Origin: Mytilus galloprovincialis
Taxonomy: Eukaryota; Mollusca; Bivalvia; Mytilida; Mytilidae
Assembly: GCF_965363235.1 (NCBI RefSeq)
Contig: NC_134849.1
Span: 12,302,863 to 12,366,862, forward strand
Direction of reading: 5' to 3'
Length of the DNA: 64,000 nt
Within the stretch, counting starts at the first letter, position 1. The number at the start of each line of letters is the position of its first letter. Both the position numbers and the translations under genes were made by a program. Positions 1 through 64,000 of this stretch are shown in pieces. Under the pieces are notes generated by a model that saw only the letters and a program-made list of their open reading frames with translations, was not told the origin of the DNA and ran no database searches.

Positions 1-97
1 GCAAACACTGATAATATATTGGTTATATATCAATAAAAACATTTTGAGTACGTTTGAATCTTATGCAACTTTTGGGTTCATAGACATATCCGAGAAC

Positions 98-137
98 TGG
101 CTGCTAGCGTATTGGCTGCTAGCGAGTGGCTGCTAGC
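98..137. repeat. Three spaced copies of TGGCTGCTAGC
   Basis: The 11-bp word TGGCTGCTAGC occurs at 98-108, 113-123 and 127-137, spaced 14-15 bp apart. The AT-rich stretch that follows holds loose copies of 'ctatcattatcg'. It may be the edge of a repeat that begins before the window. Confidence 0.6.
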
Positions 138-759
138 TTGAGTCTGGTCTATATATTTATAGGTGTAATGAGAATAAGTATTACAAATTACAGAAACTAT
201 GTCATAAATAACATAAGCATTTCCGGTTTTAATTCAAGTTATCGAATTTATAACTATCATTATCGAAACAATTCACATTATAGACCGTTAATGCATTATA
301 AAAAAAGTAACCATTATTATCTGCACGCGAGTCACATTAATTGGATCATCTATGATGGTCGAACGTAAAGTATACTTTACGCCGACTATCTATAATGATC
401 GACCGATAAACTATCATTATCCCCGATAAACTGTGACTATCTATTAATGTGGTTTCCGCGTTCCATAGTCTTAAATGATTAAACCTTGTGTGTGTGTGTC
501 GTGCGATATAAAGCTAACTATGGATTGGAAGATCTCCAGCTCCAAAATTATTTCATCTGAAAAAAATAATTTGTTAGGTATAAATAGCTAGCACTGTATA
601 TAATGTTGTAGAACTATTAAACATAAATTAAGATAAATATAATGCAACCTTTCAAGAAAAAACAGAGAAATTCTCCAGTTTATATTACAAGAGATACCTA
701 TATCTTTTTTTTATTCGTTACATGTAACCTCACACTGCATTCATCCATATACATTAAAA
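138..759. other. AT-rich intergenic stretch
   Basis: No gene is supported here. An 80-codon open frame at 126-368 lacks coding character (runs of Y, N, I and S from AT-rich DNA) and shows no splice sites or similarity that I can name. Confidence 0.5.
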
Positions 760-1040
760 AATACAGACCGAGAAATGCCTGGTTCATAGCAATTGCGATG
801 TAAATTGCAAAAAGGCGCTTCCAACGCATGTTGTTTCATCACTGGTCAATACTGCTGTTAGTGGACTAACAGTCTCCGAAGGTACTATCATCAGGTCAGT
901 ACCTCTGTTATGACTTGATTTTTAACAAATCTTTTTGATTCCTTATAGTTATCACAGTTACCAGGATTATAATTTAATACGCCAGACGCGCTTTTCGTCT
1001 TCATAAGACTTATCATTGACGCTCAGATCAAAATAGTTTT
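760..1040 (-). repeat. Dispersed mussel repeat (ACGCCAGACGCG family)
   Basis: The segment ends with the word ACGCCAGACGCG followed by 'cttttcgtcttcataagac', which recurs in this window at about 17930-18000 and 57497-57545 in the same orientation, and at 17055-17090, 17415-17440 and 24122-24155 in the opposite one. From general knowledge this is among the commonest dispersed repeats of Mytilus. It has no coding content. Confidence 0.7.
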
Positions 1041-1487
1041 GAATGTGTTAATTTATTTAAATTTTAAAAGTATAAAGAAACCAATGTTGACCAAATCTTA
1101 AATAAATGAAAATATGAAAAATTAAAAGTTGAAAAGTTCGTATCTTTTTCATGAATATATGTTGGTTCATGTTAACTTAACTGTCATGTTTGATACATAT
1201 TTGTTTATTTTTACATTAACTGGTCACACTCCTTTGTTCAGCGTTGTTATTACCTTATTCTTCGTTTATTAGACAGAAAACGGAAAAACCAATATTAAAT
1301 CTACAGGTAATATTAATTTTAAGAAAATTCAAATTTAAAGGAAATGACAGTATACAGTGGTACTTAAATAAATCATTGTAAAGTTATGGACATTTTCCAA
1401 CCAACACAATAAGGGTCAATTTTAAAGGTAAGAGCCATCGATTTATTTAACAAAACTTATGTAAAATGAGTCGACACTGATGAGTGA
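1041..1487. other. AT-rich spacer, no feature seen
   Basis: No reading frame, hairpin or recognisable repeat is visible before the word-ended element begins. Confidence 0.5.
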
Positions 1488-2280
1488 TGTAAATATTCCA
1501 GACCATATGAGTATTTGGACCGTACGCGTACGGTCCGGACCGTATGCGTATACTCGTACGGTCCGACCATACGCGTACGGTCGGACCGTATGAGTATACG
1601 CGTACGGTCCAGCTGACCAGACATGTTTTGAGATCATATGGGTTAATCTTTAAACAAACATTTATCAAAATCTTTATTTTTAGTTATACAAATTGTTATT
1701 ATTACAAATAGATGGATGAAGTAAATAAGCGAACAATTGACATTAAATATTTGTTTAATTGTATATCTGAATCCTATTTTGTTACTCTGGCCCAAGGTGA
1801 CACTAGTCTTGCTACCACAAGGAACGTCATATTTTTTTTTTACATTAACATGTTTTGTTCATGCATGTTCCTTTGCATATGCATTTTTTTGTAAAGTTCC
1901 TAAATATTCTATAACAATTGTCCTCCCACATTATGTTTACTTCCGATAACTTCAATTTCAATGAGCATACTGGGCTGCAATTAATGAATTACTGACATGC
2001 TAAATACAGAAGATTAACAGATTTTAATAAGCGTGATTTTTTAAAATAGTTAAAGTATTAAGTTTTTATTTCAATTACTATTGATTTTTTTATATTAGTT
2101 TGAGATATAAGTTATGTTGATCTGTTATATACATTTGTATCTAATAAACTTGACCAACTTCTTAATATAAGTCAGACCGTACGCGTACGGTCCGACCGTA
2201 TACGTATTTTGAAAAAGTACGCATACGGTCCAGACCGTACGCGTACGGTCCAAATACTCATACGGTCTGGAACATAAACA
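1488..2280. mobile_element. Word-ended inverted-repeat element W1 (CCGTACGCGTACGG)
   Basis: Two inverted ends, about 1488-1612 and 2174-2280, match each other in reverse complement (TTCCAGACC, then a GTATGAGTATTTGG block, then the palindrome GGACCGTACGCGTACGGTCC). Each end is several copies of that palindromic word or variants, spaced about 18-20 bp. The 560-bp interior is AT-rich and has no convincing gene. This is most simply a non-autonomous, MITE-like or foldback DNA element. I could not find a clear target-site duplication, so the outer limits are good to about 8 bp. Confidence 0.7.
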
Positions 2281-2760
2281 TTGCGCATTACTCCAAACGT
2301 CCACCCAATAATGCCATCTTAGTCAAAATATTGATTAAGTAGGAAGAATGATTTTTGTTGGATACCATGGACTCAAGAAAACCTTTAACAACTTAAACCT
2401 TTACATTAAGGGAATAGGAAAAATAAGATAACAGAAAACAATCGTAAACAGATGTTTAAATACAAGCATCGTATTTTTTTCAAAGGGACAAATTAGGACT
2501 ACAAAGTCAAACAAAGGGGAATCTAATGACATATAAAATGGGGCGATACTGAGTATGGCCACAGGGTACTCGTCTTTATACGTATAAATTCACCACTTGT
2601 CAATCCACGCTCATCCAAAATATCACAATCAATCATAAAAAGGTATATTTACACATACTATAAGAACTTCTATTGTCTAGCTCTATATTTATACTCATAA
2701 AAAGTTCAATATCTATTTAAAACGTAATATCATCAGCCTTATTTGTAAAATACCTATTTA
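2281..2760. other. Upstream region of small membrane protein gene 1
   Basis: AT-rich. The last 120 bp ('tcaatatctatttaaaacgt...') resemble the DNA upstream of the first exons at 15319 and 16321, so this is a promoter-containing block copied together with exon 1. Confidence 0.5.
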
Positions 2761-2767
2761 GAGTTCT

Positions 2768-2775
2768 ATAAATAC
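2768..2775 (+). promoter_or_regulatory. TATA box of gene 1
   Basis: TATAAATA lies 46 bp before the ATG at 2821. The paralogous first exon at 15319 has the same TATAAATA at 15250-15257, and the one at 16321 has TATATAG at 16261-16267, in matching positions. Confidence 0.5.
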
Positions 2776-2820
2776 TTGTAGATTTCCACTATCTAAGCCA
2801 TTAAATCCACAGCAAAGGAT

Positions 2821-4465
2821 ATGGATTCTTTAACAGCATCTACATCTTTTATGCTCTTCATTCTGTGTGTTCAATCATGTATGTATTGTTATAGCAAAAG
2901 TATAAATGCCTTTGTGTTATGGCAATGGTTATTCTGATAAAGAAAAACAAAATGAAACCAAATTTAGCATGTTTAGCATGTGTATTGCACAAAAAATTAA
3001 AGTATGTTTTCATAAATTCCGAAAGGAAAACACATATCTGTTTTCTTTTGATGTGGAAACATACGACACAAAAGGCAGCCGTTTTGTTTTAATGCAGCAA
3101 ACATTCCCTTAAGGATTACTCTGTTTCAAAATGACAAGCTTCTTTAAAGGCTAATAAAAATTGATAAAGAAACGTTAAAACCAGAAAAAATGCAGGGTCC
3201 GTGTGCTTGTTTTCGATATATAAGCCGTTGAAAATTTGGAGGGATATGAAATTTTTAAAAAAATGGCTGATTTTACTAGCGTAGCGAATATCCTTCAGAG
3301 TTCAGTGTTTGACTCGTAAACAAGGTACAAATACAGCATGTACAGATAGGTATAATTTTAAAAAGATTTGTATAAAATTTCTCAGCTAGCAAAATCCGCA
3401 TTTTTTCTTAATACAATTAATATAATTGTATTGAGTTTAAGCAAAGCCAATCACTAAATAGCAAATCTACCTTCTAAGGGTTTTGGTCAAGCGTCCTTGT
3501 GAGTTATATTCTTTGATCTGTTTTTCATGTCAAGAATAGTGTCACAACATTCCTTCAAATATGATTCTAGCCAACATTAACCTATGAAAGCAAAAATGCA
3601 GTTAACTAAATAAGTATCAATGAGGTACAAAACGTTTCCCTACAGTGATTTCCCTCCGAGTTAATCAAATTGTAGCAATTTATATATATGAATTGCTGAT
3701 TTTTTAATTTAGCTATATTCATCTCAATATTTTAAATTAAGGTATTATTGTTAGAATTGAGACCAAATACCTGATATCGCATTTGCAGATATTAGGACTG
3801 CAAATATCGTCATGCCCTTTTCGTTGATATATTTGAATTAAAATAAAATTCAGAATTTTATCTCTTTGTTTATAGTTATTCAAACTGAAGCTAAATATTG
3901 TTATGATACGTATTCCATGGGTAAAAGACACGAGACCTGCGTAGATGATTCAGGGTAAGTTTTTCCCTTGAAACTATGAATATATAGTCAATACCTTAAA
4001 ACTAACAACAAACAAATGTTTTATCTGTTAATACTTTTAACGCGTTACGATTTAATCAAATGTAAAAAAAGAGAAAATGTTCAGTTCAGATAAAATTCTG
4101 ATAGTGACCTTTAAACACCTTGTATTGCTTTATCATATCTACTAGGATTTTAATTTTACAGCTATCTCAATTATATATTAATCTAACAGAAAGCCAGGTT
4201 ATCTGAAAGTTTGGCTTATAAGTTAAAAATTTAACGATTTTACTGAGACTGCATTGTACAAAATGAATTTTCTAAACGTTTTATTTGTATTTAGATAGGT
4301 CATTAGACATTATAACGATGATTACAAAATAATTTGATCAGAAATGGTTTATTTTTCAGAATGAACTTTGCAATAAAAATATTCTGCAGTGTTGTCATTC
4401 ATGTGGTACTTGCAATCCCGATTTCATTTTGTGTACGTAGAATATGGAGATGGCTGGGACATTGA
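2821..4465 (+). CDS. Small single-pass membrane protein, gene 1 (80 aa, three exons)
   Basis: Exons are 2821-2878, 3876-3954 and 4360-4465. Donors are GTATGT and GTAAGT; acceptors are TTTATAG and TTTTTCAG; the phases (1, then 2) fit across both introns. Residues 1-19 form a signal peptide (hydrophobic core FMLFILCV). Residues 20-46 form a tiny ectodomain with KYCYDTYSMGKRHETC, a Cys-x12-Cys pair (C28, C41). Residues about 49-69 form one membrane helix, followed by the basic tail RRIWRWLGH and TGA. Exon 2 has exactly the length of gene 2's (79 nt), and both splice phases match genes 2 and 3, which is the main evidence that it is real. I do not recognise the family. The expected topology is type I, at the cell surface or in an internal membrane. 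A short regulatory subunit, a ligand-like surface peptide or a membrane antimicrobial peptide are possibilities, not conclusions. Confidence 0.65.
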
Positions 4466-4617
4466 TGAAGCATTGATACTGATGAAATATGACTCTCCTC
4501 TAACAACAAGCGGAACATTATTTTTGGAAGCAAATCACATTTTCGTGATATTTAAAGGCTGAATGGAGATGCGTTTAATCAGAAATCTGTTGTTTAGAGG
4601 ACCATTGAATACTATCA

Positions 4618-4623
4618 AATAAA
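4618..4623 (+). terminator. Poly(A) signal after gene 1
   Basis: AATAAA lies about 150 bp after the stop of gene 1. A second one lies near 4708. No transcript is available to choose between them. Confidence 0.35.
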
Positions 4624-5309
4624 CTTCATTGTTATATACTTTCTTTTTAAGATTATAAGTATCAAATCTAATATTTTTTGTTTTCCTTTATGGTTAATAT
4701 CGAAAAAGAATAAAATTACATTCTATATTTTACTTAATCCATATTAATACCCCAGTCCCACTAGGCCACGATCGCACTACGATCTGTGAAAATTTTTTTT
4801 GATGATCGTGGTACGATCGTGTAGGTCGCAGTAAGGTCGTACCACGGTCGTGGTGAGGTCTTCAAGATCGTGAAGAGCGTGGCCAACTTTGAACATGTTC
4901 AAAACAATCGTGGTGCGGTCGTGGCGAAACAAGGTCGTAGTAGAAGCGTAGTGAGAGCGCACTAAGATCGTAGTAAGATCGCAAAAGTCGCTGTACAATC
5001 GTAGCGAGAGCGTAGCGAAAGCGTGATTCTATTTGGAGAGATTGCGCTACGATCGCACAGCGACGTTATCATGACCTAACTACGACCATCACGTTCTCAC
5101 CGGGACCCAACTACGCTTCCACTACGACTTAACCACGCTGTTCAAGACCATAGTACGATTCTAGCACGCCTTTGCCGTCCTCATCACGCTCTTCTCACGA
5201 CCTTACTACGTCCATCATTTTATTGTCATTTTCACATAAAATATATATAAAAAAAAACTCACTAGATTTTGTTTGTCTGAATGTATTTATCAATTTGCTC
5301 TAACGGCTC

Positions 5310-5525
5310 AACCATGCTTCTCGTTTTTATATGGATAAGACCGTTGGTTTTTCCCGTTTAAATTGTTTAAAATTAGTATTTTTTGGGGTCCTTTATAGCG
5401 TGCTGTTCGGTGTGAGCCAAGGCTCCGTATTGAAGACCATACCGTTGCATATAATGGTTTACTTTTATAGATTTTTACGTTGATGGAGAGTTGTCTCATT
5501 GGCACTCATACCACATCTTCCTATA
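5310..5525 (-). repeat. Dispersed mussel repeat ('gagtgccaatgagacaactc' family) inside W2
   Basis: Reverse-strand copy containing 'ctcattggcactcatacca' and 'tgagccaaggctccg'. The same family occurs at about 22545-22900, 26935-27160, 32605-32990, 35865-36045 and 59520-59655. It is non-coding. Confidence 0.7.
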
Positions 5526-5639
5526 TATATTGACACATCTGTGTCATCTCTGCTATCGTTCACTAAAATATTGTCATTTGAGCTTTATGGACCAGCAATA
5601 GGTTGTAATTTAGGTTTGATTGGTCGTTCCGACATCTCT

Positions 5640-6020
5640 TGCTGACAAGTATTATACTACTTATGTGTATAGTATCAGTTTAATTGAAGTCTGGAGCTGG
5701 CATGTCAGTTAACTACTAGTAGTCTGTTGTTATTTATGTATTATTGTCATTTTGTTTATTTTCTTTATTCACATCTTCTGACATCAGACTCGGACTTCTC
5801 TTGAACGGAATTTTAATGTGCGTATTGTTATGCGTTTACTTTTCTTCATTGGCTAGAGGTATAGGGGAAGGGTTGAGATCTCACAAACATGTTTAACCCC
5901 ACTATTTTTGCGCCTGTCCCAAGTCAGGAGCCTATGGCCTTTGTTAGTCTTGTACTATTTTAAATTTTAGTTTCTTGTGTACTATTTGGAGTTTAGTATG
6001 ACGTTCATACTTTGCTCCCT
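5640..6020 (+). repeat. Fragment of the 3' region of the Penelope-like family, inside W2
   Basis: This is the reverse complement of the non-coding tails of the two larger copies at about 39655-39990 and 47275-47610 (shared words 'catcagactcggacttctct', 'gtcccaagtcaggagcct'). It is a fossil fragment with no coding part. Confidence 0.7.
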
Positions 6021-6521
6021 CTGCATCTACATCAACCCCTACCACCACACCCACGTGTTCTATTAGATTTTGGTTGCATGACTGTATTGTTTCCGAGAAA
6101 TCTCCGTTTTAATCAGAAATAGAAGGAATGGAACTATATTGATATGAAATACGATATTGACGGTATTGCTGAGAACGTAGTAAGATCGCGGTATGAACGT
6201 AGTACAATCGTGGTAAGAACGTGCTATAATCGCAGTAAGATCGTGTTGCAATCGGATAACTCGTAATATGGTCGTAGTGAGAACTTGAAGAGCGTAGAAA
6301 GATCTTTATAAGCGTAGTGAGGTCGCAGAATAAGCGCGGTGAGAACGTGGTTTAATCGTAGCGGGATCGTTGTAGAAGCGTAATTAGGACGTAGTAGCAT
6401 CGTGAAAGCAACGAAAATTAACATTTTCATGCCGCTCATACCGCGACCTCACCACGATCTAAATTTATTTTAGATCGCGGTGAGCGTGGTGCGATCGTGG
6501 TCTAGTGGGACTGGGGCTTAA

Positions 6522-8149
6522 CATCACGGATGGATAAATTGCATAATTTGTAAAGCATGAACAATTCTTTGTTACATGCATATGCCTGCGTTCTCCGTAC
6601 ATAATTGGGTTAGTTTTTTATTAAAAAAATACCAATTATGGCAACCATATGGTTTTGTTAAAGGTTCATTTCACAATTTCAGTACATGAAGATTTCATTT
6701 ATTTAGTAACGATTACCTTACCAGAAATTGATATATTTTTTTTTCTTCAAATTATCTTAGACACGTGTTAAAGTAGTTTAAATTAAAAAAAGAAAAACTA
6801 GTGTTTCCAATCAAATTAGACACTTGTTAACGTGGTGATTTATTAAAGTACTATCCAATTAAATATATGGACATTAATAGTATATATCAGAATATTTATG
6901 TAATGAACAAGCAACTACAATTGAGGATTTGTAAATTGTGTTAAAGCCCTCCAATGAGCTAGGTATTTTTAATAAATGATCATGCTGTTCAACATCACCT
7001 GCAAACAAATTTTCACTTTTTTTCTATCAGCAGCCATTGCAAATGTGTAAAAATGTCGCATTATAAACTCGGAATTTCAAAGGGATTTGTTTGATTGTTT
7101 TAGTAATTCAGCAAAAATCGGACCTATCGCTAGTTTAAAATATTATGTACGTTCAATGATATTAACTTATTATTGGTTGTCGTTACGAAACTGCACACAC
7201 AACAAACTAAATATATATATTGAAATATATGGCAATACTAAGGAACGCCACAGCTGCCTTATGATAATAATAATATATGGCAATACGACGCCAATAAACT
7301 AAAACATTTTCCTGTGAAATGTTGATTTGTTGATGGATTTTCTCTTTGGAATATTTAAAGTTTTCTTAATTTGTATTCATAAATCAGGTAGTTATTGCAA
7401 GTATAATGCATTCCTGATACATTTCAATATGAATTAGACATTTCGCCCAAGGATAATTAACTTTCAAAGCGGAGGGTTTTTAATTAATAATTTTACACTG
7501 TTAATTGTGATATCGAAAAGTAGTGAGTGAAATTTTATTCAGACTAAATTCGATTGGAAATAATAAATACCGCAACTTGACGAAATCAGGTTTGTAAGGG
7601 GATAACATATAACATTAAGAACGTCTACAAAGTACAGCAAATATGTTATTGTGTTGGTAAAAGCAGAACGATTTCACGTTCATAGGAAACACCAAGCCCT
7701 GTTCGTAGGTCCAGCTGGTTGTCCGTTGATTGAGTCCACTCTTCAATCCTTGAGAAAATATCTTGGATTCGAGGGAATGAAATATATGTTTAATGTTGTG
7801 ACGATTCTGTAGGTCTGTTTGATGGGTCTGAATTATGTCTGGCTGCTGATGAGATTTTGAAATATATTTTGGTGAGCATTACAATTTTAAACAGCTAACA
7901 TTCACCTGCTTTTTTCATTCTAACATCCTAGATATTTGTGTTCTGACTAAAGCAAAGATATAATAAGAACATTATTTGGCCCTTATATCTAGAAAGCAGT
8001 CAATGTATTTACCTTTATTTTAAAAATTATGATAACTCAGTTAACCAGTAACTGATAACCAGTATTACACACATATATAAATATATAAATTCATGTTGAT
8101 CTTTGTACATTTCAATTTATTGACGGAGCTGAGCCTTGAAAGATTCATG
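6522..8149. other. AT-rich intergenic stretch
   Basis: No convincing gene or repeat. A somewhat GC-richer patch at 7690-7860 looks like a decayed coding piece, but I could not assign it. Confidence 0.4.
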
Positions 8150-8321
8150 ACTCGGGCAGAGACCTTACAGTTGACCAAGGTGACCTCTTAGTGTTATAGG
8201 ATAGAAAGACTCCTTCCGAACGGTTGTTTTGCATGATAGAATTCTGAATGCTCTTTCGTTATTATTCCTGGAAGGACGTTTATTCTGTATCAATTTATTT
8301 GATATATCAATCTTTACATAG
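8150..8321 (-). mobile_element. LINE fragment, C-terminal end of the reverse-transcriptase ORF
   Basis: On the minus strand one frame reads through SNKLIQNKRPSRNNNERAF and then VRKESFYPITLR, ending in a stop near 8174. The pattern R-x-NN-x-R-AF followed about 18 residues later by FYP-x-T-x-R is the usual C-terminal signature of CR1/Jockey-type LINE ORF2 proteins in invertebrates. It abuts the left end of the hAT element. A second piece of a LINE of the same strand lies at 13618-13835. Confidence 0.6.
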
Positions 8322-8334
8322 CAGGGTTTTCCAT
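8322..8334 (+). repeat. hAT left terminal inverted repeat
   Basis: CAGGGTTTTCCAT, pairing with 13605-13617. It is followed by a perfect 12-bp hairpin (TTCATTTTGGCC, loop TAACA). Confidence 0.7.
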
Positions 8335-8876
8335 TCATTTTGGCCTAACAGGCCAAAATGAATAAGTAGGTGGTCACCGGATAATAGGGGGGGGTCCGGG
8401 GGGGCTTGCCCCCCCGAAAAAATTTTGAAATCTAGATTCAAAATCCTGGCATCTGACGAATTTTAAGACAATATTTCATGCTTGTTAAATGGGCATATTA
8501 TTAGGAGAATTTTTTTCTAAAAAATTTTGTCTGCACAATTTTAAGACTTTGAATACTACTATAATTTAAACGTCATGAACGTTGACAAAATTAAGAATAC
8601 TGTTCTATTCTGTATTGGATACAAGCAATTTTATTTATTATTATTTAATTATAGATAGGATGCACACTATATTCTATATTATCATGTCTTATAAGCTTTT
8701 GTTTTGTAATAATTTTGTCATTTTGTCATGATATATTTAAGTTGTAATAGAAATACAAATAAAAATAGAATGAAAATCTTCTTGTTTTTAGAACTCGTAT
8801 AACCAAATGTACTTAGACAAGTCAACACAACATGGTGGGTAAAATTCAGACTATCAAATTGGTTAAATGAAATTTA

Positions 8877-11800
8877 TTAATCTAAATCATCAGAAGAGGA
8901 ACAATCATCTTCGGAGAGATTATCCATTTCATCAAGTTCTAGGATTTTCATTGCATTTCGAACTTCATTCAATGTCTGTCTGACTTCAGTTTCAATAGTG
9001 ACAATTTCTGTCGGTGTCTCTGTCTGAACACTTGCATCTTCGAGTACAGGTGCTTTACAAGTCATGGTGTTTTCTTGTACTTTAGATGTAGGAGCTCTGT
9101 TTGCTGGTAATCGTCTTCGATTTTTTGCACCAGTCCAGGTTGTTACTGCTCGTTTGATAAGAGCTTCACCTTCTAATGACTCAACAGGTGGCTCGTTTAT
9201 ACATACATGAAGAATTGAGTCTAGCATGTGGCTGGTTAGTCTGTTTCTTTGCTTTGTCTTAACATTTTTTAATGCACTAGCCCCTCTCTCAGGCCATGCA
9301 TTGGACACTGGAAGTGCCAATGCAACTTCTGCAATAAAAACTATACTAGGATAGAAGTTGCAAAATGATTTGTTTCTGACTAGTTGGTTTAAAAGCCATT
9401 CAGTGGCTGTAATTTTGGATTTTCCATCTTTCACATCTTGAGGCATGATCTTTTTCAAATTGTCATTGATCTGATATTTCAATCCTTGCCATTCTGTCAG
9501 CAGTTTTTCAGCTTTCTGATTTTTCTTTTCTTCTTCATCATCTTGATAGAAATGTTCTCCCGACACTTTGATCGAATCTTCTCCATACTCTTTAAATCCT
9601 GTTTCATCAGTTTTTGGTAGAAGTGTTGGGTCAAAAATTGCAAAAGACGATAAGACTTCTCCACAATCTTCAAATCGTCTATCAATGTTTTTGATTAATG
9701 CATCGACATACTTTTTGAAAAGAGATGTTAGTTCATCAGAATCTTTCTTTGTCAAGTTTATTTCTGCACACATATTTGTGAAAGAATCTATATCATTTCT
9801 TAAACTTTCAATAGGTTTATCTTCCTCAATTAGTTGTTTCAGCTTGTCCTTTGTCATGTTAATTGCTGGGCATATCACAGAAAAGTTTAAAGAGTCTTTC
9901 TGAAATAGTCTTGATAAATCAGCTAGTATTGGCAAAATGTCATTTAAAATGTATATAGCTCCAAGAAACTTAAGACCTTTCATCTTTTTTAAAAGTCCAC
10001 ATGCTGCTGCGTCATCTTTTTCTAACTTACTTAATGTATGAAGAATAACTTCATATTCTGAAAATACTGCTTTGACTGATGATTCAAGACTAAGCCATCT
10101 TGTCCTACATGCCTTCTTTAATCTTTTGCTTACAACTTTTTGGGCCTTATCCCCCATGGTAATATTTTTCAATTCCTTCTGAGTTTTTAAGTAAATGGCC
10201 ATTTTCTTCGGTGAATTTTCAAAGAGTTGCCAAAGTTGACGAAGAATAATTTCCATATTCTTGATAAAACTGATGGACTCGTTAGAATCAGCACAAGAAA
10301 GGGCAAGCTTGTGGCATACACAGTGGATGTTTATTAGACATGGATTTTTTTCTCTGAGACGTGTAGCGACACCTGTTCTTTTACCAACCATCACAGAAGC
10401 TCCATCAGAGGAGAAACCTGTAAGTTTTGAAACATCTAACTTGTCTGATTCAAGTTCTTCAAGCAACAGACCAGTTATTGTCTCAGCATTAGCAGCATTG
10501 TGTTTCTCAAGAATATCTTTACAGGACAAAAAGTTTGTTTTAGTTTCTTCATCTTTAAAGCTGTAGTACTGTATAAAAGTTACTAAATTTTCTTTCACAG
10601 AAATGTCTGCCACTTCATCTGTCATCAATCCAAACGCATTAGACTTTCGTACATTCTCTAACATTATTTCTTTCATCACATCCCCCAGAGTTCGAAAAAT
10701 CTCAGTTTGTGACCTTGCTGATCTGTGTTGAAAGAACTTTAAATGTTCAACCTCAAAGATTTTTTCAATAAACTGCAAGAGTGGAAGTAGTTTTTTATTT
10801 GCTACAAATTCTTTCATTAAGAAATATGCTGAAGAAAATACTTGGTTTAAAACAGTGTTATTCACTTCTGTTTTCTTAATAACTTCTTGATGGAATACCG
10901 AAACTTGTTGTAATAACTCATTTTGTAAAGCAGCAATATGTAATTTACTTTGCACATGAGTATTTAGAGAATCGATTTTGAATCTTACACTTGGTGTAGA
11001 GGCAAATACACTGCGTTGGTTTTGTGGGTGCTTCATCTGATGCTTTTTGCAAACCAAACAAAACATGCCATCATTTTCAACAAAACAGAGCCACCAATTT
11101 TTACTGTTAAGCCAGGAGTGTTTAAATTTTTTGAAGATCTGGGAATCAGTATGAATAGTTGTAAAAAAGGAATGTACTGCTTTGTTCTCAAATAAATCTT
11201 CTACGTTTGTTTTACATTGTTTAAAATTCCACGGACCATAACTCTTTTCATTTGGCATTGAGATATAATCTTTTGAAGATTGAGACTGTTCATTAACAGA
11301 ACTACTAGTAGGGTGTGTTGCCGTTTCTGTTGAAAATCCTGGCTCAGGTTCTTTTTCTTCACTATGCTGATCTTTATCATAGCAGCTACTTGTAGGGGAG
11401 GGTGATTCATCTATTGCATTGCCATTAATGTCAACACAGTCATTGCCTGAAACATATAATAGTAAATACAACTAATCAATCTTGAATAAAGAAAAATTAA
11501 ATGATGTGGCTAATGGAGTGTGTTTCAAAAAAATATTTATATAAATTATAAATATCATACATGTACCAGTTATTTTCAATATATGTAATTGCTAAATTGC
11601 ATCGTTCTTTGATTAAATACTGTTTACAACAGTTACTTCATTTATAAAAATATAGAACCTTTAAATTCAAAATACATTTTGTGTTGTCTTTCTGATAAAA
11701 CTACATCACATGTTGTTTCATCTTATTTTTTATTCTGTATTGATTTGTTATGTCTAAATCTTTAAAGGCTTCAATTATATATACTTACATGATTTGTATT

Positions 11801-13302
11801 GGTCAAATCCAAAAATAAACATGCAGTTGAAACAAAAAACTTTTTCAAGTCATCCATGCATAACTTAAACAAACAAAATTGGATCTGAAATTAAGTCACA
11901 CTTTTCATCTCTTCATATATAATCACACATTGTTTTTGAGTGCATTGGAATGATTCCTACATATACATGTATTGGCCCCATTGGCAATAATTCATAATGA
12001 AAATTACCATAAAAAAGGATAAAAAATATTTACCTGTTTAAGTATGAAGCCAAATGTTAATGATCACAAGAAGTAACATTCACATTTTTTCTTTATTTCA
12101 AAATTAGAGTTTTAATTTACATCTTTATCTTAATGCCCCTCAATTGATATTTTCTAACTACTATTAAAGTCTTAGTTTCATGAGTACAAATGTACATGTA
12201 TTCTTGTTAAGTGTGACTTAATTTTTCAAAATTAAATTATATTTTTGATTCTGTCAGCAAATTATTGTGCACATATTTGATTTGTAAATATTCCTTTATC
12301 GTAGGAATTTTTCCGTATTTGTTTGAAGTGTTCAGGCCTGTTGTGCACATTTAACGCGTGAAAGATAATTTATAAAAGGCATATTTTATTAAAGATGTAA
12401 ATCAAACATTATTTTGATAGTTAAAGTAAAACTATATTTTTTTTACTAAAAAATAGTTATCAACCATTAAACAGTTAATGTGAAATGTGTGGTGCTAGTG
12501 TACTGTAATTATTAGTGTATTTATCATTATACTACTCCTCATGTTTACAGGAGTTATCGCATATAGGTATCATATCTATGTTGAAGAAAAGGTAGTGATC
12601 ATAATCTGTCAGACGTTTAAAAAAGTATAAAGATAAAAAATAATTTGCAAAATATTTATCTCTGCAAGTTCAAAATAAATTTCTGATCACTAAATATGCA
12701 TAATTATGCAATTTCTTATTAAATTCATGTTTATTTCAATTTTTAATAGTAAATAACATTTGAAGGATAATAAATTTGATTGAGGCTAAACAAGGGGGAA
12801 ATAACTGAGAAAATATATTTACAAACGCTTCAAATTCGCGGATAATTTATGACCTTAAGCTCAGGTAATAAATGTTAATTAACAGTTTGTTAGACACACA
12901 AGCTGTCAAGTGAAGTCAGTAGGTTGTCAATTTAACTTGCAGGTATTAATTACCTTGATTAATGATGAAAATCGATATTAATTATAGGGTCAACAAGGAA
13001 ATGAAATCAAACACCATCGATCTCTAAAAGGGCAGGACGCCTAGAAAAAGGCACAGGACGCCCCGAAATCGTCAAAAAGGGCACGGGCGCAACTGAAAAA
13101 AGGGTGGGCACCGCGCCCTCTGAAACGACCTAGCTGGAACACTGCTATGTCATCGATTCATTCGCGATTTAAACTATCCGTTTATAAACACAACAGAACA
13201 AATTGAAGAACAATGCATGCAAACTTTATAAATTGTATTATCATAAAAATCCACACCTTTGTGTCGCTTTGAGGGGAAAAAATCTGTAATGAAACGTTTC
13301 AT
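8877..13302 (-). CDS. hAT-family transposase (ZNF862/DUF4371-like), 871 aa, two exons
   Basis: Exon 2 (8877-11446) is a long open frame. A good acceptor (TATGTTTCAG) precedes codon GNDCVDINGNAIDE. Exon 1 (13257-13302) codes MKRFITDFFPSKRHK and ends in AAAG before GTGTGG; joining the two completes a glycine codon in frame. Domains: an acidic linker; a TTF-type zinc finger at about 125-190 (C145, C148, H179, H185); an RNase-H-like core with candidate catalytic D292 (LMTDEVAD) and D363 (SSDGASVM), the HCVCHKL motif and TRWLSLESS; and a C-terminal hAT dimerisation segment around 717-767 (PVSNAWPERG, then KTKQRNRL; E735 as candidate third acid). An RRRLP basic patch and a long acidic tail end it. 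The length is usual for this hAT clade and no break is seen, so it could be active. The intron is 1810 bp. The DNA-binding and cut-and-paste role is inferred from the family. Confidence 0.85.
13020..13145 (-). repeat. Lone hAT-like terminus inside the transposase intron
   Basis: Read on the minus strand from 13145, CAGTGTTCCAGCTAGGTCG is followed by a GC-rich block (GGGCGCGGTGCCC) and spaced GGCGTCC words. This is the look of another hAT family's end. I found no partner end in the intron, so it is a solo terminus or a truncated MITE. Confidence 0.5.
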
Positions 13303-13604
13303 CTTCAACAACAAACGAAAGTTTTTAACGACCTTGACATGGCATGACTTGCATAAATACTCGATATCTCTCGGGAGTTTCTCTTTCGATGGATAACGGC
13401 CGTGTGTTCCGATAGAAATCCAAACCGGAACTCTCAAACGTAAATAAAACTTCAAGAATTGAAGATAATAATAAAGATCAATAAAGTTACGAAATGTAAA
13501 ATAGTCGTATAAGTAAAATATGCACCCAAATTTTTTAGACTGATGACGATTGAACCGGCCAAATAATTGCTTGAACCGGTCAATTTGGCCGGCGGCCGGT
13601 TCTT

Positions 13605-13617
13605 ATGGAAAACACTG
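13605..13617 (-). repeat. hAT right terminal inverted repeat
   Basis: ATGGAAAACACTG on +, the inverted partner of 8322-8334. The adjoining 13553-13600 holds an AACCGG...CCGGTT stem. Confidence 0.7.
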
Positions 13618-13835
13618 CTGGGGTATGTCATTTATGTAGAATGGGAAAAGACTTGGTCCCAGGACAGATCCCTGGGGTACGCCGGACTCCACAGGTATTG
13701 AGGTTGATGTTTCTCCCTCCACCACTACTGATTGTGTTCTATCACTGAGGAAGTTCTTTATTCACTCATTTGTTTTACCTGTTATCCCATAATGATTCAA
13801 TTTAATTAAACCAAGAGTTACAAATAGTGAAGTTG
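13618..13835 (-). mobile_element. LINE fragment, reverse-transcriptase core
   Basis: One minus-strand frame reads LIKLNHYGITGKTNE, one stop in place of the usual Trp, IKNFLSDRTQSVVVEG, then VESGVPQGSVLGPSLF and YIND. GVPQGSVLGPLLF is the classic motif of CR1/Jockey-type LINE reverse transcriptases. The piece is truncated on both sides: at 13617 by the hAT end and near 13835 by unrelated AT-rich DNA. Because of the stop it is not functional. Confidence 0.8.
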
Positions 13836-15049
13836 AAATCATCCCTTCGTAAATTTTGTAAATCTTTTTTTGTATCACGAGATTGAAATGACAGTCTGAT
13901 AGTTTAAAACAGATTTATCTTTAAAGATAAGAATTGTGTGTGTAGAAGAGAAAAAAACGTTGTTTGCCTTTAACCATTCTTAATTTTGAAATATTGACAA
14001 TTTGATTAATAGTCTATGACAAACGTTCTAGTTTGTAATTGTCCCAAATCTAGAACCCTTTTTTAAAGTTTTAACATACTCTATTGTCTTTCATATGGCG
14101 TTTACATATCTCAACTGAAACCTCGTTCCTTTATCGTAACATTATGTATACTTTATGTATAAGGGTGTTCTCATAACTATAGGGCTGTTCCATAAAGATT
14201 AGGAGGAATTACAACTTGAATCGGCACTACAAGAGTTAAACAGAAGCTAGCATTTTCATTTAACCGCTTGGTTTTGAAGATTATATCCTCTCACTTAATC
14301 ATTCAAAGTTTATAAATGAATGGAAAAAACTCATTTTACTTGATTCAGTAGAAGCAAATATTCAAGGACTTACATGTACTCAATTCATACGCAAATTAAA
14401 CTTTAAAATCACTCTGGAAACATAAGTATGCTTATATCTCAATCATGTATATTGACAATGTACACATTGGTAATTCTTATTGTAGAGAATACGGTGTATT
14501 CATATTAAATCCCCCGTTAGTATCAATTTTAAGAAAATCAAAATGGTCAGCTATTGCAGATATATAGATTCTACCTCTGCATCGAGTGTAATACGATATT
14601 TATCCACTCGAGACAGTTAAATGTTTAAAATTTAACTGTTGAGAGTGGATAAATATCGTATTACACGAGATTTGGTGGTGGAATCTGTTTCACTAATGAT
14701 TTTCTACATTATGCAGACAAACTTATTCCTTCTATTCGAATGATCTGCAAAAAGATGTGTTCTTTCTATGTGACGTCATCAGGCATGCTCGCCTTTTTTC
14801 ATGCTGTCACAATAGGAATTTCAGAGGAAAGCAAGAACATTCGATGTCATAATCAGATTCCACACGTTGATTAAATTTTTTGTATACAATGGGTGCAGAA
14901 AGGGATCAATTTACGAAAAATTAGAGAAATAAATATATCCTCGTTATGTACTGATATTACTGATATTTTTCCAACAGAGTTAAAAATATGATCGAATGAA
15001 TAGAGTTTTTATTTCAAATACTACCCCCACTCAATTTCCCCAGTAAAAT
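13836..15049. other. AT-rich stretch with one long hairpin
   Basis: No gene is seen. The only clear structure is the palindrome listed at 14583-14669. Confidence 0.5.
14583..14669. repeat. Long near-perfect palindrome (foldback repeat)
   Basis: TGTAATACGATATTTATCC followed by ACTC at 14587-14609 is the exact complement of 14643-14665, and an inner CAGTTAAAT/ATTTAACTG pair closes the stem around a short AT loop. The arms are too long to be chance. It probably is a short foldback MITE. Confidence 0.7.
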
Positions 15050-16570
15050 AAAAGGAAAAAGATTGTTCATTTGAATACAAAAGGCTAATTTAAATCACGA
15101 TATAAACATGATAAATATGTTACACAAAAAACTGTTTTTAAGTTTTGGGAAAGTATCTATCTATATATATTCACAAAAGTCCAATCTATTTAAAACTTAA
15201 TAATAGTCAAGCATTAACCTCTTGGCATCGCTTTGACTTGCGTAATACCTATAAATAGCATAACGAAACAATAATATTACAGCACTATGCACACGGCAAC
15301 ACATCCACAGTAAACGATATGAATCTTATAAAATCAAAGGAAATATTTGTAGTATGCATTGTCTGCCTACAATCATGAAAGTTTTGCTATCAATACTAAC
15401 AAATTTCTCACTATTTTATTCAAACAACCGCATCAACGTACTTATATTTCTTCAGAAAATGTCATTGTTTTATTAAATTTGGATGACTAAATGCTCAATT
15501 ATGAGCTTTCGCTTTCCCACCTAATAATTTATACACAGTTATATAAATAACCAGGAAAGAAACATAAAAAAGCATTTTGAGACCATAACACTTGATTTGA
15601 AGAATATTAAATTCAAAGCTACAGACGATTTTAATATATCCTTGTAATGCAATAGTTACAATCGAGCTAAAAAAAAACTAATTAAAAAAAAACTTGAAAG
15701 ATGATCGACTTAAAAAGGCTCTTTTCCAACACATTAATCTTTGAATCCTATCAAACTAAAACTGGTTAGATTCATTTAACCTGGATGACTGATACACAAA
15801 TCCTAGTATGGCGTAAACACGACTGAAACAAAAAAATCTATAAATTTCTATTTACCAACAAATCACATCAATGTTATCGATTAGGTGAACTATCAAAATA
15901 AATAGATCCACTTTTTAAATTATGAATGGAAACTACTGTTAGCAAAAAATTAACTAGCTGTAAAACAACTTCTGAATAAACAATAGGTTTAAAAACCGCC
16001 TTATAATGACAACCTTACAATATACTAAAATTTTAAAATTTTATTTGTAGATATTTACTCACTTGAAACAAAAAGATTGTTTAATTCAATACACAAGGTC
16101 AATTTTAATCACAAAATAATTTTGTTACACGAACAACTATCTAGATAATCTGGGAAAATCTCTTTATATATATATACATATCCATAAAAGTCAAATCTAT
16201 TTAAAACATTATATGTCAAGTACTTACTACATGGCATCGCTTTGATTTACGTAATACCGGTATATAGCATAACAAAAATAAAAATATTATTCATACGAAG
16301 ACATATCCACAGTATGAGACATGAATTTTATAAAATCGAAGGAAATATTAATATTATACATTCTTTGTCTAATCTCATGTAAGTATAGTTATCAATATTT
16401 GTTTACCTTGATTTCATTTTATTAATTTTCAACCCGAAGTATCATTCATTGATACATATTGGGGCGACTAATTGCTCAATAAAGAACTTTTCCTTTCCCT
16501 CCTGATGATTCTTTAGTTTTATTCAAACTTTAACCTTTATCAACTCCCAAGTAAGGAAAAACTAAAGCAT
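15050..16570 (+). repeat. Tandem duplication of promoter plus first exon (about 1 kb offset)
   Basis: The block from about 15055 to 15580 matches about 16060 to 16575 in order: 'aaaagattgtt', 'ctatttaaaac', 'ggcatcgctttga', 'cgtaatacc', the signal-peptide exon, then 'gctcaat' and a pyrimidine tract. The copies differ at many places, so the duplication is not recent. It yields the broken first exon at 15319 and the intact one at 16321. Confidence 0.7.
15319..15376 (+). pseudogene. Duplicated signal-peptide exon with lost splice donor
   Basis: Codes MNLIKSKEIFVVCIVCLQS, 11 of 19 residues like the first exon of gene 2, preceded by TATAAATA (15250). Where gene 2 has GTAAGT directly after TCAT, this copy has GAAAGT, so the donor GT is lost and reading on meets TGA at once. 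No second or third exon of its own is seen before the gene 2 promoter. Either it is dead or it uses a cryptic donor. Confidence 0.6.
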
Positions 16571-19500
16571 TTTCAGACTATGAAAAAAGTAAAACAATAA
16601 AAATAATGAACTCCGAAAATTCAAAACAGTAATTCACTAATCAGATGGCAAAATCAAAATCTGAAACACATCAAACGAATGGATATTAGTTATCATATTC
16701 CTGACTTGGTACAAGCATTTTCTTATGTAGAAAATGGAGGATTTAATCTGGTATAATAGCTAGCTAAAACTCCCATTCTAGTCATTTAAAGTTCAAATAA
16801 TAGTCGTCTGCACATACAGCTGTGGCGATTTAATTACTTTGATTTGATCATCTCTGCGAATCAGGTTCAGTGAGTGTGAAATGTTATGTCTACTGTTCAG
16901 ACGTAAACAGATCGTCTTTTCTACCTATATACTAGATTACCTGAACTGTATTTGGCAAAACCTTTAGGAATGTTTGGTCCTCAATGCTCTTCAACTTCGT
17001 ACTTCATTCGGCCTTTTAAACATGTTTTGATTTGACCGTGACTGATGAGTCTTTTGTAGACGAAACGCGCGTCTGGCGTATATATAAAATTTTAATCCTG
17101 ATATCTATGATGAGTTTATTTACAACCACTGGGTCGATGCCATTGCTGGTAGAGATTAATTTCCCGAGGGTATCTCCAGCCGAGTAGTCCGCACTTCGGT
17201 GTTAAATTGACTTATGATTGATATGATCTTAATAATAAACAAATCTTAATTTTTTTGAAATACTAAGTCTTTTCTACCTCAGGATTAGATAACATTAGCT
17301 TCATGTGGCAAATTATTTCGGAATATTTGATCCTCAATGCTCTACAACTTCGTACTTCATTTGGACTTTTAAACATTTTTTTGATTTGAACGTCACTGAT
17401 GAGTATTTTTTAGACGAAACGAGCGCCTGGCGTTTATATACAATTTTAATCCTATATTCAATGTTGGGTTTATTTATCATGCAATAAGTTAACATCGAAA
17501 ACATTGTTGTGAAATTATAATACGAAATGAGTGAAAATATTCGAGTTATATGTTATGGATACAAAAATGCTATTGGTAAAACATTATTAACTTCCAAATC
17601 CCAAATGAAAGAATGATTTAATTCACTTACACATTAAAATCGTCTCCGCAAAGTTATATTTATATATATTTCAATTTGGGTTCAACAAGTTAATGGCAAA
17701 TGAAAGATGTACCTAATTTTTTTTTTATATTTATCTCATTGTAACATGTCAGTGAACTACAGCTAGACAGGTTCAGCAAATTGTATCAGCAAGCTATAAG
17801 GTGCAACAAAATGACAAGTGTAAAACAATTAAAACAGGAAAACAAACGGTATAATCTATATAAAAAACTAGAAACGAGAAACACATATGAAAATAAACTC
17901 ATCATAAATACATGGATTCAAAATTTATATATACGCCAGACGGGCTTTTTGCCTACAAAAGACTCATCAGTGACGCTCAAATCGAAAATATCTAAAAGGC
18001 CAAATAAAGTACAAAGTTGAAGTTGAACTGCATCAACAAACATAAACCTCATTACATTATGTTTAGAAATTTCTGTGATGTTGTTTTATTTATTAACGCA
18101 AAAAATTCGGCAGTGACAGTTCGCAATATTAAAAACTCGTATTCATAATTTCCGAATTGATAGTATTTCATGGAAATACTTGCATTTATTACAGTTCTAG
18201 TTTTCACATGTATTCAGTGATTTGCACTTGTGAATGCACGTATTTATTCCTGAGTGAACAGTATTTGTGTTGATAATTGTAAATCGAGTATTAATTCCTG
18301 AATGAACAGTATTTGTGGTGATAATTGTAAACACACGTATTAAATCCTGAATGAACAGTATTTGTGGTGATAATTGTGAATGCACGTATTAATTCCTGAA
18401 TGAACAGTATTTGTGGTAATAATTGTGAATGCACGTATTAATTTCTAAATGAACAGTATTAGTGGTGATAATTGTGAATGCACGTATTAATTCCTGAATG
18501 AACAGTATTTGTGGTGATAATTGTGAATGCATTGATTAATTCCTGAATGAACAGTATCTGTGGTGATAATTGTGAATGCACGTATTAACTCCTGAATGAA
18601 CAGTATTTGTGGTGATAATTGTGAATGCACGTATTAACTCCTGATTGAACAGTATTTGTGGTGATAATTGTGGATGCACGTATTAATTCCTGAATGAACA
18701 GTATTTGTGGTGATAATTGTGAATGCACGTATTAATTCCTGAATGAACAGTATTTGTGGAGATAATTGTAAATGCACGTATTAATTCCTGAATGAACAGT
18801 ATTGGTGGTGATAATTGTGAATGCACGTATTAATTCCTGAATGAACAGTATTTGTGGTGATAATTGTGAATGCACGTATTAATTCCTGAATGAACAGTAT
18901 TGGTGGTGATAATTGTGAATGCACGTATTAATTCCTGAATGAACAATATTGGTGGTGATAATTGTGAATACACGTATTAATTCCCGAATGAACAGTATTT
19001 GTGGTGATATTGTAAATGCACGTATTAATTCCTGAATGAACAGTATTTGTGGTGATAATTGTGAATGCACGTATTAATTCCTGAATGAACAGTATTTGTG
19101 GTGATAATTGTGAATGCACATATTAATTCCTGAATGAACAGTATTTGTGAATGCACGTATTAAATCCTGAATGAACAGTATTTGTGAATGCACGTATTAA
19201 TTCCTGAATGAACAGTATTTGTGGTGATAATTGTCAATGCACGTATTAATTCCTGAATGAACAGTATTTGTGGTGATAATTGTGAATGCACGTATTAATT
19301 CCTGAATGAACAGTATTTGTGAATGCACGTATTAATTCCTGAATGAACAGTATTGGTGAATGCACGTATTAATTCCTGAATGAACAGTATTTGTGAATGC
19401 ACGTATTAATTCCTGAATGAACAGTATTTGTGGTGATAATTGTGAATGCACGTATTAATTCCTGAATGAACAGTATTTGTGGTGATAATTGTGAATGCAC

Positions 19501-22342
19501 GTATTAATTCCTGAATGAATAGTATTTGTGGTGATAATTGTGAATGCACGTATTAATTCCTGAATGAACAGTATTTGTGGTGATAATTGTGAATACACGT
19601 ATTAATTCCTGAATGAACAGTATCTGTGGTGATAATTGTGAATGCACGTATTAATTCCTGAATGAACAATATTTGTGGTGATAATTGTGAATGCACGTAT
19701 TAATTCCTGAATGAATGGTATTGGTGGTGATAATTATGAATGCACGTATTAATTCCTGAATGAACAGTATTTGTGGTGATAATTGTGAATGCACGTATTA
19801 ATTCCTGAATGAACAGTATTTGTGGTGATAATTGTGAATGCACGTATTAATTCCTGAATGAACAGTATTGGTGGTGATAATTGTGAATGCACGTATTAAT
19901 TCCTGAATGAACAGTATTTGTGGTGATAATTGCGAATGCACGTATTAATTCCTGAATGAACAGTATTTGTGGTGATAATTGTGAATGCACGTATTAATTC
20001 CTGAATGAACAGTATTTGTGGTGATAATTGTGAATGCACGTATTAATTCCTGAATGAACAGTATTTGTGGTGATAATTGTGAATGCACGTATTAATTCCT
20101 GAATGAACAGTATTTGTGAATGCACGTATTAATTCCCGAATGAACAGTATTTGTGAATGCACATATCTATTCCTGAATGAACAGTATTTGTGGTGATAAT
20201 TGTGAATACACGTATTAATTCCTGAATGAACAGAATTGGTGAATGCACGTATTAATTCCTGAATGAACAGTATTTGTGGTGATAATTCTGAATACACGTA
20301 TTATTTCCTGAATGAACAGTATTTGTGAATGCACGTATTAATTCCTGAATGCACAGTATTTGTGGTGATAATTGTGAATGCACGTATTAATTCCTGAATG
20401 AACAGTATTTGTGGTGATAATTGTGAATACACGTATTAATTCCTGAATGAACAGTATTTGTGGTTATAATTGCAACTAAAGCTTTCTACTCTGATTTGTT
20501 CAATTATAACATTTCTTAAAAGATATTGAGGATACGTTTTTACACGACAATTTGTCCATTGCTTCTGTTTACTTAATTTTTGCTTTTTTGATAAAAAAAA
20601 GCAAAATAAAATATGCATAACAAACAAACCCTACTGAATTAGACTATTTACCGGATCTGTTATCTCATAAACAGCACGACGGGTGCCACATGTGGAGCAG
20701 GATATGCCTACTGTTCTGGAGCACTTGATATCACTCCTGGTTTTTGTTGGAGTTCGTGTTGTTTATTCTTTAGTTTTCTATGTTGTGTCATGTGTACTAT
20801 TATTTGTCTGTTTTTCCTTTTCATTTTTAGCCATGGCGTTGTCAGTTTATTTTCGATTCATGAGTTTGACTGTCCCTCTAGTATCTTTCGTCCCTCTTCT
20901 ACAGCTCCACTTGTCTGCGTTTGTCGCATAGTCCTTTGTATTAAAAACTATCCCAAATCCACTTTCTTTCGACATTTAAGCTTTTAAGTACTCCGGTCAG
21001 TCAAGTCACATGAACTTTCAACATAATATGCCTCTTTGCGTTATTGTAAAAATAACTCAAGCTTAAATAGATCAGGCTAGAACATTTATCTTGACCTAAT
21101 TGTGGGCCAGACTATATATGTCCAAAATATGTTACCTCCTTCCTCTTATAAATCAAATGACAGTACGAATATGTTTTTAATTACGTTGATCGTGTCTTCA
21201 TATTTTCAGTCGTTGAAGGTTATAACGAACACGTGAATAAAACATACCCTGGAGGAAGGGATCACGAGACTTCTGAAAACGAGAGAGCGTAAGTATTTCT
21301 TTCTTTAAAAATGTTTGCTCCTCTTCTTTACGATTTTTTTGCAAGATATTTGGAATTCTATGGTTGTATCCTTTTCATACCATTGAAACATTTTCCCTGC
21401 TAACCCCAAGAGAGCTGCAAGAGAGCTGTGCTGTAATTGTTAGTGCAGTGCATGACCGTTGCAATGATGACTGACTTGACTTCTCATTGGGGATTATAAA
21501 CACTTGCGAAGAGTTGAAAATTCAAATGTCGTTTTAGTTTTTGAGTTACAAAAAAAGAGTTACTAAAAAGCGGAAATCTGTAAAACAGTTAAGCCTTCAA
21601 GATCGTGCGTAGATAAATTGCTGTTTATCAAGTAAGTTATACGTTTGGATGGTTGAGTATCGATCATAATTTTGAATGTGATTCAAAGGAGAAAAACTAA
21701 AGACACATGATCGCAATGCAGAATTATATACCACTTCCACACTGCGTCTTATAGGGAAAAGGTAACTCTACATATCGAATCAATGAAAATAAGGGATGTT
21801 TTTTATGCATATATATACACGATACACCAACCGTTTGCTTGAAACAGCAGGAAATATCATGACCGACATTGACAGAATAAAAAATGCGTTAACATGGTAA
21901 AGAAATTATTATGTCGAATGAGACCACTTCAGACGCTGATGTAAGGCGAAGGGTGTCCGGCCCCGCCCTTTTTTTTTTTTGAAACCTTGGTTGATTTTAA
22001 AGGAAATCACTAAGATATCACTTGAACAGACTCACTTTTAGCCAGCCAGTACACTCCTTTCCCTTTTTAAAATCCTGGATACGCCACTTCAATTTAGGTG
22101 TAGTTCTTAAAATATTTAATGTCTGACTAATACATTTAATAGTTATATGGAATAAAATTTCGTAAACCTTAACAGGTACCATTCTGATTTCATGCATTTT
22201 TTATTTTAGATTAACATATGCTATAACAATGGTTGTAGTTGGCTCTATTCCTGTACTCACACTAGTAATTGGATGTATAACATTTGAGATATGCAAGAGG
22301 AAAAAACTTGGTTCAAGCAAAATGTATCTACAATTTAAATAG
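16321..22342 (+). CDS. Small single-pass membrane protein, gene 2 (89 aa, three exons)
   Basis: Exons are 16321-16378, 21210-21288 and 22210-22342. Donors are both GTAAGT; acceptors are TATTTTCAG and TTATTTTAG; phases 1 and 2 fit as in gene 1. Residues 1-19 (MNFIKSKEILILYILCLIS) are a signal peptide. The ectodomain aligns with gene 1 and gene 3 through TYPGG and HET, but both cysteines of the Cys-x12-Cys pair are replaced (V and S) and an N-glycosylation site NKT has appeared. A strong helix follows (MVVVGSIPVLTLVIGCITF), then the basic tail KRKKLGSSKMYLQFK and TAG. Intron 1 is 4.8 kb and contains a minisatellite and mussel repeats. The function is unknown; type I topology is inferred. Confidence 0.65.
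16925..17480 (+). repeat. Two tandem copies of the ACGCCAGACGCG-family repeat in intron 1 of gene 2
   Basis: 16960-17110 and 17310-17465 share 'tcctcaatgctc', 'cttcgtacttcatt', 'cactgatgagt' and 'gacgaaac', each ending in the GCGTCTGGCGT or GCGCCTGGCGT word. The first is followed by 'gggtcgatgccattgctgg...', a further part of the same mussel repeat that also appears at about 47010-47100. Confidence 0.7.
17925..18020 (-). repeat. ACGCCAGACGGG-family repeat, short copy
   Basis: Contains 'tacgccagacgggctttttgcctacaaaagactcatcagtg' in pieces matching the copy near 990. Non-coding. Confidence 0.6.
18231..20472. repeat. 2.2-kb minisatellite, 49-bp unit with 37-bp variant, in intron 1 of gene 2
   Basis: The unit runs GAATGCACGTATTAATTCCT, GAATGAACAGTATTTGT, GGTGATAATTGT (49 bp) and repeats roughly 45-50 times. 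About nine units lack the 12-bp GGTGATAATTGT (37 bp); they cluster at about 19130-19400 and 20105-20330. There are no spacers, so this is a plain tandem repeat. Divergence is lowest in the middle and higher at both edges, as expected from unequal crossing-over. Open frames across it on the minus strand are by-products of the repeat. Confidence 0.9.
20690..21000 (+). repeat. Dispersed mussel repeat ('agccatggcgttgtcagttt' family)
   Basis: Contains 'tagccatggcgttgtcag' and 'ttgactgtccctctagtatc'. Related copies lie near 45110-45230 (reverse), 61800-62170 and, as shorter parts, at 33500-33640, 38440-38600 and 59800-59880. Open frames in it are not genes. Confidence 0.65.
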
Positions 22343-22544
22343 AAACTATATCAGTATTTATTTTCAATGATAATTTTATTTCATGCGTCAAAATGATGTT
22401 GTCATTATTCAAAAGTAAGAATCGATTGTTCAAAGACATCGTTTACGCCAGCAGGCATGTGTCAACCTGTTTACCGATTCACAAAAAAAAACTCGTAATT
22501 TGTGTATCCAAATGTGTAAAACAAAACACTCGTTTAATGTAAAA

Positions 22545-22905
22545 AGAAAGAAGAAGTGGTATGATTACCAATGAGATAACTGTCCACAAAAGACCAACAT
22601 GACATAGACATTAACAACTAAATGTCACCGTACGGCCCTTCAACAATGAGCAAAACCCAAACCGCAAAGTCAGCTATAAAAGGCACTGATATGACAATGT
22701 AAAACAATTCAAACGAGAAAACTAACGGCCTTATTTGTATACAAACAATGAACGGAAAACAAATATGTAACACATAAACAAACGACAACCACTGAATAAC
22801 AGGCTCCTGACTTGGGACAGACACATAAATAAATAATGTTGCGGGGTAAAACATGTTAATGTGATCCCAACCCTCCCCTAACCTGAGACAGTACAATATA
22901 AGAAC
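22545..22905 (+). repeat. Dispersed mussel repeat ('gagtgccaatgagacaactc' family)
   Basis: Forward copy: 'accaatgagataactgtcca', 'cttcaacaatgagca', 'caaacgagaaaactaacgg', then 'ctcctgacttgggacag'. It is the most complete copy in the window. No protein is encoded. Confidence 0.7.
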
Positions 22906-24916
22906 GAACTGTAAAAATCAGTTGAAAAAGGCTTAACTCATCAGATGAACAAAAATACAAGTGGAAGCCAGTCAGATATTTCCAAGGCTCTAGGAACATC
23001 CTGATAGTTTGTCGTGTGTTATTTCTGAATACTTGTATGAGAATATGGTATGATAATAATAAATTCTTTATTTAACAAAAGTAACTCATTTAGCATACAT
23101 TTAAATGAACAATACATAAAACAATAAATGCATATAACTCAATAATCAATAATCGACAGTGACGTCATTACAAATGTATATGCACTAGTATGAAAAAGTC
23201 TGTATAACATAATAATGTCCTAATAAAAAAGAAGTGTGTTTACTCATTTTTGTGTTACCGCCCTCATTTATTAGTTTTGATTTTGTTCAACGTAATCTGT
23301 ACGATATTTTATGTTTGAAGTTAGATTGAAAACAAACCGGACATATATATATAATATAGTTAATTACTATTAATTAGTATTGCAATGTGCATTGTGTTTA
23401 AATGTAATATCAGTATTTAGTTCTATTTAATTTTAAATCAATCCTATTTCTATCTTATTTTTGAGACATAGTTTTTCAAATGTGACGTCACTGTTGCTGT
23501 TTCAGAAATTCAAATGTCTGTGTGACGAAATTTTTGTGCCTTTTCACCACTTCGTATGTGACGTCCTTTTTTGACGTTTAAATTCAAAAATTTTTTTTAC
23601 TCATCGGTGACCTATATTTTTTCATTAGTGTTTTCAAACAAGCTGTACATATTTAAATAAATATAAGATTTAAGCAATTTCTGTAATTTAGTTCTTTTTT
23701 TATTTCGATATTACCAATATTTCTCCTATTTGTTCATCAGATTAAAAGGACATTAACAAAAATGTATGCTTCTTTCGGAGGCAGATTTTGAGCTAAAATG
23801 AAAGGTGACCCCATATTTTGATTTTATATTTCTATTAGGTATAAGATAAAATCTAATCATAGAAAAAAAAGTTGGTTCAGACCTTAAGTTCCTAGTATAG
23901 AATGACATGAAAAATGAAAATGAATAACTTATCTATACAGATTCTTTTGGACAATTATTTCCTGTCAATATTGATACTTTTCGCATTTGAATATGAATAT
24001 GTATTATTCAAACAAATAACAAAAATTGCTTGATTTAAAATTAAATATGCATAAGTGTAATCTGTTCCAAAACATGGTACAACTAAAACACATTCATGTG
24101 AATATTGACTTAAAACACAGCTATGAAGACGAAACACGCGTCTGGCGTACTAAATTATAATTCTGGTACCTTTGATAACTATAATAAGCAATTACACTTA
24201 ACTAGATTTATCTGAATCAAAACGCATATTCTCAACATTGTTTTTTTAGTTATTGTTTTTGCAAACTTTTTACATGAAGCTAAAAGAGGGACGAAAAATA
24301 CCAGAGATATATTCAACTACCTAACAAATAACGCGAAATGGTTACGCGTAAATGAAGTTAACTGTTATTTATTAATTTAGACTAGGATAAATGATTAAGA
24401 TAACATAATTTACTATTTTCTTTTTAACGTTTCCATATATTTCATATCAAATTATATTTCATGTTATTTTCAGCAGTTTTTATTGGTTGACAAAACTAGA
24501 GAGGACCATCGTCAATCGACAGTAAAACACCCAATTCATTGGCAAAATGTTTTAAGTGTAAGCAATAAGCATTTAATTTTCACTTACAAGACATTCGATC
24601 GCAACAAGTATATATGTTAAAAAGCATTTGCACAACAGATGAATTTATAACAAAACATACAAAACATATGTTATCATTTATTAGCGTTAAACATCAATTA
24701 AAATGACTTGTAGAGCACTGAATTTGAACATGCACGAACTGCGTTTTCTTCAATACACAAGAATATCATCTGAATAACTAAATCTGAAAAACAAATAAAA
24801 TTGCGATTACAATGTACGGTTACTGTACATGCTGTACTACAAACGAACATCTTGATAACATTAGATATAATAAAAATTCATGTGTCATATTTGAAATATA
24901 TATATATATATATATA
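22906..24916. other. Intergenic, AT-rich; short ACGCCAGACGCG piece at 24122-24155
   Basis: No gene is supported. At 24479-24558 an open segment lies between a TTTTCAG and a GTAAGC and could be an exon, but nothing around it matches in phase. Confidence 0.4.
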
Positions 24917-25160
24917 CAACTCGTCTAAACATCAACCCAACAATGTTAGATCTGTAAATTTGCTTTCGCAAATTTTTAGTTCTTCCCTCGCCGGGATTCG
25001 AACCCATGCTACTGTGATATCGTGACACCAAATCGCCTGCACTGCAGCCGTCCCGCTAGACCACACGACCACCTGGGCTCTCAAAAAAAGAGCTTTCGGT
25101 GGGCATGTGTTACCTTTCCACGTCAGTTTTAATCTAGCGGCGTACTACAGTACATGATAT
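24917..25160 (-). mobile_element. tRNA-derived SINE, family 1
   Basis: On the minus strand GGTGGTCGTGTGGTCTAGCG (A-box region) is followed about 60 bases later by GGGTTCGAATCCCGGCG (B box), as in a tRNA head, then 'gagggaagaac', a GCGAAAGC-type stem ('tttgcgaaagcaaa') and the tail 'gttgatgtttagacgagttg'. The 3' end runs into a (TA)n tract at 24895-24916. The body upstream of the head (25084-25160, 'gagctttcggtgggc') also belongs to the repeat as I know it from mussels. It is not a working tRNA gene: the cloverleaf arms do not pair. Confidence 0.75.
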
Positions 25161-25249
25161 ATAAGGCATGAAGATGTTATTGTTACAGATCAGCTAAATT
25201 ATCTATAGTAAAGGATCCTACAAATTAATGTAAGATACAGTCACAGAAA

Positions 25250-25456
25250 ATAATTATATTCATAAGTACGTCTGAGTCAGTGACAACCCTACAACAGATG
25301 TATCCATCGGATCGCCATCAATGATGGTGATACATGGCTGTGTACATAATGTATATACAACTCGTCTTAACATCAACCCAACAATGTTAGATCTGTAAAT
25401 TTGCTTTCGCAAATTTTTGGTTCTTCCCTCGCCGGGATTATATATATATATATATG
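25250..25456 (-). mobile_element. Partial copy of SINE family 1
   Basis: 25350-25437 repeats the tail of the copy above almost base for base, from the 'acaactcgtct' end into the B-box edge 'cgccgggatt', where a (TA)n run cuts it off. 25250-25349 holds the neighbouring part of the same repeat ('gatggtgatacatggctgtg'). Confidence 0.7.
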
Positions 25457-25458
25457 TA

Positions 25459-26924
25459 AGACTCAGATCGACGTCCGGTCTCTAATTGACGTCCGTTCCT
25501 TAAATCGACGTCCAAATTTAACGTCATAATAAAATACAATCAAATCGACAGGCACTTTTATGCTTAGTATCTTATCGACGTACAATTTTGGCTCCTCTTA
25601 TCGTCGTCTAACTATTGGCTTCTCTTATCGACGGCCAATGTTTAGCTTCTCAAATCTTCATCCCTGTTTGACACATAATATGACTAAAATAGCTGACACC
25701 TTAAGACTTTCAAATGTGTGACAAATAAAATCTATCTAAAACAAAATAAAATTGTTGAACGGGAATGTGATTTTTTTATAATTTGATCATTCGGAGGACT
25801 GTCAAGTGGGGCTCCGACATTTGAAAAATATTCAAGTTGCTAAATGGATTTTTGATGAACTCCAATGTTACTATATTTAAACGTTTCTACTTATATGTTT
25901 GGTATCTAAACATTCCATATATAGATTCGAAACAATCAATTTATAAAAAAAAAACGATATATGATTCCCAACGTTTTTCTTAGAATGCTAGAGCACCGAT
26001 TAAATTGATCAAACTGTAACACTACAGCGATAAAAAATGTAGAAAAAGATTAAAAACCCAATCATTGCTACCAGAAAAAATTCACTTGTACCTTTTTTAT
26101 TGTCAGTATAACCTGTCTGAAAGTTATAAAGCCAGTGTCCTTTTAAATATCCAAATACACTTATCTCAATGCATGTATTATTAAATGTTCAAACGCTTGC
26201 GAGTTTATTTTACAATCACTTAGGCCTATGCTGTACAATCGCTTGGCCAACGTCAAAGCTTTTGATAAATACGAACTGAAAGGTCGTTTAGAAATTATCT
26301 AAGTTCATTTGTTTGACTCTAAATTTAATGATTAGAAAAAAAATAAATAAACACTTGCTTATCATTAATATTTTCGATTGCGGGTTAAGTTTTATGACAC
26401 AAAATATATTGAAATCATTTTTAATCACAATAGAAAGAAGGAAAAGCTGCTTTTCAAATGGTAAAAAAATCATTAGGAATTGTGTATCAGACTGTATTCC
26501 ACAAATCTAAGATAAAGATGAAGCCCATAAAGATATAGGCAAAAAGTGATTTGCTACTTTAATTGAACAATACACTTTTCGTGAACATGTGAACACTTAT
26601 GACACCAAAGTAGGAAATGTTTACTGCTATCTACTCTGTCACATATAAATGTATATTTTTTTTTTATATTCCGTGACCTTTCTATCAAATATATGTTCAT
26701 AAAAACTACTGTAATCTAATGCAACATACTGTATGGCATGAGTTTTTTGTTTCGATTAGAGAAGACTACAATCAATTGGACGTCCCTTTGGTCATTTATG
26801 GCTTAAGGTTGGACGTCGATTAGGGAACTGAAATATTGGACGTCGATTTGAGAATGTGACGTCAGATTTGGACGTCGATTTGAGGAACGGACATCGATTA
26901 GAGGTCGGACGACGATCTGAGTCT
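25459..26924. mobile_element. Word-ended inverted-repeat element W3 (ATCGACGTCC)
   Basis: The left end, AGACTCAGATCGACGTCCGG at 25459, matches the inverted right end, AGACTCAGATCGTCGTCCG, at 26924. Beyond this, 25459-25655 and 26772-26924 each hold seven to eight copies of the word ATCGACGTCC (or its complement GGACGTCGAT), about 18-20 bp apart at the very ends and wider inside. The interior of about 1.1 kb is AT-rich and has no convincing gene. It lies against a (TA)n tract on the left. Confidence 0.75.
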
Positions 26925-26934
26925 ATAGATTTAG

Positions 26935-27160
26935 GGAGATGAGGTGTGAGTGCCAATGAGACAACTCTTTATCCAAATAACAATTTTTAAAAGTAAACCA
27001 TTATAGGTCAATGTACATCCTTCAAGACAGAATATTGACTCACACTGAACAATTATCTATAAAGGGCCCAAAATTGCTGTTGTACAACCATTCAAACGGG
27101 AAAACCAACGGTCTAAAATACATAAAAAAAGCGAGAAACATATATATGTATATTCTTGAT
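26935..27160 (+). repeat. Dispersed mussel repeat ('gagtgccaatgagacaactc' family)
   Basis: Close copy: 'tgagtgccaatgagacaact', 'aaagtaaaccattataggtc', 'caaacgggaaaaccaacgg'. It directly follows W3. Confidence 0.75.
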
Positions 27161-29139
27161 GAAAAACAATAATTTTTAGTCGAGTTCAAAATTAACGATC
27201 TATTGCTGTCATCAATTTTTGCTCATTTCAACGTTTCTTTTTGTATTATCTAAATCACAATTATATTATATTGACCTTGCACGCTTCATTCCCGTATGTT
27301 TTCCCGATGGTTGGTGCCTTCCTTTAGCTTTACACCAATCTAATTTATTAGAAAATGTGCACATGTTAAAGACTGTATATACCCATTGGACAAAGTATTA
27401 CCTTAACTTTCACAATTCAAATATTTCATTGTTATACATGTAGTTCTTATGCAGATATCTAAACTGAACGCAAGAAATTGTTTTGTTAAAAATCAGTTAT
27501 ACATTAAGAATTCGTATATTGTATTGATTGCAAAAAAAAAATCGTATGTGATAAGTACTGGTCTACTTTTTTCGAAGTATGACGATCATTATCGAAAACG
27601 CACACACAGTTGATCATTTTATTTGCTACTTTGCTATTTGTTTTAATAAATATTGAGTGATATGCAATTAGAAACACATACGTATTGTTTAAACTGTGAA
27701 TATTTATTTTAAATTGCACACTATCTGAATCATCTGAAGTATATCTTTTTAAAGAGAAATTACAAAAATACCGTCTATATTTAGGAATAATTCCTTAAAT
27801 AAAATATAAAAAAGACCTTCGAAAAGGAAAACAAATAGTCTATATTTTTGTTCTTGATTAAGATCTTTTGTCCATGATTTGTCGAGGAACAAGTCGTGTC
27901 TGTCTTCTATATATGATATTTTAGCTATAAAGGATGTTAATACTGGAGGCATGCCATGACTAATCAAAGGAGTAAAATTGTAATTTCTTTATCTTGGACT
28001 AATTTGATGTTGCCAAATATTGCTCGATACTTATGAGGTCAACATTTACAAATTTAGCTGTGAAATAACAGCAGTGACATTGACCATTTTAGAAATCTTG
28101 ATTTGAAGTTTTTACATTAGAATCGGTACAAATGATCTCTAGAGTTTTTTTTCTTCTTAAGATATTAACATTAACACGTTGCTCTTCCAAAATGTTATTT
28201 TTGCGTCTTTGATAGAATGTTATGAATTTATACGATTCTTAAAGATTAACTAGACAATTTCCTTTCGTGAGTATATAAGCACATCGCAATGTTCTTTCAT
28301 GTAATTTTAAAAAAATGGTGCAATATAAGTAAAGAACGGTTAAATTAGCAGGTCGGAGATTATCTTTGTTCATAGAAACACGAAATACTTGAAACGTTGA
28401 AAAAGTGGGGAATGTTGAGCGTTTAAGTTATGAAAATATCCTGACATCTATCTAGTAACTATTTAATCACTCTATCTGACAAACTTATATGATTTGTTGA
28501 GCATCAATTGGTTTACAAACTTAAGTATTTAAAGAAATTAAAACGTTTTACGCCATTCAAGTTTTAATTGCTTTGAGTAAAGATAGAAATAATGAAATAG
28601 TTTTATTTTGAAACTACGAAGGCTGCGTGATGATTATAATCACAATAGTGTAGATTGCTGAACTATATACAAAGAAAGTTTCCTTGAAATATTCAAAATA
28701 ATATTTCATATTTATTGTTTTGGGCATTCGGGAGAACATGATCCAAAATAAATGTTGTATTTTGTTTTTATGAAATAAAATCAAACGATTAATGGGTTTA
28801 ATGAACAAAAAACATCTGTATTTGTTTAAAATACTTAAGAAATATACATAACTTATCCGATACAAAATATAACATGTATAATATGGCGTCTTTCAAGTCA
28901 TTAAAACCGAACTCAGGAAATGTTATTCTTAAAATTTACATTATAAACTCTAGACATAATCATACATAACTATCAATTAATTACCCCTTTTAAGTTTAAA
29001 TTCCTATACTTCCATTACCTACTTGTATTAATTATATATCCATCTTGAATTTCAATATCGAACATGTCTCAGAAATTTGCATCTGTTAAACTAAACAATA
29101 ATTACCGGTGTGTTATTCCTGTCTTTTGGTCAAAGGGTA
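27161..29139. other. AT-rich intergenic stretch downstream of gene 3
   Basis: Only short frames of low complexity. No repeat family or RNA gene is recognised. Confidence 0.45.
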
Positions 29140-32100
29140 TCATTTCTGTTTACTATTTGATGTTTGTCCTCTTTTTGTACATTTCTTATAGATTTTGTAT
29201 ACTACGCATATGATGATCAATACACCAAGGGTAGTCCCTATTGCAAGTCCTATCATTATCACAAGATGGTTCCTGAAACAAAACAAAGTATCGGATAAAA
29301 AAATTCTCCATCATCAACATCATTCACACTTAGGACAATGTATACATTTTATGCAGCAAAACTTAACACATATCCTTTTTATATAAGTAAACAATCATAA
29401 CAACCAATCAAAGTTAATTTAAATGTACTTTAATGCATTGCTACTATCAGTCTATTGTGCACGAACCTTGATTGCTGCTGCTTATGGATTTAAGATATAT
29501 GTCTTTAAAATCCGACAGTAATATCCAATATGACGGACATCGAAAGATCAATTTTTACCTTACTATTCATTTTTTTTCAAAATGTACTGGTCATTTAACT
29601 TTTGGCTTTAAGTTATCATAAAACCACTTGATTACTATTACGTTTAAAATGTTTATAGAAAATGTTAACACTTCCGGTAAAAAGCAATATGGCGTAAGTT
29701 TCCAAGATTAGTACTCAATTGGTATCCTCGATGTAGAGTTGGATGTACCGTTAAAAAAATAAAGTAATTAAACTACCAAAACTCCCTTAAAAGAACTGAT
29801 ATATGGCTGCAATTAGGTCTATTCACAATTACCATCACAAGAACATAAAGCAGTGGAGACTCGATTTTCAACATTAACAACGACAGTGGCATATTTCTTA
29901 AATCCTTAATGTACAACCTGCTGACAAGACAAAGAGGCATCTTAAAGTGCTGTCCAGAAAGGTTCACATTGATCATCGTTGTCCCTACGCTTTCTATTAG
30001 CGCCTATACTAGACTAGGTAGCAAAGAAACAAAGCGTGTTCCCCATACACGTCCAGCAGTGGAATATTGCACTTTTTACATGCTGGAAAAGTATAGACTC
30101 GTCGGCATATCATCAACTAGTCTTCCCTTTTGTACATCAATTGTTTTGCTTCTGATGACTTTGTTATACTGTACATAAAAACCACGCATTGTTCTATCAA
30201 AGTCATTATAAAATTCATACCTGGTGATGTAGGCTGATCAATCACCATTTTGAATACTACAATAACATCGTCAGATACCAGCCAGTATCCCACGCAGTCA
30301 ATGTCCTTTTCCAGCAAGTCAATTTCCTTTTCCAGCAAACGAAAATACATGTACCATTTCACAACCGGTAAAGGCATGGAAAACATGAAGTGTGTGTGTG
30401 ATCGCGCAATGCCTAGTACATTTGCAAGGTCGTGGATAGATATATATCTACAGTTTTTTTTTCCATTTCCAAACGCATGCGTTTATACGAATCTCACGGA
30501 ATAGTGAAACAACAGTGACATCAACATCAGTATCGACTAATTATGACTTGTCCTTGTTTCACTGCATCATACACAAGCGCCTAGATTCTACTGTCAGCCT
30601 TTTCATGTGAACATGGTGAATAACTTACAAATGTAAAACATCATCACGTGGTGAATAACTTAGAATATCCTGAGAATTTGCTGCTACAGCTACCTTTTCT
30701 TCAAATTTTTGTTGAGCAAGCTGCCGTGAAAGAAACCTTTAATGTTTTTTTTTTCTAACTGTCGTCTTCTCTTAAATTTTTTTTCCAATTTTGAGGAACT
30801 TATTTTGACCCTGCCGTGTCTGGGTATTTTCTTTCTAATCTTGATGTCTGTTGTAACTTTCAAACTAGTGTCTGTGTGCATATCCAAACGTCTTTCTGAT
30901 TACAGTTGCCGGATGATTCCTAATGTAAGAATACAAATTTAACTCACTTTTCAAAGGTAAGAGATGTTGATGGTTCGATTGCTGCTTTGTCATTAATTAA
31001 AACATCCACCTCAGGAACATCATCTGTCGTTGTTGTACAGTAACTAGTATTTAGAAGATCAGATTTGGTCCCGAGACGTATATTTTTATACCGGATTGCT
31101 GAATATTATATAAAAAAACTCACAAAAGAAAGGTTTGTGCCAAATTTGATGCAGTTATATTGAGTGGTACGCTTATTCATATACTTTTTGTTGAAATTGA
31201 CTTGAACAGGATAAGATGTCCGCCATTTCACATTTAACCGTAAGTGAGACATTTTTTCAAATGCCTACCTATCTGAATTAAAAGTAATGCTTTAGGTAGA
31301 TTTATGCTAAATTTCATACTTGTAGCAGGTAATGCACAACTTTTCTGAAATATGCTGGTAGTCGCTGAACTATTACACGCGCAGTATATATTTTGCATTT
31401 CAAATTATTATAAATTAAACAGTACATTTAATATTTACAGTTAAGAACAAGACATGCAATTAAAAACCAATTCTTCAGAGAACAATTGAAGGTCTTTCCA
31501 CCTCGATAATAAGAAAGAAATAAAAAAAAACGATGTCAGAAAATGTCACTGTGTTGATGTGATGTGGTAAATCAAACTGATATAAAAATAATAAGATTAA
31601 TAGGTTTATGCAGAAGACTTAATTGTTTTTTAATGACCCAGAAAGAAATTTTAGCAAAAGTCAAAATCTAGAACGTCAAATTGACCTTTGACCTTGACCT
31701 CAATTTTTAGGTCATAGGTCCGTGATCCGAAATCAAAATATCTCAGGTCAATCACTTGTATGGTTGTGGATAAAATATTAATTTTAAATACAAAAGGGTC
31801 GAAAACTCCCATAAGGGTTAACCAAACCTCTTCGACTTAGAAAGGTTTAAGTTGAGCCTTATTGTAAACAGTTATTTGGCAAACACATCATATCATTAAC
31901 TGTAACAGTTTCTTATGAATAAAGATAAAAAACAAAATTCAAATTTTTTAACATGATCTTGACCTTTGACCTTAAACTCAATGTTCTTCAAATGGACCAA
32001 GGACTTCATATCAAAAGACTGTATGCCTCTATGACTTATAACATATGAATTTATCTAACATATCGCCTATCTTAAATTTTCAAAGGGAAATAACTCCCAT

Positions 32101-34855
32101 AAGATGTCTTCCGATCACTCCAGTCAAAATTAACCAAATCATTCTTAACAGTTTGTTAAAATCTTTTACAGTTTAGAGATATAGCCATAACAAGAAAAAG
32201 AGGACGTGGGGAGATAACTCCTATAAGAATAAGTATTCGGTCACACAGGGGGGGGGGGGGGGTTTGAAATCCCCATTACTTTACAACATCATTGGCCAAA
32301 GATCGATTCGATATGTTGGAAGACAAAAAAGCATCTCAGACGGCAGAAGAAGAAAAAAAAAATAATCAGAGGAAAAACAAAAGGTCTTTCCACGAAAAGT
32401 GGAAAGTGGAAAGACCTAATTACAGATACGCACTTAATTTCCCTATGAATTTCGCATTTTTATGAATGTGTCCTAAAAGGAGTCAACTATTATCAATCAG
32501 GCAAGATAATTTCTCAATACTTCTAGCGCTTGATAAAAAAAATATCATAATGAAAATATAAATTTATAGTGTGAATTGAAAAATTAAAACATGTGGTATG
32601 ATGAGATTAAATGCAGAGATGTTTACATCAATATAATAACGCATGGTCTTCAACTATGAGAAAACATAAAACACAGAGTAAGCTGTTAGAATAAAGGCAT
32701 AGAAATGACCTATACACACATTTCAAGCGAGAAAACGTCTGATGTATGTATTAAACAATAAACGGAAAACAAATATAATATTCAACAGCAAACGAAAACA
32801 ACTAAATTAAAGACTCCTTATTTGGACACAAAAGGAATGTGGTTTACTTGTTTTAAAGTCGTAGCCGATTCAGTAACAGTACAAAATAAGAACAGACTGT
32901 ACCTTAGGTCTAACACAAAGAAATCATGTAAAATAAGGTTAACATCATATCAAACAGTATTATATAAACTAACAAGGATTGGAACCAAGTTTGGTTTAAT
33001 TTGGCCCAGTATTTGAATTTAAAGCAAGTCATCAAATTGTAATCTTACAATAGTCACTACAGACCCCTTATCATTACATAAATTAGTTTTCAAGTTGCGA
33101 CTATTTGAAATTTTTGTTTTTATCTTTTTTCACATAGACTTCAATAATAAACCTCTTTATTCTATTTTAGCAAAAGCGGCTATCTTGGTTGATGGGCGGG
33201 ATCTTCGCAAACAGTTGTATACTAGATATCCTAAGAACGATTAAGGCCCAGTCAACCAGCTGATTCGTCTGAAAATCACAGATGAACATTGCTATCCCAG
33301 TCAGATTTGCTTTAAATGCATTAGTTATAGAGTTAAAAGTCAAATACTGCATTTTATCCCCATGATCTATTTTTAACCATCTAGAATATATTTGTTTATG
33401 GATGGGGTCATCGGATACGTTTTGTTTTAACAAAGATACACGTAGGATAATTTGGGCTAAGTGCGGTTTCACATTACTATAAGACGTGTCACGGTACTTT
33501 TCTATCCCAAATTCATGTATGTGGTTTTGATGTTATATTTGTTATTCTCATCGGATTTTGTTTGTTACCCCGATTTTGATTTTTTTTTGTCCATAGATTT
33601 AGGAGTTTTGAACAGCGGTATACTACTGTTGCCTTCATTTAGTTATACCCAGCAGTTTCAGAGAAGAAGATTTTTTAAAAAGATAACAAAAATTGAGGAA
33701 CAATTGTGAAATTTTAACTCAAAAAGGGAAATAACTCCTTGTGGGTTTAACTGACAATTTTGGTTACGTTGACTAATTTGTAGATCGTACTTAGCTGAAC
33801 AAATAAGTTATAACATTTTATCTCTATCTTTTCATGATTTTATGATATTCAAAATATTAACCCTAAACTGCAAAATGGACCTAGTATTACAAATTCAGGG
33901 GCACCACTAGAACAACGGTTTGTCTGATGCGTCTGAAATTGTCAGGGCTGATAGATCTCGCTCTAATCACCGATTGTACTCATATAAAATACGCTCTAAA
34001 TACGTCATTTATGAGTGAAAAGTATAATAAGTGAAAGCCAAAAAAGGCATCCACATTGTAGAACCGTGAACGATCGTATGTGTATAACAATAGCACGTAG
34101 TTTGATTATTGTTTAGAAAATGAATAATTCATACCGATAAAACATTATTCTGATGAGATATAATAACAGTGTTGAATAAGTTGCTTTTTGGACTAAATTT
34201 ATTCAAAAGATGGATAAAGTTATCGATATTATATCTTAAATTAGTGTCCGGGCTAAAAAAACATCGTAAAAATTATGATGTGTTATTCTATTTGTAATAA
34301 ATCTTAAACAAGTACAGCTAAACTCCATAACAAAGTATTTTTCTCTTTAGAAGAATTCAACATGTTCGAATTTTTACTCATCAATTAACTTGTAATAAAT
34401 AAATTGAGTGACTTAAAACTCAGATTGTAAAGGGAAGACAAAACAAAATGAGCATCTTCATCCAAAAAAGAATAGAAAATACAAAACAATACGGAACGAT
34501 TTTTTTCTTCTTCTCCTTACTTTCTTTGTTTGATTTTTCTGTCTAAAACGGAAATATCTTAATTTATTCAAAGTAAGGTATTTTGGGTAAATTTCGGCAG
34601 ATTAGTTCTATCTTTTTTTAGTTTTAACGAAACAAGATGGTGGCAGGAATTGATTACATCATTTAAATGCAGTTTAAACGAGTTTTTACTGAGTGTGGCG
34701 GTAATCTTTGATTCAAAGAGATCAATTACAGCTTTGAACCTCTCTTCACACCATCAATAAGTATCAATAGCATACTTACGTATCTATATCTATACAGGTA
34801 TTTGTCTTTTTACCTCCAGGATAGGTATCATAACAATATTTACCTTCAGCTGAAA
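29140..34855 (-). CDS. Small single-pass membrane protein, gene 3 (two of three exons certain)
   Basis: Exon 2 (34780-34855) reads F-SAEGKYCYDTYPGGKK-TNTCIDIDT, entered in phase 1 after TTCTTATAG and left in phase 2 at GTAAGT. The terminal exon (29140-29272) follows TTTGTTTCAG, also phase 2, and reads NHLVIMIGLAIGTTLGVLII, then ICVVYKIYKK and a polar basic tail ending KQK and TGA. The Cys-x12-Cys pair and TYPGG match genes 1 and 2, as do both phases. The signal-peptide exon is not found close by; a phase-1 candidate of the right kind lies far upstream at 46419-46479. The 5.5-kb intron holds the orphan module exons, whose phases do not allow direct splicing to either exon. The function is unknown. 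Confidence 0.55.
30221..31098 (-). CDS. Orphan extracellular-type module, two exons, phase 1 to 1
   Basis: Exon a (30948-31098) follows ATAATATTCAG and ends at GTGAGT; exon b (30221-30447) follows AAAAACTGTAG and ends at GTATGA. Joined, they read about 126 residues without a stop: KNIRLGTKSDLLNTSYC..., VDVLINDKAAIEPSTSLTF, SIHDLANVLGIARSHTHF, VVKWYMYF..., DCVGYWLVSDDVIVVFKMVI, ending DQPTSPG. Two cysteines, an N-glycosylation site (NTS) and alternating beta-strand-like segments suggest a small secreted beta-sandwich. Equal phase-1 borders are typical of shuffled extracellular domains. I cannot name the fold; Ig or FN3 are guesses. It sits within the intron of gene 3 on the same strand but does not fit its phases, so either linking exons are unseen or it is a separate, perhaps partial, gene. 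Confidence 0.45.
31489..32417. mobile_element. Inverted-repeat element with AGGTCTTTCCAC ends
   Basis: AGGTCTTTCCAC at 31490-31501 is exactly inverted at 32406-32417. The right end is itself a hairpin (AGGTCTTTCCAC again at 32382-32393). The interior has no gene; it includes a G14 run near 32249. It looks like a non-autonomous DNA element of a kind common in bivalves. No target duplication is clear. Confidence 0.55.
32605..32990 (+). repeat. Dispersed mussel repeat ('gagtgccaatgagacaactc' family), worn copy
   Basis: Retains 'caagcgagaaaacg', 'aataaacggaaaacaaat' and 'gactcctta' in the order of the copy at 22545. The 64-codon frame inside it is not a gene. Confidence 0.5.
33460..33645 (+). 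repeat. Dispersed mussel repeat, part copy
   Basis: 'tcatcggattttgtttgttaccccg' and 'aacagcggtatactactgtt' recur inverted at 38440-38600. Non-coding. Confidence 0.55.
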
Positions 34856-35388
34856 CTATAAGAAAAAAGTCAATTTTTTAGATGAAAGAATATCTATCGG
34901 TAACAGCTAGTTCAGCATATTCTTATCTTTGTAAAGGTAAAACAAAAAGTACAATAACAAACCCTGAACTCAAAAATTCAATATGGAAAATTCCTAAATA
35001 AATACAAAACCAAGAGCTCAAACACATCAAACGAATGCAATTAGGTTATGCATGTGAAATATAATTGATACTTAATTTTTTCGTAAATCTTCAACATTTA
35101 AAAGTCTATATATATATCATGTATATGTAGAACTCAAATCTATGGTGGCTTCCAAATCTATTGCTGATTCCTAATCTATGACAAATGTGACGTCATGCCA
35201 TCCCAAATGTACGGCAAATTATTTTCAATCCTAATCTATGGCAAGTTTTGTAATTTTTAAATCTATAGCGAATTTTTGGTTGTTTCCAAACCTATGGCAA
35301 ATATCGTGCAAATAGAAAACAATGCAGTACATGTACGACCATTGACCTGTCTTAAACAAGTGGACTTCTCGTGTCTCGTTTTGAGTAA

Positions 35389-35546
35389 GAAATAATTCAC
35401 GGGGGCTTGAATATATCGTGATTTTATCACGGCTTGGCCCTTTATAACAAATATTTTACCCTGAGCGATACCGAGGGGTAAAATATCAGTACAAAGAGAC
35501 AACTGTGGACACATCACGATATATTCAAGCCCCCATGAATTATTTC
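35389..35546. mobile_element. 158-bp MITE with 34-bp inverted repeats, nested in W4
   Basis: 35389-35422 (GAAATAATTCACGGGGGCTT and on to ATCGTGAT) is inverted at 35513-35546 with one mismatch. Inside, ATATTTTACCC and GGGTAAAATAT form a second stem. No gene. The frames across it on both strands are by-products of the palindrome. Confidence 0.8.
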
Positions 35547-35864
35547 GATTCTAATAGGACAAATACAACAATTATTTTGGATGACAGCGCTCTAGGTGGA
35601 GGCAAACATTTGCCGTTCTCATACATAAACGCATTATCAAATTTGAGTAAAAGGACAGAGAAAAAAAATAGTGACATGCTTGAACTATTTACCACAGGGT
35701 TTACGCAAAAAGATTTACAATTGATTAATCATAAATTAGTAATCTGAATACAATGATTAACCATATTTAGCAATTTTCATTATAAAATACATCATCAGGT
35801 AACATTGTTTTAAATTAAATCAATGTCTTATCAAAATGAAATAAATCTATAGATTAGATCGTTT

Positions 35865-36045
35865 GTTTTCCCGTTTGAATGGTTTTACAATAGTCATTTT
35901 TGGCGTCCTTTATAGCTTGATGTTCATTGTGAGCCAAGGCTCCGTGTTGAAGGCCGTACCTTGACCTATAATGGTTTACTTTTATAAATTTTGAATTGAA
36001 TGGAGAAATGTCTCAATGGCACTCAAACCACAACTTCCTAAATAT
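35865..36045 (-). repeat. Dispersed mussel repeat ('gagtgccaatgagacaactc' family) in W4
   Basis: Reverse copy with 'gtgagccaaggctccgtg' and 'tataatggtttactttta'. Non-coding. Confidence 0.75.
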
Positions 36046-36794
36046 CTTTGTACGACAACGGGATCTTGTCTATAAACATTTGTGAAATGAACATTCCATA
36101 ATGGTCAACTAAAACATTTTGAAAATGACGAATTCATAGAACATAATACAGACTTAAAGATTAAAATGAATGATGCGCCCGGTAAAAGTAAACATTTTGA
36201 AATCTATGCATGGTACCTATTTAGCCTATTATTTAAACCAATTAGTAAGTTCCTTATCAAACAAGACGGCAGGTTTTTTTTTATATAAAAACAAAAGACA
36301 AATAAAAAGGAAGTTTGAATTTTCACATAGTGTTATTTCATTGTTGATACATTTTTTTTACTTGATAACAATTCAATTCCAATTAGTATCTTGTAGTTTG
36401 GTCGTTCACTTTATAACTTGGCCAGCCGTAAAATACTTATTATAAATCCTTTTCTAACATATCTGGTACTGAAAACAGCGGTGTCTTTTTTTCAGCACAT
36501 TTTGTCCCTCTTTTGGATAAAAGGTCATATGTTCCTTTACACCATCCGCAATTTTTTGTCTAGGTTAATACCTTCATTTGGAAAAATCTATGGGGTCCAC
36601 CATCGTATTCGGCTGCGACGATGCTATATGGCGCTATTCAATTGTGACGTTGTGAAAAATATCTGCCATAGATTTGGAGACAACAAAAATCTGCCATAGA
36701 TTTGATTTGTTTGACTTTTGTAACTTCACATTTGCCATAGATTAGGAATCTGCCATAGATTTAGAACCCGCCATAGATTTGTGTCCTACATATA

Positions 36795-38295
36795 TAATCC
36801 CTGTATTTATACCCCTCTACCACGAATTCTTTTTTGTAAACGTACACGTAAACAAATTGCGGTTCTTATCCAACGCAATCATAGGTTTGAACGTAGTTTT
36901 CATTTTAGACTTGTTTATATTTTGTCCTATGCGCTTGTATCATATTATCCCTCCGGTTGATATGATCCGTTCATCCATTTTAGACTCTTTAAAATTCAAG
37001 AGTCTATCCTAAATTGAGGTAAATTGTATGGCCTTCTTTAAAACGTTTCGATACCTAACAACACTGAAGAGACGCTAATTGTGGAAATCGGCATCAGATG
37101 TATAAAATTTTGTACATTATGTTTGTGGTATATCATCCTTGCCGCAAGTTTTTTGTTTTCTGTTTGATAATAAATTGAAATAAAAATCCATTTTGTTACT
37201 ATTGTGATCAATTTATTTGGCAATCGTCAATGGTAGTCAGCAGGGATTAAAAGCATCAGAAGTTCGACCTTTTAGTCAAATGCGTTTTGTTAAAATACAC
37301 TTTTTCACTTTTTTGGTCTTTTGGAGAATGTTGTTTGTGCTGAATATAAACCCCACTACCGCGGAATTCGTTTTGCATGAAGGTATTTTTTATATGGCCT
37401 TCCAACGCAATCATAGGTTTGAACGTAGTTTTCAATTGACTTGATCATATGTATATATATTTATATACATGTATAAACGCCTAAAAAGTGTACAAAACAA
37501 CACCAATAACAAAAATGGAAACTAGTAAAAGATAAATTATTTATGAATAATTCGGATAACAGATATTCTTTACAATAGGATTATGATGTTAACTGAATTT
37601 TGTCAATCTACTTTGATTAACCTATAACAATATTGCCATTATACAATAAAACAGTTAAACCGAACATCATGGTTTATATGCTTGTGCAATTCTATTTTTT
37701 TAAACATGACATAGGTTATATGGCTATTTACAACACAGATAGCAAATGTATGCTTCAACTAACAAAAGTAGAGTGCGATATGAACCAGCACTGTTCTAAA
37801 ATTCAAACACTGACGACGGCAACGATGTTACAAAACAAATTGCGTTAATAAACATTAAAAAAAAACCAGCACTGACCAATCTAAGTTTGAACATATTTCA
37901 AATTTGACAACGGTAGAGTTATACCTCAGAGACATCGTTTTCAAACAACCCAAATATATAGCAGTTAAAATATAATAATTAATGTTGACTAAAATTAAAA
38001 CGTTACAGAGACTTGGTACTTTTACATCACAAAAATTAATAAAACCAAGTAATTTAAACTGGTAGTATCACTAAATATATTTAGCGTTGAGTAAGGTAAA
38101 CAAATAGAAACAGAGACTGAAGTAAAAGTTATATAACCGAAATTTTAAGCACTGCGCGAAGTCGAACTACATCTTTCTATTTATCCCATTTAGTGACAAA
38201 CTTTTTAATATTCTTATCTAAAATATTTTTTTCCGAGTGAGTCTTTCCTCCCTAGACCAAGCAGTGTTGTGGTCAACTACTGTTATGGTCAGTCG

Positions 38296-38347
<52 letters not shown>

Positions 38348-39504
38348 TATATAATTTACCATTGGATGATATATAAATATACTGTATGTGTGGGTGAACT
38401 GTGTTTCAGTTCAGAAAATGGTCTGGTGTATTGTATAAATAAAGGCAACAGTAGTATACCGCTGTTCAAAACTCATAAATCCATGGACAAAAAACAAAAT
38501 CGGGGTAACAAACTAAAACCGAGGGAAACGCATTAAATATAAGAGAACAACGACATAACACATTGTATATAAAAGCAAACATAAGTCTCACCATTAACGC
38601 TTGAATGGAAACAGGTTAAATGTCTAACTTATGTCTATGTCGAAGATCATTGCATCAATAATTTGAGATGTAAGCACAAAGATGCAAACTATTGAACGGG
38701 TAATGCCTTCAACAGGTGAGTGTATGCAGGACGTCAGTTTATATTCTAGTAGTTAAACATTATAAGAATTTCCTGATTTCCTACATGATAACCAATGGAC
38801 TTAAGAAATTATCTCATTTATTAAGGGTTCTTACATACAAATTAGGATAAAAAAAATCTTATTTGGAGAAGTATTCCACTTTTAAAATCTATGCATCATT
38901 ATGTTCATCATGTCAAAAAGATATGTGTCTCTAATTTATTTTTCTAATTTTTAATGTCATTTGCATCAAAAATATTATACATGTTTTCACTACTTTTTGG
39001 AAGTTCTGTTCACATCATGCTAATGTATAGATTCATAAACTATCTAACTAAATTGTACATTTGAGACATGTTACGCGTTTCAAAGTTGATAAAATATTAA
39101 AACAAACTAATATATTATGAAATTAAATTAAAGTGAATGAATCATACATTCTAAAATCAAGATTGCAAAACAGCTAAGCATAGCTTACTTAGGTCTATTT
39201 AGATTCTTGAATGTACATAGTTATAGAAAAAAAACAGCTTGTCTTTTAAACAATAACACAATAAATGGATTGCATCATATCGTACAATGGGAGCTAGTTA
39301 AGGCAGATCATAGGTATATGTTTCCCGAGATTGAATTTTCTTATACTTTGCCTAAATTAAGATTTCACAATGCTATTTTCAAAAATTTATTAAAAAGATT
39401 GGGTCACCGTCCCATTTGTCAAGCTATAAGTCGTTCAAAATTGCTTGAATTTGCTTAGAATGATCATGAAGAAATCATATTTTAGGGACCTTTAGTTAAA
39501 ATTT
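36795..39504. other. Intergenic, AT-rich; (TA)n microsatellite at 38297-38344
   Basis: About 24 TA units at 38297-38344, then an inverted part of the repeat at 33460 (38440-38600). Frames at 37217-37444 and 39207-39458 have no supporting features. Confidence 0.5.
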
Positions 39505-42500
39505 AGAATGGAAATGAGGAAGGTGCCAAAGACACAACCCGACCAAAGAACAGACAACAGCAAAAGGTCCCCAATAGGTCTTCAATGCAGTGAAAAACTC
39601 CCACACCTGGAGGCATCCTTCAGCTGACCCCTATATATACTAGTTCAGTGATAATGAACGCCATACTAAACTCAAAATTATACAAAAGAAACTAAAATTA
39701 AAAATAATACAAAATATAGGCCAGATGCTCCTGACTTCGGATAGGCGCAAAAATGCATTGGGGTTAAACATGTTTATTATATCTCAACCCTACCCTTATA
39801 CTTCTAGCCAATGTAGAAAAGGAAACGCATAATAATACCCAAATTAAAATTCAGTCCAAGAGAAGTCCGAGTCTGATGTCAGAAGATGTAACAAAAGAAA
39901 ATAAACAAAATGACAACAATACATAAATTACAACAGACTACTAGCCGTTAACTGACATGTCAGCTCCAGACTTGAATCAAACTGATTGAAAGATTAAGTC
40001 TTCATCATTTGAATATCAGGCACAATCCTCCAGTTAGGGGTTTAGTATCATACCATCATAACATATATGAGAAGAACATAACCCGTGTCATGCCAACAAC
40101 TGTTTTTTGAATAAAAGTGTTTAGCTGCGATGCAAAGACCCTATAAGTGAATCAATATTAAAGCCAAAATATGCAATATTTTATGACCTGACAACAGTAT
40201 CATAACTATATTCCTTCTTAATAGGTCTATTTAAAGGTTTTGTTAGCTTCTGAGGTGAATACTGACATGTGTTGTTCTTTATAAAGAATATTACCATAAA
40301 CGATTGGAGTGTGAAATACTTGAACGTATAAAAAGTTTATATGTTGAGCTATATTTACGAATGATGTCCTTGTACCGATGATAAAATTTAATAAATGTTT
40401 TGACTAGTTTTTGATATCGAAAACCCTGGTGTAATAATTTTTCAGTAATACATGTTTTTCTCTCTTTAAAATCTGAAATGTTGTTACATATACGAGAGAC
40501 TCGTACAAGTGGAGATATATAAACACCATAAGATGGTGACAAGAGAACGTCACCATCTATAAATTGATAATTAACAATAGGAAATGAAAAATCATCTCAT
40601 TTATCATAAATTTTAGTATTAAGCTTTCCGTTAATGATATATTTATCAAGATCGAGGAAAGGGCAGTGATCATTGTTAGTATTAGCTGTATTTAAAGTAA
40701 GTTAAACAGGATAGATTTTTTTAGTATACATACTAAAGTCGTCATTATTGAGTGCCAATGCATCATCCAAATATCTAATAGTATTATTAAACTTTTCTAT
40801 CATATGTTGTTTCGATGGGTATTTATTAATTTTTGTCATACATTGTAACCCATAGCAATACAAAGACAGGTCCGCAATAAGTAGTGCACAGTTATTCCCA
40901 ATTGGAATTCCGATAACCTGACGATATACGGAATCTCCAAAGCGAACAAAAATGTTATCAAGTAAAAATTCAAGGGCAGATATATGGACATTTTGTGTAT
41001 TGCTACTAAAAAATGACCTAAAGGAGTTTGAACATATTTATTCACATTCTGACTTTTTAAATGCCCATTTGATTAGGTGTGTGATTTTTTCTTAATGAGA
41101 ATGAGGGGCAATGTGGTATATAGGGTAGAAAAATAAAAACTTTGAACAGATTCAAAATAACCAATATAGGCATGAAATGTATCAAGTACTTCCAACGAGT
41201 TTTTGACACTTCAAAAGTAATTAATTCCACTATTTTCAACGGCCTTATTTGAACAATTTATTATCAGTTTGTTTTTATTGTACTAAGTGTACTGGTAAGA
41301 AGAATAGATAATTTAGAAGTGGAACAATGGTTTGAAGACGAAATAAATCTATGTTTGTAACGTGTTTTCTGTAGCTTTGGAAGCCAATACATAGTTGGGA
41401 CTTTCATTATATTTGGTTCTGCTTGTAAAGAGGTAGCTAAAAGTCTATGTTTGTTACACATGTTACAGATGTCGTATTCTGAATATGGAGTGTTGTTGAA
41501 TTAGTGATTTTTTTAGAACCTCAATGTAAAATTAACGTCAAACAATAATGATATTATTAGCAGCTTTATTGGCCGGCACAAAATAAATTCCTTGGCTAGG
41601 TCTTTTAATCTATGTTTTATAAGAGAAATAGGTTTATTGTGGTTGTTGTTAAGAGTAAAATGTTCTTTAAAATGTTGAATACGTATATCAACTATGTTCA
41701 TTACTGAATAAAAAAAACGGTCCAAAGATTTTTCGTCAGCTTTTTCCCGTTTTATCCATTTCATATATAAAGTACGGAGTGAGTCGTGGATGATATTACG
41801 ACACGCATTCAAATTAATAATTGACTGGGACGATATTTATGTCCTTTACTGAGGTGTTAAGATCTCTTGTTATAACATGGGAAATGGGTCCATAAATGTA
41901 TTCAAAATCAATTACATGAAGTAGGTTTATTTTCACTGATATTAACATCTTTACACAATTGGCTATAACTAAACACATATTTCCGGGTAGATTTCTTGTA
42001 AATATAACAAATAAGAGGGAGTTCAGTATTATCAAAATATTAAGGAATGTGTTCTGTAACAGAATGGTCCTTCAAAATACCGGCAATATTTACAAAATCA
42101 AAACCTTTATTGACCTACTTTATTTTAATAAAATGTTTTTATTTATGATCTTCAGGGCGATCAATTTTGGGAAACAGTTTAGAATTACATTTGTAATTAT
42201 AATTTGAACTATTTCATACTTAAAACTGCTATCTGAAACTTTGTTGCAATCTTCTAAAATATTATTAAACTTATTAAATGGTAATGAACAGAGCTTTGTT
42301 AACAAGTAATGTCTGCCGTTGTTTTTTTTTTTAAAGAAAAATCAGGTCCGAAATCTTGGTACGGTTTTTGCGAAATTTTCTTTGATTGCGATTTTGTCCA
42401 TGACCATGAGAACAGTTTTAACGAACAGTTTCAGAAATTTTTCAATATAATAACAGAATCGGTTGTTGGTATATTACCAATTCTCTTGATATTATCATTA

Positions 42501-43555
42501 AGACCGAGAGGGTAGCTTGTCTGTAATTTTTTAATCCGATTGAATTCAATTTTTTTTCGTGATCGTCCAAACTTAGAATGAGATTCACAAGGCTGCTTAT
42601 TTACTACTTCTGAAGGTTGATCATGAATTGTTAAATATTAAATAGGATGATTGTGCTTCTTAAGGTGCTGATAAATGACACTTTTGAATTTATTTTGGGT
42701 CTTTTAAAACGATACAGGTGTTCTTGAGTACGTTTAGATAAATATCGTCCAGTTTAACCTGCGAACTGAATACCGTATCCTGGTTTGTTTCATTAGAGTA
42801 AATGTTTTTCAAGTTATATCAGTTTCAAAATTTAAAGAAAATGTGCGATCATTAAATGAGGATCTTACCGTATTGTTGGTAGAAAACGGGGACATGTAAG
42901 TAATTTTTGGCATGACACTGATCGGTAGAAGGGTAACCACGATTTTTATTGTTTAAAATATTAGCGATGGTAGTATCTATATATAAGCGATTTTGAAGAT
43001 TGAGATGTGTAGATACCCTTTAAACGAGTTTTGTTTTAATTTTTGTTCCATTTCTACGCTTCATATTGGTTTTTTTTTTGTGGATTATATTAGGAAGGAG
43101 CAAAAACTGGCGTCCAGAATATGAACAAGCATACAATAAAATAATTATGTAAAAACTATAAATCTGTTAGGCAAAAGATGTCAAACGGTACCCTTATTAA
43201 TAACTAGAAAAATAAAACAAAAGAGAGGGTATATCAGGGTTGCGACTGACGTCTGACTAAAAAGTAGAATGGAGCTGAACATTGAAATACTACTTTTTGA
43301 TAGATATTCCTAAAGTAATAAACTAGAAATGTTATCGCTCGGACACACACTCCATAATCTAGTATATTAAAAGAGCAGAAACCTGAATCAGGGGGGGGGG
43401 GGGGCACTCTACTGTCTTCACACGGCACTAAATACAAACTCTGTAAAAAATAAAATTGAGAATGGAAATGGAAATGGGGAATGTGCCAAAGAGGCAACAA
43501 TCAAGTTGGTCTTGTAGAATTGTCAGTTGAGAGTTCATATGTTGATGCCGAAAAT
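39505..43555 (-). mobile_element. Penelope-like retroelement, copy A (fossil)
   Basis: Minus-strand element. From its 5' side (high coordinates): a GIY-YIG-like part around 42680-42790, an N-terminal region (41814-42640), reverse-transcriptase pieces (PTMYWLPKLQKTRYK at 41264-41461; the palm and later parts at 40230-41045), and a non-coding tail to 39505. The tail's last words ('aatggaaatg...gtgccaaag') recur at the 5' edge (43455-43500), fitting the terminal direct repeats known for Penelope-like elements. It is broken, with at least several breaks, and old. The endonuclease part lies upstream of the reverse transcriptase, as described for the Naiad and Chlamys groups. Confidence 0.65.
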
Positions 43556-43671
43556 TCTATGTTCTCCCATAAATACACTCGTAGCTCGGTCTTCGGTATA
43601 CTATCACGCTAAATGCATTTCCAGACAACCAAACCTACAAATGTGTTTAAGTTAAAACATATTTACTTATA

Positions 43672-44001
43672 ATGGAATGGGCAACAAGTTACTGTAACTT
43701 ATATTCATCACTTTTTTTCTTTGCGGGTGTGAGTGCTGCCTTGTAGCGGCATTAGCCTGCTCTTTTTCGAAATCTACAAGGTGCTTTTTACGTGCAAGAT
43801 ATATGATCTTTTAACACGGGTTAGCTATTTATCGTCTTATTCTAACGGAATATCATCGTTTCCTCAAGACCATACTCGCAAATGGTGTCAAGCGAGAGAC
43901 GAAATGTCAGTCCCTGAAATTTTCTCTCCGGAGCGAGGATCGAACCTGGAGTCTTTGTGTTAGTAGTCTGATGTACGAACCCTACACCACGGCTCTCTAA
44001 A
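43672..44001 (-). mobile_element. tRNA-derived SINE, family 2
   Basis: On the minus strand GAGAGCCGTGGTGTAGGG (A-box region) is followed by CCAGGTTCGATCCTCGCTCC (B box), then a body with 'aatgccgctacaaggcagca' and a 3' end 'cagtaacttgttgccca'. That central block recurs widely in bivalve SINEs as far as I know them. The head does not fold as a real tRNA. Full-length copy of about 330 bp. Confidence 0.75.
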
Positions 44002-45384
44002 CTGTGATTGCAATCCCATTTATGAAGATATACATAAAAAATAGGAGTGAAATACGAATAAACAGGATTCATGTTTTACAAAATTTATATCTGGATACTA
44101 TCTTATGATCATAAAGAAACTTTTGTCCAAGTTTGGTAGAATCAAGTATAACATAAAAAAGTTATTAAATTTCAAAAAAATTAACCACAGAGTGAATATA
44201 TGTGGACTACACTGACAACGACAACAACGTAGACGGAGACGACGACGATGGAATGCAGTATCGATATGTCTCGCCTTTTCAACAAAAAGTATTTCCCTTG
44301 GTTGTTCTGATTCAGTATTCAGTATAATTAATAAAACTATAATCTTATATTATTCAAACTCGTCAAGTAAATGTTTCCCGATCGTCAGAAATAACTTAAC
44401 AAAATATAACATTCTTAGATATTTCCGTAACTTATCAAACATGGTTTTCCGTAGGTTTCAGAAATGTCGACGAATTTTACCTGTATGGATTGTGTCACAA
44501 TCTTTGTCAGGGAAGAGGGTAATATTTAAAGTACGCATTACATAAAAAAAATCAATTTGTATGACATATTATTTTTTTAAACTTTAAACTAGAACGAAAC
44601 ATGCACTGAATTTTTCTCAATTATTGTACAGGTTTATCAAGGAAGGTGACTTATTTTGATAAATCTTTTTAACCGATTTAATCTTACTTTTGCAAATGCA
44701 GATTTGGAAGTAGAATTACACTTAATAGCATTCACGATCAAAACGCAATGCTTGACCAACATTGGTTATTCTTTCTCGACCTTTACAATAAGACACCCAT
44801 GCGAATTATTACCTGCTTTCCAGTTAAATAAGCTATCAAAGCGCAGGTGATATTGCACGTCTAGCTTTACATACACACAAACATAGTAAGAAATTAACGA
44901 AACCTTAAAATAATATTAAAACTAGGCATGATTTGGGTTGTGCGATAGACTAAGTTCAGATAATTATCGAGAAGTGCATCATGGTTTATATAGGTTTCGC
45001 ATGGTTCAATATTGAGTTTAACATTTTCGTTTTACATTAATATGTGTATATATAATGTAATATTGATTAAAGGCGCCCGTAAATAACATAGTTCGACAAT
45101 GTTAGTAATACAAGAGAGATGACAAATACCAGAGTTGAACATAAACTTAAAACAAAATGGACAAAAAGAAAAAGACCAACACACAATAAATAGTACACAT
45201 ACAAAACTAAAGACTGATAAAACATATAATACTACATGCATTCTGTGCAAATAAGTTTAGATTTAGAATGTTTGAACATTGGTCGGGTAATATACATATA
45301 CTAACAGACATGTCGATTAATATGTTAATATATGTATCTAAAATGTATATGTACACAATAGATGACATAACATTAGGAGAATGA

Positions 45385-45415
<31 letters not shown>

Positions 45416-46418
45416 CTATACACTTTTAAATTTTCAAATTTTTCTTTAAAAATATATTTACTAAAACGAAATTTGCAAAACAGCTAGTTAAGGCTAATTG
45501 AGATCAATTTAGTTTCCTATGTCTTTGGTATTATAGCATAATAATTGAATAGCAACATAGTGTACAAAAAAATATGGTTGTGAAGGTGTGTATCATCTTT
45601 TTATTTATAGTGTACATGCAATGTTTCAAATTAAAATCGTATTTTAAATGTATGTATTGGAAGTCTTTTCATAGACAGTTTATTGATATTTTGCAAAGGA
45701 CAACAGATTCGTCTCTTATAAGGGATAGGAATACAAAGTCATAATGTTACCCTAAAAGTTTGTAATGTCTTATGCAAAACCTAAAATCTGAATATGTAAA
45801 TGCCCATCTAGATACACTTGACACCCTGTCTGTCTCATTTTTATTTTAATTATTTTGAGAGTTCCTAGTGTATGATTTTTGTTTCAGGATTATATCCAGA
45901 TTTGATGATTTGATTCATTAGCCAGGTTTTTTTATAAACATTCTGCCGACAAAAAATAACTATACACATATATATATGGACCAAGTATACATTTTATCAA
46001 AATATTATGCTACTCCTTGCATGTTGCCAATTTTAACTGAAGTACAAAAACTATTGCAGATTGGTATGAGTTTTGATTTTCTTAATAACAGTGCACACAT
46101 ACATTTCATTGAGTTATAGTGTCAATATTGACCTTTCATGAACCTTGATTCAAGAAAAAAGAGCTTGTAGAAAGTTATTGCTGATTAAACATGTTAAATA
46201 ACATGTTTATATTTTGAATTACTAATACGAAGGATCTAAGATATACACATTTAAAGATGTGGTGAATTGATTTTGTGTCATACACACCATATAGTAAGTC
46301 AAATTGTTTACTTTCTCTTTCTCATCAATGATTACATAATGTTTACCACAAAAACATTTATGTTCTTATTGTTCAATTTGATTATATTATTAAATTGACA
46401 AAATTATCAAATACTTAC
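44002..46418. other. Intergenic: dispersed repeats and AT-rich DNA
   Basis: 44190-44300 ('cactgacaacgacaacaacg', 'tatgtctcgccttttcaac') is a common bivalve repeat. 45110-45230 is a reverse copy of the 20690 family. An AT microsatellite lies at 45389-45417. No gene is seen. Confidence 0.5.
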
Positions 46419-46479
46419 ATATCTTAAAAATGACAATAAAACACACCCCAAAAAGGGTCAGAATATCCATTTTTGACAT
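46419..46479 (-). CDS. Candidate signal-peptide exon (possibly the first exon of gene 3)
   Basis: ATG at 46479 gives MSKMDILTLFGVCFIVIFKI and then a GTAAGT donor in phase 1 (ATAT before GT, where genes 1 and 2 have TCAT). Strand and phase would fit gene 3's second exon at 34855, but the intron would be 11.6 kb and would hold Penelope-like copy A. The sequence itself does not align with the other signal exons, so this is tentative. Confidence 0.25.
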
Positions 46480-47114
46480 AATATTCGTAAGTGTAAGGTG
46501 GAAAAATCGAACGTTTAGCGCATATGATAAGATAATGTTTCTATGCATAACTGTAAACAGTCTTTGAAAAATGGATTGTTTGTTCTGCACTTTTACAAAC
46601 ATCATTATTATTGATCATAAAAAACAGAAACAGTGTGACGTCTGATTTTTTTTAAATCAATAAGTTTAAATCCGTTTGCATTTTATAACGTTCATCAACC
46701 TTAATATTAAGGAATAAAGGAACCTTCAACGTTTTAAACTTTCTATACAACTTTTTTTAGAATTATTTTTTTTCAATTTAACTCTTTATATAAGATTTAC
46801 TCTATTTCCTTTTTTAAAATTTCCTTTCGTGTTTTTCACAAAGACAATTTACAAACTGTTAAATAAAGATTATTTTTTTGGTTTGAAAAGAAGTATTTTG
46901 AAAATATTTGCATATGGTGTTTGAAGCTAGAGAACATTTACTAATCGTTACTAATTTTCTCGGATTTCATTGGGTAAGGGTTTAAAAGAATTAAATTTTT
47001 GAACCTAGTATGTATTCCCCTGGATCGATGCAACTGCTTTTGGGGTTTTAATTCCCCGAGGCTATCACCAATCCAGTAGTCAGCACTTCTGTGCTGACAT
47101 GAATTATCATTGCT
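46480..47114. other. AT-rich DNA ending in a mussel repeat piece
   Basis: 46960-47100 ('cctggatcgatgcaactgc', 'ccagtagtcagcacttctgt') is the far part of the ACGCCAGACGCG-type repeat, seen also at 17125-17205. Confidence 0.55.
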
Positions 47115-48987
47115 ATAAAATTGAGAATGGAAATGGGGAATGTGCCAAAGAGACAACCCGACCATAGAGCAGACAACAGCAGAGATCACCAACAGGTCTT
47201 CAATGCAACGAGAAATTATCTCACCTGGAGGCGTCATTCAGCTGGCCCCTAAACAAATATATACTGGTTCAGTGATAATGAACCCCATACTAAACTCCAA
47301 ATTGTACACAAGAAACTAAAAGTTAAAATATTACAAGACTAACAAAGGCCAGAGGCTCCCGACTTGGGACAGGTGTAAAAATGCGGCGGGGTGAAACGTG
47401 TTTGTGAGATCTCAACCCTCCCCCTATACATCTAGCCAATTCAGAAAAGTAAACGCATAACAATACGCACATTAAAATTCAGTTCAAGAGAAGTCCGAGT
47501 CTGATGTCAGAAGATGTAACCAAAGAAAATAAACAAAATGACAATAATACATAAATAACATCAGACTACTAGCCGTTAACTGACATGCTAGCTCCGAACT
47601 TCAATTAAACTGATTGAAAAATTATGTCTTCATCATATGAATATCAGGCACAATCCTCCCCGTGAGGGGGTTAGTATCATACCATCATAACATATATGAG
47701 AAGAACATAACCCGTGTCATGCCAACAACTGGTTTATTAATAATAAATGTGTTTAGTTCCAATGCAAAGACCCTATAAGTGAATCAATATCAACGCCAAA
47801 ATATGCAATCTTAAATGACCTGACAACAATATCGTAACTATATCCCTTCCTAATAAGTCTATTTAAAGGTTTTGTTAACTTCTGAGGTAAATACTGACAT
47901 TTTTGTGCTTTATAAAGAATACTTCCATAAAATATTGGATGTGAAATACCTGAACGTATAAGAAGTCTGCATGTTGAGCTATATTTACGAATGATGTCCT
48001 TATACCGATGATAAAATTTAGTAAATGTTTTGACTAGTTTGTGATATCGAAAACCCTGGTGTAATAATTTTTCAGTAATACATAAATTTCTCTCGTTAAA
48101 ATCTAAAACATTGTTACATACACGAGCGAAAAGTTGAGATATATAAACACTGTAAGATGGTGACAATGGAACTTCACCATCTAATAATGGATAATTAACG
48201 ATAGGAAATGAGAAATCATCTCTTTTATCATAAATTTGAGTATTAAGCTTTCCGTTAATGATATATATCAAGATCGAGGAAAGGGCAGTGGTCATTGTTA
48301 GTATTAGCTTTATTTAAAGTAAGTTCAACAGGATAAATTTCTTTAGTATACATACTGAAGTCGTCATTATTGAGAGCTAAAATATCATCCAAATATCTAA
48401 AAGTATTATTAAATTTGTGTATCAGATGTTGTTTCGATGTGTCTTTGCTGATTTTTGTCATAAATTGTAACTCATAGCAATACAAAAACAGGTCCGGAAT
48501 AAGTGGTGCACAGTTAGTCCCCATTGGAATTCGATGTTAAGATCTCCTGTTATAACATGGGAAATTGGTCCATAAATGTATTTGGAATTACTGCAATTAC
48601 ATGAAGTAGGTGTATTTTCACTGATATTAACATTTTTACACAATTGGCTATAATTAAACACAAACTTCCGGGTAGATTTCTTGTAAATATAACAAATAAG
48701 AGGGAGCTCAGTATTATCAAAATGTCCAGGAATTTGTTCTTTAACAGAATGGTCGTTAAAAATACCAGCAATATTAACAAAATCAAAACCTTTATTGACA
48801 TACTTTATTTTAATAAAATGTTTTTTTTTATGATCTTCAGGACGATCAATTTTAGGAAACAGTTTAGAATAACAATATGCCCTTATAATTTGAACGATTT
48901 CATACTTGATCTGCTATATGAAATTGTGTTGCAATCCTCTAAAATTTTATTTAACTTATTAATCGGTAATGAACAGAGCTTTGTTAA

Positions 48988-49670
48988 AGGGGCACTAGCT
49001 GTCAAATCCATGGTCACCGATTTGACTCAAATTCTCATATTTCATTTATAATAATGTAAAACATTTATCCAAACTATCAAAAGTCTAAAATAAACAGTTT
49101 ACAGAGCATGGGGTAGATAATATATAAGTTCGTTTCGTGTGTATTTTAGTCCAGACGCCATCTAATTAACTATCGATTTGATCTCAGATGACCACATAAG
49201 CGATGTAAACGTAAATAAAGATATGAATAAATTAAACCAACACGTGCAATTGGATTTTTATAGGTCTGTTTTATTTTATTTTATAGATTAAAAATAAATG
49301 TTTCTCATTGTCTTTAACCGTATAAGAATGATTTTATGTGCATCGAATTAGTAATCAAATGATTTACCGTAGTTTCATTTTCATTGTTGACATTCTTTTT
49401 CTTTAAATAACCAGTACACGTACAATGCATGCGTTGTCAATCTCTAGCTAGGGGTTAAATTGAAGTTCACATAAATATGCGGACTTAAAGAGGTCGACTC
49501 AACTTGCAAATGAATAACTAATTATCAATGTTTCTTATCGTAATTTGATAAAATTGAACCTTTTTGGCTGCAAAAAGCGATTTATTATTTCACTATTTCA
49601 CTTTCATTATTGATTGAACAGAAAAAAATCAAATTTTAGATTTTTTATATATCTCGTAGCTAGTGCCCCT
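48988..49670. mobile_element. TTAA-flanked inverted-repeat element (683 bp) nested in copy B
   Basis: AGGGGCACTAGCT at 48988-49000 is perfectly inverted at 49658-49670. TTAA lies directly outside both ends (48984-48987, 49671-49674). The matching place in copy A (42299-42302) has a single TTAA and no insert, so the boundaries and target duplication are exact. No gene inside. Ends beginning AGGG with a TTAA target fit a Kolobok-type MITE. Confidence 0.85.
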
Positions 49671-50027
49671 TTAACAGATAATTTCTGCCGTTGTTTTTTG
49701 AAATAGAAATTAGGTCCGAAATATTGGTATGATTTGTCCGAAATTTTCTTTGATTGCGATTTTTTCTTCGACCATGGGAGCGGTTTTTTCGAACAGTTTT
49801 AGAAACAATATCCAAAACGTTAACAGAATCGGTTCTTGATATATTGCCAATTCCCATGATATTAGCATTAAGACCGAGAGGGTAGATTGTCTGTAATTTT
49901 TTAATCCAATTTAATTCAATTATTTTCCGTGATCGTACAAACTTTGAATCAGATTCAAAAGGCTGCTTATTTACTACTTCTAAAGGTTGAACTGCTAAAT
50001 ATTTAATAGGATGATTGTGCTTCTTAA

Positions 50028-50479
50028 GGTTGCAGTCTTGTAATTGACTGCTCCATAGGCTTACATGCAAAACAGCTGATCTTTGAAAATAAAAAATAAA
50101 AAAATGCTACATAGTTCATATCATGTATGTACTAATGTGAAATTGTGATTTAATCGAAAAAAAAGAGGGTCTTGCCACGAAGAATAAAAAGTTACGCAAT
50201 CCTGAAGTCAAAACATTTTTTTCTACTTTCTGTTTGCTATTTTTACTAGGCCGCACCACTTCCAGTAAACATGATATCCTTCCACTTTCCTGGATTGATA
50301 TCCCCAAAGGGTGCAAGGTTTTTTTTAAAGTCTATATATATGTTTCAATTCAGCATAAACCTATAATCGAACAGAAAAAATTCAGTTCAGAAAAAAATTC
50401 AGAAAAAAATGCACTATTTTGTTTCCCTCCATGTTTTGACATGCACCGGAAACTGGAGTTGTAATACAAGACTGGTACC
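50028..50479 (+). repeat. Terminal unit 1 of the composite element
   Basis: 452-bp unit starting GGTTGCAGTCTTG and ending AAGACTGGTACC; its twin lies at 51726. The only notable difference is a short AT insertion in the twin. The 76-codon frames in both units are matching by-products. Confidence 0.85.
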
Positions 50480-51725
50480 TATAACAATAATGACATGTCT
50501 TAAAAAAATAATTCATTTACTTAGTTTCATTAAGTAGCCATATTTGAACATAAAAAATGCCATTATAAAAACTGTTTGGCTGTAATATTAAAAAATAATC
50601 CCACTATTAAAGCAGTACCCCTTTCTGAAAACAGGCAAAATTTGGAAATCAGTCATGTCTACTAAATGATCTGTAAATCTCATTCTAGTCTATCTTTATG
50701 AATGTTTTTCTATTATTTGGATACTGTGGAGCTAGAAGAGTATTCTTATCTATTATTTTTATTTTTTTTCCTCCTGTTTAAATGAACCTCATTCAATAGT
50801 TTACCCCTCCCTTTTTTTCAATGAAATCTACCCAAGTGGGCCTCTTGTTTAAGTCAAAATTGAAAAACTACCCAAAACTTTTTCATATTGAAGAATTTGC
50901 TACAATACAACTATCTGGACACAAGAAACACCATACCTTTCTCTGTTTTGACTATACTGGTCTTTATACATGCCTACTATATCATGGTTTTTAGACTGTG
51001 CTTGACCCACCAATGCATATAAAATTTGAAATAAAATTCAAGAAAAAACAAAATGAATACTCAAGTTGGTGTTTTTGGTAAGAATATTGATTACTTGTCG
51101 CACCTAATCACAAAAATCCTTGTCATGATGGATAGTTTTAGAAAAATTATACTTTTTAAACAAATTTTTAACCCAAATATGGAAATTTCAATTAATCATG
51201 CAGTGCCGCAGACAGGAAAAGAAGTATAGACTCATTAAAAAATGAACATTTTGTGAAAATCTTTTCACCAAAAGTTCATTGTATACATATTCTACCTAAA
51301 TGTCAACAATTGAGCCATGAAAATAATAACCCTAAAGAAAAACATTACTTTTGTATGTAGCTGTCTCTTCAACTTTACTCTGATTTTCAATAAAACTGTG
51401 CAACTAAAATTTTCATCATAAGAAGAAGATTTCATTGAGGAAAAAATCTTTCTATGTTCTTTATAATTGAAAATCATGTATGTAATACCATCAAAATCTC
51501 AATTTGCCTCAAACTGTTGTGCCTTATATCTTTTAATACTTTTGAATGGTGTCTAGTACAAAAATGCAAAATTACATAATTTCAGTTTTTTCAGTGTAAC
51601 TTGATACCCCATGATTTTTTTCTCTTAAAAAGTTCTTAAATCATGATGTTTTATCATTCTGGGCCCACAAAAGTCCACATGAGCTACTTCCTTGCAGTGA
51701 ACATATGAAAAAATTACCCTATGCA

Positions 51726-52190
51726 GGTTGCAGTCTTGTAATTGATTGCTCCATAGGCTTACATGCAAAACAGCTGATCTTTGAAAATAAAAAATTAAAA
51801 AATGCTACATAGAAAAAAAATTTCATGTTCATATCATGTATGTACTAATGTGAAATTGTGATTTAATCGAAAAAAAGGGGTCTTGCCACGAAGAATAAAA
51901 AGTTACGCAATCCTGAAGTCAAAACATTTTTTTCTACTTTCTGTTTGCTATTTTTACTAGGCCGCACCACTTCCAGTAAACACGATATCCTTCCACTTTC
52001 CTGGATTGATATCCCCAAAAGGTGCAAGGTTTTTTTTAAAGTCTATAGATATGTTTCAATTCAGCATAAACCTATAATCAAACAGAAAAAAATTCAGTTC
52101 AGAAAAAAATTCAGAAAAAATGCACTATTTTGTTTCCCTCCATGTTTTGACATGCACCGGAAACTGGAGTTGTAATACAAGACTGGTACC
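51726..52190 (+). repeat. Terminal unit 2 of the composite element
   Basis: 465-bp direct repeat of 50028-50479 with a handful of differences. It is directly followed by the outer TTAA. Confidence 0.85.
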
Positions 52191-52930
52191 TTAAGGTGTT
52201 GATAAATGATACTTTTGAATTTATTGGGTCTTTTAAAACATGTAAAACGATACAGATGTTCTTGAGTGCGTTTAGATAAATACCGTCCAGTTTACCTACG
52301 TACTGAATACCGCATCTCGGTTTATTTCATGTGAGTAAATAAATAAGACTGTTTGTTTTTCAAGTTATATCAGTTTCAAATTTTAAAGAAAATGTGCGAC
52401 CATTAAATGTAGATCTTACCGTATTGTTGGTGGAAAGACGGGGACATGTAAGTCATTTTTTGGCATGACACGTATCGGTAGAAGGGTAACCACGATTTTC
52501 ATTGTACAAAATAAAAATGAGATGGTCGTATTTTTAGATAAGCAATTTTGAAGATTGAGACGTGTAGATACCCTTTGAACGAGTTTAGTATTTAATATTT
52601 TTCCATTTCTAAGCTTCATATTTGTTTTTTGTTTGTGAATTATATTAGAAAGGAGCAAAGACTGGTGTCCAGAATATGAACCAGCATACAATGAATTAGG
52701 TAATGTAACAATGATTAATCTGTTCGGCTAAAGATGTCAAACGCTATCCGTATTGATTATCCCGAAAAGATAGGGTATATTAGGGTAGCGATTGACGTCT
52801 GACTAAATAGTAGAAAGGGGCTGAATATTGAAGTACTACTTTTTGATAAATATTCCTAAAGTAATGAACTAAAGAAGTTCTCGCTCGGAAACACACACCA
52901 TAATCTAGTATATTATAAGAGCATAAACCT

Positions 52931-53608
52931 CATCTATTCATATTTATAAATTAACTGTTTACAAAACTTTTGATTTTTTGTTGCATATGGCGATAATTCA
53001 CAAGACTTAACGTTAGTTTAAGTAGTTGGTTATGGTTTTTTTTTCTGTACAAACTTTTTTTTTCGCCTGCGGCATAAAACAATCCATTTTTTTCGCGACA
53101 AGTCGAAAACAATTTTTTTTCTTTCAATTTTAGCATTACATATAGTGGCAGCTGAGGGTGAAACAAACATTTTTGTTTTCTCAGAATCAAAAACAAATTA
53201 TTTTTTTCTCCAAAAACTGGAAACAAACTTTTTTTATAGCCCCCCCCCCCCCCCCTCACTAGAAAATCAAATGGTTGCTGCCTAGTGTAACATTGTATTT
53301 AACAACTAATATCAACGGTATGAAATGCAGCAATTTTTAAATGAATAGTCTGTCTTTGGCCTGTTGTTCCCAAAATTATTAAAATCAAATGATAATAAAA
53401 GTCGTTTTTACATAATGAAATATTTTTGTAATCTGCAAAATTTAAATATGTATTCATGTACACCATTATAACAAACAACGTATCGGTCTACATTATAGCC
53501 TTTTCAGCTTAATTACCGTACTACATCGTTCTACATTACGACCTTTAACTGTTATTAAAATGAATGCGTACATTTTAAGGATACATTTTTCGTCTAGTGA
53601 TAGGGAAG
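52931..53608. other. T-rich periodic stretch and lipocalin upstream region
   Basis: 52990-53240 alternates runs of T8-T10 with 'ctggaaacaaac'-like words; on the other strand it gives repeated E-K-N-x-L-F peptides in a 102-codon frame, which I take as a by-product. It ends at a C18 run near 53239. 53280-53608 is AT-rich and should hold the lipocalin promoter, but no TATA box stands out. Confidence 0.4.
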
Positions 53609-56600
53609 ATGACTTGTATTAACGTATTCGTATTTCAATCAGCTATTGTGCTAGTTTTATTAAATACTGTAACCAAAGGACAATTACCAAAGGAAGGAGA
53701 TTGTGTAGATATACCGGCTATTGAAAAGTGTAACTGGCACAAGGTATGGGATTTTGTAAAAAAAATGATGAAAATGTATTACAAAATTGAGTGCAACTAT
53801 AATGTATACAACATTTGTACAATATGTTTATATTAAAGTTTCCGTCATAATTAAAAAATTCCATGTGCAATTCAAGGGTTGTTAAAGCATTCCGCGTAAA
53901 CAAACTAAAATAAGTTTTTTTTTCAAATTTTCAAAGCACTAAATTTTTGAGTGAGACCTGGGTATAGAAATATGATTACCTTAATTACCTTAACGTTCCA
54001 AGGGCTGTCGTCATATAACCTAGACATTGGCATCAACTTGATTGAGAATGATATGGTAACGTTGTTTTAGACGGAAGGATTAAAATCAATCAAACACGCG
54101 TCTTTTGAAATGATTAAAACATTTGTAAATATGATTGCACTAAGACCTAAAGAAAGGAATTTTACCACGGTTTCTTTCAAACATAGCAAATTCTTTTTAA
54201 TACATAAAAAGTATAAAACCTCGTTGACAGCTAACAGTTTTTTTAACAAACAATCGACATTTCCATTGGAACTAAGTGTGCCCTCTTCTCGCCGCGACAA
54301 CAAAAAATCGGTAGCACAGAACACCATCCTTGCAAATACAAATAAATTTCATCTATTTTTGTTTATATATTTTCTTAGCATGAATACTTAATTTGCAAGC
54401 ACGGTTCAACATAAACCGAGAAGTACAGTTACACAAGTTGAAATTAAGAATACATTCAAACAAAAGAAAAAACAGTAATGACATTAACAGTTTTAAAACA
54501 CAAATTCAAAAGTCATCGTAACAGTTAAAGTTATACAATTAAGTTAATTAGGACTGAAAAATCTATTCAGTTTTAAATTTCCATTGATAAAGTTCCCAGT
54601 TACATCTCTCATCACAGGGATACAGGTACTAATAAAAATAACAATATGATTGATGTAAACTGTGTGAAGCTTGTTTCCAAACCCTACATTATGAAATATT
54701 CGTAAAATTTCATGAATAAATAGGTTTAAACTACAAAATGCAACATTTATAACTTTTTTTGTCACGATTACAATGATTATGTTGGTACACAAAATTTAGT
54801 TTTAATGGAAGACTACTTATCATATACTAAATGTCACATTTTAAGTGTTTATTTTAGTGGGTAATTAGCTCATAAATTGAGATGCTCCTGAATTAGAGGA
54901 AGATTCTCAAAACAGAGTTTTACAGAAAAAAAATGGAAAAGATCGTTTCTCTCCCCAATCTCATGTAGCCCCTCGGACTTTGCTTCCTTGAAAGTTGTTT
55001 ACCTACAAATTAAAGTATTGCATGTTGATGTTTGAATCATCTGCAGCAAACATCATTATGTTTAAATTTAACAAATACTATTTTTTAATAAGTGCACAAT
55101 CTTTGAGAATGATTTAAATAACCAGTGAAGGATATCCCTGCTTATGCGTAGTGTGACATTCCAACAATGACGTCACTAAAATATAATGTAGGTTGGATAT
55201 ATTTAGAATATCTCGTCATACTGATTTTCCGGATTGTAACAGAAACGTAAATAGTGTAAAGGAGAGCTCAATATACGATAATTTCGAGAGAAACAGAAGG
55301 GAAATGTGTAAAAAAGTGTTTAAAGTCAATTTATTCATTTGTCTCTCCCCATCTCACCATTCTCAGTAAGATTTGTTGGGGTTTCCCACACTATAAATAC
55401 AAAATGAATGATGTGAGGGAATATCACTCTGGTCAACCCCATAGGGGATTGACGGCTTAAAGCCGTCTTCCCCAAAAACTAGACATGATGAATAGTTACA
55501 AATACAAGTTTAAAAAATGGAGAATATTGTCAAACAGACTTCTACAAAAGCTGTTTTGATAATTAGCTTTTAATGCCATTTAAAATTCGTTTCAGATTGC
55601 TGGTAAATGGTTTATTCAAGAAAGATTCGGTGATGCTTCTCAGTTATCCTGTCCCGAACTGCAGATACACCCATTAAAGGATGAAAACGGAACACTTGAT
55701 GTATACATAGGATATCTAAATAACACGTAATAAGCTTTGTTTACACTGTTTTAATATGTTTAAGTTGTATTGGTCTCTGCTGCTGTCTTAAAAGACTGCA
55801 TTTCTGATTTTTATAGGAGTTGCTATACCCTTGTATTGCTGTGTGAAATTATTAAGTTTTCCTTTTTTACAGGTCCAAAGAGTTTAATAACCATTTTTAT
55901 GGAGTATATTCACCAAGTTCTACTGATTCAGGAAGAGCAGTTTTTGAAGCAGTTAGTGGACCAGCCAAAGATCTATACTGTACGTTATATTTTTAATATT
56001 TAATAAACGTTTTATGAACAGTTCCTTTGGTAAGATGTTTTACATATGATTTCTTAGAAATGCATTTATATTCGTAAAAAATATTGGACTTTAACAAATG
56101 TGTAATCCTCTTTTACCCGTAAAAAGTAATATCACAAATAATCTGAACTCCGTTGTAAATTCAAAAAGGAAAGATCTCTAATCATAAATGGTTGTTTTTC
56201 TTCTTTTCTTTTTCTCTTTATTAATTTCGGATGAGAGGGTGTATTGGTAGTCTTCTGTTTAATTACTCCTAAGATTGCTTATCTATATTGGTGACGCATT
56301 ATGTGACAAGGACTGTAGTGAAGGGTGGCATAAGGTAATTTCTTCATTATTAATTTCTGGTGATTCATTTTATGAAACATTTTTTTTTGATACAAAGGCA
56401 TCTTGCCAAAACAAAATTTTAACTATTCATAGTTCTTTGGAATTAACTTTTTTTTTACAAATCGTTCATTTAACTATAATGAGAGACTGACAGATATAAT
56501 TTTTAAAAAAGTGAGTCCTAGGTATTATCATGATTATCGTTGTTCTGATGCATGTTTTTTTTTTATTAATTCATTTTATTGGTTATTTCTATTTACAGTT

Positions 56601-57261
56601 CCATTCACAGTTGTGGATATTGATTATGAAGAATATATGCTCGTGTATACTTGTATTCCTCATCCTAAAAGAACAGGAACAAATTTAGGTAAATATTCAT
56701 TTCAAAATTCTAATATATCCTTTTTTCCTGGAAAAAAGGACGTATTAGAATTTCGAATTTATTATCTACTGGGTCATTATACAGATAGGTTTATAACTAG
56801 TAAATGTTTCCATTGAAAAACAATATCAAATTTGACAGACAGCATCAACATTTGTAATTTTACAACCCCTTCGCTGTATTTCCCCAGATATCTGAAAGTT
56901 ATAAATAATAAAAAATATGAATTGTAACAGACTAAAATGTATTGTCAATTAATGTGTGTCAATGCAATAGCTACTTTACATATTTACCAAATCTTTAAAT
57001 ACGGACGCGCTTGTTATAACTGGCCGTCTAGACAAGTAATTGTTTGATATAATGAATTCAATAGAGGCGACTTCTTATCTCTTTTTTTATGTTTCAGAGT
57101 TTGTTATCATTTACTCACGAAAACAAGATAAACTGACTTCAGAAATTAAGAATCGCCTGTCAAGACTACTAGAAGAGTACGGTGTAAATGCAAATAACTT
57201 AAGTTCTTTTGACCAGAGTAAAGAAACATGTAAAGCAAAGACAGAAAAAGTAGAACTGTAA
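53609..57261 (+). CDS. Apolipoprotein D-like lipocalin, 208 aa, five exons
   Basis: Exons: 53609-53743, 55596-55726, 55873-55979, 56599-56688, 57098-57261; every intron is GT-AG and all phases (0, 2, 1, 1) fit. The ATG at 53609 gives a signal peptide of about 24 residues (VFVFQSAIVLVLLNTVTKG). All three lipocalin signature regions are present: G-x-W in IAGKWF (W50), the TDY-like DIDYEEYMLVY (about 130-141), and the Arg of IIYSR (R162). Cysteines C32/C143 and C64/C199 match the two disulfides of ApoD; C41 is extra. Sites for N-glycosylation include NGT and NNT. Length, exon number and the C-terminal SSFDQSKETC resemble ApoD. Secreted carrier of small hydrophobic ligands, by family; the ligand is unknown. 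Confidence 0.88.
56275..56334 (+). pseudogene. Possible relic of a lipocalin first exon in intron 3
   Basis: The frame LLIYIGDALCDKDCSEGWHK is followed at once by GTAATT. It resembles the end of exon 1, GDCVDIPAIEKCNWHK before GTATGG, in the GD, Cys, Cys and WHK positions and in phase 0. It has no ATG and cannot be inserted into the lipocalin without breaking phase. It may be the remnant of a duplicated exon, or chance. Confidence 0.25.
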
Positions 57262-60201
57262 CAGCTCTTCGAAGTAAATAGTGTATGATCACACATTAGA
57301 TTGAGATTAAACGTAAATTTGTTATAAAATCATCTTTTTGTGTATTATGTTATTTATACAACTGAAGTGTATTTATACGAAATTTTGGAACGACATCATG
57401 TATTCAATGGTTTTTAAGAAAATGAAAGGCAGAATCGTAATCTATGAATTATATAAACCTTAATAGTTATCAAAGGTACCAGGATTACAATTGTGTACGC
57501 CAGACACACGTTTCGTCTTACATAAGACTCATCAGTGACGCTCAAATCAAAATATCTATAAAGCATTTATCATTTCTTTTTTTCAATTTAATCAATTTCA
57601 AAATATATTCTAAAACCTTTATCATTATTGAAAGTCTGTCATTAAGTCTATTTTTTTCAGTTTAGGATTCACTTTAAATTTGATGAAGTAAACTATTATT
57701 TGTTTTATTACATTTCACCTATCAGAATAATGTAATAATCAAAACAAATTAGTTAAAAAAAAACACAAAAAGAATTCTTGAAAAATGAATTGGATTAAAC
57801 AGTGTTACTTAAGGTATCTTAGGGAGTCTTCCACATTTGCAACACATCATGCATTTCATTTATTACATATGTGAGTTAATTGATTTAATTTTAGGAACAG
57901 AAAACAGGACAGCTACAGTTTTGCATTCTAAATAGTAAATATTATGTATTTGGATAAATACTATAAACTCGAGTGTATAGGCTGAACATTTTGCCTGTTT
58001 AACTGTTTGTGATTGAATTGATGTTGAAATCTTGCTTTACGGAAATACACCTAGTAACTAGCTATATAGCATCACATAAAATAACTATCATCAATGATCA
58101 ATATAAATGTGAAACAGGTCATGGTCAGATAATCTTGTATACCATACAGTAGGCTCAGTTTAAAGTATCTGAGAGAAAAAAACATACAACCTAAACTGAA
58201 CATTTGTAATGAACAATTAAAATGAGATCAGAATCATATGATCTTTGCCAGAACTATGTGCATAATAATCATTACATAAAAAACACCAAATAAAGTTAAA
58301 ATTAAAATTGTATCCGAGAAACATAGGAATCCAAAATAAATTTTGTGCTGCGATATATTCCCCCTGTTGGCAGAAAATTAAACAAGGAGCCATACAGTGC
58401 CTGTGTTGCTCAACTGCATCTTCACCAATGGTAATGTTTTAGAAAGAATAAAACCATAAAACCATTAAATGGGAACATCTCTATTGAGATTTAATTCACA
58501 ATTTCAGTCATGATGACGTAAGTGTGGATCTTATCATGCTGACAATTTTTCAATTCTAAAATTTCTATCTATCTTTTATACTTAAGGATATTCGCTTGTC
58601 ATGTTTTGGAATTTTTGTCAGATTTTCGGAATCCTCTGGTTTTATCACTTTAAATGTCTTAAAAAAAAATTGCCCATTGACCCCCATTTTATCTTTTATA
58701 AATCTTTTACATGTATAATATAATTATTAGCCATCTGTTAAAGTCTTATAAAATCGTTGTTATTTTTTAATAGTTTTTGAGAACATAAACTTGTCAATGA
58801 TAAAGCTATGAAAAATCAAGAGAGAATATTTTCCCGCTAAAATTTCAATGGCTAATATCTCAAAAAAAAGCACATTGACCTATATATTTTTTTGCTATTT
58901 TTGTTCCTTTATTAATCCCCTATCAATATATACTAGTGTTATGAAAATCTTGTTATTTTGAAACTCAGTAGCGAACTTCCTTAAATACTCTTTAATGTTT
59001 GTGGTCGTATAAAAACACTGGACCATGATCTGTGTCCGGGGCTACAAAATATTCATCAAATTGCTATGAACTGAGAGTAAGGTTAGTGTTATTTTATAGA
59101 AAATTATCATTGATCTATCCCAAGGAGTTCTAAACAAACTCTCTTAAGCAAAAAATTTTACATTGAAAATTGCCAATAAATTCATATTCGCATGACCATG
59201 ATCTATGGGCTAGAGCCTAAAAATAGTCACCAAACTGATATGCAATTATAGTGATGCACCTTCATACAAAATATAATTGATCTATCACAAGTAGTTTCTA
59301 TCAAACTGACTTCGGCAAAAAAACAATTGTTGACCATAAAGAAATGCACCCATAAATGCTGGAAAAGCAACACCCTATTTCTCACTATTTTTCGCAGGCA
59401 AGATCGATAACACTGACCATTTAACCAAGGTCAATGTCTGGTAAAACCTGCTAGATAAACACATACACCTACTAATCATTTGATACTAGGAGCACTGTTG
59501 ACTTACTGCTTAAAGATCTGAGATATGGACTTTTCAGTGTCAGGCAAGGCTCCATTTTAAAGACGGAGTACTTTGACCTACAATAGTTTACTTTTCTACA
59601 ATTGTGACTTGGATTGAGTTGTCTCATTGGCACTCATACCACATCTTCTTATATTTATTGACCATGTAGACCTTGCAAGGATCCCATATACCAAATAAAG
59701 TCATCCTTCATAGAGAAATTCAAATGGCAATAAATTTAAACAGTTATTTATGCAATGCATAAGCTGTGAACACGAGGTTTATAGCAATTGACATATAAAT
59801 AAAGGCAACAGAGGTATATTGCTGTTGGAAAGTCTAAAAATCTATTGAGAAAAAACAAATCCTGGTGACATAATTTATAATGAACCAAAAATCTGACAAA
59901 ACCGAAAACATTATCATGTTACTAAGAAGTTTGATTTAGACAGATTTCATTGTATATCAAATAACAATTTTTAGATATTGACAAGACTTTAAAATTACAT
60001 ACATTCTCTTTTTTTCAAAATGCACCTAATGACTGTAAACTCAAATGTGTTAACAATATTTTTTTATCATTGTGAAAATGGTGACAGAAAAGATGCTTCA
60101 AAAGTGAAAAAAAAATTAATGTGATAGCATTATTTTTTTATATACAGCATTCCTGCATTCACAATAAAGCAACTAGAATGTTTATACATTTGCAAACATG
60201 A
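57262..60201. other. Intergenic: repeats and AT-rich DNA
   Basis: 57475-57550 is an ACGCCAGACACG repeat copy. 59025-59190 and 59200-59345 are two related halves of a bivalve repeat ('gaccatgatctgtgtccggg', 'gaccatgatctatgggctag'). 59520-59655 is a reverse 'gagtgccaatgagacaactc' copy; 59800-59880 is a piece of the 33460 repeat. No gene is seen. Confidence 0.55.
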
Positions 60202-62931
60202 TCATTTCTTTGTTAATTTTACAGTGTCTGCACAGCAGCTTAGTCTTAATAAAGCAGTAATGAGTTCTTTTCTATGTTCTGCTTTAAGAATGTCACACAT
60301 CTTTGTATAATATATAATACCACTGTCTGTTTCATTTAATCCTTTCTCCATGTGAAGAAGGTAGTTACGGCTGAGTTTTAGGCAAGTCATCATCACCTGA
60401 AAAAAAGAATATAATTATATAAATATTGAAAAATCAGAAATTATTAAATATTTTATTACAGTGATTTTTGAAGAAAAGACAGAAATGCAAGATTCATTAT
60501 TGCTAATTTACGAAAATCTGCGTACAGAAATATTTATCAGAAATCAAAATGCAAATTCTTATTATTGCAATAATCTCCTAGTCTCATTATTAGCATTAAT
60601 AAAATTTCTGATATTTATAGATTATTGTTGATCATCTCAACGAGATTGATTTTCTCGCTTGAGCCAGAACGGCAAAAAAATGATGGCCACTGTGAATCAG
60701 TTTATTGCTATTTTACCTATGACAACATTGTTAATTACATTCTCAACAGACAAGTGCTCCCTTAATTTCTAGTGATAATTGTTCATATCATTCCGCTCAG
60801 AAAGGAAATTATTAGTCAACAAGATCAATGGAAAATTTCGTAAAATAGCGATAATACAGTTTATAATAAACAGTACTGGTCAATGATCAGTAACCTGTAG
60901 TTAATATACCTTCAGACAAATGTGTTTACCTCTATTACTAATAAGATATAGAAAGGCAGAATTTTCTGTTAATTGAATGTTCTGTGGGCAGACACACGTC
61001 TGGGGACATGAAGTCAGTGCTTTATAATGTCCTCAATTTAGAAATCTTTCCATCCTGACCCAAAGCAATATTTAACCTACTTTAATATATTAATTTCTTA
61101 CAAAAGAAAACTTGTAAAAAGTGAATTTACATCATGAACATATATAGGTAGCTGATAACAAGTAGGGTATGTGTCTGATCATGTAAAATTATTATGAATG
61201 GACCTCAACATGTCAACAAATACCAACAACATGAACTAAGAAGAAAATTTTTATTTGTTTTATTCCAGAATATTATATGAACATCAGCTATGGATGTGAT
61301 TTTTATAAACAAAATTTATTTTTAGCACTGTCAATGCAGAATATTGAAAATTTAATGGGTTTCCATATTGACTCATCAAGTCGATGATATAAAGTTACAC
61401 TAATGAAACCAAAAACTATGACACACAACCTAGAATCTTGGATAAGTTGAATAATTTTCAACTCCAGCTTATCCAGGTTGGACTGTATGGTATAAAACAT
61501 GTAAATGATACCTTTGTTTCTGTGAACATTATGCCAATGCTGGCCTTTGAAAATAAAAACAAAGAATGTTTAGTTTCCAGTAACAGTTGTCCTGCATGTT
61601 GAGCTGAACCATTGATTTCATATGGCAGTAATGGTTCTTCAGTTATTGCATCTGTTTCCTGTAAGTCTTTATTCACTTCTAAATTGTCACTTGAAGTTTC
61701 TGAAGATCTGATTTCTCTTCTTTTTTTATGAACTTTGTAATCATTGTGTTTTTTAACCTGAAAAACATAAAATTATTTTGTATGTTTTTTAACTAAACAT
61801 ATGCACGACTATATCTCCTTCCAGTATTTGACAAGCATTTCACTGCAGGATCTGCTTGCATTTCCAGAGCACCCGAGAACTATTCAGTTTTTGGTGGGGT
61901 TTGTGTTGCTTAGTCTTCAGTTTTCTAAGTTGAGTTTTGTTTGTTTGTCTATTGGTCTTTGCTATTTTAGGCATGACATTGTCAGTTTAGTTTGGACTTT
62001 TGAGTTAAAATGTCTCTTTGGTATCTATCTCTTCTCATTTTAGTAAAAAAAAAACTTTAATGTGGAGGGTTCAGAGCCTACAAACATGTCTTACCCTGCC
62101 ACTATTTTTATGTTTATGTCCCAAGTGTAGCATGCACGTATTTCAGTAGTTGTTGTTGGTTCATATCAACAATGATCAATCAGGGCTATTCCATTAAAAT
62201 GTAAATGGGACGGTTCAAAGGGAAGTTTAATTAATGAAAAAGGGTCAATGGTCTTTTTTCAGTAACTGATTTGTGTCTTGGTATTACCATTATGCAAAGT
62301 TATTTAAACATTTGGTTCTTGGTTGTAGGGAATTTTGAAAGTACCACAAACATTTTAAAGAAATAGCCATCATATATTTTTGTCATTACAAATATATCTA
62401 TTTTGTTTTAATTTAGGCTGTTAGTTTTCTCCAATGAATTATTTCATACTTTTTTTAACTCATGGTCTTTTAAAGTAGACTTTACGGTATGGATATTTCT
62501 AATTGTTGAAGGCTGTACAGTTGCATTAATTTGTTTACATCCACCTCATTTTAAAGGTTCTTGATTGTTTTCTCTTTGCTTCAATTAAAAAACTTCAGTA
62601 CCATGCATCTAATCAATGTTATGAAGGTAGCTTGCATAATATGTTCCTATTCAAATGCATAGGTCTTCCAAAATAAAGGAAAGGGGGAGGGGGTCTAACC
62701 CCTAGACCACCTTCCTTGTCTCCTCCACTGGGGACCCTTAACATTTAAAAAGCCAATTATAAACTATATCTTAAACAGATTACCTCTGCCACACATAATG
62801 TAGATGCCCCACTAAAATTCTCTAATTTGTGTGCTGTTTCAAATGGTGAATTGTCAATCTCAAAAACGAGGTCAGGCTTGGAATTCACATCCTGTCCATG
62901 AATCTTACATCTTCTTTTCATATAAACATTA
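60202..62931 (-). CDS. C-terminal three exons of an unrecognised gene, possible PD-(D/E)XK fold
   Basis: Exons on the minus strand: 62784-62931, 61512-61757, 60202-60396; introns are GT-AG and phases fit (2 in, then 0 and 0). They code 195 residues: NVYMKRRCKIHGQDVNSKPD, LVFEIDNSPF..., TLCVAEVKKHNDYKVHKKRR, an acidic linker, SAQHAGQLLLETKHSLFLFS, KASIGIMFTETK, VMMTCLKLSRNYLLHMEKG, ending ADTVKLTKK and TGA. KPD followed 28 residues later by EVK fits the PD-(D/E)XK nuclease pattern, and the later Q-rich helix plus a strand reading SIGIMFTETKVMMTCLKL is in keeping with that fold, but this is inference. Earlier exons must lie beyond 62931, probably outside the window. No repeat explains it. Confidence 0.55.
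61800..62175 (+). repeat. Dispersed mussel repeat in an intron of the 60-63 kb gene
   Basis: 'tgcaggatctgcttgcattt', 'tgagttaaaatgtctctttg' and 'catgtcttaccctgcc' match the family at 20690. The 80-codon frame here is part of the repeat. Confidence 0.6.
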
Positions 62932-63380
62932 CTGAAATAAATAAAATATCAAATTTGATGATTAAATTCAAAACAAACAGTTCATGATGCAGGGTATACA
63001 TTTTTTCAATAATACATTTACATTTATTTATATACCATAAACTTGCGCTTTTTAGAAAAAATAAAGCTTTAATAAGAATTTTATGAATTTTGACCCTTCA
63101 AAAATTTTCACAGAAATCAATTTTCGACACATAAATCATTTTGGAGTAGAATGTTACTTGTGCTTATATTACTTTTCATTTCAAACTCAAATAGATTGTT
63201 TCTCAAAATTGGTGTTTTGCACATATATGCACATCAATCGGGGAAAAGTTCATACACCTTATTGCTTGAACTTTTGACACATTCAACAATCACTTTTTCA
63301 TTGTGGCGTCAGATATTTTGTTTTATGATATCCAGTAAAGGCAGACAAATAGCAATAACGTATACTGGCCTCCTACCATG
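62932..63380. other. Probable intron DNA, AT-rich
   Basis: No exon with usable splice sites was found upstream of 62931 within this stretch. Confidence 0.4.
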
Positions 63381-63490
63381 CATGACCAAAAACTTTAACC
63401 TGAAGCGGGACGAACGAACGGACGAACGGACGAACGGAGGCACAGACCAGAAAACATAATGCCCCTCTACTATCGTAGGTGGGGCATAAA
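63381..63490 (+). repeat. Bivalve repeat with GACGAACG units
   Basis: Four GACGAACG units at about 63409-63437 are followed by 'cataatgcccctctactatc' and 'gtaggtggggcataaaa', a very common bivalve repeat end. Confidence 0.7.
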
Positions 63491-64000
63491 AACATTTTAA
63501 CAAAAACAAGAGGCTGTCACAACGACAGCAAACCGGATTTATTAACATTTATTTGTGTCCTGGTAATATCACAAGAACCATAACTGATGAACAGTGAAAG
63601 TGAAAATCGTCAATATCAAATTTGACCTCCATTTTGTCATCAGTATCAACATATTAAAATTTGAAAGAGCTAAAGGTCGAATGGTTCATGAGTAAATGCA
63701 ACAACATGAATGGAAACACCATTTTTATACGCCCGTCAAAATTTTGACGCGACGTATTATGGTATACAAATGTCCGGTGTCTGTCCGTCTGTCTGTCCGT
63801 CCATCTGTCTGTCTGTCTGTCTGTCCGTCTGTCTGTCCAGCGTAAACATGTCGCACCGTAACTTGAGAACGACTTATTCAAATTTCATGAAACTTAAAAT
63901 AGTTGTTTCTTATGATGGTCAAATGATCTGTATACTTTTTGGTGAAAATAAGATTAAAACTTTTTGAGTTACGGCACTTTGTAACTAAAACAGGGGTGTG
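63491..64000 (+). repeat. Bivalve repeats with a TCTG/TCCG microsatellite, to window end
   Basis: 63505-63720 ('aggctgtcacaacgacagc') and 63725-64000 ('gcgacgtattatggtataca', then (TCTG/TCCG)n at 63781-63838, then 'atgtcgcaccgtaacttgag') are common bivalve repeats. The second runs off the window edge. Confidence 0.65.

Follow-up and report, generated by a model that had tools for sequence, protein, structure and literature searches.

Gene structure in the window

The window, a 64,000-nucleotide stretch of chromosome C12 of Mytilus galloprovincialis, contains two loci on the plus strand (A and B) and one on the minus strand (C) which are predicted to encode very small membrane proteins. Their exons, splice sites and phases lie as an earlier note on this DNA had described, at the following coordinates.

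2821..2878 (58 nt), plus strand: gene A exon 1, start codon and putative signal peptide, phase-1 donor GTATGT (first-exon pattern, DNA homology)
3876..3954 (79 nt), plus strand: gene A exon 2, predicted ectodomain IQTEAKYCYDTYSMGKRHETCVDDSG, phase-2 donor GTAAGT (leave-one-out profile, genome search)
4360..4465 (106 nt), plus strand: gene A exon 3, predicted membrane helix, RRIWRW tail and stop (acceptor/helix/basic-tail scan)
4618..4623, plus strand: AATAAA, candidate polyadenylation signal of gene A (read from the sequence)
15319..15376, plus strand: extra copy of the B first exon and its upstream region, donor GT changed to GA (sequence comparison)
16321..16378 (58 nt), plus strand: gene B exon 1, start codon and putative signal peptide, phase-1 donor GTAAGT (first-exon pattern)
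21210..21288 (79 nt), plus strand: gene B exon 2, predicted ectodomain VEGYNEHVNKTYPGGRDHETSENER, no cysteine, N-K-T sequon, donor GTAAGT (leave-one-out profile)
22210..22342 (133 nt), plus strand: gene B exon 3, predicted membrane helix, CKRKK tail ending MYLQFK and stop (acceptor/helix/basic-tail scan)
29140..29272 (133 nt), minus strand: locus C exon 3, predicted helix with GxxxGxxxG spacing, basic tail and stop (genome search, acceptor/helix/basic-tail scan)
34780..34855 (reads 34855-34780; 76 nt), minus strand: locus C exon 2, SAEGKYCYDTYPGGKKTNTCIDID, phase-2 donor GTAAGT (leave-one-out profile)

As reported before, the first exons of A and B both measure 58 nt and end in a phase-1 donor, and the second exons of A, B and C (79, 79 and 76 nt, respectively) share entry in phase 1 and exit in phase 2. 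The three-exon plan is complete in A (58+79+106 nt, 80 aa) and B (58+79+133 nt, 89 aa), both within the 80-90 residues first suggested, while C has exons 2 and 3 only. The cysteine motif ascribed to the ectodomain is present in A and C, but B has lost both cysteines. The introns of A are 997 and 405 nt long; multi-kilobase introns occur in B, C and the related loci F, G and H.

The copy of the B first exon at 15319 is probably dead, since its donor GT is GA. A similar first-exon doubling is seen at the B-prime locus. Blast matches of both B first-exon copies at 53866 and 40810 (minus) proved on reading to contain no such exon. No supported first exon was located upstream of C within the window. 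For this locus the strict first-exon pattern gave zero matches; a relaxed scan of the minus strand returned one candidate near 46479, with a pair of nested starts, which was rejected with a score inside the shuffle range. Searching the window against Rfam and for tRNA genes gave zero matches.

Extent of the cluster

Exon-encoded proteins, a motif pattern and two first-exon DNA sequences served as queries against the 1.385-Gb genome, which contains the foot-protein-1 repeat of Mytilus. Thirteen credible loci, 12 of them on the plus strand, were found on C12 between 12.27 and 13.07 Mb; perhaps they represent 11, if two pairs are haplotypes. Outside this cluster no match in the genome was judged credible among the matches listed, which for one exon-protein search were the best 5 of 13 candidates and for the D exon 3 query the best 3 of 6. 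Matches of the latter on C11 (E 0.5) and C10 (E 0.7) were taken as chance, as were five of the 11 motif-pattern matches, the other six lying in the cluster and the backward control giving nine. The local expansion postulated earlier is thus borne out, but its extent is 0.8 Mb rather than 32 kb.

Four of the 13 loci (A, B, F and H) are open through three exons, four are open only in exons 2 and 3, and five are broken. Among the broken copies, exon 2 of B-prime is 78 nt long and A-triple-prime carries a 7-nt deletion. Two defective first exons lie in L008 at positions 1236 and 5343. On the basis of H a first exon was predicted for F, and it was then located in a 901-base stretch (58 nt, donor GTACGT). 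Spliced, F and H give 99-aa frames with a stop, beyond the length range proposed at the outset. Downstream of exon 2 of D, last-exon candidates occur at 68 and 368 nt, of which the second was chosen because of its better pyrimidine tract; a scan for the D first exon gave unsupported candidates only. A first-exon candidate for L012, about 4 kb upstream in L043, is weakly supported, scoring 59 against a shuffle maximum of 56 (n=200) with one of six references and falling within the shuffles with the other five.

Relationship of the exons

A phase-1 and then a phase-2 intron flank a 76-79-nt exon 2 in A, B, C, F and H, and exon 2 of D conforms as well. The second exons of A and C match each other directly (E ~1e-7). 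Exon 2 profiles, built with the tested locus left out each time, were run against the 2,850 ORFs of the window. The profile without A recovered exon 2 of A at E 2e-8 (best non-family ORF, E 1.1), and that without C recovered exon 2 of C at E 2e-10 (best non-family ORF, E 0.17). The profile without B ranked exon 2 of B third of 2,850, after A and C, with an E-value of 0.002, the next being 0.89. In this exon B and H each share only 26% identity with A.

Exon 1 of A is homologous at the DNA level to the first exons of B, F, G and H, the DNA over it matching B at 66% across 89 nt (E 1e-4) and the copy at 15319 at 66% across 88 nt (E 6e-6). The first-exon pattern had three matches, all family members, on both strands of the window plus 29 loci (two within the window), a scan which is not independent because the pattern was written after the family was read. 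When both strands were scanned for a phase-2 acceptor combined with a membrane helix and a basic tail, the window yielded four matches, three of them the last exons of A, B and C, in agreement with the helix and tail first noticed at these three loci.

The alignment claimed across the family stands for the exon 2 profiles; for the last exons, no pairwise alignment among A, B, C and D rose above shuffles. Nine of the ten last-exon pairs tested were unsupported (p 0.15-0.69), C-H alone being clear. Aligned without gaps as a set, the A, B, C and D exons gave a weak signal, with p 0.007 over 24 positions and 0.03, 0.12 and 0.09 over 8, 12 and 16, respectively. Glycines at positions 8, 12 and 16 (G8, G12, G16) are kept in the helices of C, F, G and H, and this pattern is confined to that group.

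Divergence of duplicates

The evidence for selection, as read from sequence comparison, is modest and mixed, with constraint apparent in some old splits. Exon 2 of A and L012 differs by three synonymous and one replacement change (Fisher p 0.02), and by 5% overall against about 9% in the introns. Between C and L003, exon 3 has dS 0.83 and dN 0.24 (Fisher p 0.002 from rounded counts), and the C/L004 exon 3 comparison also leans to constraint. Set against the intron mutation spectrum, the case for this older constraint loses strength (p 0.03 and 0.08). Synonymous and replacement counts in exon 3 of recent duplicates gave no purifying selection, with 21.5 replacement and 0 synonymous changes in total (13.5 in the tree of A, L012 and L013, 5 in L003/L005 and 3 in B/L040). 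In exon 3 of L003/L004 dN (0.26) exceeds dS (0.20), as it does in exon 2 of L007/L008 (0.20 and 0.11). A replacement/synonymous ratio near or above one, which the earlier note held would speak against the family, occurs in the recent duplicates and some other pairs and not in all older splits. Exons 1 and 2 are identical between F and H, a weak sign of constraint because the match is equally complete over the 171 nt surrounding exon 1. Some 60-nt windows in the introns of gene A are as well conserved as exon 2.

Comparison with known proteins

The first impression that the family resembles nothing known was upheld within Pfam, NCBIfam and the PDB sequences for the proteins tried. All Pfam matches had E-values of at least 0.006 and fell under the curated cut-offs (the E limit was 10 with A, B and the C fragment, and 0.1 with D and H). 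NCBIfam gave zero matches for A and B and, for H, E-values of at least 0.011, far under the cut-offs; PDB sequences gave at least 0.097 for C, at least 0.76 for B and none for A. The family is undescribed in the open-licence literature searched on short or lineage-specific mussel genes, FXYD in molluscs and the literal motif. CYYR1, Shisa and WBP1/VOPP1 types likewise combine a signal peptide, a cysteine/tyrosine ectodomain and one helix, whereas the mussel exon 2 holds at most two cysteines, and no such model was matched at the same Pfam limits.

Interpretation

On balance we favour a genuine protein-coding family, young and expanded in tandem, in a single 0.8-Mb Mytilus cluster, the products of which are predicted type I membrane microproteins, likeliest acting by helix association. 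Copies have been born and have decayed here, and the cluster would be evolving by birth-and-death. If expressed, exon 1 would provide a signal peptide, cleaved, as judged by eye, close to small residues in the first part of exon 2, leaving about 21-24 extracellular residues. These may form one C...C loop, putatively closed by a disulfide (A and its copies, and C), carry a single cysteine (D), or present N-x-T sites for possible glycosylation (B, F, G and H). Exon 3 would contribute one helix followed by a short, basic tail that has a cysteine close to the membrane. Helix association is the likeliest mode of action because the proteins are too small for an enzyme and no signalling motif was seen in them; the helix would probably pair with itself or with a larger partner in the membrane, the protein serving as an accessory or regulatory subunit.

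That the cluster was formerly functional and its copies are now mostly unexpressed and unselected seems unlikely to us. The five broken loci, the dead or defective first exons at 15319 and in L008, the lack of a supported first exon at C and the all-replacement changes in exon 3 of recent duplicates would suit such decay, but four loci, in spite of the wide divergence of B and H from A in exon 2, are open with correct splice sites and phases over three exons, and the older comparisons (A/L012 exon 2; C/L003 and C/L004 exon 3) lean to constraint; the F/H identity adds only a little. We think it distinctly unlikely that this is a polymorphic surface-recognition or arms-race system, in which the loop would switch between disulfide and glycan, the helix-and-tail exon would diversify and B-, C- and A-type genes would be duplicated as blocks. 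It is quite improbable, too, that the exons belong to longer genes with further unrecognised ectodomain exons. Exons of 76-79 nt are easily missed, B, C, F, G and H have multi-kilobase introns, several A intron windows differ by as little as 2/60, and the first half of A intron 1 is without an aligned relative among L011-L013; yet the A introns are short, the phases of adjacent exons already fit, and 60-nt windows at 3420-4700 revealed no clear extra exon in both L012 and L013.

We give equally little credence to a precursor that sheds its short ectodomain as a signal or antimicrobial peptide. Mytilus has young short-peptide families with strong copy variation, according to two reports (PMC5577615, PMC7653742), and the ectodomain contains KR in A and KK in C; this dibasic pair is lost in B and D and is not placed between ectodomain and helix, however, and cationic charge is inconsistent among the ectodomains. 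The Mytiloida-restricted myticalins (PMC5577615) are multigenic, short signal-peptide precursors with some pseudogene copies, much as here, but with a first exon of 5' UTR only and a cationic mature region, dibasic site and anionic C-terminal extension. In the present family the start codon and the putative signal peptide lie in exon 1 (an extra upstream 5' UTR exon being possible), and the last exon encodes a membrane helix rather than an anionic propeptide.

A mollusc analogue of the FXYD-type ion-pump regulators is very improbable. FXYD proteins are also small type I proteins of similar length and plan, in which a cysteine and basic residues follow the helix, and a YxYD motif occurs in A and C. 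The FXYD hallmark is a PFxYD motif just before the helix, which direct reading did not find in A, B, C, D, F, G or H; YxYD lies farther from the helix than in FXYD proteins and is missing in B and H, and with A, B and the C fragment no FXYD profile appeared among the Pfam matches at an E limit of 10.

The favoured reading, a young family of helix-pairing microproteins, likens the cluster to the dispensable gene families of the M. galloprovincialis pan-genome, which are described as young and recently expanded, with shorter ORFs (PMC7653742). If expressed, these genes would constitute a new mussel family of very small membrane proteins in a compact cluster, in which birth, decay and exon divergence could be traced copy by copy. 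The all-replacement pattern of the helix-and-tail exon, if upheld in a population sample, would allow selection to be studied within a membrane helix as opposed to the ectodomain.

Gene models and membership of the family

Genes of the family are predicted to consist of a signal-peptide exon, a short ectodomain exon of 76-79 nt and an exon encoding a membrane helix with a basic tail. On reading the sequence, the splice sites, exon lengths and phases which the earlier note had assigned to three loci were confirmed. The short first exon is present in genes A and B (products of 80 and 89 residues, respectively), and exons 2 and 3 occur in all three, including locus C on the minus strand, for which no first exon is supported within the window.

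Exon 2 profiles made without the locus under test were run against 2,850 open reading frames of the window. A came back at E 2e-8, C at E 2e-10 and B at E 0.002, and no non-family frame among the 2,850 had E < 0.17. Both motif cysteines are gone from B; since its leave-one-out profile recovers it despite this loss, B belongs to the family. Across exon 1 and its 5' flank, A and B are 66% alike over 89 nt (E 1e-4), and A shows 66% likeness over 88 nt (E 6e-6) to a dead copy of the B first exon. A first-exon pattern composed after the family had been read (CACAG, start codon, hydrophobic frame and phase-1 consensus donor) was run on the window and 29 fetched loci, each in both orientations, and matched only A, B and locus H. 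A last-exon pattern, likewise run on the two strands of the window, gave four matches: exon 3 of A, of B and of C, and a fourth at window position 5788 that was taken as chance. Both scans are in line with the profile results.

Extent of the family and state of its copies

The 1.385 Gb assembly, in which the window is C12:12302863-12366862, was searched with protein queries (exons 2 and 3 of C; exon 2 of A, D and H; exon 3 of F, B, A' and D), the first-exon DNA of A and B, and one motif pattern. All matches judged credible lie on C12 at 12.27-13.07 Mb. Among the best-scoring candidates of these searches the family numbers at least 13 loci, 12 of the 13 on the plus strand.

Loci of the family on C12 (Mb; primes mark copies of the A or B type)
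D: 12.274, +
A: 12.306-12.307, +
B: 12.319-12.325, +
C: 12.338-12.332, minus
B': 12.645-12.650, +
G: 12.658-12.666, +
A': 12.696, +
A'': 12.742, +
B'': 12.848, +; exon 3 only, E 0.04, ~73% DNA identity to B
F: 12.905-12.916, +
A''': 12.941, +
B''': 13.049, +; exon 3 only, E 0.04, ~73% DNA identity to B
H: 13.067-13.075, +

The local expansion proposed in the earlier note is supported, its extent being 0.8 Mb instead of 32 kb, and the way the loci follow one another suggests that B-, C- and A-type genes were duplicated as blocks.

Three open exons with usable splice sites are found in A, B, F and H (4/13), the products of F and H being 99 aa each. In another four (C, D, A' and A'') exons 2 and 3 are open and the first exon is not established; the last exon of D is one of two candidates. 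The remaining five are broken, B' by a 1-nt deletion and A''' by a 7-nt deletion in exon 2, G by a 51-nt first exon with the frame lost and an acceptor AG changed to GG, and B'' and B''' by two stops each in exon 3. C is the sole inverted member of the cluster, and inversion may have cut it off from its first exon. First exons have been doubled too: the dead copy at window 15319 has a counterpart beside B', and therefore this doubling probably predates the B duplication. In locus H three first-exon copies stand in series before exon 2 (1236, 2340 and 5343 of the fetched locus L008), of which 1236 has no consensus donor, 5343 no ATG, and only 2340 both.

The compared copies occupy separate positions on a single contig. 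The flanks of F and H nevertheless mismatch at only 89 of 4,218 aligned positions (~2.1%) and B'' and B''' at 48 of 2,116 (~2.3%), near the mean heterozygosity of 1.73% given for M. galloprovincialis (PMC7653742). With this near-allelic difference, F/H and B''/B''' may each be two haplotypes assembled in a row, in which case the family would number 11 loci. A' and A'' differ by about 3.5-7.8% (73/2,079 and 60/772 mismatches). A/A', ~9% apart in their introns, and B/B', ~6% apart, are clearly paralogues.

Neighbouring elements

A hAT-like transposase frame, open for 864 codons, lies between genes A and B (window 8877-11471, minus), with a C17orf113 zinc finger (E 5e-14) and a hAT dimerisation region (E 2e-5). 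Intron 1 of B holds a minisatellite of 49-nt period (~18.2-20.4 kb), and intron 2 of C a decayed coding-like stretch (30117-31026, minus), perhaps a transposon remnant. Repeated blocks, 83-93% alike, at 39713-43384 and 47278-52930 derive from a decayed element whose frames carry a reverse-transcriptase-like YLDD; an inverted fragment lies at 5674-6008. A 222-nt direct repeat (50159-50380 and 51870-52091) is 97% alike, 1.7 kb apart. Outside the cluster, on C4, a 770-residue open frame matches the Mytilus foot-protein-1 repeat (at least 8 matches, 94-98% identity), which marks the animal as a Mytilus.

Tests of selection on the exons

Between A and its copy L012 the introns are ~9% different, exon 2 is 5% different (3 synonymous changes, 1 replacement) and exon 3 is 9% different (0 synonymous, 9 replacement); in 60-nt windows, some stretches of the A introns are as conserved as exon 2. 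Exon 3 shows no synonymous changes in three recent groups, against 13.5 (A/L012/L013), 5 (L003/L005) and 3 (B/L040) replacements. The chance of this zero is 0.003 under the intron mutation spectrum, in a test chosen after the counts were seen and taking in the broken copies L013 and L040 and the possibly allelic pair L003/L005. Across the older split of C and L003, exon 3 has dS 0.83 and dN 0.24; with the counts rounded, Fisher p is 0.002, and the spectrum test gives 0.03. For C vs L004 the two tests give 0.005 and 0.08, respectively. Counting against constraint are exon 3 of L003/L004 (dS 0.20, dN 0.26), exon 2 of L007/L008 (dS 0.11, dN 0.20), L004 and L007 both being from broken locus G, and the first exons, with ratios mostly near one. 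Over the long term, constraint is probable; exon 3 has recently been free of it, and recent diversification is possible.

Predicted proteins and comparison with known families

Signal peptides were called by eye, which leaves predicted mature ectodomains of some 21-24 residues. Exon 2 encodes two cysteines in A-type genes and C, with 12 residues between them, one in D, and none in B, F, G and H. These cysteine-free members carry N-x-T sequons: NKT of B and NDT of F/H share one alignment place, F/H also have NNT, and G has NYT; C has NTC, and A and D have no sequon. The ectodomain could have switched from disulfide to glycan, against which stands the AT-rich genome, where asparagine is common. 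A basic tail with a cysteine close to the membrane is common to A, B, C, D, F, G and H, and in the C/F/G/H group the helix shows GxxxGxxxG spacing. The most economical reading, drawn solely from size and topology, is that the protein would act by pairing its helix with a partner; it is favoured because neither a catalytic nor a signalling element was seen.

The family proteins tried gave no matches at a usable level in Pfam, NCBIfam or PDB sequences. FXYD proteins share the small-protein plan and differ in having their own motif and spacing, and the cysteine-rich CYYR1, Shisa and WBP1-type proteins contain more cysteine. We assign the mussel family to none of these four. Nor do we place it with the myticalins, whose exon plan, as described in PMC5577615, is unlike its own. 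The earlier note's overall reading of the family is partly supported. The hint of selection acting on the helix exon is interesting and weak, and the discovery is a good one at the level of annotation: a mussel gene family for which a search of open-licence papers found no description.
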